This document shows, piece by piece, positions 1 to 64,000 of a stretch of 64,000 nt of DNA. How positions within the stretch are numbered: the stretch's first letter is position 1; the number at the start of each line of letters is the position of its first letter. This DNA is from Pelecanus crispus (Eukaryota > Chordata > Aves > Pelecaniformes > Pelecanidae): contig NC_134643.1 in NCBI RefSeq assembly GCF_030463565.1, forward strand, positions 78,241,721 through 78,305,720, given 5' to 3'. Below the pieces are notes generated by a model. The model was not told the DNA's origin. It searched no databases and saw nothing but the letters and a program-made list of their open reading frames with translations. The position numbers and the translations under genes were made by a program.

Positions 1-1780
1 GCACCAGTCCCAGTACAGACCCCCGAGGGACACCACTTGTCACCGGTCTCCATTTGCACATCGAGCCGTTGACCACTACCCGCTGGATGCGACCATCCAG
101 CCAATTCCTTATCCACCAAACAGCGTACCCATCAAATCCATATCTCCCCAATTTAGAGAGAAGGATCTTGTGGGGGACTGTGTCAGAGGCTTTACGGAAG
201 TCCAGATGGATGACATCCGTCTTCCAGTCCCCAGGGACTTCATCTGACTGCCACGACTTTTCAAGTATTAGGGAGAGTGGCTTGGCAACTACATCAGCCA
301 ATTCCCTCGGGACTCTGGGATGCATCTCATCAGGTCCCACAGACTTGTGTACATTCAGGTTCCTCGGGTGGTCTCAGACCTGATCTTCCCTTACAGTGGT
401 AGGGGCTTTATCCCCCCCGGTCCCCATCTTGCGGTCCATCGACTTGGGAGGGGTGAAAGAGAGGTTGCTGGAGAAGACCGAGGCAAAAAAGTTGTTGAGT
501 ACCTCAGCTTTCTCCTCATCTGTTGGTACTAGGTCACCATTCTTGTTCATCGGGGGGTTTGCTTTCTTTAACCTTCCTTTTCCGGTTGACATACCTGTAG
601 AAGCCCTTCTTGTTATTCTTTACATCCCTTGCCAAACTCAGCTCCAGCCGTGCCTTGGCCATCCTGACCACATCCCTACACAACCAGGCAGCTTCCCTGT
701 ACTCTTCCCAGGACACCTGTCCCTGCTTCCACTGCCTGTGCAGTTCCCTCTTGCTCTTTAGTTTGACCAGCATGTCTCGACTCAGCCATGCTGGCCTCTT
801 CCCTTCCTTGCTTGATTTCTTACACCTGGGGACTGAGAGCTCTTGTGCTCTATGGAAGGTGTCCCTACAGATCTGCCAGCTCTGTTCCGTTCCCCTGTCC
901 TGAGGACCGTTTCCCACGGGGTCTTTCTGACTAACTCCTTGAAGAGCTGGAAGGTGGTCTCCTAAAATTTGGAGTCCTGGCTGTACTTCTCACTTTTCCC
1001 ATGTCCCTCAGGAGCAAGATCTCCACCAATGCGTGATCACTGCAGCCCAGGCTGCCTCCAGTCTTGACATCACCAATGAGCTCACTTGCATTGGTGACCA
1101 TCAGGTCCAGTATTGCATCCTCTCGGGTAGGGGTGCCTGCTACCTGGCTTAGGAAGTTAGCCTCAATGCATTCAAGGAATTTCCTGGATTGCCTACAGCT
1201 CGCCGTGTTGCTTTTCCAGCAAATGTCGGGGTGCTTGAAGTCCCCCAGTAGGACGAGAGTCTGCAAGCGCAAAGCCTCCTGGAGCTGGAGGAAGAAGGCT
1301 TCGTCAGTAGGCTCCCCTTGATCAGGCGGCCTGTAGTAGACACCAACCACAAGGTTCCCTTTGGTGCCTCTGTCTCTGATGCTCACCCATAAGCTTTCGA
1401 CCTGCTCGTGGCTATTCTTCAGGGACAGCTCTTCACACTGTATCGATTTCTTTATGTAGAGGGCAACGCCTCCGCCCCCACCTTCCTCGCCTGTCCCTTC
1501 TGAACAGCCTGTAGCCATCAATAGCCACATTCCAGTCACGGGATTCGGCCCACCAAGTTTCAACGATGGCAATCAGGTCATAGCTTTCTAGCAGCACAGT
1601 AGCTTTCAGCTCCTCCTCTTTGTTCCCCATGCTGTGTGCGTTCGTGTAGAGGCATTTCATCTGGGCTGTTGGCCATGTCGCCTTCTCAGTGGAACATCCC
1701 TTGTTTCACTTGTGGTGTTTCACAGAGGTTTCCTTGTTGGCTCCTACTACCTCTGGAGCCCCCAGCTCATCTCCGCGAGA
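1..1780 (-). mobile_element. CR1 LINE, partial (unit 1 copy), cut by the window start
   Basis: Read on the minus strand this is CR1 non-LTR retrotransposon ORF2 sequence. The endonuclease region lies at about 1660-931, a basic linker at about 917-534, and the start of the reverse transcriptase below about 592. The 3' end of the element lies outside the window. The 5' limit near 1780 is approximate and was set where CR1-like sequence fades. The same insertion, near-identical, lies at 14514-16293, so it was copied by the segmental duplication and did not insert independently. The element is not mobile: the frames are broken and the reverse transcriptase carries an internal deletion near 209-217. 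Confidence 0.85.
374..1660 (-). pseudogene. CR1 ORF2 remnant: endonuclease plus linker (unit 1)
   Basis: A frame from 1660 begins with residues typical of the CR1 ORF2 start (YTNAHSMGNKEEEL), followed by an AP-endonuclease-type region containing ETWW, VGVYYRPP, LLGDFKHPD and a late CSDHALV motif. These are hallmarks of the nicking endonuclease of CR1 LINEs. It continues as an open frame at 931-1572. The next frame (534-917) carries the basic linker (KQGQVSWEEYREAAWLCRD, KKGFYRYVN), and 374-592 carries the pre-RT segment (EKAEVLNNFFASVFSS). The pieces are in different frames, so this is a fossil and not a working gene. Confidence 0.8.
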
Positions 1781-2905
1781 CTATGTCAGGGCTACGTCAG
1801 AGAATGAAACGTTACATTCTCAGTTCACGCTGAAAGCAATTACCATTGCTTTTACGTAATTACATTACAACTGTGTAATTCTCAGATTATGACTTCTGTG
1901 GAAGTTCTCAGACCTCCAGGCCTAGACCTTAGCATAACCAGTATAAACAACTGTCTTAGCCAGAGGGGATCAGATGCTGGGGAAGCATAGGAGAGTTGCA
2001 GCTCTCAGCATGGGACCCAGTGCTAGAGGCATCGAGACTGGGTCAGGGCTGGAGAATCTGGTACAGCTGAGATGGGCCAGAATATGTCACGAACATCCAA
2101 ATCTAGCTTCACAGGCTAAATGAGAGCATACCGTGGTATACCTTCCCTCCTTTCTTTGTCTTATCATTGCTCGTCTTTGCTGCACAATTTCAGTGCAACT
2201 TCAGCTACCTTATGCCATTAAACTATTCAAAAAGCTACATTTATGGTACATCAAGTAGAAACATGGAAACATAGCTCTAATCAGCCTTGGAAGTGATTGC
2301 ACCGGTCCCAGTTGTCTTTAGGAGAATGAGCCAAGTACTGCTGAGTTTAGTGATGTCCCTCCAAGTAAGTGTGTGGACATATGAACAGAAAAACACTGGA
2401 GCGGGGGTGTAAATTTGCCACAAATTCAGTAACAAAAGCAGAGAGGAAAAAGGTCCGGCAAAGTGCTGCTGCATACCCAGGTAGCTGCTAGGGGTCTTGA
2501 ACAGTATCACTGATCACAAGCAGCCTGACAGGACTATTTTGGGGACCCACCAGAAAACAGCTGAAGATCCCCATTTTCTCCAGATTTACATCGCCAACAA
2601 GAGTAGAAGAGGTAAGATTTGACAATGCCAGCATTCAGTGGGGGACTGATCAGTCTGTTAGGCATGGAAGAGCAGAGCGGTGCCAAACAAGGATGAATCC
2701 GCCAGCTAATTCCCCTAGCATTTAGGGGAATTAGTATTTAGCATTTTAGCAACAGCTTTAGAGCTCCTCCTTTTGACCCTAGAGAGAATGGCAGACCAAG
2801 CATGTGCAAATATTTGAGGTGAGATGGGAGTAAGCATTGTAATTGTAATGGGTAGATCAGACCAAGCCATAAGATACTGCAGCTATATACAGAGGGTGCT
2901 TAAGG
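1781..2905. other. Gene-free stretch of the duplicated block
   Basis: AT-moderate sequence with only short open frames and no repeat family or exon that I recognise. A short palindromic run around 2699-2725 (CCCCTAGCATTTAGGGG) could form a small hairpin. Unit 2 has the same sequence at 16294-17418. Confidence 0.6.
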
Positions 2906-4187
2906 TCTTGGAGCTCGAGGAGGGACTGGCAAAATGCCCTCCTCCATGGGAGAAGATGGCAGCAGGGCCCCTGCTGCCATGCGGGTGCCCGTCCCAGCGC
3001 CTCTCCAGCCAAAGGCAACTCGGGAGGGCAGGCAGCACGCCCTGACACTCCCCGTCAGCACCTCGACTGTCCCCCACTGCCATCCCCTTCCTCCTCGCCC
3101 TCCTCCTCTCCATGACAGCCCAGGCCAGCCATGTCCCTCCTATGGCCCCACCATGGCCAGGCAGGCTGCAGGAGCTTGCCAGCCCACAGGTGAGCCTGCT
3201 CTGCATTTTTCCTGCTTCATCTTTGGTGGTGGCCACCATGCCAGTACTCACTTACCTCCCTCATCCGGCCCGTCCTGCCCATCCTGCCCAGATGCCCTCA
3301 CGCCGTGGGGGCCACCCAAAAGACCAGAGCCGGCCATGCCAGAGGCAAGGATATGGAAACCCAAGTTTGGCCTTTTTATTCTTGGGCACCTTCTACAAAC
3401 AGCACCAGTCTGAGGCCCTCAGGTCACCTCCTCCTCCTCCTCCTCTGAAAAAACTTCCAAGTTGCTCTCATGGCTTCCTATGTCAATGTCTCTTCCACAC
3501 CTTCCTCCCCTTATAGCCCTGGTTCCCAATGCAGCCGAGTTGGTGCAGGTTTGCCAACCAGAAGCAGAAGCGCTGCTTTTTTTTTCTTTTTCCCCTCGTG
3601 AAAAAAGATTCACCAGTTGCACACCCGGACACTGCAATCTAACAGCAATGTCACGCAGAGGTTATACTTGGATTCTTTTACAGCCCAAGAAGAAATCTCC
3701 TTCCACTGTGTTTTCCCGTAGACAAAGAACCAAGATAAAGATAGTGGAGGTTTTATCCTGTTGCATACCAATACCACCAACCAGTTGCACAGCTTGTCGT
3801 GAAGGAATAGCATGGGCAGTGAGCTGCTGAACACAGGAGAGAAAGAAGCAGATGGAGGCAGCACCCAGCGGGATGGCTTCGTGTCTAGTACAGGGAGGGG
3901 ACCTGGGTGATACAGCTGTGCTGTGAACTGAATTAAGAAACTAACCTGGCTAAAATGATTAACCTAGCCAAAATGTGGTTTTTGTGTTCACGCGCTTCTG
4001 ATGGGAATCTTTTAATCAAGAAATATTCCCACTGATTATGCTCTCCAGAACTCTGTCAATTGTAGAATAACACACAAAGAGGTTTCTGAGAAGGGCTTTT
4101 TTGGTAGAAAAAAGAGTGGGTGTTAAGAAAATACTATGTCTGGAAAGCTACCGGCTTGTTCTGCCTACATTCACCACTGAAACACAT
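2906..4187. repeat. Segmental duplication, middle block of unit 1
   Basis: Matches 20992-22284 with small indels, including 15 bp and 9 bp differences in the GC-rich part. The first part (about 2930-3330) is C-rich and open in several frames on both strands. The rest is ordinary sequence with a T-rich tract near 3580. No gene is recognised. The join at 2905-2911 is the scar where unit 1 lacks the 3.57 kb found in unit 2. Confidence 0.85.
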
Positions 4188-4787
4188 TGCCATGGTTTAA
4201 CCCCAGCCATCAAGTAAGCACCACACAGCCACTCGCTCACTGCCCCCCCTGGTGGGATGGGGGAGAGAATCGGAAGAGTAAAAGTGAGAAAACTCACGGG
4301 TTGAGATAAAGACAGTTTAATAGGTAAAGCAAAAACCACACACCCAAGCAAAGCAAAACAAGGAATTCATTCACTACTTCCCATGGGCAGGCAGGTGTTC
4401 AGCCATCTCCAGGAAAGCAGGGCTCCATCACGCGGAACGGTTACTTGGGAAGACAAACGCCATCATTCCGAACGTCCTCCCCTTCCTTCTTCTTCCCGCA
4501 GCTTTATATGCCAAGCATGATGTCACGTGTTGCGGAATACCCCTTTGGTCAGCTGGGGTCAGCTGTCCCGGCCGTGTCCCCTCCCAGCTTCTTGTGTACC
4601 CCCAGCCTGCTCACTGGTGGGGTGGGGTGAGAAGCAGAAAAGGCCTTGACTCTGTGTAAGCACTGCTCAGCAGTAACCAAAACATCCCTCTATTCTCAAC
4701 ACTGTTTCCAGCACAAATCCAGAACATAGCCTCATACTAGCTACTATGAAGAAGAAAATTAACTCTATCCTAGCCAAAACCAACACA
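4188..4787 (-). mobile_element. Solo LTR of an avian endogenous retrovirus
   Basis: A 600-bp LTR read on the minus strand, starting TGTG and ending GGCA. It has a TATA box (minus-strand CATATAAAGC near 4503-4512) and an ATTAAA-type polyadenylation signal near 4316-4321. It is flanked by perfect direct repeats CACAT at 4183-4187 and 4788-4792, the target-site duplication. No internal sequence remains. The same site in unit 2 holds a two-LTR element (22285-24955), so this copy arose by LTR-LTR recombination. Its left end matches the left LTR of unit 2 and its right end matches the right LTR. Confidence 0.9.
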
Positions 4788-6276
4788 CACATCCACGTGC
4801 TGATGTTAGTCCTACTAGCTTGGCAATACCTTTGGGTATTGCCCCTTCGGCAGCAGAGTTGCCCACAAGTATAGAAATCCCACTGCGCTTACCAGCTATG
4901 TAGTGAAGAAACACCAAGTACAGAGGAACAGCAGAGAAACAGACATTCAGACATAGGTCAAGGTATCGCACTGTTAGCGACTGATCATTTTTCCATATCA
5001 GAACCACGGCAAGTTACCACATAGAGATGTCAGTATTTCACTATGGCACTGCTGGTATCCAGTCTGAAACAAGAGTTACAAGAAATGCATGACAACCTGC
5101 ACATTTGAGCATCCTGCATCTCTGCACAGCCTGGTCTTTCCCAGACCAATCCTGGGAAAATTTGATGGACATACTTCTACGAAGAACCCTTCCATATCAG
5201 GCAAATACACAAGGTTAAGAAAAGGTGTACAACCACACTCCTGACAAAGACGAAAGGACCATTTCTCAGATTCACGTCCAAGTACCTACCAGAGTGAATG
5301 ATTTAGTCACAAAACGTATGACTCTAGATGTGAGGAAGAAGGGTTGGCGTAACTTAAATTTGAGCTGCATTACTGTGCGTTGCATATTATTTTACCTATG
5401 TAGCAGTAAGAGGCAAATAAACCACAAGGAAATACCCTCTAATCACCAACAGCCTACCAACTGTTTTACCACCACTGCTATCCTAAACATATTCCTCAGG
5501 TGTTGCAGATGTGCCATTTAGACAAGGACACTTCTACTTCCAAGCAGTGACTCACCAGGAGAGTACTGTTCTCAACACCTGTCACATTTCCCCACGCTGG
5601 TAAAAGAAGTGCTTTTGGCTATTTGTTTTCCTGAAGAGGACCAGAAAAGTCGGCCTATTGCTGGGGAATGTAGAACAGTAGAAAAGATCATCTGAAATAA
5701 AGTACCTTTGGAAAACAAGAAAAAATTTACACTGAGACGAGCAGGGATTGAAAATGGTTTCCGTTCATTAAAGCAATGTTCATATACTCACAGACTCCCC
5801 CAGAACTTCACCACCTGTGAGAATCTTTACCACCTGGGGACTTTGGTCCTAAGCTCCTCTAAACCATGTCCTACAGCACTGGCTGGCTTTTATTTACATA
5901 CTTAGAAACGTTACAGAGAGCAAGCCAAGTGCATCCTGCAGCTGTTGAAGCTACACGAGAGGCATTTCAGGTACAACTGAAAAACAACTGGGAGAACAGC
6001 AACGCAGGAGCAACTGATAGGCGCCAATGAACAAGTTCACCCTTCCCTGCAGCATCAAGGGCTACTGAAGGACAACAAGAGAGTCCAAACTCAGGTTCTG
6101 GTGTATATTTGAAGCACGGAGGATCTGAGGCAGATTTCGGAAATGGTACAAAATCACTGAGATGTCTGTCACACAGAATACCTGCTCTGTGCGCTAGAAA
6201 CCAACTCTGTGGAAGGTGAAAGGCACTCAGTTTCCTTCAGGGTGGGGAACTTCCCTGCAGCCAAGGGCCCCACAGG
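4788..6276. repeat. Segmental duplication, block between LTR and gene A
   Basis: Matches 24956-26292 (offset 20168 at first, 20016 after an indel). I counted about a dozen substitutions, roughly 0.9%. It includes the likely 3' untranslated region of gene A. Unit 1 has 152 bp (about 5930-6081) that unit 2 lacks. No other gene is seen. Confidence 0.85.
5889..5894 (-). terminator. Candidate polyadenylation signal AATAAA of gene A
   Basis: Plus-strand TTTATT gives AATAAA on the minus strand, about 380 bp past the stop codon of gene A. The same hexamer is conserved in unit 2 at 26057-26062. It is a plausible 3' end for the transcript, but transcription is not shown by the sequence. Confidence 0.4.
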
Positions 6277-7359
6277 TCACATTACAGGCTTTGACTGCTC
6301 TTCAGACTCCTTCTTCATCTTCTCATACGTGGCAGGGCAGAACTGAGAATACAGCTGAGCCAGCAAAGCCTGGGATGTGATCTCTAGCCTTGTCCCGTGG
6401 CTCAGTTTGTTCCATATGTGCACCGCATAGGTGTTCTTAAGGAGCTCGTGAAGTTCCGAGGGGCTGATTCTATCAAATAACTTCTTCCAGTCCCGCCAGA
6501 AAACAGGATATAAAGCTTCTGGGGAAAGAGCACGCACCCCTTTGCAGCTCATGTTGTTCTGGATATTACTGATGGAGCACCACCTCTTGAAGACACGCGT
6601 TAGGAGCTGCGGGCCCTGGTGCCCCCAGATCCAGCTGTTGTAGTTATCCACAAAGTCCTGCATGCAAAGCTCCATGAACTCATGCTTGGGTTGGAAGGAC
6701 AGAAAGGCCCCATTCACTACATCCTCAGACTGGATACCCAGGGCATTGGTGAGGTTCTTCAAGTTCCTAAGCACAATGAAGTCTGTGTCCAGGTAGATGC
6801 CACCAAATTTCCACATGAGGGTAATTCTGCAGGCATCAGACAGGACGGGTATGAAATAAGGCTCCCAGCGCTGTTGAGCCTGCAAGTACCACTTTGCCAG
6901 AGGCGTCCCTGAGAAAAGCTCCATCAAGTCCAGGGGACGGATTTCCACGTTGGGGAAGCAGCTCAGCAACGAGAATGCAAAGTGGCTGGGTAACGTGGCA
7001 TTCCCATTTGCCAAACCTTTCATGAGCACCACAACCTTTGTCCCAGGGTGCGTCCGGGCCGCTGACTCCACAGAGCACGTGAACAGGTAACTGGGGTTAG
7101 TTCGCTCCGAGGTCTCCACAAAAAACACATCCCCTGGGGAAGGAGGGGGCCCACCGGCAGTGGGGTGGGGAATGTAAGGCAAAACCTGAGCACACCTGCT
7201 TTGCGTAGGCACGCTGTAGAGCTGGCCCTCAGCGTCCTCCCCAGTTCTCCAGTAGAACATGACAGAGGCAAAGAACACAAATGAAAAGGTGAGGATAAAC
7301 GGAGCCCCGAGCCTGTGGCTCAGCACCATTGCGGTCAGTTTTGGCAGGCAGTTGGACAT
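6277..7359 (-). CDS. Alpha-1,4-galactosyltransferase paralogue A (A4GALT-like)
   Basis: Predicted 360-residue Golgi type II membrane glycosyltransferase that would transfer galactose from UDP-Gal in alpha-1,4 linkage to a terminal beta-galactose. A short cytoplasmic tail is followed by a hydrophobic anchor at about residues 17-37, a proline-rich stem, then the catalytic domain with the DXD motif YLDTDFIVL (DTD at 191-193) that binds metal and UDP. WKFGGIYLD and IWGHQGPQLLTRVFKRWCS match the A4GALT family. Sequons are visible at N120, N202 and N269. The coding region is one exon behind a splice acceptor at 7414-7415. I chose the start at 7359 because it aligns with copies B, C, D and the human protein (353 aa); an upstream in-frame ATG at 7407 in strong context would add 16 residues and is unique to this copy. 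It differs from D by EDV instead of KYV after the LGxQS motif. Substrate is inferred from family only. Confidence 0.9.
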   Translation of the reverse strand: MSNCLPKLTAMVLSHRLGAPFILTFSFVFFASVMFYWRTGEDAEGQLYSVPTQSRCAQVLPYIPHPTAGGPPPSPGDVFFVETSERTNPSYLFTCSVESAARTHPGTKVVVLMKGLANGNATLPSHFAFSLLSCFPNVEIRPLDLMELFSGTPLAKWYLQAQQRWEPYFIPVLSDACRITLMWKFGGIYLDTDFIVLRNLKNLTNALGIQSEDVVNGAFLSFQPKHEFMELCMQDFVDNYNSWIWGHQGPQLLTRVFKRWCSISNIQNNMSCKGVRALSPEALYPVFWRDWKKLFDRISPSELHELLKNTYAVHIWNKLSHGTRLEITSQALLAQLYSQFCPATYEKMKKESEEQSKPVM

Positions 7360-7412
7360 CCTGGGCAGTCTCGCTTCCGTCAGAGGCCGCTCTCCCAAGA
7401 CAACCATCGTGA

Positions 7413-7440
7413 TCTGAAGGGGAGAAAAGAAGAAAAAGAC
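7413..7440 (-). other. Splice acceptor of the gene A coding exon
   Basis: On the minus strand a pyrimidine tract (TTTTTCTTCTTTTCTCCCCTTC) ends in AG at 7415-7414, and the exon starts at 7413 (ATCACGATGG). The same acceptor is conserved at copies B (10347-10348), C (27430-27431) and D (36585-36586). This agrees with the known A4GALT layout of noncoding 5' exons plus a single coding exon. Confidence 0.75.
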
Positions 7441-7569
7441 ACGGACAGGCAAGGCAGCAGACCATGAGCCTGGGGACAGTGCCACAGCAGAACAGAACTC
7501 TCCTTCCTTCACCTCAGGGCAGCATGCTTAAATTAAACCTTTTGGTCATCTCTGAAACAGTCTCCTGGC

Positions 7570-9114
7570 TTCTCCGTATTGTCACAGGGCTTTGACGTCC
7601 CACAGCAGAAACTACTGCCCATCTTTGGATCCCTCTCTTTCAAACACAAAATAAGGATAAGTTTCTCTTTTCTGTACATCACAAACCAAGACTGATCCTC
7701 AGTTCTGTCCATGTTTATTGTCCATGTAAGTTGTGCTTGCCACTTGGAAGGATATACAGCATTTGACACACAAATGACATACCTCCATGGTGGTGCACAA
7801 CAAACTCTGCAAACAGCATTAGAGACCTTATCTGTCATCCTCCACAATTTCAGGTCACTCTAGACATGAGACATATATGCAAAAAACCCTAGGACGAGGA
7901 AATAGGAATGCTCCATATGAATAATCCTGGAGCTCTGTCCACAAACATTGTGTGAAACTGCTGCCCTGATGAGAGTTTTTTCTCACGATGAGAGTTTTTT
8001 CCCCTGATACACAACCTGTCCTTCCCCAAAACCAAACACAATACTAAAACCCCAATGCTGTCATCAGTTCCTGTCAAGAGGCCTCAGTATCCCAGGCTGT
8101 TGAACCAGCAGTTGCTGCCTTTTGCAATCAACCACCCTCCCCTACAGAGAGCCTGGCTCATTTTTCATGGCACTGTAGCATAGCAGAATGGATGTCTAGT
8201 GGGAGGGGAATTGATACAAGGCAGCTCTGGAGGCAGATGCAGATGACAAAGACAAGAACTGCCTAGGTAAAGACAATTTCAAAGCTGCTTCCCAACCCTG
8301 CTTCCCGGCCAAGTCCTCACTTCTACCTCCTCTGGTAGGTGGTGCTGCCTAACCCAGCTGTCACCAACCCAGGATGCAAAGGCCATGCGGGCTGTCACCT
8401 GCTCAGCTCTTCCAGTGGAATCATCTAGTGATGGATATGCAATCCCCGCTTCTCCCTACCCTTACTTCCTCTCTTCCCTCTGCAAAATGGAGGGATGGAG
8501 AGGAAGAGGTTATTAACAAGGAAGCAACAAAAAGAGAAGTCATTTTAGCTACATTCTCAGCATTAGCATCAGCATTTCTGCCCTTGCCTCCCCTTAAAGT
8601 GAAGGACAGCAGAAGCAGCACCTCCTGGGCCCACCACTGGGGCCCCCAAGGTCAATGCGCAAAAGCACATGAAGAAGAAGTGAGGAGGATCGTGGCATTT
8701 AGGACGAGAGGAAACGGCCTCAAGTTGCACCAGGGGAGGTTTAGACTGGATATGAAGAAATGCTTCTTCACTGAAAGGGTTGTCAAGCATGGGAGCAGGC
8801 TGCTCAGGGAAGTGGTTGAGTCACCATCCCTGGAGGTATTTAAAAGACCTGTAGGCATGGCACTTAGGGACATGGTTTAGTGGTGGACTTGGCACCGTTA
8901 GGTTTACAGTTGGACTCAATGATCTTAAAGGTCTTTTCCAACCTAAATGATTCTATAATTCTATGATTTCTCCTGCCTCCCTCTGCTCCACCTCCAAATC
9001 CAAATCCCCATGCTCCAGAACAGAGACCTTCAGGAAATAGCAAAGGCTTTAATCAAACAGCTGTAACCGGACAGGGAACATGGCAAAGAACCCAACTGGC
9101 ACAATGCCATCTGT
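7570..9114. other. Upstream region of gene A, partly shared with the region upstream of D
   Basis: Copy A departs from copies B and C at about 7570. The stretch 7640-8110 is instead recognisably similar to 38160-38545, upstream of D; for example ACAAACCAAGACTGA at about 7684 and 38196, and TGTCAAGAGG near 8070 and 38508. So A keeps older flanking DNA while B and C carry a different upstream block. A 17-bp direct repeat (GATGAGAGTTTTTT) sits near 7970-8000. No exon is recognised. Confidence 0.6.
8688..8971 (+). mobile_element. CR1 LINE 3' fragment
   Basis: Plus-strand CR1 3' end: the tail of ORF2 (RFRLDMKKCFFTERVVKHGSRLLREVVESPSLEVFKRP) runs into the 3' UTR and ends with ATGATTCTATAATTCTATGAT, the short-repeat tail of CR1. 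It is 5'-truncated, as usual. It is absent from unit 2, because it lies in the segment between A and B. Confidence 0.85.
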
Positions 9115-9761
9115 CATTCACCCCTGGTTGCTGCGACTGGCTCCCATACTAAACTCTCGTTGAAGCCACAAAATGACTCATCAGCTGCACCAGGAGGTTT
9201 CCAAATGCAACAGCACGGAGCCACCGCTCTCCACTAGGCACTGGGGCTTGGCGTACAGCAGAGAGGCAGACGATACACAAATCATCAGCTCTGGCTTCCC
9301 AGAATATTATTTTCTGCTGCAGCAACATGCCAGCTTGTGCTGCGGGTGTTACCCACCCTGCCTTTTACATACCTATTTCCCCCTCCCTCCACACCGCAGC
9401 CAGCTGAATCCTGCAAATCATTTTTAGCTTGGTAAGCTGTAGAAGAGAAAGCAGGTGCAGGCTTGAGGGGACAGAGCCTTTGCTGTAGAGAAGGCAGGAA
9501 AGCCTGGCTCTAATCTAACAGGGAGCAAGCTTCAAAGTTACAGGCATATTTTTAGTAAGAGGAGGAACTTCTTCTACAATTGCACCTCTACATATTTAGA
9601 AATACATTTCTGCTTCTGTACCAGATAAGAGGACATTTTAGATGCTGTATTAGCCAGTCCACTTATTTCACAAAACAAACACAGGAAATCTGGTGCCCCA
9701 GCTTCCTCTGAAACTGCAAGTACCACTCACAGAAACTGCAATAGTACTCACCTGTCCCTGT
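9115..9761 (-). repeat. Upstream block U, copy 1 (between genes A and B)
   Basis: About 650 bp that match 10550-11196 (offset 1434) and about 27633-28279. It ends at a minus-strand splice-donor sequence CAG|GTGAGTACT (last exon base 9752). Just beyond it homology stops, and the cut end of pseudogene B begins at 9778. The other two copies continue into a further exon-like stretch here, so this copy is broken at the exon edge. Confidence 0.75.
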
Positions 9762-9777
9762 AACAGGTCAGACTAGG

Positions 9778-10346
9778 GTGGGTACGAAATAAGGCTCCTT
9801 CTGGTGCTCAGGCTCCAGGTACCACTTTGCCAGAGGCGTCCCTGAGAAAAGCTCCGTCAAGTCCAGGGGACGGATTTCCACGTTGAGGAAGCAGCTCAGC
9901 AATGAGCATACTAAGTAGCTGACTAACTAGGCGTTCCCGTTTGCCAAACCTTTCATGAGCACCACGACCCTTGTCCCAGGGCGCGTCCGGGCCGCTGACT
10001 CCACAGAGCATGTGAACAGGTAACTGGGGTTAGTTCGCTCCGAGGTCTCCACAAAAAACACATCCCCTGGGGAAGGAGGGGGCCCACCAGCAGTGGGATG
10101 GGGAATGTAAGGCAAAAACTGAGCACACCTGCTTTGCGTAGGCACGCTGTAGAGCTGGCCCTCAGCGTCCTCCCCAGTTCTCCAGTAGAACATGACAGAG
10201 GCAAAGAACACAAATGAAATGGCGAGGATAAACAGAGCCCCGAGCCTGTGGCTCAGCACCATTGCGGTCAGTTTTGGCAGGCAATTGGACATCCTGGGCA
10301 GTCTTGCTTCTGTCAGAGGCCGCTCTCCCAAGACAACCGTCGTGAT
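9778..10346 (-). pseudogene. Truncated A4GALT-like pseudogene B
   Basis: The first part of the coding exon, with the splice acceptor at 10347-10348 and the conserved start at 10292. It reads through the membrane anchor and stem, then meets an in-frame TAG at 9927-9929, where the intact copies have ACG (Thr122 in copy A). Past the stop the frame is still recognisable (LDLTELFSGTPLAKWYLEP) as far as about residue 169, then homology ends at 9778. The DXD motif and the rest of the catalytic domain are missing, so it cannot be an active enzyme. It shares with copy C, and not with A or D, the patch coding EPEHQK and several 5' substitutions. A 37-bp stretch at 9901-9937 has about nine substitutions against copy C. 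Confidence 0.9.
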
Positions 10347-10549
10347 CTGAAGGGGAGAAAAGAAGAAAAAGACACGGACAGGCAAGGCAGCAGACCACGA
10401 GCCTGGGGACAGTGCCACAGCAGAACAGAACTCTCCTTCCTTCACCTCAGGGCAGCATGCTTAAATTAAACCTTTTGGTCATTTCTGAAACAGTCTCCTG
10501 GCTTCTCCAAATTGGCACAGGGCCTTCAGGTCAATGCAGAGCTGAGCTC

Positions 10550-11196
10550 ATTCACCCCTGGTTACTGCGACCGGCTCCCATACTAAACTCTCGATGAAGC
10601 CAGACAATGACTCGTCAGCCGCACCAGGAGGTTTCCAAATGCAACAGAACGGAGCCACCGCTCTCCACTAGGCACTGGGGCTTGGCGGACAGCGGAGAGG
10701 CAGACGATACACAAATCATCAGCTCTGGCTTCCCAGAATATTATTTTCTGCTGCAGCAACATGCCAGCTTGTGCTGCGGGTGTTACCCACCCTGCCTTTT
10801 ACATACCTATTTCCCCCTCCCTCCACACCGCAGCCAGCTGAATCCTGCAAATCATTTTTAGCTTGGTAAGCTGTAGAAGAGAAAGCAGGTGCAGGCTTGA
10901 GGGGACAGAGCCTTTGCTGTAGAGAAGGCAGGAAAGCCTGGCTCTAATCTAACAGGGAGCAAGCTTCAAAGTTACAGGCATATTTTTAGTAAGAGGAGGA
11001 ACTTCTACTACAATTGCACTTCTACATATTTAGAAATACATTTCTGCTTCTGTACTGGATAAGAGGACATTTTAGACGCTGCATTAGCCAGGCCACTTAT
11101 TTCACAAAACAAACACAGGAAATCTGGCGCCCTACCTTCCTCTGAAACTGCAAGTCCCACTCACAGAAATTGCAAAGAGTACTCACCTGTCCTTGC
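10550..11196 (-). repeat. Upstream block U, copy 2 (upstream of pseudogene B)
   Basis: Second copy of the block seen at 9115-9761 and about 27633-28279. It contains the minus-strand donor CAG|GTGAGTACT with last exon base 11187. Paired with the acceptor at 10347-10348 it would define an intron of about 840 bp. The sequence continues in register with unit 2 to about 12780. Confidence 0.7.
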
Positions 11197-12124
11197 TTTT
11201 CGATACACCACAGAAGTCACTGCTCGGCTGGACAAGATTTTGAAGAGGTTAGTGTCTCTGAGAGCACCTATCACTCTACAGTCTGGCACTTCCTTTTTGT
11301 GAAAAGAAATGGTGAAAGATGGAGTCTAAACACATGCAGATAACGTGCAGATCAGGGAGGATGTGACACCATACATTCAGCGACTACATTGGCTGAAAGA
11401 AGGGTCACGCAGCTGATGGGTCATGCAGCTGTGCTGTGAAGAACCCATCTAATTGGAATGAACCAGCAAAGAACAAGAAAAAAAAAAAAAGAAGGAAAAT
11501 GCTTATCGCTACACTCCAAGCTTTATACTGTGGCAGGAAACCGTTTTGCTGTTTTCTACTCCTTTGCTAAGAATTCCCAGTGCTCACGCTGCTTGGGTGG
11601 CTGCCACGAGAACTGAGCTGAGGGTTTCACAGAGCTGCCTCCTCCCACCCCAAGACTTCAGTTCTGAATACTCTGTTGAACACACACTCTTGCGACCAAT
11701 TAATTTACTCATCCATTTGGGAATAATCCTTCTTATGCCGGATACTTCGTTGAATGACTTTGCCAAATGCAGGTGTCCCTCATTTTATGACAGAGTTCCC
11801 CCTTGTCCCTGCGCTCAATGGCGGCTGACCTTCCCTTACAGAACATACGTTGACGCGTTCATAAAACACCACCTTCAGCCGTACAGCCACTAGGTTTAGG
11901 GTTTAGTGCAGTTGCTACTCAGTTGCCTGCAACAAATGGCAGGCCTATTGCTCTGCAGCTGTAGCCCTGTAGCTTCCCAGACCCCTCACCCTTCCCCAAA
12001 TCCTTCCAAGCACTGCAGCACCACGGATGGACTCGTAACATGCCAACGTTGGAAAGCACCTTAAGCTATTCCCAGCCCTTTCATCGATGGAGCTCTCCAG
12101 GCCTCCGGTCAGGCCCCATCGAGT
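11197..12124. repeat. Segmental duplication, right block of unit 1
   Basis: Matches 28280-29272 (offset 17083 rising to 17148 across a purine tract that is longer in unit 2). It is the presumed region of the upstream noncoding exon and promoter for the B/C type of gene. I see no strong TATA box or CpG island. An A-rich tract lies at about 11478-11492. Confidence 0.7.
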
Positions 12125-12828
12125 CACAGAATCACGGAAGGGTTGGGGGTGGAAGGCACCTCCGGAGGTCATTTCTCCAACCCCCCTGCTCAAAGCAGAG
12201 TCACCTAGAGCGGGTTGCTCAGGACCGTGCCCTCTTGGCTTCTGACCTTGTCCGAGGACAGAGACTCCACAACCTCTCTGGGCAACCTGTTCCAGCGTTT
12301 CACCACCATTTCTTTCATTCTAATTTCCTCTATTTCACTTTGTGCCCATTGTGTCTCATCCTGCCACTGGATTCCACAGAGAAGAGGCTGGCTTGTCTGC
12401 TTTACCCCACCCATCCCCAATCACCTATTTATACACTTTGACAAGACACCCCCCAAGCCTGCTCTTCTCCAAGATAAACGATCAGAGCACTCTCAGCCTC
12501 TCTTCATATGGCACATGCTCCAGTCCCTTTCTCATCTTACTGGCCCTTCTCTGGGCTTGCTCCAGTATGCCCGTCTCTCACTTTTACTGGGGAGCCCAGA
12601 ACCGGACGCAGCACTCCAGATGTGTCTCACCAGTGCGGAGTAGCAGGGAAGGATTGCTTCCCTTGACCTTGCACGTAATGCTGTTCTACATAGTGCAGCC
12701 CAGCAGGCTGGTGGCCTTCGTTGCCACAAGGGCGCACTGCTGGCTCCTGGTCAACTTCTTGTCCACAGGACCATCAGGGCCTTTTCGGCCAAGATGCTTT
12801 CCAGGTGGTCAGCACACGTACTTTTCTC
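12125..12828 (-). mobile_element. CR1 LINE, truncated (unit 1 copy at the duplication edge)
   Basis: Minus-strand CR1 3' region: the 3' end lies near 12125-12150 (GTCACAGAATCACGGAAGGG on the plus strand), followed by the C-terminal ORF2 coding region (FKRWNRLPREVVESLSSD-like residues). It breaks off at about 12828. The same insertion in unit 2 runs from 29273 to about 30720 and lacks a short segment that this copy still has (about 12770-12825). The break at 12828 marks the end of unit 1. Confidence 0.8.
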
Positions 12829-13565
12829 CTCTCCTCAAGTCTGTCACGGCATTGGCTCTGCCCAGGTTTGCTAGAAGCCACAGTAGGCTTTATCTCACCT
12901 AACTTTAACAGTCCGTGGTACAGGCAGCTGTCTTCCCATTACAGGCGGTGATGCCTGCAGTCACTTACCTGCTTGAGTGATCTGCATTAGCGCTAGATGA
13001 ATGCATAATCCATTGACTAGATCCCCACTGACAATAATAAGATGACACTGGGGATGGTGGTCCTAGTCCTGGACCTGGTCACTGGTCCTTCTGCTGACGT
13101 GGACGTGTCTGCCCCTGTGCTTCCAAAATGTGTTCAGTGCTCCAATGAAAGGAAGGTAATGCTTTCCCTCCTCATACCAGTGCAGAAACAGGCACATGCT
13201 GACACTCTCTGAGAGTGTGACAAGGACTGGTTAGATACTCACATGCCACAAGAACTTCTTCAACAGAGCAAGAAATGCGCTAAAGCATATTTTCTGACAA
13301 TACATGATTTGAAAAATACTGCGTATAATTTTCACGACATTGCTTGCTAAATTTAGAAGCCGAGCTAACCAATCCAGTGCTGGAAATATGCAAAGGAGAA
13401 GAAGAAAACAAAAAACCCCAGTCCAAACAAAACCTGTAAAACGTACAGAGACACCTTACTGTATGAGGTAAAGGCTGACATCATCTGATCTTCGTGACAG
13501 TTCAAGTAGTCACCAAAAAAATGGCAAGAAATGAACTGTACAAATTCTTTAAGGGCACGCATTTA
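12829..13565. other. Spacer between the two duplication units
   Basis: No match elsewhere in the window and no recognised gene or repeat. A minus-strand donor-like site (CTCAAGCAG|GTAAGTG) lies at about 12962-12976 and could belong to an upstream noncoding exon, but nothing else supports that. Open frames are short. Confidence 0.5.
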
Positions 13566-13714
13566 GAATCATAGAATGCTTTGGGTTGGAAGGGACCTTT
13601 AGAGGTCATCAAGCCCAACCCCCCCTGCACTGAGCAGGGACAGCTTTAACTAGATCAGGTCCCTCAGAGCCCCATCCAGCCTGACCTGGAATGTTTCTAG
13701 GGATGGGGCCTCCA

Positions 13715-14853
13715 CTACCTCTCTGGGCAACGTGGAACTGGAACACAGTGCTTCACCACCCTCACTGTAAAAAATTTCTTCCTTATATCCAGTCTAAATC
13801 TACCCTTCTTTAGTTTAAAACCATTACTCCTTCTCCTGTCACAACAGGCCTTGCTAAAAAGATTCCCCCCATCCTTCCTGTAGGCCCCCTTTAAGTACTG
13901 AAAGGCTGCAATAAGGTCTCCCTGGAGCCTTCCCTTCTCCAGGCTGAACAACCCCAACTCTCTCAGCCTGTCCTCGTAGGAGAGGTGCTCCAGCCCTCGG
14001 ATCATTTTTGTGGCCCTCCTCTGGACCCGCTCCAGCAGGTCCATGTCCTTCTTGTGCTGAGGGCCCCAGAGCTGGACGCCGTGCTCCAGATGAGGTCTCA
14101 CCAGAGCAGAGCAGAGGGGCAGAATCACCTCCCTCGACCTGCTGGCCATGCTTCTTTTGATGCAGCCCAGGATACGGTTGGCCTTCTGGGCTGCAAGCGC
14201 ACATTGCTGGCTCATGTCCAGCTTTTCATCCAACCCCCAAGTCCTTCTCCGCAGGGCTGCTCTCAACTCCTTCATCGCCACAGCCTTTATTGATATTCGG
14301 GGTTGCCCCAACCCAGGTGCAGGACCTTGCACTTGGCCTTCTTGAACCTCCTGAGGTTCACACAGGCCCACCTCTCCCGCTTGTCCAGGTCCCTTTGGAT
14401 GACATCTTGTCCTTCTGGTGTGTCAACTGCACCACTCAGCTTGGTGTCACCTGCAATCTTGCTGAGGGTGCACTCGATCCCACTGTCTATGTCATTGATG
14501 AAGATATTAAACAGCACCAGTCCCAGTACAGACCCCCGAGGGACACCACTTGTCACCGGTCTCCATTTGCACATCGAGCCGTTGACCACTACCCGCTGGA
14601 TGCGACCATCCAGCCAATTCCTTATCCACCAAACAGCGTACCCATCAAATCCATATCTCCCCAATTTAGAGAGAAGGATCTTGTGGGGGACTGTGTCAGA
14701 GGCTTTACGGAAGTCCAGATGGATGACATCCGTCTTCCAGTCCCCAGGGACTTCATCTGACTGCCACGACTTTTCAAGTATTAGGGAGAGTGGCTTGGCA
14801 ACTACATCAGCCAATTCCCTCGGGACTCTGGGATGCATCTCATCAGGTCCCAC
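13715..14853 (-). pseudogene. CR1 reverse transcriptase remnant (unit 2)
   Basis: Frame 14287-14853 carries [24 protein letters not shown], the RT block [22 protein letters not shown], and a damaged catalytic motif: IAGDTKLSG stands where CR1 enzymes have FADDTK, so the second-position aspartate is lost. A second frame (13715-14371) continues with [20 protein letters not shown] and [14 protein letters not shown], the typical C-terminus. The overlap of the two frames shows a frameshift. This explains most of the long minus-strand open frames here. Confidence 0.85.
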
Positions 14854-17418
14854 AGACTTGTGTACATTCAGGTTCCTCGGGTAGTCTCAGACCTGATCTT
14901 CCCTTACAGTGGTAGGGGCTTTATCCCCCCCGGTCCCCATCTTGCGGTCCATCGACTTGGGAGGGGTGAAAGAGAGGTTGCTGGAGAAGACCGAGGCAAA
15001 AAAGTTGTTGAGTACCTCAGCTTTCTCCTCATCTGTTGGTACTAGGTCACCATTCTTGTTCATCGGGGGGTTTGCTTTCTTTAACCTTCCTTTTCCGGTT
15101 GACATACCTGTAGAAGCCCTTCTTGTTATTCTTTACATCCCTTGCCAAACTCAGCTCCAGCCGTGCCTTGGCCATCCTGACCACATCCCTACACAACCAG
15201 GCAGCTTCCCTGTACTCTTCCCAGGACACCTGTCCCTGCTTCCACTGCCTGTGCAGTTCCCTCTTGCTCTTTAGTTTGACCAGCATGTCTCGACTCAGCC
15301 ATGCTGGCCTCTTCCCTTCCTTGCTTGATTTCTTACACCTGGGGACTGAGAGCTCTTGTGCTCTATGGAAGGTGTCCCTACAGATCTGCCAGCTCTGTTC
15401 CGTTCCCCTGTCCTGAGGACCGTTTCCCACGGGGTCTTTCTGACTAACTCCTTGAAGAGCTGGAAGGTGGTCTCCTAAAATTTGGAGTCCTGGCTGTACT
15501 TCTCACTTTTCCCATGTCCCTCAGGAGCAAGATCTCCACCAATGCGTGATCACTGCAGCCCAGGCTGCCTCCAGTCTTGACATCACCAATGAGCTCACTT
15601 GCATTGGTGACCATCAGGTCCAGTATTGCATCCTCTCGGGTAGGGGTGCCTGCTACCTGGCTTAGGAAGTTAGCCTCAATGCATTCAAGGAATTTCCTGG
15701 ATTGCCTACAGCTCGCCGTGTTGCTTTTCCAGCAAATGTCGGGGTGCTTGAAGTCCCCCAGTAGGACGAGAGTCTGCAAGCGCAAAGCCTCCTGGAGCTG
15801 GAGGAAGAAGGCTTCGTCAGTAGGCTCCCCTTGATCAGGCGGCCTGTAGTAGACACCAACCACAAGGTTCCCTTTGGTGCCTCTGTCTCTGATTCTCACC
15901 CATAAGCTTTCGACCTGCTCGTGGCTATTCTTCAGGGACAGCTCTTCACACTGTATCGATTTCTTTATGTAGAGGGCAACGCCTCCGCCCCCACCTTCCT
16001 CACCTGTCCCTTCTGAACAGCCTGTAGCCATCAATAGCCACATTCCAGTCACGGGATTCGGCCCACCAAGTTTCAACGATGGCAATCAGGTCATAGCTTT
16101 CTAGCAGCACAGTAGCTTTCAGCTCCTCCTCTTTGTTCCCCATGCTGTGTGCGTTCGTGTAGAGGCATTTCATCTGGGCTGTTGGCCATGTCGCCTTCTC
16201 AGTGGAACATCCCTTGTTTCACTTGTGGTGTTTCACAGAGGTTTCCTTGTTGGCTCCTACTACCTCTGGAGCCCCCAGCTCATCTCCGCGAGACTATGTC
16301 AGGGCTACGTCAGAGAATGAAACGTTACATTCTCAGTTCACGCTGAAAGCAATTACCATTGCTTTTACGTAATTACATTACAACTGTGTAATTCTCAGAT
16401 TATGACTTCTGTGGAAGTTCTCAGACCTCCAGGCCTAGACCTTAGCATAACCAGTATAAACAACTGTCTTAGCCAGAGGGGATCAGATGCTGGGGAAGCA
16501 TAGGAGAGTTGCAGCTCTCAGCATGGGACCCAGTGCTAGAGGCATCGAGACTGGGTCAGGGCTGGAGAATCTGGTACAGCTGAGATGGGCCAGAATATGT
16601 CACGAACATCCAAATCTAGCTTCACAGGCTAAATGAGAGCATACCGTGGTATACCTTCCCTCCTTTCTTTGTCTTATCATTGCTCGTCTTTGCTGCACAA
16701 TTTCAGTGCAACTTCAGCTACCTTATGCCATTAAACTATTCAAAAAGCTACATTTATGGTACATCAAGTAGAAACATGGAAACATAGCTCTAATCAGCCT
16801 TGGAAGTGATTGCACCGGTCCCAGTTGTCTTTAGGAGAATGAGCCAAGTACTGCTGAGTTTAGTGATGTCCCTCCAAGTAAGTGTGTGGACATATGAACA
16901 GAAAAACACTGGAGCGGGGGTGTAAATTTGCCACAAATTCAGTAACAAAAGCAGAGAGGAAAAAGGTCCGGCAAAGTGCTGCTGCATACCCAGGTAGCTG
17001 CTAGGGGTCTTGAACAGTATCACTGATCACAAGCAGCCTGACAGGACTATTTTGGGGACCCACCAGAAAACAGCTGAAGATCCCCATTTTCTCCAGATTT
17101 ACATCGCCAACAAGAGTAGAAGAGGTAAGATTTGACAATGCCAGCATTCAGTGGGGGACTGATCAGTCTGTTAGGCATGGAAGAGCAGAGCGGTGCCAAA
17201 CAAGGATGAATCCGCCAGCTAATTCCCCTAGCATTTAGGGGAATTAGTATTTAGCATTTTAGCAACAGCTTTAGAGCTCCTCCTTTTGACCCTAGAGAGA
17301 ATGGCAGACCAAGCATGTGCAAATATTTGAGGTGAGATGGGAGTAAGCATTGTAATTGTAATGGGTAGATCAGACCAAGCCATAAGATACTGCAGCTATA
17401 TACAGAGGGTGCTTAAGC
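14514..17418. repeat. Segmental duplication, left block of unit 2
   Basis: Partner of 1-2905 with about three substitutions in 2.9 kb. This is the least diverged part of the duplication. Confidence 0.95.
14887..16173 (-). pseudogene. CR1 ORF2 remnant: endonuclease plus linker (unit 2)
   Basis: Near-identical copy of the 374-1660 remnant, with the endonuclease frame at 15444-16085 and the linker frames at 14887-15105 and 15047-15430. One visible coding difference is arginine for serine in the segment ESLWVxIRDRG. Not a host gene. Confidence 0.8.
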
Positions 17419-20400
17419 TCTCTTAACTGCATCTTTTGTACTTAACCACAACTTCATCTTTCCAGAGTGAACCTTGCAATATCCAATTTCACTTACATGT
17501 TTTTTAGAACCAAGTTTTCTCCTGAAATAAAAGAAAGAAAAGTGAAAATACCCGCTCGTATAGCTCTAATGCAGTGCTGGATAGACACTCCGTGGGGTAA
17601 CAAGAATTAAAAGCAAGCCACAGCAAAGAGGCAGAGGATAGATCGCAAGGTTCTGCAAAAAATAAACAGATTGTGGGGAGAAATGATATGGCAGATTTTA
17701 TAGCTGTTGATTCCCAAACCACTGTACAGAACATGGCCGTAGAGGTGACGGCATCTCGCTGAAGTTATCCAGAAAAAAAAAAAATACAGACTCTGGCTGT
17801 TATTTGCAACAGAGAGAATCAACAATGTATGTAAGTAATGACCACAAACAGAAAATCACATAGCCAGTCATGGCAACATCATTCAGCTTCAATTCAGCTT
17901 CTGTCTCCCTAAATATAATAAGCAGTAGTCTAAGATTAGTGGAAAATGGTCAGTAATGCTATTACACTTAGATAGAGTAGGAAATAACTTGAATGAATTA
18001 AGATAGAGCTGTAACAGCTTCCAAAAAAACCCAGGCATGCTCAATTTCAGTTGAGCTTGCTCAGTAGCTTCATCAAATCTAAAAAACCACTAGCAAGAGC
18101 TGTTATTTTCTCAGACAGTAACACTTTGACAGGATTAGCTTGCACCCAGTGACAGTGCTATCTGAGAATGGTGGCATATGAATTCGTAAGAGAGAAGCGG
18201 TTCTTCTAGTGCTACCTGTGCTGTTAGCTACAGCCACAATGTAAGTTACTTCCTGAGCAAGCTCAGAGAGAGTGCAGTGGTGCACCAGAACAGTGCATGC
18301 AAGCACTAACGCCCGAGCCAACCTTTGCAGCAGGAAACGACCAAGTTTAGATGTAAGTATTGCCACTAAGAAGACTCTGAACCCCACCGACGGCTGCCAG
18401 ACCCTAATACCAAGTGTAGCGATGGCTCACTATCAAAGATACCCTGCCACCAAGGAGGGGACTGTGGCCCAGTGCTGTGCCACTCAGCTCTCCCTTCCCC
18501 CAGGAATTAAGACTTCTGCCAGGACTAAGAAGAAATACTAGACTTGTGGTTTCTATCAGACCACCACTGAGGTGCAGGGCAAGGAAAAAGCTCGTTATTT
18601 GTTCACCCTCATGTGAAATCACAAAGAATTAGCACTTCCTCAGCTTCACTCCTTGGGGTCTCTCCACACTACTCTTACGCACAAGAGAGCTGGTTCGTGG
18701 AAAACCCAGTATTAGACTCGGTGCGTTGTATTGTTTGGCTGCTTCTGAAAAACAGCAGGTAAACTTCCATTTTGAATACGTACAGATACAACAGGGAATG
18801 ATGGACTGACAAGTAAAGGCAGTTAGTAGTAGTCACAAGGCTAACGTACCACAGAGAAGAGATCTCTTTCCTTTTATGACAAGAGCGATTGCATCTTTAC
18901 TTTAACGAGTACGTGGCAAGGCAGACTGTGTCATGCTGAGTGGTATGGAGCACCTGAGTCACTGCCAGGAGTGGGTGAGCCAGGCACAGCCATGCACTTG
19001 TTAGTTCCAGCAGCACAGACGAACCTCTGCTACAAGCGTGCAGCAAGAGTTCAAGACCAAAAGAAACAAGTTGCACCAGCTGGCAACCTGGCTGCTAGCA
19101 GCAGCCTCGCAAAGCGACAAGGTTAAGAAAGCAAGTCAGAGCTCAGTTTCAGACTCACCCTGGAGTTTTCTGTCCCTTGCTATTTTTGTATCCTTCCAGA
19201 CTTACGGAACTGGTTGGGGTTACTGGAAATGGACCAAACCCATAGATTTGCAGTTCAAGTGTAATCCCTAGCTGTGAGCACTAGCTTTCACCTGGGCTTT
19301 AAAATTTCCTAGGAACCATCCCGAGCCCATGTTTGGGTGAATGCCCAGCTGAAGTTATAGCAGCCCCAGACCCAGCATGGCACAAGAGCTAACCCAGAAC
19401 TCCCCATGTCCAGCGTGGAACTAGCCTTTCATGTCAACTCTTAGGTGCCAACCCCAGTACATAGTCAGCTCTGCTGCTCACTTCCCCAGTAGAAGGAGGC
19501 CATATAGTTTATGTAGGCTTAGCTGGTGCCCTTGTCCTCAACTTCAGAGCTGCTCTCTCTCTGGTTTTTATTCCCGGCCTGGCTCAGCTCTGGTAATGAC
19601 AGGTTCTTTCCACACCATCCCATGTCTATGGGGAGCGGCAGGAAACATCAGTTCCCAGCATCAGAAACAGCCAGAGAACAGTGGACTGAGTGGGGTGTTG
19701 CTGAGCTAACTCCAGAATCACGTGGGAAGGGAGGGATGGGAGGATCATATCAGAGGGTGGACAGATGAAGCAGGGAGCATGACTTGCTCCAGCGCTGCTG
19801 TAGGATCCTTCAGATCCCACAATGAAGTGACCATAAAGCAACATGCCAATGGATCACTTCACTAAGCACCTTGTCCATAAAAGGACTGCTGCAGAGAGTC
19901 CTCTGCCCAAAAGGTCTGGGCCTGCCTGCAGTTTAGATCATACTCTGCAGTGAAAGGTGAAACTGATGTGCCCGTGACATAGCGGGTAGAAAGGACTAGG
20001 GAAAAGGTCTGCAGGAAACGATCTCTCATGGCTACAAGGATCCAAACTTATTCTGGTATGCACTAGCTCTTTTCCTCATCTCCTGCAAAGACATTATGAA
20101 CATGAGGATTAATGCAAGGCAGAGAGGCTGCATTTCACTCACAGCACTGATACTGGCACAGCTACACAGATCCTATCTTTGCCTCAGAGTTAACGTTCTC
20201 CCAAGAAAACGGCACAAGCTGGAAAAAAAGATCAAATGTGATTAAAACACAAGAGGGAGGGGAAAGAAAAAAAAAATAAAACATGAAGTGATAAATCAAT
20301 CAGCATTTCCCACAGTTGAACCACAGGAGCTGAGATTGCCTTTAAAACATGCTGTATTTCCCTATAATGCAGGTAAGGGTCAGAGACCCCTGAGAGATGA

Positions 20401-20985
20401 GACACCTCTGGCCAAGGGCTGCTTAGCCCAGGACCATCTCCAGCCACCAGAGAAACCACCGAGGAAACACCCTCTAATCACTGACCCAAGAAACTGCTTA
20501 AATTGCAGCAGGGCTACCCTGCAAGAGGAAGGGGCAGGATTTGGCCACGTTAACGTAACGCACTAGGATGGCTCCTGCCGACATGGCTGTAGCTGCGCTG
20601 CCCTACATCACCCAAAGAGCAAAGGGCTGGGGAGGCAGGAGGGAGGGAGGGATGCAGGCCCACAGCAGCACAAGATGCCTCTCCCAGAGATGGGTCATTC
20701 CTACCCAGCCCAGAAACAGGGGGAACACGGCACAGCCCACCCCAAACCCACTCTGTTCCCCCAGCACTGCCCAGAAGGTGGGACACAGCCCCCAGCCACA
20801 CAGAGCCTTCCGGAAGGTTCCACTATGGCGGCACAAGCCCCTCAGCTGCTGCCCCCAGCCCGGCCACGGTGGCGGGCGCTGCCCTGGCACACACCCGTGG
20901 TCTGTGGGGCCTGCGTGGCTCAGGCAGCAAGAGCAGGGAGGGCTGGCCCGGCCCCATTTTGCATGGCTTAGAGAAGCCGGAGCCG
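17419..20985. other. 3.57-kb segment found only in unit 2
   Basis: Unit 1 joins 2905 directly to the partner of 20992, so this segment is missing there. It has no recognised gene or repeat family, only short open frames, A-rich tracts at 17773 and 20265, and a GC-richer end from about 20560. The unit 1 junction has a few bases (GTCTTG) that match neither side well, which looks like a repair scar. That favours a deletion in unit 1 over an insertion in unit 2. Confidence 0.65.
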
Positions 20986-22284
20986 CAGGAGGAGCTCGAG
21001 GAGGGCCTGGCAAAATGCCCTCCTCCATGGGAGAAGATGGCAGCAGGGCCCCTGCTGCCATGCGGGTGCCCGTCCCAGCGCCTCTCCAGCCAAAGGCAAC
21101 TCTGGAGGGCAGGCAGCATGTCCTGACACTCCTCATCAGCACCTCGACTGTCCCCCACTCTTCCCCTTCCCCCACCCATCCCCTTCCTCCTCGCCCTCCT
21201 CCTCTCCATGACAGCCCAGGCCAGCCATGTCCCTCCTATGGCCCCACCATGGCCAGGCAGGCTGCAGGAGCTTGCCAGCCCACAGGTGAGCCTGCTCTGC
21301 ATTTTTCCTGCTTCGTCTTTGGTGGTGGCCGCAATGCCAGTGCTCACTTACCTCCCTCATCCGGCCTGTCCTGCCCAGATGCCATCACGCCATGGGGGCC
21401 ACCCAAAAGACCACAGCCTGCCATGCCAGAGGCAAGGATATGGAAACCCAAGTTTGGCCTTTTTATTCTTGGGCACCTTCTAGAAACGGCACCAGTCTGA
21501 GGCCCTCAGGTCACCTCCTCCTCCTCCTCCTCTGAAAAAACTTCCAAGTTGCTCTCATGGCTTCCTATGTCAATGTCTCTTCCACACCTTCCTCCCCTTA
21601 TAGCCCTGGTTCCCAATGCAGCCGAGTTGGTGCATTTTTGCCAACCAGAAGCAGAAGCGCTGCTTTTTTTTTTTCTTTTTCCCCTCGTGAAAAAAGATTC
21701 ACCAGTTGCACACCCGGACACTGCAATCTAACAGCAATGTCACGCAGAGGTTATACTTGGATTCTTTTACAGCCCAAGAAGAAATTTCCTTCCACTGTGT
21801 TTTCCTGTAGACAAAGAACCAAGATAAAGATAGTGGAGGTTTTATCCTGTTGCATACCAATACCACCAACCAGTTGCACAGCTTGTCGTGAAGGAATAGC
21901 ATGGGCAGTGAGCTGCTGAACACAGGAGAGAAAGAAGCAGATGGAGGCAGCACCCAGCGGGATGGCTTCGTGTCTAGTACAGGGAGGGGACCTGGGTGAT
22001 ATAGCTGTGCTGTGAACTGAATTAAGAAACTAACCTGGCTAAAATGATTAACCTAGCCAAAATGTGGTTTTTGTGTTCACGCGCTTCTGATGGGAATCTT
22101 TTAATCAAGAAATATTCCCACTGATTATGCTCTCCAGAACTCTGTCAATTGTAGAATAACACACAAAGAGGTTTCTGAGAGGGGCTTTTTTGGTAGAAAA
22201 AAGAGTGGGTGTTAAGAAAAGAAGAAAAAACTACATCTGGAAAGCTACCGGCTTGTTCTGCCTACATTCACCACTGAAACACAT
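20986..22284. repeat. Segmental duplication, middle block of unit 2
   Basis: Partner of 2906-4187. A plus-strand frame is open over 20568-21500 (310 codons, proline-rich), spanning unique and duplicated sequence. The composition looks like non-coding C-rich DNA, but both indels against unit 1 are multiples of three (15 and 9 bp). A donor-like CACAG|GTGAGC lies near 21282-21290. I do not call a gene. Confidence 0.7.
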
Positions 22285-22888
22285 TGCCATGGTTTAACCC
22301 CAGCCATCAAGTAAGCACCACACAGCCACTCGCTCACTGCCCCCCCTGGTGGGATGGGGGAGAGAATTGGAAGAGTAAAAGTGAGAAAACTCACGGGTTG
22401 AGATAAAGACAGTTTAATAGGTAAAGCAAAAACCACGCACGCACGCAAGCAAAGCAAAACAAGGAATTCATTCACTACTTCCCATGGGCAGGCAGGTGTT
22501 CAGCCATCTCCAGGAAAGCAGGGCTCCATCACACGGAACGGTTACTTGGGAAGACAAATGCTATCATCCTGAACGTCCCCCCCTTCCTTCTTCTTCTCGC
22601 AGCTTTATATGCTGAGCATGACGTCACATGGTGCAGAATACCCCTTTGGTCAGCTGGGGTCAGCTGTCCCGGCCGTGTCCCCTCCCAGCTTCTTGTGTAC
22701 CCCCAGCCTGCTCACTGGTGGGGTGGGGTGAGAAGCAGAAAAGGCCTTGACTCTGTGTAAGCACTGCTCAGCAGTAACCAAAACATCCCTCTATTCTCAA
22801 CACTGTTTCCAGCACAAATCCAAAACATAGCCTCATACAAGCTACTGTGAAGAAGAAAATTAAATATATCCTAGCCAAAACCCGCACA
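22285..22888 (-). mobile_element. ERV 3' LTR (left LTR of the two-LTR element)
   Basis: A 604-bp LTR on the minus strand, TGTG...GGCA, with a TATA box near 22607 and an ATTAAA-like signal. It is preceded by target-site repeat CACAT (22280-22284). A purine run (minus-strand AAGGGGTGGAGAA) sits directly outside its inner edge, the expected polypurine tract. It differs from the right LTR at many positions, for example GCACGCACGCAAGC against ACACCCAAGC near 22437, so the insertion is not very recent. Confidence 0.9.
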
Positions 22889-23399
22889 TTCTCCACCCCT
22901 TATTCTATGCCATCTATTTCACGCTCAGGTCCCACACTATCCAATACATCTTCATTAACCACCACCTCCTTTCCCACCTTTTGATATAATACACAGATAT
23001 CACTCCCTTAGTCTGTGGACCGCCCCTGTGAAATGTCTGTAATATGTCCACAAATGTCCACAAAATATCCATTGAGTTCATTAGACTTTGGGCTGCATCT
23101 GTTATGGTGGTCACTCAGGACAGGAGAGGTGGAGTGTTACGTGGTATTACTGGGCACTAAAGCCAGCTTGGCTCAGGTCACTGCAGCACTTGCACTGCTT
23201 CTTGTAAGGTTTGTCCTCCATTGTTTCAGGTGCTTCCTGCTCTAGTAATTCCTATAATATCCAACTCAAGTCATGGGTTACAACAATTTAAAGGTATTTC
23301 CATTACAGTCTCCACCCCTGGCCCCCTTGGACCAGACCAAAGGGGTTAACACTGCAGTGAAGTCCTCCCCTTGCCCCTGCTCCGACTTGAACTTATCCA

Positions 23400-23995
23400 C
23401 AGACTGCAGTCCCTTAGGGGTGTACCTGCTCCAAGTGGAGCCTTATCTATGAGCCACAGTCTCTCCAGGGGTATACCTGCTGCAGCATAGACTTATGCAC
23501 AGCCACAGTCACTTCGAGGTGCACCTGTTCCAGCACGGCCTTCTCCATGGGCCACAATGCCTTCAGAGATTTACCTGCTCCAGCATGGCCTTACCCACAG
23601 CCACAGTCCCTTCAGAAGTAAACCTCCTCCAACATGGCCTTACCCATGGCTGCGGTCCCTCTGGGGGAGTACCTCCTCTGTCATGGGCTTATCCATGGCC
23701 ACATACTTTGAGGTGCTCCGGCACAGCCTCATGCACAGCCACTGATGCTTCAAAGTGTACCTGCTGCAGCATGGATTTATCCACAGCCACAGACACTTCG
23801 AGGTGTACCTTCTCCAGCATAGACTTATCCTTGGGCCACAAACCCTTTGGAGGTATACCTGCTGTGGCACAGTCATAATGACGGCCACAGATGCTTGGAG
23901 GTGTTCCTGCTGTGGCATGGGCTTATCTACAGCCACAGACGCTTTGGGCTGTCCTGCTTCTGCATGGACTCATCCACAGGTCACAGTCCCTTCAA
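23400..23995. repeat. Degenerate minisatellite, period about 48-49 bp
   Basis: About a dozen diverged units, each starting near GCCACAG and containing an ACCTGCTSCAGCATGG-like core and a CTTATCCACA-like end. Examples start at about 23454, 23503, 23552, 23601, 23744 and 23781. One unit (about 23697-23740) is shorter. The array lies inside the ERV and makes several open frames with repeated Q/W-rich peptides that are artefacts of the repeat. Confidence 0.8.
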
Positions 23996-24327
23996 CTCGA
24001 GTTCAAACTGGAGTTCAAGCCTGTCCAGTACAGCAGCACAGAAACAGCAGCAATGCCCTGGCCATCTGCCAGCCCAGGCGCATCACCATTGCAGTTATCA
24101 GAATGTTCCCAGGCACAGCAGAGTAAGATGATAAGCAGTACAGCAGCACAGCAAGCAGGGAAAACAAAAAGCAGCCACTAACGAGCACTAGACTCTAACA
24201 TATGGTAAGGCAAGCAAGCCCCAAGGCAAGCACAGAAGCCTGCCGATTAATAGCTAAACAGCAATAACAGCTATAAATTCAATCTAGCACATTCCAATCA
24301 AATCTATTGTTATCTCGAACCCTTTGA

Positions 24328-24345
24328 GCTCCACGTTGGGTGCCA
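24328..24345 (-). promoter_or_regulatory. Retroviral primer-binding site, tRNA-Lys type
   Basis: The minus strand reads TGGCACCCAACGTGGAGC eight bases inside the 5' LTR. It differs at two positions from the tRNA-Lys(1,2) primer-binding site (TGGCGCCCAACGTGGGGC), used by class II (ERVK-like) retroviruses. The two differences are consistent with decay after insertion. Confidence 0.75.
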
Positions 24346-24353
24346 AAAAGGAC

Positions 24354-24955
24354 TGTCATGGTTTAACCCCAGCCATCAAGTAAGCACCACACAGCCACTC
24401 CGCTCACTGCCCCCCCTGGTGGGATGGGGGAGAAAATCAGAAGAGTAAAAGTGAGAAAACTCATGGGCTGAGATAAAGACAGTTTAATAGGTAAAGCAAA
24501 AACCACACACCCAAGCAAAGCAAAACAAGGAATTCATTCACTACTTCCCATGGGCAGGCAGGTGTTCAGCCATCTCCAGGAAAGCAGGGCTCCATCACGC
24601 GGAACGGTTACTTGGGAAGACAAACGCCATCATTCCGAACGTCCCCCCCCTTCCTTCTTCTTCCCCCAGCTTTATATGCCAAGCATGACATCATATGGTG
24701 CAGAATACCCCTTTGGTCAGCTGGGGTCAGCTGTCCCGGCCGTGTCCCCTCCCAGCTTCTTGTGTACCCCCAGCCTGCTCACTGGTGGGGTGGGGTGAGA
24801 AGCAGAAAAGGCCTTGACTCTGTGTAAGCACTGCTCAGCAGTAACCAAAACATCCCTCTATTCTCAACACTGTTTCCGGCACAAATCCAGAACATAGCCT
24901 CATACTAGCTACTATGAAGAAGAAAATTAACTCTATCCTAGCCAAAACCAACACA
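24354..24955 (-). mobile_element. ERV 5' LTR (right LTR of the two-LTR element)
   Basis: A 602-bp LTR on the minus strand, followed on the plus strand by target-site repeat CACAT (24956-24960), which matches the repeat before the left LTR. A TATA box lies near 24670. Its right two-thirds match the unit 1 solo LTR (4188-4787) better than the left LTR does. Confidence 0.9.
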
Positions 24956-26292
24956 CACATCCACGTGCTGATGTTAGTCCTACTAGCTTGGCAATACCTT
25001 TGGGTATTGCCCCTTCGGCAGCAGAGTTGCCCACAAGTATAGAAATCCCACTGCACCTACCAGCTATGTAGTGAAGAAACACCAAGTACAGAGGAACAGC
25101 AGAGAAACAGACATTCAGACATAGGTCAAGGTATCGCACCGTTAGTGACTGATCATTTTTCCATATCAGAACCACGGCAAGTTACCACATAGAGATGTCA
25201 GTATTTCACTATGGCACTGCTGGTATCCAGTCTGAAACAAGAGTTACAAGAAATGCATGACAACCTGCACATTTGAGCATCCTGCATCTCTGCGCAGCCT
25301 GGTCTTTCCCAGACCAATCCTGGGAAAATTTGATGGACATACTTCTACGAAGAACCCTTCCATATCAGGCAAATACACAAGGTTAAGAAAAGGTGTACAA
25401 CCACACTCCTGACAAAGACGAAAGGACCATTTCTCAGATTCACGTCCAAGTACCTACCAGAGTGAATGATTTAGTCACAAAGCGTATGACCCTAGATGTG
25501 AGGAAGAAAGGTTGGCGTAACTTAAATTTGAGCTGCATTACTGTGCGTTGCATATTATTTTACCTATGTAGCAGTAAGAGGCAAATAAACCACAAGGAAA
25601 TACCCTCTAATCACCAACAGCCTACCAACTGTTTTACCACCACTGCTATCCTAAACATATTCCTCAGGTGTTGCAGATGTGCCATTTAGACAAGGACACT
25701 TCTACTTCCAAGCAGTGACTCACCAGGAGAGTACTGTTCTCAACACCTGTCACATTTCCCCACGCTGGTAAAAGAAGTGCTTTTGGCTATTTGTTTTCCT
25801 GAAGAGGACCAGAAAAGTCGGCCTATCGCTGGAGAATGTAGAACAGTAGAAAAGATCATCTGAAATAAAGTACCTTTGGAAAACAAGAAAAAATTTACAC
25901 TGAGACGAGCAGGGATTGAAAATGGTTTCCGTTCATTGAAGCAATGTTCATATACTCACAGTCTCCCCCAGAACTTCACCACCTGTGAGAATCTTTACCA
26001 CCTGGGGACTTTGGTCCTAAGCTCCTCTAAACCATGTCCTACAGCACTGGCTGGCTTTTATTTACATACTTAGAAACGTTACAGAGAGCAACAAGAGAGT
26101 CCAAACTCAGGTTCTGGTGTATATTTGAAGCACGGAGGATCTGAGGCAGATTTCGGAAATGGTACAAAATCACTGAGATGTCTGTCACACAGAATACCTG
26201 CTCTGTGCGCTAGAAACCAACTCTGTGGAAGGTGAAAGGCACTCAGTTTCCTTCAGGGTGGGGAACTTCCCTGCAGCCAAGGGCCCCACAGG
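24956..26292. repeat. Segmental duplication, block between ERV and gene C
   Basis: Partner of 4788-6276, lacking the 152 bp at 5930-6081. It contains the candidate polyadenylation signal of gene C (AATAAA on the minus strand at 26057-26062). No other gene is seen. Confidence 0.85.
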
Positions 26293-27375
26293 TCACATTA
26301 CAGGCTTTGACTGCTCTTCAGACTCCTTCTTCATCTTCTCATACGTGGCAGGGCAGAACTGAGAATACAGCTGAGCCAGCAAAGCCTGGGATGTGATCTC
26401 TAGCCTTGTCCCGTGGCTCAGTTTGTTCCATACGTGCACCGCATAGGTGTTCTTAAGGAGCTCGTGAAGTTCCGAGGGGCTGATTCTATCAAATAACTTC
26501 TTCCAGTCCCACCAGAAAACAGGATATAAAGCTTCTGGGGAAAGAGCACGCACCCCTTTGCAGCTCATGTTGTTCTGGATATTACTGATGGAGCACCACC
26601 TCTTGAAGACACGCGTTAGGAGCTGCGGGCCCTGGTGCCCCCAGATCTCACTATTGTAGTTATCCACAAAGTCCTGCATGCAAAGCTCCATGAACTCATG
26701 CTTGGGTTGGAAGGACAGAAAGGCCCCATTCACTACATCCTCAGACTGGATACCCAGGGCATTGGTGAGGTTCTTCAAGTTCCTAAGCACAATGAAGTCT
26801 GTGTCCAGGTAGATGCCACCAAATTTCCACATGAGGGTAATTCTGCAGGCATCAGACAGGACGGGTAAGAAATAAGGCTCCTTCTGGTGCTCAGGCTCCA
26901 GGTACCACTTTGCCAGAGGCGTCCCTGAGAAAAGCTCCGTCAAGTCCAGGGGACGGATTTCCACGTTGGGGAAGCAGCTCAGCAACGAGAATGCAAAGTG
27001 GCTGGGTAACGTGGCATTCCCGTTTGCCAAACCTTTCATGAGCACCACAACCCTTGTCCCAGGGTGCGTCCGGGCCGCTGACTCCACAGAGCACGTGAAC
27101 AGGTAACTGGGGTTAGTTCGCTCCGAGGTCTCCACAAAAAACACATCCCCTGGGGAAGGAGGGGGCCCACCAGCAGTGGGGTGGGGAATGTAAGGCAAAA
27201 CCTGAGCACACCTGCTTTGCGTAGGCACGCTGTAGAGCTGGCCCTCAGCGTCCTCCCCAGTTCTCCAGTAGAACATGACAGAGGCAAAGAACACAAATGA
27301 AATGGCGAGGATAAACAGAGCCCTGAGCCTGTGGCTCAGCACCATTGCGGTCAGTTTTGGCAGGCAGTTGGACAT
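26293..27375 (-). CDS. Alpha-1,4-galactosyltransferase paralogue C (A4GALT-like)
   Basis: Intact 360-residue paralogue with the same layout as copy A: anchor at about 17-37, DXD at 191-193 (YLDTDFIVL), sequons at N120, N202 and N269, and IWGHQGPQLL in the C-terminal half. The start at 27375 aligns with A, B and D; there is no upstream ATG in the exon between the acceptor (27430-27431) and this start. Against A the striking changes are residues 160-165 (EPEHQK for QAQQRW), W243E and M146T, while most of the remaining exon is 98-99% identical. The 5' part resembles pseudogene B and the 3' part resembles A, so it may be a recombinant. It is probably a Golgi galactosyltransferase; a shifted acceptor range is inference. 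Loss of a tryptophan conserved in D and human A4GALT could also mean weaker activity. Confidence 0.9.
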   Translation of the reverse strand: MSNCLPKLTAMVLSHRLRALFILAISFVFFASVMFYWRTGEDAEGQLYSVPTQSRCAQVLPYIPHPTAGGPPPSPGDVFFVETSERTNPSYLFTCSVESAARTHPGTRVVVLMKGLANGNATLPSHFAFSLLSCFPNVEIRPLDLTELFSGTPLAKWYLEPEHQKEPYFLPVLSDACRITLMWKFGGIYLDTDFIVLRNLKNLTNALGIQSEDVVNGAFLSFQPKHEFMELCMQDFVDNYNSEIWGHQGPQLLTRVFKRWCSISNIQNNMSCKGVRALSPEALYPVFWWDWKKLFDRISPSELHELLKNTYAVHVWNKLSHGTRLEITSQALLAQLYSQFCPATYEKMKKESEEQSKPVM

Positions 27376-27429
27376 CCTGGGCAGTCTCGCTTCCGTCAGA
27401 GGCCGCTCTCCCAAGACAACCGTTGTGAT

Positions 27430-28269
27430 CTGAAGGGGAGAAAAGAAGAAAAAGACACTGAAAGGCAAGGCAGCAGACCACGAGCCTGGGGACAGTGCCA
27501 CAGCAGAACAGAACTCTCCTTCCTTCACCTCAGGGCAGCATGCTTAAATTAAACCTTTTGGTCATTTCTGAAACAGTCTCCTGGCTTCTCCAAATTGGCA
27601 CAGGGCCTTCAGGTCAATGCAGAGCTGAGCTCATTCACCCCTGGTTACTGCGACCGGCTCCCATACTAAACTCTCGATGAAGCCAGACAATGACTCGTCA
27701 GCCGCACCAGGAGGTTTCCAAATGCAACAGCACGGAGCCACCGCTCTCCACTAGGCACTGGGGCTTGGCGTACAGCAGAGAGGCAGACGATACACAAATC
27801 ATCAGCTCTGGCTTCCCAGAATATTATTTTCTGCTGCAGCAACATGCCAGCTTGTGCTGCGGGTGTTACCCACCCTGCTTTTTACATACCTATTTCCCCC
27901 TCCCTCCACACCGCAGCCAGCTGAATCCTGCAAATCATTTTTAGCTTGGTAAGCTGTACAAGAGAAAGCAGGTGCAGGCTTGAGGGGACAGAGCCTTTGC
28001 TGTAGAGAAGGCAGGAAAGCCTGGCTCTAATCTAACAGGGAGCAAGCTTCAAAGTTACAGGCATATTTTTAGTAAGAGGAGGAACTTCTACTACAATTGC
28101 ACTTCTACATATTTAGAAATACATTTCTGCTTCTGTACCGGATAAGAGGACATTTTAGACGCTGCATTAGCCAGGCCACTTATTTCACAAAACAAACACA
28201 GGAAATCTGGCGCCCTACCTTCCTCTGAAACTGCAAGTCCCACTCACAGAAATTGCAAAGAGTACTCAC
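27430..28269 (-). other. Predicted 5' intron of gene C (block U, copy 3)
   Basis: The minus-strand donor CAG|GTGAGTACT has its last exon base at 28270, and the acceptor AG is at 27431-27430, giving an intron of 840 bp. Both sites are strong, and the donor is kept in all three U copies. The upstream noncoding exon would lie above 28270; its 5' end cannot be fixed from sequence. The block matches 10550-11196 and 9115-9761. Confidence 0.55.
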
Positions 28270-28279
28270 CTGTCCCTGC

Positions 28280-29272
28280 TTTTCGATACACCACAGAAGT
28301 CACTGCTCGGCTGGACAAGATTTTGAAGAGGTCAGTGTCTCTGAGAGCACCTATCACTCTACAGTCTGGCACTTCCTTTTTGTGAAAAGAAATGGTGAAA
28401 GATGGAGTCTAAACACATGCAGATAACGTGCAGATCAGGGAGGATGTGACACCATACATTCAGCGACTACATTGGCTGAAAGAAGGGTCACGCAGCTGAT
28501 GGGTCATGCAGCTGTGCTGTGAAGACCTGTCTAATTGAAATGAACCAGCAAAGAACAGGAAAAAAAAAAAAAAAAAAAGAGGAAAAGGAAAAAAAAAAAG
28601 GAAAAGAAAAAAAAAGGAAAAGGAGAAAAAAAGAAGGAAAAGGAAAATGCTTATCGCTACACTCTAAGCTTTATACTGTGGCAGGAAACCGTTTTGCTGT
28701 TTTCTACTCCTTTGCTAAGAATTCCCAGTGCTCACGCTGCTTGGGTGGCTGCCACGAGAACTGAGCTGAGAGTTTCACAGAGCTGCCTCCTCCCACCCCA
28801 AGACTTCAGTTCTGAATACTCTGTTGAACACACACTCTTGCGACCAGTTAATTTACTCATCCATTTGGGAATAATCCTTCTTATGCCGGATACTTCGTTG
28901 AATGACTTTGCCAAATGCAGGTGTCCCTCATTTTATGACAGAGTTCCCCCTTGTCCCTGCGCTCAATGGCGGCTGACCTTCCCTTACAGAACATACGTTG
29001 ATGCGTTCATAAAACACCACCTTCAGCCGTACAGCCACTAGGTTTAGGGTTTAGTGCAGTTGCTACTCAGTTGCCTGCAACAAATGGCAGGCCCATTGCT
29101 CTGTAGCTGTAGCCCTGTAGCTTCCCAGGCCCCTCACCCTTCCCCAAATCCTTCCAAGCACTGCAGCACCACGGATGGACTCGTAACATGCCAACGTTGG
29201 AAAGCACCTTAAGCTATTCCCAGCCCTTTCATCGATGGAGCTCTCCAGGCCTCCGGTCAGGCCCCATTGAGT
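28280..29272. repeat. Segmental duplication, right block of unit 2
   Basis: Partner of 11197-12124. No gene is recognised apart from the possible noncoding 5' exon of C near 28270. Confidence 0.75.
28559..28647. repeat. Expanded purine (A/G) tract
   Basis: About 90 bp of almost pure A and G, with runs of A separated by GG or AGG. The unit 1 partner near 11478 has only a short A tract, so this has expanded by about 65 bp since the duplication. A lysine- and glutamate-rich open frame across it is meaningless. Confidence 0.85.
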
Positions 29273-30720
29273 CACAGAATCACGGAAGGGTTGGGGGTGG
29301 AAGGCACCTCCGGAGGTCATTTCTCCAACCCCCCTGCTCAAAGCAGAGTCACCTAGAGCGGGTTGCTCAGGACCGTGCCCTCTTGGCTTCTGACCTTGTC
29401 CGAGGACAGAGACTCCACAACCTCTCTGGGCAACCTGTTCCAGCGTTTCACCACCATTTCTTTCATTCTAATTTCCTCTATTTCACTTTGTGCCCATTGT
29501 GTCTCATCCTGCCACTGGATTCCACAGAGAAGAGGCTGGCTTGTCTGCTTTACCCCACCCATCCCCAATCACCTATTTATACACTTTGACAAGACACCCC
29601 CCAAGACTGCTCTTCTCCAAGATAAACAATCAGAGCACTCTCAGCCTCTCTTCATATGGCACATGCTCCAGTCCCTTTCTCATCTTACTGGCCCTTCTCT
29701 GGGCTTGCTCCAGTATGCCCGTCTCTCACTTTTACTGGGGAGCCCAGAACCGGACGCAGCACTCCAGATGTGTCTCACCAGTGCGGAGTAGCAGGGAAGG
29801 ATTGCTTCCCTTGACCTTGCACGTAATGCTGTTCTACATAGTGCAGCCCAGCAGGCTGGTGGCCTTCGTTGCCACAAGGGCGCACTGCTGGCTCCTGGTC
29901 AACTTCTTGTCCACAGGTGCATGGAGTTACCTCTCACCAGTTGAATCTCTCTCTGTTGAACTTCACGAGATTCCTGTTGGCTCATTTCTCCAGCTTGTTG
30001 AGGTTGCTCTGACAGGCAGTTCAACCACCTTGTGTATCCACCACTCCTCCCAGTTTTGCATCATCTGCAAACTTGTCGAGGTGGCAGTCCATCCCATCAC
30101 TGTCAAGGCCATTAATAAAGACATTAAACAGTACAGGCCCCAGCACAGATCCCTGGAGTGTACCACTAGTTACTGGCCTCCACCTGGATTTTGTGTCACT
30201 CATTACAATCCTTCAAGTCCAGAAGTTCAGTCAGTTTTCAAATCCACCTCACTGTGTAGTCCAGATTTCATCAGTATGCCTATGAGGCTGTTGCAGAGAC
30301 TGTGTCAAAAGCCTTACTAAAGTCACAATAAACAATATCTGATGCTCTTCCCCTGTCCACTGAGCTGGTCATTTCATCAAAGAAGGCTATCAGTTTAGCC
30401 AGACATGAGTTCCCCTTTTTAAATCCATGCCAACTACTCCTAATCACCTTCTTGTCCTTAATATGTTTGCACATGACTTCCAGGAGGATTTGCTCCATCA
30501 CCTTCCCAGGGGTCAATGTGACACTAACTGGCCTGTAGTTCCCTGGATCCTCTTCCTTGCACTTCTAGAAGATAGGCAAGATAGGAGTGACTTTTGCTTC
30601 CTTCCACTTCCCCTGATCTCTACAACCTTTCAAGCATAACAAAGAGAGTTCTCACAATGACATCAGCCAGCTCCTGCAGCACTTGTGGGTGCATCCCATC
30701 AGGTCCCATCATCTGTCTGT
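29273..30720 (-). mobile_element. CR1 LINE, longer partner of the 12125-12828 copy
   Basis: Minus-strand CR1 with its 3' end near 29273 and RT coding in pieces. Frame 30280-30516 carries [43 protein letters not shown] and DFSKAFDTV, typical CR1 RT. Frame 30021-30203 carries SGTLQGSVLGPVLFNVFING and LDKFADDAKLGG, which retains ADDAK. At 29917 it lacks about 50 bp that the unit 1 copy keeps. Beyond 29917 there is no partner in unit 1. The 5' limit is approximate. Confidence 0.8.
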
Positions 30721-32081
30721 TCATTCAGTCCTGACATGTATTCCATGGATGTGGTGATGCAGAAGAGACTGTGGTACGCATCCCCCACAAGGAGGGATTA
30801 CAGTGTAGAGAAACATCCCCAAGTTCCTCTTACCTGTAGCCAGATGCAGAAATTAATTTTGGTTTGCTTCAAACTGATCTCTGAACTCCCTTTCAATCTC
30901 TCATCTCCTACTGACCTTCTGCCTCTCTAGCAGGCTTCCTGCTCCTTCTACAGTTCGGGGGAAAAAAAAAATGTTGGTAGCTTTAATATCTTTTGTTAAT
31001 TGTTTTTCAAACAACGTTTTCTATAGCCTAATGGTGTTTTCATATTTAACTTGCCACACTTTATGTGCCTACCTAATTTCCCCCCCTGGAACTTTCTTAC
31101 TTCTCATACCTCTACCAGCATACTGCAGTGCCATGGCAGCTGCTATTTGGCCCCATCATTATACACAAATTTAAAGGTCAAGATCTCAGCTTGAGCTGTA
31201 AAGGCAGGGTGCAGCTGAAGTGACTTCCTCCTGTAGTTTTCCATTCTGGACTACACCTATTCATCCACGTTCCAGGCATGGTTACACAGAAGGTACCAGA
31301 GAGGCCACAAGCCAAGTGCACACAGGGAATGGTCACAAACACTTTTGGAGATGAACCTGAAGTACATAAGAAAGACCAGAGTGCCCATGTTCACAAATGG
31401 CATATCCAAACAGCATGTGGAGAGCTTTGGTTTTCCTCTTCTCTCCTGATGAGGACAAACCAGCCCTAGGCAGACCTCAGCTCCCAACACGTATGTAATT
31501 AAGGCAGGTAACTGCACTTTCCCCCAAGAAGGGCACTCTTAACCTTCTTTGCACCATAGCCTTCCTGGACTGTGGGGGGGAGGGAGAAGAAACAGGGAGA
31601 AGAACAGGGGAACAAAGAGCCCTACAGAGTATTACTACTTACCACACATCCTAGATCCCCCCAGCACAAGAGCTCCTGGCATAGGAGCGCTCTCAGCCAG
31701 CAGAGAGAAAATAATCATCATTCAGTTTCTTCCCAGGAGACCACGTCCAGGATTACCCTACTGATCCTTCCTTACTCCTGTTGCACTGTCCAATTCTGCG
31801 TCTCCAACCCCCACCCCTGGTTTCTCTCCTTGATGTGCTGCACACCTGGGTACCAGCTAACCTTCATGAGCTCAAGGACAAAGAAGACAGGGCAAGAAAC
31901 AGCTAGTGCCTTCTCACCACTTCCCATCATCATTGACTGCGTATCAGCAATGAAGAAAGGACAGGCAACTATTTTACACCTCAAGGGAAAACTGTTTCCC
32001 TGCCTCTTGACTTGAGGAGTCACAATAAAACTCCTCTGCACACCAGACCCCACCAGTCCTTTCACAGCCTCTCAAAATGCT
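30721..32081. other. Gene-free stretch between C and D
   Basis: Single-copy sequence with short open frames only. I recognise no exon, RNA gene or repeat family. Confidence 0.5.
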
Positions 32082-32156
32082 GCCCTGGACTCCAGGGTCT
32101 TTCGATCTCAAGGTCCCTTCCAACCCAAAGCATTCTATGATTCTATAATGCATTCT
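32082..32156 (+). mobile_element. CR1 LINE 3' tail fragment
   Basis: The plus strand reads GGTCCCTTCCAACCCAAAGC then ATTCTATGATTCTATAATGC, the usual CR1 3' end with its 8-bp tail repeats. Only about 75 bp remain. Confidence 0.75.
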
Positions 32157-35100
32157 ATTCTATGATCAGGCTCTGAAAGGCTGTGAAAATGAATGGCTGC
32201 AGGACAAGCTTTCCACTTTTAGGTCTACAAGAGCACAGACACTGTTACTACTAAAGGAGGCTGTAGCCCATCACCCAGGGAAAAAGTAACACAATTTCTC
32301 ATGGAGTTTCCTATTCCATAACATCCAGACCTTCAGAGTGAGACTAAAATGCCTTGCTTCAGATAGATTGCAGGTCATGAGTGATGGGGCAATACCTAGT
32401 TGGATTAGGAATCAGTACCACACACTGTGCTTTCCTCTGTTCCCTCTGCTCAAGTCCTAAAGATAGCATGTAGTCATGGTCCACAGAGCCTTCTTTCCAC
32501 ATGTGCTTATGCTCAACTTGTCTCATGTTCATTCCATGCTTTTAATTCTAGTGAGTCACTTCAGGACACAACTTTAAAATACTTTTCTGCATAATAACTA
32601 ACAGATTGCTCAGACCTACCACCAACGCCTTGCAGAACAAAATGGAACATCTTGGCAGAAAGAAGTAAGAGTAAAAACTGTATTTATTTTTCTTTCACAA
32701 GACAAAGGGGAAAAGGCCAAAGGCTGCTTTGGTTTGATTCTCTCCTTATCAAACCTCGGAACATTGACTCTACAAGGGAAAAAAAAACCAAAGAAAAACA
32801 ACAACAAAAAAACCACTCCACTTATCCAAAAAGGCACTTTCCTAGAATAAGCAGTGGTACATCAAGCCAGATATTAATTGCAGTGGGTCCCAAACACTTC
32901 CATCATCAGTTCATGGTATTGCCACAGTAGAGTCCTCTGTTATGCCTTTATGATCACCAACCATCTCTGATAGGGATTCCTAGCTCACTAAGACTTCTGT
33001 TGTTTAGCCCAAAGGTCCCAAAACAGAAGGAACCAGTAGAAGGAGAAACCATGCCTCACTGACCACACACTAGGCCAGGGCTGACAATTTTGCACTGCTT
33101 CTAAAAAAAGCAGTTAAAAAAACCCACAGGGTAGTAACAGGGAATGTAGGGAGTGAAAACAGCATCCATTTATACCACTTAGTGTGTTGAAGAATGCTTA
33201 TAGAGTCAGGAAAATCTACTCTTTCCCCACAAAGTCTTTGTTCTTAAAGAAGTTCAGTGTTGGGAGAGCTGCAGACATTCCAAATCCTGAATGCCTCCAG
33301 AATATACCATAAAGCTGGGCAAAACAAAGGGGCAGCACTACATACATACACGCATGTGGTGCCAGCCACAGGAAGGGTGTTTCCAACACCTTCTTCACTC
33401 CAGAGTAGCTACTTGTGCACTGACCTCGCACCCTGCCCACAGGGTGTGACTCACAGGCAGGTAGCTTTCAATCAAAGGAGCACTGGCCTCCGATCAACAC
33501 CAGACAGCTCAGGAAAAAGAAAAAAAAAAAAAAAAAAAAAGGCCGCACCCTCCTTAACTTTCCACGGTCATGTTCCCTGAGGGACAGGGAACTGTTTTGT
33601 AAAAGTGATGGGCAATTTTTCTTTCTAATTTTTGTCATCAAAGAAGAGACAAATAAACCTGAGACAAACGGCAAAATGTTGCATGCACAGTCTTTTATGT
33701 TTTTGACCATTGCCTTGGCTAAACCAAGCAAACTTCACATTGCTTATGGTTGACCTGGGAAATAGAAGAGGCCTCAGACAACTGCAGATCTAGAAATCAT
33801 TTGAGTCACACTCAGAGGACTTGCAGAGAGCACCATGTGAAAGAGCTGTCACTTTGGGGCCAGGTGACACTGAAGATCTGACTGACTCGTGGTCATCAAA
33901 GGGGCCACTGGACCACCCCACTGCTGTTCCTAGGCAAAAGGAGAGGAGGCACACTGGAGGCAGAAAAGATTTTACAGTGAGATCATAATCTCTTAGTAGT
34001 GTAGGAGAGGGGATGGCCGATGCTCTGCCCATCTGTATTAACCCTATCGCAGTGCCAAGCTCATGTGCCTCAGCAATCCCCTTTATAGAGTGTGGTGGGG
34101 ACCAGATGTAATCATGCTGATGGTCTTGACCTTATTCTTTTTTCTCACTTCTCCTTCTCCATTATTTTCCGACAAGAACTGTAAGAACATCAATACGTCC
34201 TTTTGGACCATCAAGGCAAGGGACGAGTTTTCTGCCACAGTTTGTCCAACAAACTTGCCTCTGTCATGGGAACCCTCAAAGGCACAACACAGCCTTGCAA
34301 GAGATATGTTAACTTTCTCAACTGCAGTTCAAGAAGATGCTCAGGGAGAAGAGTAAATCTTTCCACTGCCCTCCACAGGACCTCCCAGAAGAGATTTGTA
34401 CTCCCAGACAGTGAATTGCAGGAGTACTCCAGGCTACTTGAAGAGGTCCACCATAAATGACTCATAAATGGACTTGAATTTAGACAGCACGGGTTCCCTA
34501 CCAAGCTCTCTGTAACCTTGGAAATACTTGGAAATACCATGCCTTTCTTTAGGATCCATCCAAGTGCTGAAAGATCTGGTGCATCTTAGACACTGTTACG
34601 GATATTTGATTACAGAGACAAACTCAGTGTAAAAGATAGTTCAGCTCTTCCAGTGTCAGGTGCAACTTAAGGAGTGATTTGGACGAGCTCTCCTGCTTAT
34701 TGCAGGGTGTTAATTTGCCACTACTACAAAATAAAACACGGCTGCACAAGAGCTCCTTCTAAACAATGACCTGGCCTCAGATCCTCTCATGTTCTGATTT
34801 GCACCAAATTTCCATGTCTTCAGATCTATGACATCAAACAGAGACTGCAGCATCCTTCTCCCTGCTCAAACCAGACATGAGAAAGTCTTCTCCACCAAAG
34901 CCTTCAGAAGAGAAGGGAATGAAAATAAAGAGGTTGCTTTAGCCCGCCCTTTCTCCTCTGTTTTCCCCTACATTTTTCTCAGGACACCTCTTCTAGCACA
35001 TCCCTAACTTCCCTCTCAGTTGCTGTTCTTTGCTCTCCCATCCTTTTGTTGCTTTGAGGACTGCACTTCAGAAGTCCTGAGAATCAGGCATGCAGATATG

Positions 35101-35456
35101 CATTTCTACAAAAGCCTCTTCCAGGTTTACAGCCATAGAAAGGGGCCTTACTCCTCTGAAAGGCTGATGGAGGCTGCCACAAGTGGCACAGCATTTGCTT
35201 TCCTCCTGAGACTTCTCTATCTGACCAAGCAGAGCAGAAGAAAGGTCCTACAGAGAAACAAAATGCTGCTGGTAGGCAGTTAAAGTCAAGACAAAGAGCT
35301 GCACAGACATCGGCTGAAGCTACAGGCTCCACCTACACCCTAAAATTGGCTTTTATCCTCAACTCCCACCACCTGACTTCAAAAGCAGGTTCATTTGTGA
35401 TGGAACAGTTGGAGAGTTGTGGGCTCCCGGGCAACATCTCTTAGCTGACCCTTGAG
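32157..35456. other. Gene-free stretch downstream of D
   Basis: Includes the presumed 3' untranslated region of D near 35456 and below. No well-placed AATAAA is obvious within the first kilobase past the stop. An A run of about 21 bases lies at 33519-33540. Small open frames at 34063-34460 have no recognised domain. Confidence 0.45.
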
Positions 35457-36530
35457 TCACTGTCGTTCAGAGTCCTTCTTCATGATATCATACGTGGCAG
35501 GGCAGAAGTGAGAATGCAGCTGAGCCAGCAAAGCCTGGGATGTGATCTCCAGCCTTGTCCCTTGGCTCTTCTTGTTCCATATATGCACTGCATAGGTGTT
35601 ATTGAAGAGGTGGTGCAGCTCCGAGGAGCTGACCACTTCGAAGTATTTCTTCCAGTCCTGCCACCGAATGGGATAAAAAGCCTCACGGGGCAGAGCACTC
35701 ACTCCTTTGCAGCTCGTACTGCTCCGAAGACTCCTGATGGAGCACCACTTCTTGAAGACACGCGTTAGGAGCTGTGGGCCCTGGTGCCCCCAGATCCAGC
35801 TGTTGTAGTTCTCCACAAAGTCCTTCATGCAAAGCTCCATGAACTTGTGTTTGGGCTTAAAGGACAGAAAGGCCCCATTCAGTACATACTTGGACTGGGT
35901 ACCGAGCACATTGGTGAGGTTCTTCAAGTTCTTAAGCACAATGAAGTCTGTGTCCAGGTAGATGCCACCAAACTTCCACATGATGGCAATTCTGCAGGCA
36001 TCAGACAGGACGGGTAAGAAATAAGGCTCCCAGCGCTGTTGAGCCTGCAAGTACCACTTTGCCAGTGGTGTTCCAGAGAAAAGCTCCAGCAAGTCCAGGG
36101 GACGGATTTCCACATTAGGGAAGCAGCTCAGCAATGAGAAGCCCCAGTGGTTGGGTAATGAGGCATTCCCGTTTGCCAAACCTTTCATGAGTACCACGAC
36201 CTTTGTCCCAGGGTGCATCCTGGCTGCTGACTCCACAGAGCAGGTGAACAGGTAACTGGGGTTAGTTCGCTCCGAGGTCTCCACAAAAAACACATCCCCT
36301 GGGGAAGAAGGAGGCCCACCAGCAATGGCGTGGGGAGGAGAAGGCACAGAGTGAGCACAATGGATTTCAACAGGCAAGCTGTAGACATGGCCCCTGCCTT
36401 TACGGTCCTCCGTGATTCTCCAATACAATATGATGGAGGCAAAGGACATGAACTTAAAGGTGAGGATAAACAGAGTCCTGAGCTTGTGGCTCAGCACCAC
36501 CCTGGTCAGTTTTAGCAGGCAGCTGGACAT
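35457..36530 (-). CDS. A4GALT: Alpha-1,4-galactosyltransferase (lactosylceramide 4-alpha-galactosyltransferase), copy D
   Basis: Predicted 357-residue type II Golgi enzyme. In other vertebrates A4GALT transfers Gal from UDP-Gal to lactosylceramide to make globotriaosylceramide (Gb3, Pk antigen), the first step of globo-series glycolipids. A membrane anchor lies at about 17-37 (LFILTFKFMSFASIILYW), the catalytic domain has DXD YLDTDFIVL (DTD at 193-195), and the acceptor-region motif LGTQSKYVLNGAF keeps the glutamine (Q212) equivalent to human Q211. NSWIWGHQGPQLLTRVFKKWCS, QDWKKYFE and WNKKSQGTR follow the mammalian protein more closely than copies A and C do, so I take this as the conserved gene. 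Start at 36530 by alignment; an ATG three codons upstream (36539) is possible. The single coding exon starts at 36584 behind AG at 36585-36586. The promoter is probably far upstream (CpG island near 47 kb). Confidence 0.93.
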   Translation of the reverse strand: MSSCLLKLTRVVLSHKLRTLFILTFKFMSFASIILYWRITEDRKGRGHVYSLPVEIHCAHSVPSPPHAIAGGPPSSPGDVFFVETSERTNPSYLFTCSVESAARMHPGTKVVVLMKGLANGNASLPNHWGFSLLSCFPNVEIRPLDLLELFSGTPLAKWYLQAQQRWEPYFLPVLSDACRIAIMWKFGGIYLDTDFIVLKNLKNLTNVLGTQSKYVLNGAFLSFKPKHKFMELCMKDFVENYNSWIWGHQGPQLLTRVFKKWCSIRSLRSSTSCKGVSALPREAFYPIRWQDWKKYFEVVSSSELHHLFNNTYAVHIWNKKSQGTRLEITSQALLAQLHSHFCPATYDIMKKDSERQ

Positions 36531-36584
36531 CCTGAGCATTCTCGTTCCCGTCAGAGCCTGCTCTCCCAAGACAACCGTCGTGAT

Positions 36585-36606
36585 CTGAAGGGGAGGAAAG
36601 AAGAAA
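36585..36606 (-). other. Splice acceptor of the A4GALT (D) coding exon
   Basis: The minus strand has a pyrimidine-rich run (TTTTTTCTTCTTTCCTCCCCTTC) followed by AG at 36586-36585. It is conserved with copies A, B and C. Confidence 0.7.
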
Positions 36607-36769
36607 AAACATTGACAGGGAAGGCAACAGACCATGAGCCTCAGGACAGTACTATGGCAGAGCTGCATGCTGAACTCTCCTTCATGCCTGCATGCTTGAT
36701 TTATGCCTTTAGGTCATCTTTAAAAAAGCATCCTGGCTTCTCCATGCTGCCACAGTGCCCACAGGGCCC

Positions 36770-38120
36770 CATCATAAACCACAGCCCATGTTCAGGTTGT
36801 GAGGTTATGTGACAAAGCTTATCTGCACGCCCACAAAAAGCTCAAAGGGACAATGGCAGGAAGGGGAGCCCAAATTTACCCTGCCAGGCTACTCCCAGGC
36901 CAATCACAGGGACCATCAGCCCATCAAAGGCCCATCTGCCCAGGCCCAGGGGAGCACAGGAGCACAACGGCAGGCAGGATCCCGGATCAAGGACTCTGGA
37001 GGAGCCAGCACCTTGCCTGGGCCCCTCCCAGGGCTGTCACAGTGTCCAGGCATGAAACTCATCACCACAGTCACCAGGAGCAGCTCTCCAGATCACCTTT
37101 CAGACTAAGGGGGTCGCTGTCTAGCAGTGGGACATATTATGGGGTGCAGGGGAAGAAGAGTTTGGAACCGCACAGGACTTATTATGAGATATTTAGCAAA
37201 GGAACCAAAGGCGGGGCAAGGGAGGGGTTTAGATGATTTTGGGAAGAACAAGAGTGGGAAAATAGAAGTGTAAGGGGATAACAAGGGCCAGACACAGGTA
37301 AATAGCTTGCTGGTCAGTACGCTTGTCTGGCCATACCTTGTGCTTGATCAGCGCAGTCTTTCTTGTCTTATTAAATTCCTTTCTGACTCCTTCCTGGGTG
37401 AGGGCTTTCAATTCTGGGTGCACATGTGCATATCAGGGTGTGAATGCAGCCACTGGGGTCAGACCGTGGGTCGGAGGGTCTGTGTGTCCGTGGTGCCAGC
37501 AACTGGAGTGAGTGTGGGTGTGCAAGTGTGCAATGGCTAGCAAAGATCAAGTGGACCAGCCTGTGAGTACGCAAAGTGGCCTGGGAGCCAGGACTATGAG
37601 TGGGTCCCTAAAGGCCAGCTCTGGGTGCAAGAGCACCTGTGTGTCTCTAAGGGCGAGAGCACAGGGGGGTTGACTATGGGACATGGAAAGTTCTGGCCAG
37701 CTCTGTGTGTGTGTGTTTGATGGTTTGTACCAGCAACTGGAGTAGGGCTTCAGCCTTGGGGACTTGTATGTCCAGGTGCCACCAACTGGGGAGACTGGGA
37801 TCCAGGGGCAGCTACTGGGCTGTCTAACCCCAGCTGCTGGAGGGATCCACCTTGTACATATGTCTGTGTATATTCTCACTTGGGGACTTCTGGTCCATCC
37901 AGAGAGGGGAGAAGGATGAGGCTGTTGGTGCTGCCTATGTTCATGTGGGTGCTCTGAATGCCTGCCTGTAATCTGTGTGGCCAACCATGTGTATGTACAT
38001 AGGTATGTAGTGTATGTGTGTGCTTTGTGTGCGCCTGCCTGCTGAATACGTCTTCAGCCTCACTACTATCTGAACATGGAGCAGCAGCAGTCTCACTTCT
38101 CTAGGGCTGTTGGATCTGGT
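36770..38120. mobile_element. Inserted segment upstream of D, possibly LTR-derived
   Basis: Gene A passes from its 5' exon flank straight into sequence matching 38160 onward. Gene D has about 1.35 kb in between, so this is an insertion in D or a deletion in A. It is GT-rich on the plus strand from 37430, with repeated CAACTGGAG-type words, and has an ATTAAA near 37371 that would suit an LTR read on the plus strand. I could not define LTR ends or target repeats, so the family is unknown. Confidence 0.4.
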
Positions 38121-38159
38121 ATGATATATGGTCCTCTAGTAATGATTACTCTCCTTCAA

Positions 38160-38545
38160 AACCAAAATATGGTCATACCTCTCCCTTTGTCTATCACAAA
38201 CCAAGACTGACCCTTACTTCCCTGGATGCATACTCTGCTTACCACTTGTAAGGAAATACAGCATTTATTCCATTTTATCTTCATCAGTCCATTATTTTCA
38301 AATCAGACATGTACAAGAAGAATCCTAGGTACTAAGATTTTAGATTCTCTTTGGTCCCCCAGTTTGCTGCCATACTAATGATCCTGACACCCGACAGTGA
38401 GCGGGACAGCTGCTTCCGAGGTGTTTCACTTCCCCAGAGGAGAATACCTGTCAGCCTTTCCCAAAACTCAGAACTCATGTAAAACCCCAGTGCTACCATC
38501 TGTTCCTGTCAAGAGGTCTCAGCTCCCAGAATGGTACCTGTTTCC
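38160..38545. repeat. Block shared with the region upstream of gene A
   Basis: Diverged but clear match to 7640-8110. It is probably the original A4GALT upstream (intronic) sequence, carried along when the ancestor of A was copied from D. Confidence 0.6.
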
Positions 38546-41500
38546 CCTCTCTTTATTCCTCAGTAACCACCCTGTGTCCCATATTTGGTACAAAGCTCCA
38601 CAACATGGTAGTATTTACTGTGTTTCTTCACACGGCATGGTTCTTGACCATGCTCTTAATTTTATATTTAAGCCTCTGGATTTGAAGTACTTAACACTTT
38701 CCTTCACTGAAAAAAAAAAACCAAACATCATATTATTCCCTTTTTTCACCATTTAAAACCACAGTTTGTGAAAGAGAATCTAACATTATGACATTTAGGC
38801 CTTCAGTACAGCAGTCATCTTTAAAAGACACATTCTCCTCTTTTCCCACCTATTCTACTCACAGAGCCAGACCTTCTTTAGAAGTATGCTCAAGTGTAGG
38901 GGGACACCTATATAACCTCCTGTCAGGCAGTTGAGCTGGGACGCACAGTGCTACTTCTGCTTTTACAAGCCTAGCGTGACTGTCCTGGCCAGCCCCCATT
39001 TAGATCTCTGAAGTCCAAAGTGTAGATTTAACCATAAAGAGATACGTTGCAGCAGATGGAAGAGTAGAGCTGAGTTTATCTCCCAGAAAGTCCAACAGTT
39101 TTTAACAGTCTGAAATAAGGTTTGTTGAACAGTCTAATTGAAGGGCACTGTCATCAATGTGCCAACACCTTCCTCAAAATTTTGATGGTTTAGCTCCCAC
39201 AGAGCAGCTCAACTGAAGCACAAATCTTGGGAAAACTGAGTGAACATACTTAAGAGAACGCTATTGCTTCCTGAACACTTCCCCCTTATGAGCAGTGGGG
39301 AGACAGCAATGTCTTTGATTTCTTTTAAAGATATTCAGCAGCTGAATAGGTGAGAAGTATCTCAGGCAGTAAATAGGTGCAGCAGATTGCAACAGCTGCT
39401 CCAGCAACAGCTGCTCCAGCAACAGCAGTGAAAGCACCAGGGAAACCACAGGCTCCTCCATGACAGTGCAATCACCTCTAGGGCTAAAGCAAAAGCTCCA
39501 TTTCTTCCTATCATGTCTGCTGAAGTCTTATCTGAAGCTATGAGATGGCTGATGGTGATATACCACTCAAGTCCCATCTAGTAATTTCTATTGATGAAAC
39601 AAAACAGGAGGAAGTGACCACAAACACAGAAATGACTGCCACACCAATGCAAACATGCAGCTGTGTTTGCTTAAAATTCACTCGTGCTTTCACTTTAGAG
39701 GTGCTTTGCGACTAAAAAGCAAAGCAAACATTAATAAGCTCTGTTCAAGGCAGTTTCCTCACCCTGTCAGAAAGAGGCGCTTTAAGCCTTTGCTGTGACA
39801 AGGCAGAGATGACTTAGCATCAAACAGGTTCCACAGCAGCCAGAGTCAAGAGCCAGGTCCTCCCTCACAGAAACCAGGCTGCACTTTCCCATGGGGCAGG
39901 GGACAGATATGTTGAGTTCATTTACTCTGGTGGACACACCAAGGAATAGTCTTGTTATTTTAAAGTACCTCTAGTATAGTACTTTCTGTGCAGGACGGTG
40001 TGCCGCATCCCAGCACCAATCACAACATCCATCCCACAAAGTGGCCTTCACATGCTGCCAGATACCTCCTCCTATTTCAGCCCCGATGGTTAGTTAACCA
40101 TGGCTGAAGCAATATGCTGTTGGCTCAGCAAGGCACAGAGCATGCCATTCGAGATTTTCCACAAGGCAGACAGGGCTGCAATTCACTGAAGGTGATATAA
40201 TAGAAGTTTAGAGCATTTCTGCATGGGTCAGGTAAAGTGCCAGTTTTAAATGCTTTGTTAAATATGCTCCCTAATATTGAGTCCAGGATGTTTTCCCAGA
40301 TTAACATCAGAAAAGATCCAGAGTCATTTTCCTGCTGCTTCATGGAGAAGGTCAAATCTGTAATTCCATTCCTCTCTGCTGACAGGTTTTAGCCCTTGCT
40401 TTTGTTTTTCTGGGAAAGCCATGACAAGTTTTCTGGGAGGCGCACCTACAGCTTCTCCTCTAAAAGCCACTGGAAACATAAGTCACAAGAAAATACACAA
40501 AATCTTAAAATCGCAAACTAGTATCAAAGGACAATTGTCAAGGTAGACTTTTAAGTAACATTTGGTGCACCAAAATTAAATATATTAAGCTTGAATCTAG
40601 AGCTAAGGGAATTCAGAATAACCAGTGGACGTAATTTGCATCAAATGCATTTGGTGTCAGTGCACCCTTAAGTATAACAAAAAAAAAAAGCTGCTGAAAG
40701 TTTACATAAATCGGTTCCCAGTTACTGTGTTTCAGAGCAGCTACAGACACGCATTTCCTTCCTTTCAGGCACAATGGAAAACTAAAGCTTGAAAGCTTTC
40801 ATCAAGAACAAGTCAGGAAAAAAAACGGATCTACAGACTATGCAAATTGTCAAAGCAAAGCGTGCAGCGCCTTTCAGTCCAAAGACCACTGCTCTGCACT
40901 GTCCCTTCTGCTTTTATCCCTTCGCTCTTTCAAGTTCAGAGCATTTGCCAAAACAGTAATAGGAAGTGATACTCTGAATTGTTGCTATGTGCTGTGGAGA
41001 GTTATGGTCAGGAGTCATCTCTAGAAACACTTGGAGTAAGGCAGCCTGCAGCAGAAAGGTGGACGAAGGACTCATGTTTGGAGCTGTGCTTTTTGGTTCT
41101 GCTCCCATGCTACAGATTGTATGGAAGCAGATGGAGGTCAGTTTGTATGAAGCCTGAGAGGGGAAACATGGTAGGCTTTCCAAAGGGTACACCAGGTACT
41201 ATAGTTAACACATTTAAAATCCCTTGACTTTTTACACAGCCTGAGTCTAAGTTAAAGTTTCTTGCTTATTAAGGCTTCCCCCAATACTAACACTGTACAT
41301 GTGAAACACCAAGAGATAACGCATTTGATTCCATTCACTTCTGCACACTTCATGATAATACGCAATTTGCACTTAGCTCAAGCAGTGCGTATCAGGATCA
41401 TATGCAACCTCCCTGAATGCACTCCTTTTAAAATGCAACGCTATTCACACTCCACATGGCATTCGCACAGAGAATTTAGCTACCCAAACAAGAGCAGAGA

Positions 41501-44500
41501 TTTCTAACATTGAAATTTCTAACATTGACTGCCTCCTCAAATGAATACAGGGCTGAAGGGGAAGGGTCATTTCTGACTTGCAGCTTTCCCAAAGTCTTCC
41601 AGGGAGCTCTGCAGGTGTGAGCAGCACCTCTGCAGCGAGGCCACCAAGGTGTGGGGCATGGGGCGGGAGGACCCTCTGGTGGATATCTGCTCCTCACCCC
41701 AACACGCCTCTCCCACTCAGGGACACCTCAGGTTACCCAAAAAGCCCCAGGAAGATTAATTTTCTTCTTAACTTTACGAAAAGGTATTGCTAGTCTTTAG
41801 ACTATTTATTGAAATGTAAGACTCTGCATGTCCTTGCAAGGATCTCAAATGATCTTGAGTATTTCTTAGTGAAGTTTCATAAGCATGAGTAAAACACTAC
41901 AGCCTGGTGTCTTCCTATGCCTATTTCATGAATAAAGTGGTAAGATTTACTTGCACCTGACAGACACAACAGCAGAAGATACTGCAAAGGCCCCATCACT
42001 AGGTATTGTACAGCTGGCCAGCGCTCCCAGCTGCAGCGTACAGCACCCCAGTGACGTGGGAGCTGTAACCTGCCTCGCAACTCAGAAAGTCCTGGGGTAA
42101 GTCGAAGCACACCCCTCATTTTCTTTTTTCGAGCCTCCGTCCCTCCTTCAGGGTGGGCCGTAGCCCCTTCACTTCCTCACTGCAGGTGCACCGTTCCCCA
42201 CATTGCTCTGCTCCACACCTTCCTCCCCACTCTGCCACGGCCCTTGAGCCCAGCACAGGAGATGCTGCGGAGCAGCAGCTACGCAGGATAGCTTCAGGAA
42301 GCAGAGGTGGCAACAGCGAGCATCACCAACCCAGAAACCCTGAGCTGTGAGGCAGGACAGAAGATGGAATTGCTCAACAGAGGAGAAAGCACTGTATGAG
42401 GCAGCCAGGTTGCAGACAGGGAACCGGGAAGGAGCTGAGAAACACAGAGAGGGCTTCTGAGCCAAGGCTTTTGCCCTTGACATTGCAGCTATGCCTATGT
42501 CTGGCCCTGTACCCCATCGATCCGGACCCTGCCCCACAGACTGACCCCAGAGCTGCCTTGCCCCCGTGGCTGGGCCTCGTGTGGGGCTCCTGACTGAGCC
42601 CACTGCCCCCCAGGGCTACCCCACTCGGCTCATGGGGGCTGGCATGGGTTGGGGAGGGCCTGCCCCACCCCTTCATTCCCCAGTGCACCCCGTGGCTCCC
42701 CAGTGTACTGCTGGGGTAACACCACATAGCATCAGGGTGCTGGGCTCTGCTGTGCCAAACCAAAGTCCCTGGGGGATGGCACGGTGAAGGGTTTCATCCT
42801 GGTGGGAGCACCAAGCAACGCAACAAGTGCAGCGGAGTGAGGAAAGATGCCAGGGCCACTGCCAGGCACAGAGGGCAGCAGGAGGATTTACGGACAGAGC
42901 TGGGTAGAGAAAGGCTGTCAAAACCAGGAACGTAGCTACAGTGCGTAGTCAGAATGGTATCTCCTTCCCCCCAAAATAGTACACGAGCATCTTATTCAGC
43001 ACCCTGTCAAGAAAAGCTTCCCAACGCTTTTTTTTTTTTTTCTTTATAGCTTAGCATTTGGGTCTTCTTTAACTGAAAGGAGAAGGTTTTGTACCTCACA
43101 GCTTTTAGCTTTCAAGAAACAGACCACACAAACCCCTCATCGATATTTAAAATAAAAGAGAAAGCAGAATTTGGCTGCAGAAAGCTGCTGGAAAGGACAA
43201 ACAGACAAAAAGGACAGATGCTAGCAGTAGATCAGCTAGCAAACTGATACAGCTCTTTGTCACCAACAGCTTTCAAATAGTAGTTTCCAAGTACCGCATG
43301 TTTGTAGAAGGCTATGCACACTCATTGTATAACAGGGCTGGGAACTGCGTATAAAATTTAAGTCTAAACACTACTTTAACCCTCACAGCTCAAGCACATA
43401 CCAGCACGTGGCTAGAAAAGGAGCAGCTCTTCGGAAGGCTGTGAACATACGAGGAGACTGCAGGAATACGGAAGTCAGAACCTGGTCAGGAAGTGAGCAA
43501 ATCCTGTTAATCACCAGTATTACTGCTGCCTACAAGCTTATGCAAAGGCTTCACAGCAGATCTTGCAAAACAGAGAGAAGGAACTGAAGATGTTGTCCTC
43601 TTCTACAGGGAGATCAGTCGTATGTGACCAGCCATCCAGTAGCATTAACAAGTGAAGAGATAGAGCGTATCAGAGCACACTAATGATTAAACACTTCAAG
43701 CCTAATAGGCCAATGCATAGTGATTTTTCCTTACCCTAATCTGGACGACACTTTCTTTCTCTGTTTTTAAAATCCAGAGACATGCTGGAGAGGAAAGATG
43801 GTCCAACAGCAGCCCACTACACATGGATTCAGGGGATTTCTATTTATTTTGCTGCTCTGGAACAGGTTTCTTACAGGCCAAGGAATAGGTCACTTAAAAC
43901 TAAAGCGTAAAATCTCACCTCTGCCTTGAAATCATAGTGAAGTAGATGCCTAAATTTCTTCAAGGATCTCAGGGGGTTGTTTTTCTGTCTCTAACACAAC
44001 TTTCCTCCTGTGAACACTGAAGAAGTGCTTTCCTCCCTGGACAGAGCCACTGCAAGGCTGAACATATTCAAGATTGGGAGATATTAACCCATGTATCTTG
44101 CACAGATGGGAGGTTTTGTGCAATTATACAAAACATTCAGTGCGAACATTTTACTTTTTAACTGCAAAAGCTAAATAGTAACATGACTGTACTTAATTCT
44201 TCGCTTGCAGAGGAGCAGTTGGTTCACAATGCCATAATCTGCAGTTCCACCAGACCTCATTTAAACTGTTGGGCAGAGTTCCCAGCCCCAGTTTAAGATA
44301 ATTGTAAAAGCCAGTAGAGACAAGCAAAGAAGTGAGTTGGTAACATATCACCTGTCTCCCAGTTGAAAGCACCACCCAAACTAAGATTTGTCAATTTGTT
44401 CTGGAATCTGAATGACCCAGCAATGTAAGGGGGTTTAAGGATTTGTTTGGGCAGGAGTCCCTGTGGCAAAAAGAAAAAAACCACCCCAGCTGAGAGCAGA

Positions 44501-44959
44501 GAAAGGGATCTCAAAGCCAGAAGACACAGTCCAAGCTTTTAACAAGCATGGGAAGCGCAACCCCTAGGGAGCTAAGTGATAGTACAGCTACACTGATTTA
44601 CTGAGGGGGTGCCAGTAAAGAGAAGAGGGGTGTCCCCAATCTCTCCTGCTACCACATACTGGAACTTGATCCAAGCCACAACATCACTGATGGTAAGATG
44701 TATCCAACACTATACACCTGGTCTCCCCTCTGTGTATGGAACAGGCACATCTGTATGGTTTTATATGGTAACTGCACCTGGCAGACAGCAGCTTGTCTCT
44801 ATACTAATGACCAAGCAAATGCAACAAAAGAAAGATAGAAGGAGAATTACAGATAAGTACCTTGTGCCAAAGTATCGGCTGATGACACGACAAAGCCAAG
44901 GCAATGGCTAATTGTTGCTAAAGCAAGCGGCCCCACCCCCTTCCTCCTCAGGCTCTTCC
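38546..44959. other. Presumed first intron of A4GALT, no other gene seen
   Basis: If the first exon of D lies in the CpG island near 47 kb, this is intron. I found only short open frames, an A run at 38710, a T run at 43029, and a small tandem repeat (next entry). Nothing resembles a coding exon. Confidence 0.45.
39384..39430. repeat. Short tandem repeat, unit about 16 bp
   Basis: The words CAACAGCTGCTCCAG are repeated nearly perfectly about two and a half times. Read on the minus strand they code LLLEQLLLEQLLQ, which is a repeat artefact. Confidence 0.75.
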
Positions 44960-45045
44960 TTGGAATCAGAAGTGTTTCGGTTGGGTAAGACCTTTAAGAT
45001 CATCCAGTCCAACCATTAACCTAACACTACCAAGTCCACCACTAA
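44960..45045 (-). mobile_element. CR1 LINE 3' fragment
   Basis: The plus strand contains TTTAAGATCATCCAGTCCAA and CCTAACACTACCAAGTCCAC, the reverse of the CR1 3' UTR seen at 8870-8940. It is about 85 bp long. Confidence 0.7.
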
Positions 45046-45122
45046 AGCAATTAAGGGTAGAGTAATAATTAATTTCATGTTTCCTGGCTTGGTGGCTGGA
45101 TTATTTTTTATTTAAAGTAAAA

Positions 45123-45190
45123 CTAGAATAGAATCACTAAGGTTGGAAAGGATGTCAAAGGTCATCAGTCCAAACATCAACCCACCACCA
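45123..45190 (-). mobile_element. CR1 LINE 3' fragment (second)
   Basis: The plus-strand sequence AGAATCACTAAGGTTGGAAA followed by AAGGTCATCAGTCCAAACATC is a CR1 3' end of a different subfamily from the neighbouring fragment. It is short. Confidence 0.65.
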
Positions 45191-46149
45191 CCATTCCTTG
45201 ACGCTCCTCAGACCCTGCCATGACTGGCCCTGAAAGCTAAAGCACCAAAAAGCCCATTCCGCTGAAGGATTTGATTTTCTTACTGGTTTAGCTCCCAGAA
45301 CTAGTTTTGCTCTACTGCAGGGTGAGACAGGCACAAACATTGGCACAGAAAGAGATGCAAGAACAGCCAGCCAGGAGGCTGCAGCCTTTTAGTATCACCT
45401 AACCTAGCGCCATGGTACCACCAAATCGCACACTGAGGCCTTCACAGTCCACAACTACTGAACTCAGCCCCGTGATACCCCTGAGCAGGAAAAACTTCAT
45501 TACAGGCACTGTCCAATGGAGACAGCCAATGCCTTGAGAGCCAGTGGAAATCCTGTGAGAAGGAAAACTTGGGGCATAGCTACCAGCTGCCACCTGAACC
45601 ACACACCTAAAACTAATTCATGGCAGGCAGATTCCTGTTCACCCAACATCACACCCTCCGGCCCTCAAAGATGACTGCCATTTTTGTGTTGTCAAATGGG
45701 GGGCATGCGAACAAGAGAAAGGCCTTCAAAGTATGACTTCCTAGTCGGTGCTTCCTCCTACAGAGCCTGTGCCTCAAGACACTGATGGAATTCCTACAAG
45801 AACCAAAAAAGGGGAATTGGAGTTCTGTAAGATTTGCTCCTCTGACTTCCACAGCAACAAAAAAACACGAATAACACTACAAAACCATAGGAGCTCAGCA
45901 AAAGCCAGAGAGGGTTTCTTCAGGGTCAAGAAACATCCAGTCTATTCTGGGCAACCTCTCATGCATTAGGAAACAACATGTTAGTTTAACTGGGATAGTT
46001 CCTTCTTAGCCAAAGCTTCTATACTTGCTTTCTTTCAGCGGCATTACTAGTTTTAGCTTACTACAGCTACAAGAGTTACGTATTTTCTTACTTCTCTTTC
46101 TTAGTGGCTTTCTTCCCCCTCTCGCTACAGCAAGCATTTCAACAGCTCT

Positions 46150-47560
46150 ATTGCGAGTCTCCATCTTTCTTCCTCAGACTTTACCTGTGCTCAGACTCCA
46201 CCTGTGCTCAGACCCCGATGTTTTTCGGGGCACGTCTGCCTGGGAACGCGACGGCCAACTGCACTCTCCCCTGTCACCACTTCTGCTCTCTTTCCACCCT
46301 CTCACCCCAGCCAGCCTGTCACCTCTCTGCCCATCTCCTGGCAGAGAGGAGTTGCACATTTCTCCACCCCGTCCGACCCTTTGCTCTTCATCCTCCCACC
46401 ACGCTGCTGCCAGCCACCTGGACCCACGGCTTCAGCTTTCGGCTCGTCCTGCTGAAGCGGGATGGGGCCCTCGCAGCATGCAAGCGCCGTGCCTGCAGCT
46501 CCCTTCCCCGCGGCTCCTATGCTCATCCGCACCTTCCCCAGCTCCCTCTGACAGCGACAGCAGAAACCCTCACACAGCTGTGCAGGGATCCGAGAGAAGC
46601 TCCCCTTCGCAGACCTCAGCCGAAATGCCTTGCCACCGCCGGGAGCGGGACCCCCCCCCCCCCGCCTGCCTGGGCCGTACGAACTGCTGTCTACGGAGCT
46701 CCCACCGGGCACGGCGGCCGCACGGAGCCAGCTCGGAGCTGCCCGGGGGTCCCGGCCGAGGGCGGCCCGGCAGCCGTGCGGGGCAGCCGCCCCCCGGCCC
46801 GGCAGAGCCCTCCCGGCCGCTGCGCCCGACGCGGCGAGCGGAGCCGCCGTCCCGCCCGGCTCCCACCCCCGCGTAAGGGCCGGCGCAGGGCGGCTGGGGG
46901 CCGGCGCCGCGCCGATGGAAAAGTTCCCCGTGGAAAAATAACACCTTTCCCGAGCGGGGAGGGGGGACGAAGCCACCCAGCCCAGCTTGACAGGCAACCC
47001 GCGACCCCCCCGTTCCGGCCGCGGCCCCCGGCTCCCCCCCTCCCCGCCCCGGCTCACCTCCGCGGCCACCGAGCAGCGCGGCTCCCCCCCGCCGACCCGG
47101 GCATCACCGACGGCGCCCGCCCCGCCGGGCCGGGCCCGCCCCCCGCGCCCCTCCCGGAGGCCGCCCCGTCGGGTCCGGTCGGGCCGAGGGAACGGAGCCG
47201 TCCCTCGCCCCCCCCCCCGACGGCACCCAGGCGCGGCTCCTCCCTGGCCACTGCTTGGTGGACTGGGTTGGGGTGTTTTTAACGCATAATATGCCATTTT
47301 AAATCGCTATAAGGCTCCCCCCCCCCGCTCTCTCCTCCCCACCTCCAGGAATGTCTCCTCTACCCCACGGCCGGTGCGGGAGCTTTTAATCCGATCCGCG
47401 CTTTTCATCGCGGATTTTACCTGTTGTCACGCGGGGATCTGTCAAGCGGAGCGCAAGTCGCGATGCGTGGCGGGGGTTTGGTAGCGGCACCGGCCGGCGG
47501 GGGGGGTCGAGCCCTCCCTGCTCTGAGACTTGGCCGCCTGAAGGGCTGGGAAACGACGGA
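46150..47560 (-). promoter_or_regulatory. CpG island; candidate first exon and promoter of A4GALT
   Basis: A very GC- and CpG-rich stretch, densest at about 46640-47270, in an otherwise AT-moderate region. On the minus strand a strong donor (GCGGAG|GTGAGC) has its last exon base at 47058, so a noncoding exon could run from upstream of 47058 to that base and splice about 10.5 kb to the D coding exon. A promoter for a plus-strand or unseen gene, or a bidirectional one, is equally compatible. Long open frames on both strands here come from high GC content and lack any known domain. Confidence 0.55.
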
Positions 47561-47989
47561 CAGAAGAGGGAGCAGGGGAGGATGGGAGCTTCCTACATCG
47601 TTTGACGCCAAGGAGGATGATTACAAAGCTGACACGAGTGGACAGAAATGTGAAACTGAAAATTTTTAGTTTAAAAAACCAAAACAAACAACAACAACAA
47701 CAACAAAAAAAACCAAACCCCAGCCCGCAGATGAGGTGCTTACATGTTGCAAAGCAAGTTTCGTGTCTACCCTCAGGTAGGAGGAATTTTTGCCTAAATC
47801 ATTGCAGGCAAATGAGTGCTTAACAAGTTCTTAATGAGCATGAAGAAAGAAAGGAAATTTGGGCTTTCATGTAGAAAAGCACCTTTGACTGCAAGGCTGT
47901 CATGAGGCGGAGTAAATTGCATGCAAAGATCACCAGAGATTTTGGGAAGCAGGTTAGATCATAATCAGGAATGGTTTAGCTGGAGGTAA

Positions 47990-48056
47990 TCCTACTTGGA
48001 GCAGGGCTTGGACACGACCTCTTTTGAGATGCCTTCCAGACCTGTTTTTTTATGAT
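47990..48056 (+). mobile_element. Old CR1-like 3' fragment
   Basis: GGAGCAGGGCTTGGACACGAC followed by TGCCTTCCAGACCTG and TATGATTCC resembles a worn CR1 3' UTR. It is short and diverged. Confidence 0.5.
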
Positions 48057-48319
48057 TCCCATGATACAGCATGTTACTTACGTGTTAGGAAACACTTTCC
48101 ACGGAAGAAATTTTGGCATTTGCTTTAAACAAAAAACATGTCCTCCCTGCAATTAAGTAATCTGAAACTGCTCCCCCCCCGCCCCGAAATAATGTTAAAC
48201 TATTTCTTTTATAAGAATGGGCTTTAACCAAATTTGAAGTTAAAATGGATTTCAAGATACTTTTGTCTGCCCTGCTGAGTGGAATTCAGATTAATGAGAC
48301 AGTCACCACCAAGGCTGTC

Positions 48320-48402
48320 GATGCTCACCCTCCTTGGAGCAAGGGATGGGGCCAGATGACCTCCTGAGATCCCTTTCCACCTCAGCTTTTTTGCATTTCT
48401 GA
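48320..48402 (+). mobile_element. Old CR1-like 3' fragment (second)
   Basis: GGGCCAGATGACCTCCTGAG then ATCCCTTTCCACCTCAG and TTGCATTTCTG follow the CR1 3' end pattern with many changes. Confidence 0.5.
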
Positions 48403-51400
48403 GCTGCACGAACAGCACCCTCAGCAGCCTGTGGTGCTGAGCCCAGGGTTGCTATTCCTCAGCTGATCCCTGGATGAAAGCAGGCATCGGATGCAGGGGA
48501 AGGCAAGATGGGATTTGTGAACTTGGGCACATTCAGAGCCAAACAGCTACATCACGAGAGCTGGTAGGGCGAGCGCAGTATCTGCAGCGCTGCCGTGCAC
48601 AGGCACCCTGTGGAACGGTAACAACAGCGGGGAAGGAGGACCGGAAGCCCGGAGATCTCTCCAGAAGATTTCCAGAGCCAGGATTTAGCTCCCATGCGGC
48701 TACTACAGCAGAGGTGGTAAAGTCTTAGTCTCAGGATATGGAGATGTATCTAAAACAGCAGAATTTGGATCACGCGCATGCCTCTGGGCCATTTTATCAT
48801 TAGTTCCTTCTGGGCCATTTCATCACTAGTTCCTGAACTTACAGCCCTGTGTGAACTGCTACTGGTTTGGATTTGCCTTAAAGCGCTGATGTGCAGGTGG
48901 CACCGCTGCCCACGTCCTAGAAGGAGGCAATGACCTGGCGAGTACCCCAAGGGTGCAAATCAGAGCTGGGGTAGAGTGGGTCTCTCAAATGACCTACCCC
49001 CAGCCACTGTAAAGAGCACAGCACCACGCAAATCATCCCCCAAAGAGTCTGGCAGAACAAGGGCAGCATCACCTGTGAGCTAATTTCACAGCTGCAAATC
49101 ACCTGAGTAAACAGTTTTTAAGTGCTTGCAGCCTGGTTTTGATTTGATGAGCAATTTCCTACCTCGTCTGTCAGCCAGTGAGGTGGCTTTGGTTTGGACT
49201 GGGAGAGGAGAGCTGCTGGGGAGGGTTGCTATGGCACTACAGGTGGCTTCATCCTCATCCATGTTTCAAAATAAGCCAGAGAGCTGCCAGCCAGGGCTGA
49301 GTCCTGCTGCTGGAAAGGTCTGTGCGTCAGCCGCTGAGCTTACACAAAAATTATTCCTATGAAAGAGGCGTAATCACAGCACCGGTCTCTCAGTCTGAGA
49401 AATAAGTAACTGGCTTATCGAAGGTGGGGAGGGAGAAGGGTGCAGCGTGGCTGGCACATAACGATTAGATTGTAACATCCCATGTCGGGAGCGAGGTGGG
49501 AGGAGAAGGTGGAGGAGGGAGGACATGCATCCATTCACGGGGGCAGCGGAAGCACTTGCCAGAGGCTTTGGGTCACCTGCATGCAGTGCAGGGGGAAGGA
49601 AGGTGGCCAGCGGGGTCATTAAGACCTTGCAGTATCAGTCTCACAGATATTATACATGCTTAACTGCTGTTATACGTACCTTTTCCTCAATGGACAGACT
49701 GTAGCCTAGATGTTCGTGGAGCTGAAAGGCCCAAAGTGGTAAACGGGCATAACCGAGGGCATGGTCTTGTCCTTGGGGCTGTTTCTTCCTGCCCAAGGGC
49801 TGCCTCCTGCGGACACCGGGGACGTCTGGTGCAGTGCTGCTCCCGCTTTTCCGTCCAGCGGCTCCTCGCGGGGTCACGTCGGGGGGCGGCTCATCCTGGG
49901 GGGGCCCGCGGAAGGTGACTCAGTGACCAGGCTGAAAAACACCCGCATCTGCTCTCCTTCCTCCCAATTTTCAGCCTCAGCTGCTGGCTTCAGTCCTGCT
50001 GTCTCTTCTGGCTTTGGTTTTAAGCAAACCAGAAGTATTCCCCTCTCTTTGGAACAGCAGAAAAAACCCTCTCATGATGTGGCCACCAGCGCTTGTCTGG
50101 TCTTCTCCTGATAAGAGCCAGATTGCAGACTGAGACCCTTAAAGCACCTGCCGCCCTGTGCTACGGTGCCAAAGGGATGGTATTGCCGATCAGCCGTAAC
50201 GCAATCAAAACCGGAGTGCATTCCCATTGCCAGGTTTTCTTGATCAAATTCCTGTGAGAGGGAAGAAGAAGAAAAAAAGTGAGTGGTTTTGCTAGCAGAC
50301 ATTCACCCCTTGAAATGAAGTCCCTGAGCCTCTACCAACAGACTGGGTTTTTTTAAATGAAGTTGGCAGATACGGATAAATCCTTTTAGAAGCATTAGCT
50401 TGGTGTTGTTAGGATGGTATCATATTTATTGATCAATATTCACCAACAAGGGATGCACTCTAATAAATTTTGCCAATTGAGTCAAGTGTGATGATAAGCA
50501 CCGCGTCCAGCGAGCAGATTAGAAATGAAGATGTGATAAGAGGGAAATTGGAACAGCATGGTACCTTCAGACAGAAGGCAGGATGGCTGCTACATAATTT
50601 AAACCCAAAGGGAGGTGTGCTACCGCAGGCGTAAGAGCCTTCAGCTGGACAAAAGGTCAGGAGCCATCTGCTTTGCACAAAAATGAGCCAAGCGCATCAC
50701 CGCTTCTGCTTTCTACCTGGCCAAGCTCTCTTGGGACAGGAATCAGAGTGAACCCCGTGTGTCTGCAGCCGGCCGCAGGAAGATCTGGAAACATTTGGGT
50801 ACGTGGAAATCAAGGACATTTTTCCCTCTCTGTAGGAGGCTGAGATTGTAAAAGCTTTCCCTGGCCCAAGTCCAAACTAAAAGAGTATTGAATTAATAAT
50901 CACCACCAAATTGGGTTGGATTGTATTTAAAAGTTTTTGTGCTGATTGTATCAAATCATTTTAATTTCTATCATATTTAAATAACTCAGAATTCAAATAA
51001 AGTTTCAGAAAGAATAATAGTTTTGAGTTGGAGGGAAAATGCTCCGAATGTGTCAAATTTGGACAATTTTTTGCCAACCTTTATTTCCCTGTATCACATT
51101 TTCTTTTAGTTTTAATATTCACTAAAATTCTGTCCTTCCTGCCAGAAGACCAGTTTGAAAGAAATGTCAGAATAAACAAAGTAATTGAAAAATCCCAAAC
51201 TGACTCCACCGATCATAGCAATGATTTTCTAGGACAAATTTCATAGCTAATAATAAGGGTCCACATCCGTAAAGCTGTGTAATGCTGACAGAGTCACTGG
51301 AGTCAGTAAGAGCTGCCAGTTCCCCTGAACCAGGCGGTTCTGATTTGGGCACCAAGATTAAGTTACAAACACGCAGTGTTTGGCTCCCCTCTCCCTGCGT

Positions 51401-54400
51401 TTCCATATGTTTGTTAATGTTTATCGCTTATCAGGCTCGTATTACCATCCAAGGGTATAATGCGGATTTCTCCTAACATAAAGAAAGCAGCTGCAGCATT
51501 TCTCAGCTCCAGTGCAGCACGCAATAAAATACTCTTGTTTTTCACAGCTTAACCTACCGTGGGGTGTAGATATCATTAACATGGTGAGGACGGCCCTAAA
51601 AACAACTGGCCGTTGTGTTCCTACACGAATAAAGGTCATTAATAAGTCTTCTATTACTCCTTTGTTCAATGTGGTCTTTAAGGACATTTGTTGAGTTAAA
51701 TATTACACTTTAAATTGAATTACTCTTTACTCTGAGGCTATTTGGAAGTAAAATACATTTAGGACTATAAACGTAGGCAGATGCAGAAGGTCATTTTTCA
51801 AAAAGTCTGCCTGGCTTGTTATTGATCTGGAGCTGCTCTCTCAAAGTCCTAATGCACCTTCCAGAAAGAGGGTGGTCTAGCCTGAGTGCTGGGGCTTTGG
51901 GGAGTTGGACATTTTCATTTAAAAGTTTCCTGTTGACTTGAAGTAGATGTATCATTTTGTATGAAATCCATACGAGATTGAAAGCAGCATGTGACTGTGA
52001 GATTTCTGAGCCACCAAAGCTAATTTGTGAAACAGGCAAAAAAACCCTCAAGTAGAAGAATAGGCATGGATACGTTCAAGCCCGTCAGCCAGCCCACAGA
52101 AATATTGCGTAATAGAGGGGTTTTTCCACTTCTTTGTATGTTGCAAAGGGTTTGACGTTTGTCTGGGCTAATTCCAGAAGAGCTGTCTGGTTTTCCTGTC
52201 AGCGGTATCCTTCCTTGGTCCCACCTCAGTCCCGGCTGGTCGGGCTGGGCAGAGCTCCAGGCTCCCGAGCACGAGGCCAGAGCCTGAGTCTGAAGGATTA
52301 GCAGGTGCTTAAACACTGACCTAGCCATGTGCTAGAGGTGCTGTATAAACCAAAAATTTGCCCACAACACCTACGCAAACCAGAAATTACCCCCGGTGAA
52401 ATCTACCCAGCTCCGGTATGGGGCATGACAGCATGGTTAACAGACGTACCAAAATGCCATGGAAAAACACAGTCACAGAAGATTTTCACTCCCTCTGAGA
52501 CAACCAATGCTAACACACAGCACTTATCAAGTTTAAAGTATTTAACTAGTGAAATAGAGTCCTTTTGTTCGCGCACAGAACTGCTGATGTTTACTGAGGT
52601 TTTCCTGGTCTCCAGCAGGCCGTGGGTGGCTGATGGTGATTAGGTAACATTTTCTGCAACCCATCCTTGAAGTTTAGCGGTCTTTCAACAACTCCAATGT
52701 CTTTCATAGGCATTGTGTCGGGATTAGTTTTGTTTGGTTTTAATTTGAAAAGTAGAATTGGTAGCACACGCGTAGTGTTTGCCATTTCCTCCAATCATTC
52801 ATCCTGGCCGCTTCTGGATTGATAAGGAAGGAGGAGCGGGCATGAAAACCAGAACGGTTTCCCACAGTAGTCATGGAGTCGGAAAACACAGCGGGACTGC
52901 GCTGCTCTGAGCATGCCGGCGGGTAACTCACGTATTCACTAGTAACAGCAGGCAGGTCTGCCTTAAGCCCTTGGTACAACAACAGAGAGAGAAGGAAAAA
53001 TATCATTGCTTACAATGGCAGGGGAGGATTAGGAATTAATCACACTGCTGTGACTGCAGGGCTCCTGGCAATGCGGGCTCCCAGCCTTGGGAAAACCTTT
53101 TCCCGGATTAAGAGCCCGGAGCAGGCGCAGCCTTGGGGACGGCTTAGGAGACTCTTGCACGTTGGACATCCCCCGCACCATGAAGCTGCAGCGGGTGTGA
53201 AGAGGACAAGCCCACTCTTTCCCCAAACTTGCTGCCGCTCAGGGCTCGCCCACCCCAGGCAGCTCGCTTGGAGAGCTGCAGCAGTCAGGGGAGCCTCAAT
53301 AAGCCTTGCACATTTTTGCTTTCCCTGGCTTCAGAGCGAAAATAACAGCCAATCTGCAGTTGGTTAACAAAAATAAAATGAACCTAAAATAAAACAAAGC
53401 TAAAAACAGCAAAGCTGTGCACAGTGGCGTTAGCAGTTTGGGGACGGTCAGCTGGAGAGGCCACGCTTGCGTGTATCATGAGCAGGTGAAATTCAAAGGA
53501 CCTTTCCCAAGCTGTGATCTCAGGGGGAGCGGGGCAGTAGAAACTCATACCCTCCCCAGATTTTCATCAAGAGCGTCTAAGACGGCAAATGCCAGGATCG
53601 CCAGGAGCCACAACTCTAATTTCACCTCTGATGCAACATGTGGCCCTGGGAGCAGCAGCGGTAGGGAATCCCCTGCAATAAATCAGCACTGACAGCTGAT
53701 GTCTCCCACCCAGAGCCATCATTTGCTGAGGGCACGGCCCCTGTGCCAGCCTCTTTGCAGCCCTTTTACTCTGTGAGTAAAGGCACAGGTCCTAAAAAAA
53801 GCAGCTTTGCCTCTTTCCAAAGCCGATGAGCTGTCAATACACCCAGTGTGGATAGCAGGCAGCTGCAGCTCGGCCAGGTCCATCTCTCCTGGTGCATCCT
53901 CCCTGTGCCCTCCCTGCAACCTAAAGGGTTTTCAGGGCTCCTCTTCTCAAACCAGAAACATGGCAGGCACCAAGCAAAGCCTCTCCTGTGTTTTACACCC
54001 CTTCTGCTCTGTTCAACTCCAGGGCCAACGCCGTGGCCAGGCCGTGCTTGCTGCCCGCGGCCAGTGCTCCGGCCAGGGGTGGCGGTTACCCCACAACATC
54101 CCTGTTCCCACAGCTGGGGATGGCCCTGCCGGCCTCCCTGGGAAGCGGCACCATCCAAAAACCCCGGCGCTGCTGCCGCACCGGCAGTGATGAGAGCGCT
54201 GGGATCAGCAACGGCACAAAGACCAGCGGGGAAGCTGAGGTTTGCCGATGGCCGGTGCGCACGGTCCGGGTGCTGCCCCCCAGCAGTGCCTGCCCTCGTG
54301 TAGACATCACCTGCTCCCAGCCCCTGCGTTTGCCTTGCAGGGAGGTGCAGACCCCTGGGAAGCAGCTCCCCAAAGAGCGGTGTATTAAAGCAAACAGGAG

Positions 54401-57378
54401 CTGACCTGGGGGAGCCTCTTAACACGCCGGGCTGTGAACCACGATGGCTCAGAAGGGCTTCCCAATGTGCATGTCAGCTCTTCCTGAGGCGGCTGCCAGC
54501 TGTCAGGTACAGGAGCCAGTGCCATTAGCCATCACGGTCACTGAGGCCAGAGCTGACTTTTTGTGTGCTTATGCGCTACAGTAATACATAAAAATAACAA
54601 TCGACACCCCTCCTGGGGCTTTGATTATACCCAAATCATTTCAGGTGCATGGGCATCTTCGGTTCCCAGCTAGTAGCTTCTTAATTTTGGACACCAAGGA
54701 TTTTTCTCAGATGCCAACGGCTCCACGTGCTGGCTGTCAGAACAGGGTTTGCACCCTGGCTGGAAGCCTAAAGGTGGGAGCTCAGTCACCTGGAGGGACT
54801 TACTAAGGCGGTACTTGTTTTGAGCTATGGTCTCACCTTCTGTTTTTTTTTCCCAATAAATTCTTTTCCTCACCACTCCGACGGGCTGTCCCTCCTCTAT
54901 GGAGTAACGTCCACCCGCAGAAGCCAACCCAGCAGCTGCAGATGTACCCCACTGACCCCTGCAGCACAGCTCAGCGGCACCCCTGCCTGCCCAGCGGGTA
55001 CCCTGGGCACACCGTGCAGGGACAGGACATCTCCTTGCACACATGGGGTCCATCACTCTGCCTCTCGCCCCCCGGCCCCACAGCTTCATGGCACCCACGG
55101 GTCATCCTGCCTGTCCAGCCGCAGGAGGCAGATTGCTTCATCTGAACAACTTAATGGCAGCTCATGATGGCATGGTCCGCTGGCACTGCCTGGTCAGGAT
55201 GCTCCTTCCGAAGGCCTTGAAAAAATACAGGGCATTTTGAACTGCAATGGTAACTTTTAAATGCCTGCCTTGAATAGCTTTTAGTCTTGAAGCAAGTTTA
55301 AGAAATTTAAAAAAAAAAACCCAAAACCCGTAATAAGGAACAACAGCAAAGTTTTCAGTTTCTTATCCCTCAAATGATTCTATCCCTCAACTATCCCTCT
55401 ATCCCTCTTATCCCTCAACTATGATTCTATGATTCTAAATTCGTGCCCCCCCCCTCCCCCTGCCACCTTTAAGGAAAAGCATTTTTCTGAAGAAAAATGA
55501 AGAAAAGCGTTGGTGGGAAAAAAGGCAGGAGAAAGGCCACCGACTCCAGTCTGCCTGACAGGTTTTTTTGCAGCCTGTGGATTTTAAAGGGTGTTGGGTC
55601 TCAGATGGGGGATCGCACCGTGTGTCAAAATGAGGAGAACAGGCTCTTTCTGCTCTGTCCTGAGAGCAGGGATGGTTGTGAAATTATTTTAAAGTCGCTT
55701 GCGAAATGGTGCGCGGGTTTGCAGATCGCATTTTCTTCCCTTTTTGAACGATGCCAGGGGATCGCCTCGCCCATGAACATGAGACCATCTGGAAAATGTC
55801 ATCTGGTGCATTATTTCCTGTGCCAGAGGGATATTTATAGATAAAGTAAATCATGTAATCATGATTGAAACAAATAAGGAAAGGCCCCAAGAGAATGGAG
55901 CGTCTCCGCCCCCTGCCTCTGTGTATGGCTTTGCCTGACGAGGGGACGCCGGTGCCTGGTGGCCCCCCCTGCCCACGGGGGTCCCATCACCCCCCAGAAG
56001 TTGGGTGTCCCCGCCGCACCACGGAGGAGCAGCGCAGGACCAGCCAGACACGTGTGCCCAGCTGCGGCGCAGGGGTGGCGTGTGCAAGAGGCACACGTGT
56101 CTGAGGCATGCCTTTTTTGTGAGCGAGTCAGGGCACGAAGCCTGCCCTGGTCCAAAAGGCAAGCGAGATGTCAGCTCCCCTGCCTCTCACCCCCCCCCGC
56201 GTCCGAAAAGGCTGAAATACGTCCCCGGCTCGGGCGCAGCCCCACCGCAGCCTCGCGTTATGACGGGGGCTGCCAGCGGTTCCTGCGCACCACCCGCCGC
56301 CATCGCGCTTCCTCTCCTTCAGCGAAGTCCGTGCCCGTAACAGAAACCCAAAGACTTCGCTTGGTCTTCACCCATCCTCCAAACCCCTGCTTTGGTACAG
56401 AAAACTGAGGAACTGAACGTTTTCATCTCAAAAGCAGTCAGTTTGGAAGAGCAGACTGGAGCGGTCCCTCCAGCAGATGTGCCCTCCCGCGGCCAGGCTC
56501 CCCCTCAGCCCCTTGCCCAAATTCGCTGTGTGTCACTTCAATTCGTGTCAGCTGGGATGGCCAACGGTGCAGCCACAAAACCACGTACAGCTCAAAGGTT
56601 TGTATGTTTTGGACACAAAATAAGGTAATTTCAAAGGAGTTTCTCACAAAAAGTGACAGCCTTCCCCTCAGCTGAGCAATTCAGAGTATTAAACATTTGA
56701 CCATAACCCGCTTAACAACATACTGCCTTTGCCTTCTGAAAAGTACAATCCGTTGAGTTCAGGCCAGCTCTCGTTACAGGCTTTCTAACTTTATTCTTGG
56801 AAAATTAAATATTTGCTTTAGATAGGCAGATATTTGCGCATCTACGTCTCCAAAATGGCTTCAGGCTCTCCGTGTGTAAAACTAATCAATATCATTCGCT
56901 TTGCAGCACTGTCTAGAGTGGCTCCATGATGCGATGTTACGGTTGTGGAAAAGAAATGAAGAGCATACGACTGACCTGCCGCCGCTCGGGTCTGTCTTCC
57001 CAAACGCCTCTGCCTGAGGATCACCAAGTGTCTGGTTTATCCTGTGTTTCCTTCCCACTGAAGGTTTATCTCACCATTTCCAGGAGCACGGGAAATAGTG
57101 TTGCAAGATGGCCCGCTGGCCCGGTGCTGGACGGAGGGCAGCAGCGATTTTTGGGGGGGTTGCCCCAAGGCAAAGCCGGGCGGCAGCGCTGAGCAGGTGC
57201 CACAGATCACCCACAGGCGGTGGTGGGGCCGTCGATGTCAGGGTGGCCTTAACCGGGCACGCACTGTGGAAAAACTAGCAGAAAAAATAAGTTGCTCTTA
57301 AAAAGTGACATGGAGACTTAGCTCTCTAGAGGTTGTACCCAAAACCCGTCCAAATCAACTCCAAAAAACCCCAGACCA
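48403..57378. other. Upstream intergenic region, no gene recognised
   Basis: About 9 kb with short or composition-driven open frames on both strands (for example 53766-54425 minus and 55959-56408 plus) that show no domain, no paired splice sites and no repeat of codons typical of a family. I cannot exclude small noncoding exons. A poly-C run lies at 55447-55460. Confidence 0.45.
55365..55440 (+). repeat. Simple repeat of CTATCCCTC and ATGATTCT words
   Basis: Irregular repeats of TATCCCTC end in ATGATTCTATGATTCTA. The last part is the CR1 tail repeat, so this may be a CR1 tail whose short repeats expanded and drifted. Confidence 0.6.
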
Positions 57379-57516
57379 GGTGGGTTAGCTCAGTTGGTTA
57401 GAGCATGGTGCTAATAATGCCAAGTTCACAGGTTCAATCCCTGCTCACTGCAGGGGGGTTGGGCTAGATGATCTCTCAAGGTCCCTTCCAACCCAAAGCA
57501 TTCTATGTTTCTGTAA
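57379..57516 (+). mobile_element. tRNA-Ile-derived SINE with CR1-type tail (TguSINE1-like)
   Basis: The head (57379-57452) is a tRNA-Ile(AAT) copy with an A box (TTAGCTCAGTTGG), anticodon loop CTAATAA and B box (GGTTCAATCC). It joins directly to a CR1 3' tail (GGTTGGGCTAGATGATCTCT to ATTCTATGTTTCTGTAA). The acceptor stem no longer pairs, and the CR1 tail shows it is a retroposon and not a tRNA gene. SINEs of this structure were described in passerine birds, where CR1 supplies the enzyme in trans. Confidence 0.85.
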
Positions 57517-60403
57517 CAAACGCCTGCTCTGAACCTGAGAGCTGCTTGTGCCCAGCACGGTGCCACTTCCTTTGCCGTCCTGGCACCTGCGGCAAACGCC
57601 GGGCAGCTCCAGCGGCACATGGCACCGCGGCCCCGCTCCCACCCACGGGGCCCCCAGGCACCTTACGCGGCCAGCGACGAGCTGCAAGCAATTAAGTACT
57701 TGCATCTGTTTCAGAGTTGGGACACCCCTGTGTAAGGAGGCCAAGATGAGCCCGGGGCAGCGCTGCAGCCGAGCGCTGCCAACAAGAAGCGGTTGCCACA
57801 GCCCTTGCTGGGAAGACCAAGGAAGTGGGCAGGGAGGCAACATTTTGGGGGAGAGGAGCACTGACAGGTTTACGCCCGCATGCATCTTGAGCTCACTGCA
57901 GCAAGCCAGGACTTGCCAACCCAAAAAAACTGAGGTGGCGCAGGAAACCGCTGACACGCTGCTGTCACCGCCCCAGGGGGATGATGGTGGGAGCGAGGCC
58001 TCCCGGCAAAGCGCCGGTAAGCGCAGCTGCGGGACGGTTAATGGTGGAATGTCGGCGGGAGTGGAAACCGTGGCATTCGAGCAGCACGGCCGGCCCCCCA
58101 GCCCCTGCCCGGCCAGAGGGACGGCCGTGTCCACCGGCAGCGATGCATGTGTGGCCCTGGGTCAGGTCACCCTCAGCTTCCAGCCCGGAGGGGTAGCAGG
58201 GAGGTTTTAGGTCAAATCCCTCCATGTCCTGGGGAAACAAATGGAGGAGAGAAAACAGAGTAATTTGGCAAAGCAACCAAGGGGCACAGCTAAACAGGGC
58301 CCGCATGGAACAGGTAGTCAGATCGAGATGAAACCTGTCCATGCGTCCACAAAAATGTAGACATCTTATTTCCAAAACGCGCAAACCAGGAATGCCTGGT
58401 TTTATGTGAAAATATCGACATAACATTTTGAGTGTTTGATGAAGAAAAGATGGTCCGTGGGACATGGCACTTTGCAAATCACAGAGAAACAGTGACGAGC
58501 CCCGTGCTGGGCAGGGGGACGTTACCCATCTATTCAGTGGACAGCGATTTCCCTCAGCCTGGTTTGGGGGAAGCTGCTGCTTTATCAGACAAGTCCTGCT
58601 GAGTTTTGCTCCTCTCTGCAGCCACGTACCATGCACGCTTTCTATGCAAAGTGCCAGCAGTTTCAGTTATCAAGAGAAGAAAGCAGAAAGCTGCAGCTGC
58701 AACAAAAGGCTTTGTAGAAATATTTTAAAACCTAAAAAAAAAACCCACCTGGAATTAAGAGAGCAAGCCATTTTACACAAGGCACTATAGTGCTGTTGTA
58801 CTCATCCCGGCAGGCTTGCAATTAACCCAACGAGCCCAGGAACTTTCCCAAGCACACCCCTGAAAATCAAGCACATGCAAAACCTGCCTCGGCAGATCCT
58901 GCCTGTCACTGACCACCAATTTTTGGAACAGGGCAGCCCCCGAAGAGCCTCCTGCCCATCCCAGCAGCCCAAGCCACAGCATTTGCTCAGCCCCGGGGGT
59001 AGGTGCCTCCGTGGCTGTGGGTGGGGGCACGCAGCTGCTCTGACCCCACCTGGCTCCAGGGACCCTTCCCCTATGGGCACCCAAGCTCATGCACGGCTTT
59101 CTGACCCCCCGCCGCTTTGGCCGTGCCACCGCCTTTTGGCTGGATGCGCTCAAAAACACCCGTCCCACCCTTGGTGGAGGTGTCACCCACCTCATGGTGT
59201 ACGGACACAGCTCTGTACGCCGTGGGCGGATTCTGCCAAAAATCACACCAGGTGCCACCAATGGACCTCCATTACGGGACACCCTTTTGCTGTCGGGACG
59301 AGCCACAGCGGCCATGTCCCTGCAACAAGCGGCTGGGGCTGGAGGACCAGAGCCGCTCATCCTCTTACTTGGAGACCCTCGTGCCAGGAAGATGAGGAAG
59401 AAGCTTAAAATCACCCTCCATCCGGCCACCTTGCTGATGGGGAAAACAGGAAAAAACCCAACCAGGCACCTGCTGTGTCAGCAGCCGATTGCCCCTCTCT
59501 CTCACCCCTCTTTGTCACCTGGGAGCCCTTGGGGTGGCCGGGCGCTGCACATGCAGCTCTCCTGGTTGTGGCCATCGCAGAAAGGGGAGCAACATGCTGC
59601 CTGAACAGCGGGAAGAGCTGTGGGGAACCGGGACATTAACCTCGCTGCTGCAGGGTTTGTAGAGGCTCAGGCAAAAGTAACCCTTAGTTACATTCATTTT
59701 AAGTTATTTCCTTAACTATGAGTGTGAGGTTTGGGGTTTTTTTAATTCATTTTTAGTAAAAATTTAGATTTTTCCATAATGTGAACATTCTCATGATAGG
59801 AATCCCACTCAAGATACTGTACTGGATGTTTTTGTTGTGTAGCTGCGTTATATTCCCCTAGTCTGAATTTCTTAAGGATCAGTTTTGTTGTGAAAAAAAC
59901 GAGGCCTTGAAAAAAAAAATGTTTTAGGAAGTGACATTATCTTTATTGTGGGCTAACGTACTCTTTTAAGTTAGCTTTTTATTACTCTCCACTCTCCAAA
60001 TACCCTGCTGAATTTTGTGGCAATTAAAATATAATACAGATAAAAAGCCTTAGGGGCCAGCCGCAGGGAATGCATGGAAAGGCTGCCCGTGCTGTGGCTG
60101 CTGGAGCCGGAGCAGCACTTCCAGGTCCGGCAAGCTCTTTACATCCACAGCACTACCAGCTCACCTGGGCAGACTGCGGAGACCATTTGGCCTGAGCTGA
60201 AAACAAACAGAAACTGCAAACACTGTTGACCGGTGCAAATAAAGGCTGGCTGTAATGTGCTGGGGCGTACAGGTATGCACACGCAGACTGGCTGCACCTT
60301 GGCATGGGGACCTGATGCTGTTATCGTGGCTCCTGCCAAGGCCACCTCTGAGGCCGCATACCTGTTCGGGCACCTGACCTCGTACCTGCCCTGGGTGTAG
60401 GCG
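57517..60403. other. Intergenic stretch, no gene recognised
   Basis: GC-rich to about 59600 with several overlapping open frames on both strands (57445-58134 minus, 58785-59429 minus, 58875-59408 plus) that look composition-driven, then AT-rich to 60060. No domain, RNA gene or repeat family is recognised. Confidence 0.45.
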
Positions 60404-60966
60404 TGTCGTGGTTTAGCCCCAGCCAGCAACTCAGCACCACGCAGCCGCTCGCTCACTCCCTCTGCCCCGGTCGGATGGGGGAGAGAATCGGAGGAGTGAG
60501 AGTGAGAAACACTCCCGGGTTGAGATAAGAACCGCTTAATAACTGAAATAAAATAAAGTAAAATAATAATAATATTAACAATATAATAATAGTAATAATA
60601 TACAAAGCAAGTGATGCACAATGCAATTGCTCACCACCTGCCGACCGATACCCAGACAGTACCCGAGCAGCAATTGCTGCCCCCTGGCCAACCCCCTCCA
60701 GTTTATATACTGAGCATGACATCATATGGTATGGAATAGCCCTTTGGTCAGTTTGCACCAACTCTCCTGGCTGTGCCCCCTCCCAGTTTCTTGCGTACCT
60801 GGCAGAGCATGGGAAGCTGAAAAGTCCTTGACTAGCATAAGCAGTACTTAGCAACAACTAAAAACATCAGGGTGTTATCAGCATTCTTCTCCTACTAAAC
60901 CCAAAACACAGCACTGTGCCAGCTACTAGGAAGAAAATTAACTCTATCCCAGCTGAAACCAGGACA
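60404..60966 (-). mobile_element. Solo LTR, diverged relative of the other ERV LTRs
   Basis: A 563-bp LTR read on the minus strand, TGTC...GACA. It shares the start, the TATA region (minus-strand AGTATATAAAC near 60711-60721) and the GGGGCTAAACCACGACA-type end with the LTRs at 4188, 22285 and 24354, but differs in the middle. Flanking 5-mers AGGCG (60399-60403) and AGGTG (60967-60971) are an almost perfect target repeat; the one C/T difference fits CpG decay. No internal sequence remains. Confidence 0.8.
60541..60604. repeat. AT-rich microsatellite inside the LTR
   Basis: Runs of AATAA and AATAAT words within the 60404-60966 LTR, absent from the other LTRs here. It produces the repetitive Y/I-rich minus-strand frame. 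Confidence 0.8.
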
Positions 60967-63146
60967 AGGTGGGGAGACAGGATTTTATTTATCTGCTTCT
61001 GAGGGAATTGCTAAATTGGTGGCTCAGTGCCAGAGGAAGCATCCGTGGGCATCTCCGGTTAGCCCAGCTGCTCTGGCCAGGGAAAACCAGACCCACTCTC
61101 ACCAGCGTGCCTGTGGGGCTGCCTGCCTGGGCACCCCCTGCGACTCACACCTTCGCACCCTGCCCTTCCTCCTCCTCCTGGCTCCGCTGCTTTGCCCGCA
61201 GCAGCCCCCCCGCCACAGACGCAGGACAGAAGCTGACCCCCCTTTCGGGTGCTGAGTGCATGGCTGAAGCATCCCAATTATTTCTTTTCTCCCCCACCAA
61301 TCTCTGAGGCTCCTTTTTAAGTAAGTAAACAATTTTTTGGAGCAGAGTGTGGGTTTCCATGCTGACCCAAGCAAGCAGGAATTGAGCATGGGAGCCCAGT
61401 CCAGATGTCTTTTAGCTATGGCTCCCTGTTTCTACGTGGGGACACTGGGCTTTCACCACCCCGTGTACTGGGATTACGGCTTCCCCTTCACCCTGCACAT
61501 CCCCAGCGAGGGGATCTCTCTTCTCCTGTACCGGTGGAGGAGGAAGACGGGAAGCAATTTGGGAAATGGGCTGCACCTTACCCTGCACACATAGGGAGAG
61601 GCTGGGACAGGAGGCAGGCAGGAAAAATCTGCCCCCCAAACCCAGAAGAAGCTTTTTCCAACACAAAGTACAGATTTGATGCCAACAAAATATTTTGTGG
61701 ATTCCAGACTGTTCATGCCAAAAAACAAATGGGGAAATAAAAGGAAAGGGTCAGAGAAAAGAGAATTTGTTCCCAGCATTTTTGATCAGTCTTTTTGGTT
61801 TTCATCTAAGTGCATTTAAGATGTCCTTCAACTGAAAGGTCTTGGACTTGAAAGAAAGCATTGCCCCTCAGGTTGAACAAGGTATTTAGTTTGATTCAAA
61901 ACATTTTATCTACTCCTTTTTCACCTGATAATTTGTAATTGCTTTGAGTCAGAACAAAACTTTTCTTCCCCATTTTTTTCAAAACTAATTAAAAAAGGGA
62001 AATATTCACATAGCTCTGTATACACTGCTCTGCACGATGGACCTACTGGTCTCCACAAGAGCCTGTACTCACTCATATTTATTAGCATTTATATCATGGT
62101 TTTGATGCTTCCCAAAAACGATGCACCATTTTGCCTGAAATTCTGTAAGGTTTCAGAAAACTCCTCCTCCCTTCCCTCAGTATTTCTGGCATTAAGTCTG
62201 CTATAGGAAAGGCTGCAGCTGGCGTTGAACCACCTGTACATGCCCTCTCACTGGAGAGGGGCTTCCCCTACAGCCTGGGACCTCACTCTGTGCCGCTCAC
62301 CCGCTGCCGGCGAGGCAATGAGGGCTGCGGCTCTTCTCCCACTCACTCTGTATCTCATCGACTCTCTGAAATCAGCACGGTAGCTTTTCCTCCCTCATCA
62401 ATGAAGATAGGCCAGTGCGTCCAGGGGACGAGTCAGAGCAGACACCATTTTTTCACTCCACGAAGAGTCTGGACTTCATACCAACCTTTTCCTTTGGGGG
62501 GAACAAAAAGTGCATTAATCTACAGCGGTGCAGGAGCCAAGGCTGAAGAAAGCCAGACTGCAACCCAGGCCTGCTTGCTCTGCCTGGCAAAGACGAGCAG
62601 CTCCGCACTCCTGCATGCTTGCTGCCTTCACTGCTGCTCAAATCCGCCTGCCAGGCTGCAGAAACCCGCTGCAACCCGGGAAGATGCTCACAGCATAGAT
62701 GCTCCCGCAGCCCGCTGCAGGGTCCTGCAAAAGGTGGAGCACCGCAGCTTTCACTGAGAGAAAGGGGGAGAAGAAAGTATTAAACTGTATTTCCATGGAT
62801 GCTTAGAAAACTTAGAAAGAAGAGAAAAAAGACAGGGAGGGTGATGTCTGAGATGCGGCAAAAAGCTACTGTAAATACTTGCTATTGATTTGCTGCGTCA
62901 GCTCTCCTCTATTAGCCACGTTTGATCAGAACAGCAGTTATATCTCAGTTTTGTAGTTATATATCAGCTATATGCTTAAGTAATGCCTTAACATTTCTGC
63001 CCACTCCCTATTTTCTCAAGCCTCAGGTGTGTACTCTCCTGCCTCCCTTGCCCATCATTGTTTTTCGGTGTCTTGTTTCAAGCAAACACATTTTATTTGC
63101 ATTTGAAGCCTGCAGACTGGGTTTGTAATAGCTTCCAGAAACCACC
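60967..63146. other. Intergenic stretch, no gene recognised
   Basis: Short open frames only. AT-rich from about 61760 to 62180. No exon, RNA or repeat family recognised. Confidence 0.45.
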
Positions 63147-63241
63147 TGGTAGCGGTGGACTTGGCAGTACTAGGTTAACAGTTGGACTTGATGATCTTAA
63201 AGGTCTTTTCCAACCTAAATGATTCTGTAATTCTGTGATCG
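63147..63241 (+). mobile_element. CR1 LINE 3' fragment
   Basis: GGTAGCGGTGGACTTGGCAG, GTTGGACTTGATGATCTTAA and the ending ATGATTCTGTAATTCTGTG match the CR1 3' UTR seen at 8880-8971. Confidence 0.8.
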
Positions 63242-64000
63242 TTTTCCATCAAAGCCGAGGGAATGAGATCCCGAGGCCAAGCAGCTTCTTCCCTGCCCTG
63301 CTCGGCCAAGAAAGCTTTCACACTTAATGCCGTGGCTCCATTCCTGCATATTGCAGCGGCCGTAAAACACAGCTCAGACAGCCTCAGACAGAAGCGAGTG
63401 CCAGATATGGATATCATAAAAGCAATTACCAGCGAGGCAGAAGAAACACAGGCAGGAGGAAGCCAGGAGCAGCAGGGATAGGCTGATTTTGGGAGATGGG
63501 GTGCTACGAGCAGCAGTTTGGGGAGCTGCAGGATGCCCCAGCTGTGCCCAGACCCACACTCAGTCTCACTGTGGCTAAAAACAGGTCAGTGCCAGGCACC
63601 CTGTATGATTTTATTATTAATTCCTCATGGAAACATTTACTGTTCAAAGCAGCACAAGTTAATGGCCGTGCAGGAAGAAACTTAGGAGTTTGGAGTGTGG
63701 GGCTTGGGGCAGCAGTGTCCCAGCTCTCTCTCCAGCCAGAGGGGACCCAGGCAACACCGACCAAATGCAAACGCCCCGCGGCTCCCCAGCCGGCTGCTCC
63801 CATGGGCCCAGCGCCTGGGTCTCTGCTGGCTGCGAAGGGAGCTCAGACACCGACCTGAGGCATTGATCTCAAACCAAATCCCAACAGCGGTGGCCGATCC
63901 ATGGTGCACGTCAGTATGAATGACGCCTACAGCCACGGTGTCCAAGAGCCTCAGCTCTCCATCCATCCCCAGTGGGTAGAGGAGCTGGAACTGGGAGAAT
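63242..64000. other. Window end, no gene recognised
   Basis: Moderate GC with overlapping short open frames on both strands and no recognised domain. Confidence 0.4.

Follow-up and report, generated by a model that had tools for sequence, protein, structure and literature searches.

Mammals have only one A4GALT gene, whereas the corresponding gene of the pelican Pelecanus crispus, copy D in the present study, sits inside an array. How large is this array, how did its members arise, and do they differ in function? The window analyzed herein, i.e., the whole stretch of 64,000 nucleotides, is C1:78241721-78305720 of the P. crispus genome. It contains four copies on its minus strand, with a transcription order of D, C, B, and A. 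Copy A (6277-7359) is an intact 360-aa gene with a frame open to 7407, the conserved ATG at 7359, and an exon start at 7413; its product is identical to P. crispus protein P0001 across 360 aa. Copy B (9768-10292) is a truncated pseudogene that is interrupted by a TAG at codon 122 and lacks the 3' half, its homology stopping at 9768 (approximately codon 175). Copy C (26293-27375; exon start at 27429) is a second intact 360-aa gene, and copy D (35457-36530) is an intact 357-aa gene with a single coding exon. The original prediction of three intact A4GALT frames and one broken copy on one strand was confirmed at this position by the open reading frames and Pfam matches.

A search of the pelican's own genome with D as the query returned at least nine matches, seven of which fell in the array. 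Three of these lie to the left of the window, at C1:78221943-78237499 (window coordinates of about -19777 to -4221), and are the intact copies E and A', both open for 360 codons, and the truncated copy B'. The same search found no truncated copy between E and A'. The remaining two matches were pieces on contig C9 with 36 and 40% identity to D, which we take to be A4GNT. The description as a cluster of four was correct for the window only; the array comprises at least five intact and two truncated copies across approximately 56 kb. We consider it probable that these alpha-1,4-galactosyltransferase genes form a tandem array in which A4GALT1 is accompanied by A4GALT2 copies that were multiplied in the pelican, with exchange between copies.

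Copies A, C, and D all passed Pfam PF04572 and PF04488 (155-164 and 59-64 bits against cut-offs of 22.3 and 23, respectively), and the amino-acid identities of A and C to D (76.6 and 74.4%) were far above chance. The retention of the core motifs in A and C was also as predicted: both have sequons at N120 and N202 and a DTD at 191, the equivalents in D being N122, N204, and 193, and a hydrophobic 19-mer starting at residue 17 forms the N-terminal anchor in all three. The sequons of human A4GALT are at N121 and N203 in the accessible text of PMC11546571. An AlphaFold model of C (pLDDT 74) had glycogenins and bacterial glycosyltransferases as its top Foldseek matches (TM-score by query of approximately 0.4); the matches of this structure search were of the generic GT-A kind and revealed no acceptor site, and no PDB relative was found by sequence.

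A splice acceptor (CCCCTTCAG before ATCAC) is common to every copy in the window, including B, and lies 54 bases 5' of the conserved ATG; in D, it occupies 36584-36590 on the minus strand, with cttcag at 36590-36585 and the exon start at 36584. In several annotated bird proteins from other species, other sequence is joined directly ahead of I-T-T, i.e., at this acceptor, which together with its position indicates that the coding part is one terminal exon, as is that of mammalian A4GALT. Patterns from the N-terminus of P0001 revealed no convincing first exon for any copy. The nearest CpG island upstream of D, approximately 10 kb away (46401-47600), is a candidate promoter; a second island lies at 55901-56600, and around the other copies (A, B, C, A', and E) no island passed the same thresholds. 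The window also contains a plus-strand tRNA-Ile (AAT) gene at 57378-57451 and a 48-base unit in 12.5 tandem copies at 23392-23994, between the A/B and C genes.

The relationships among the copies were examined in a protein tree. Two protein searches returned 312 and 172 proteins; the best 120 of each were listed, comprising 131 different proteins. The tree had 93 rows, namely, 90 of the 131 proteins and A, C, and D; the other 41 proteins were further passerines, some squamates, and four unnamed rows. D adjoined Phalacrocorax carbo (91/59) and the Harpia and Tyto rows, outside the A4GALT2 clade, among clade-1 rows that extend to Galloanserae and reptile A4GALT and whose internal branching is weakly supported. 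A, C, and P0001 grouped together (100/99), then with Balaeniceps (100/95), within a clade (100/99) whose 64 rows all come from Neoaves and which includes Columba guinea, Patagioenas, Caloenas, and Alopecoenas. No galliform, anseriform, or reptile row occurred in this clade, and the matches listed contained no palaeognath. Of 18 clade-discriminating sites, defined without the pelican A and C rows, 18/18 are in the clade-1 state in D, and 15/18 are in the clade-2 state in A and C. On these grounds, D is assigned as an ordinary A4GALT1 and A and C as A4GALT2-type genes; A' and E are also of the A4GALT2 type. The phylogeny that had been proposed as a check thus upheld D as the conserved gene and A and C as holders of shared residues that D lacks. 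Mean identity to the turtle Trachemys was 66.2% for 63 clade-2 rows and 77.7% for 12 clade-1 rows, indicating that clade 2 changed faster.

Some rows did not fit either clade neatly. Nine passerine rows in the tree (among P0075-P0107) look mosaic, clade-1 states being frequent toward the N-terminus and the C-terminal part having clade-2 states, and none of the nine falls inside a clean clade 1. Apparent A4GALT1/A4GALT2 chimeras were also noted in Bubo (P0057), Alopecoenas (P0061), Uria (P0065), Guaruba (P0073), and Bucco (P0077); these five may be artefacts, some gene models being partial or of low quality. The half-gene trees, constructed with FastTree, had mostly weak supports.

The evidence for exchange between copies is concentrated in a short stretch before the DXD. 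Across the ungapped columns of 6277-7590, 34 positions distinguish A from C; at 25 of them A matches D, at eight C does, and at one neither does. Ten consecutive differences within 20 bases (6866-6885) all have A identical to D, a run that was reached in 0/20000 shuffles and 0/20000 random placements. A and A' differ at 13/1080 coding positions, 12 of which lie within a tract of 72 bp on the minus strand (6852-6923; core 6866-6885, 20 bp, codons 159-165), and their eight residue differences all fall in codons 146-170. Between A and E, no difference occurs in the tract (0/76) or in the adjacent 570 bases on its 3' side (0/570), and A' and C have the same tract sequence. The encoded segment is QAQQRW in D, E, and A, and EPEHQK in A' and C and, by nucleotide, in B and B'. 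Where the tract ends is uncertain: the same base is found in D, E, and A at 6923, but at 6852 (codon 170), E and A share a base absent from D, A', and C, and the first base of codon 146 in D is unlike that in A and C. The D-like tract in A and E appears to reflect non-reciprocal exchange between copies. Since Balaeniceps has QPEHQK, QAQQRW in A and E was most simply copied from D. In the model of C, which is of moderate confidence overall, the segment lies in a short helix preceding the helix that leads to the DXD (pLDDT 88 in block 161-170). Changed active-region residues had been taken as a sign of new or split function; this was not supported, and part of the change goes in the opposite direction, the segment of A beside the DXD matching that of D.

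We then asked whether the extra copies are maintained by selection. By the Nei-Gojobori method, dN/dS against D was 0.48-0.52 overall for A, A', C, and E (A 0.48, C 0.52), 0.33-0.37 in codons 76-350 (A 0.33, C 0.37), and 1.04-1.36 in the N-terminal 75 codons. The dN/dS check therefore gave a divided answer: the values in codons 76-350 indicate constraint on the catalytic portion of the A4GALT2 lineage, and the N-terminal values exceed 1. The comparison of A with C (0.81, or 0.64 outside the tract; 25 differences) has too few sites and is compatible with neutrality. Values for E against A', A, and C were 0.32-0.58, also from few sites. The neutral expectation was taken from the duplicated blocks, whose non-coding sequence has diverged by 1.7% substitutions and 0.14% indels per base. 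Approximately 1.8 disabling changes are then expected over A and C under full neutrality, and the probability of none is 0.16-0.17; the open frames of A and C, which had been read as a pointer to function, are thus weak evidence of it.

These results leave room for the view that the extra copies arose recently, are redundant, and are drifting to loss, that D and perhaps one A4GALT2 matter, and that the tract is neutral. The neutral chance of two open frames, the A-C ratio, and the already broken state of B and B' all accord with this view, as does a substitution in C, which has Glu where 84/89 other rows have Trp. QAQQRW also occurs in seven A4GALT2 rows from other birds, including two parrots, and gull A4GALT2 rows have QSYHRW; the accessible text of PMC3602017 cites parrots and gulls to illustrate the lineage whose glycoproteins carry Gal-alpha-1,4-Gal. 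With QAQQRW and QSYHRW both found in groups that have the glycoprotein epitope, the tract is unlikely to determine which acceptor is used. Against drift to loss stand the four A4GALT2 copies that are still open and the lower dN/dS of E, with the few sites noted above. We regard drift to loss as a serious possibility that falls short of being probable.

The change in C is part of a cluster found in C alone (26647-26655, minus strand), in which four changes in six bases (26648-26653) convert N-S-W to N-S-E. Conversion from elsewhere in the window was considered as its source and rejected, the pattern having matched C alone. At D-numbered site 217, A and C share Val in place of the Leu of 89/89 other rows, and at site 129 they share Phe in place of the Trp of 84/89. 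From the near-invariant Trp lost in C and the Val in both, we speculate that A and C may be weak enzymes.

The duplications themselves are recent. A and C are 95.6% identical in amino acids and differ at 25 of 1080 nucleotides (97.7% identity in the coding frame); they are, by this measure, recent duplicates, and their description as divergent does not hold between the two. Unit identities across the array are 99.2-99.4%. A distance of 14513 bases separates the A'B' unit from the AB unit; the two have 66 substitutions over approximately 18.8 kb (approximately 0.35%), concentrated in patches, and the E and A' units lie 11559 bases apart with 99.2% identity. The left end of the 14.5-kb tandem unit (1-2908) is 99.86% identical to 14514-17421; both blocks contain retrotransposon endonuclease fragments, which we take to be CR1. 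A second copy of the upstream flank (9114-9757, minus strand; approximately 96-97% identity to 10548-11192 and 27631-28278) is joined to the broken end of B, and B therefore seems to be a partial tandem duplication. The approximately 1.5 kb immediately upstream of A (7591-9113) is absent upstream of C. A plus-strand 3' fragment within it had no Pfam match and is presumably CR1-like.

The patchy divergence of the A'B' and AB units fits either conversion after a recent duplication or the tandem assembly of two haplotypes. In the latter case, part of the array (A'/B' against A/B) would be a false duplication of the assembly, the true array would be smaller, and the tract difference would be allelic. 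A divergence of approximately 0.35% is near ordinary bird heterozygosity; the first 4 kb has no substitution beside patches with 9-16 per kb, and B and B' differ at only 6/766 positions. However, E, A', and A lie at unequal offsets (11559 and 14513), the own-genome search revealed no truncated copy between E and A', and C and D are clearly separate loci. Among the matches listed, Pluvialis, Balearica, and Columba guinea each have two A4GALT2 proteins on equal-sized contigs, and Colius has one A4GALT1 and one A4GALT2. We consider a false duplication rather unlikely and the copies probably all real loci.

In the history that we favor, duplication and exchange in a real array, A4GALT2 would have arisen as a duplicate, found in Neoaves only among the rows compared, that changed faster than A4GALT1. 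The pelican lineage would then have multiplied it by tandem duplication, leaving E, A', and A 11.6 and 14.5 kb apart, and a partial duplication would have produced the truncated B type. Non-reciprocal exchange would have continued, giving A and E the D-like tract in codons 159-165, while A' and C kept the A4GALT2 version. A more far-reaching proposal, that the array is a segment-exchange system in which A4GALT1 gives tracts beside the DXD to some A4GALT2 copies and thereby makes their acceptor ranges slightly different, appears doubtful to us. If true, one bird would have several Gal-alpha-1,4-Gal transferases with differing versions of one segment, and segment exchange would also have made the mosaics in the owl, dove, auk, parrot, puffbird, and passerine rows. 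The A/A' pair offers a natural experiment, since with eight differing residues the effect of the segment on acceptor choice is directly assayable. That the D-like segment of A arose without gene conversion, by independent point mutation or as retained ancestral sequence, is highly improbable: the presence of QAQQRW in A4GALT1 and A4GALT2 of several land birds may mark an older state, but the EHQK version is found in Balaeniceps, C, A', B, and B', A and A' have a single coding difference outside the tract, and independent mutation was rejected in view of the 10/10 match to D.

Gal-alpha-1,4-Gal on glycoproteins distinguishes Neoaves from mammals and the remaining birds, and bacterial adhesins and toxins bind it. 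The array suggests how the enzymes for it originated, namely, by the A4GALT1/A4GALT2 split and subsequent local expansion. On egg-white glycoproteins, the epitope is present in Neoaves and absent from ratites and Galloanserae (PMC3602017, available text), a distribution that the A4GALT2 clade fits as regards Neoaves and Galloanserae, all of its rows among the matches listed being Neoaves. The main text of PMC5526940, an array study of egg white, contains neither "pelican" nor "Pelecan" insofar as it was accessible. D would cap lactosylceramide, a function taken from its family. By homology with the pigeon enzymes, the A4GALT2 copies, A and C among them, would be active largely on glycoproteins. 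The suggested equivalence of A or C to a pigeon enzyme was supported by phylogeny in that pigeon-family rows share their clade; the assayed Columba livia enzymes P and M would be placed in this clade through those rows, and the glycoprotein function would follow by homology.

Tandem A4GALT copies in birds are already in print, in the accessible parts of the zebra finch (PMC4377847) and pigeon (PMC8466213) reports. No report of exchange between A4GALT copies was found in the open-licence literature, nor was a paper on A4GALT with pelican or A4GALT with gene conversion in birds. According to the former report, zebra finch chromosome 1A has three complete tandem copies, A4GALT-1, -2, and -3, approximately 8 kb apart, and no transcripts of the songbird copies were detected in the tissues examined. 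The pelican array is similar in its complete tandem copies; in contrast to the nine mosaic passerine rows, it has a clean A4GALT1 and a separate A4GALT2. D resembles human and avian A4GALT (A4GALT1, Gb3/CD77 synthase; PMC11546571, accessible text) in its single coding exon, DTD, sequons, and anchor. Among the compared proteins, Glu at the human Q211 position occurred in 8/63 clade-2 rows and 2/9 passerine rows (P0004, P0006, P0009, P0013, P0015, P0028, P0029, P0052, P0079, and P0081), and in 0/18 clade-1 and reptile/platypus rows and 0/3 mosaic rows. Q211E broadens the acceptor range of the human enzyme. The closest parallel is the pigeon, for which the available text of PMC8466213 mentions "up to seven" A4GALT genes and describes P, acting mainly on glycoproteins, and M, acting on glycoproteins and glycolipids, with 93% nucleotide identity. 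Pigeon P and M and pelican A and C are both pairs of close recent duplicates, with pigeon-family rows in the Neoaves clade of A and C, whereas in the tree the pelican copies represent a duplication of their own. At the site equivalent to human Q211, the pelican copies have Q and pigeon M has E (PMC8466213, same text). Unlike pigeon P and M, two of the four pelican A4GALT2 copies have the A4GALT1-like tract.
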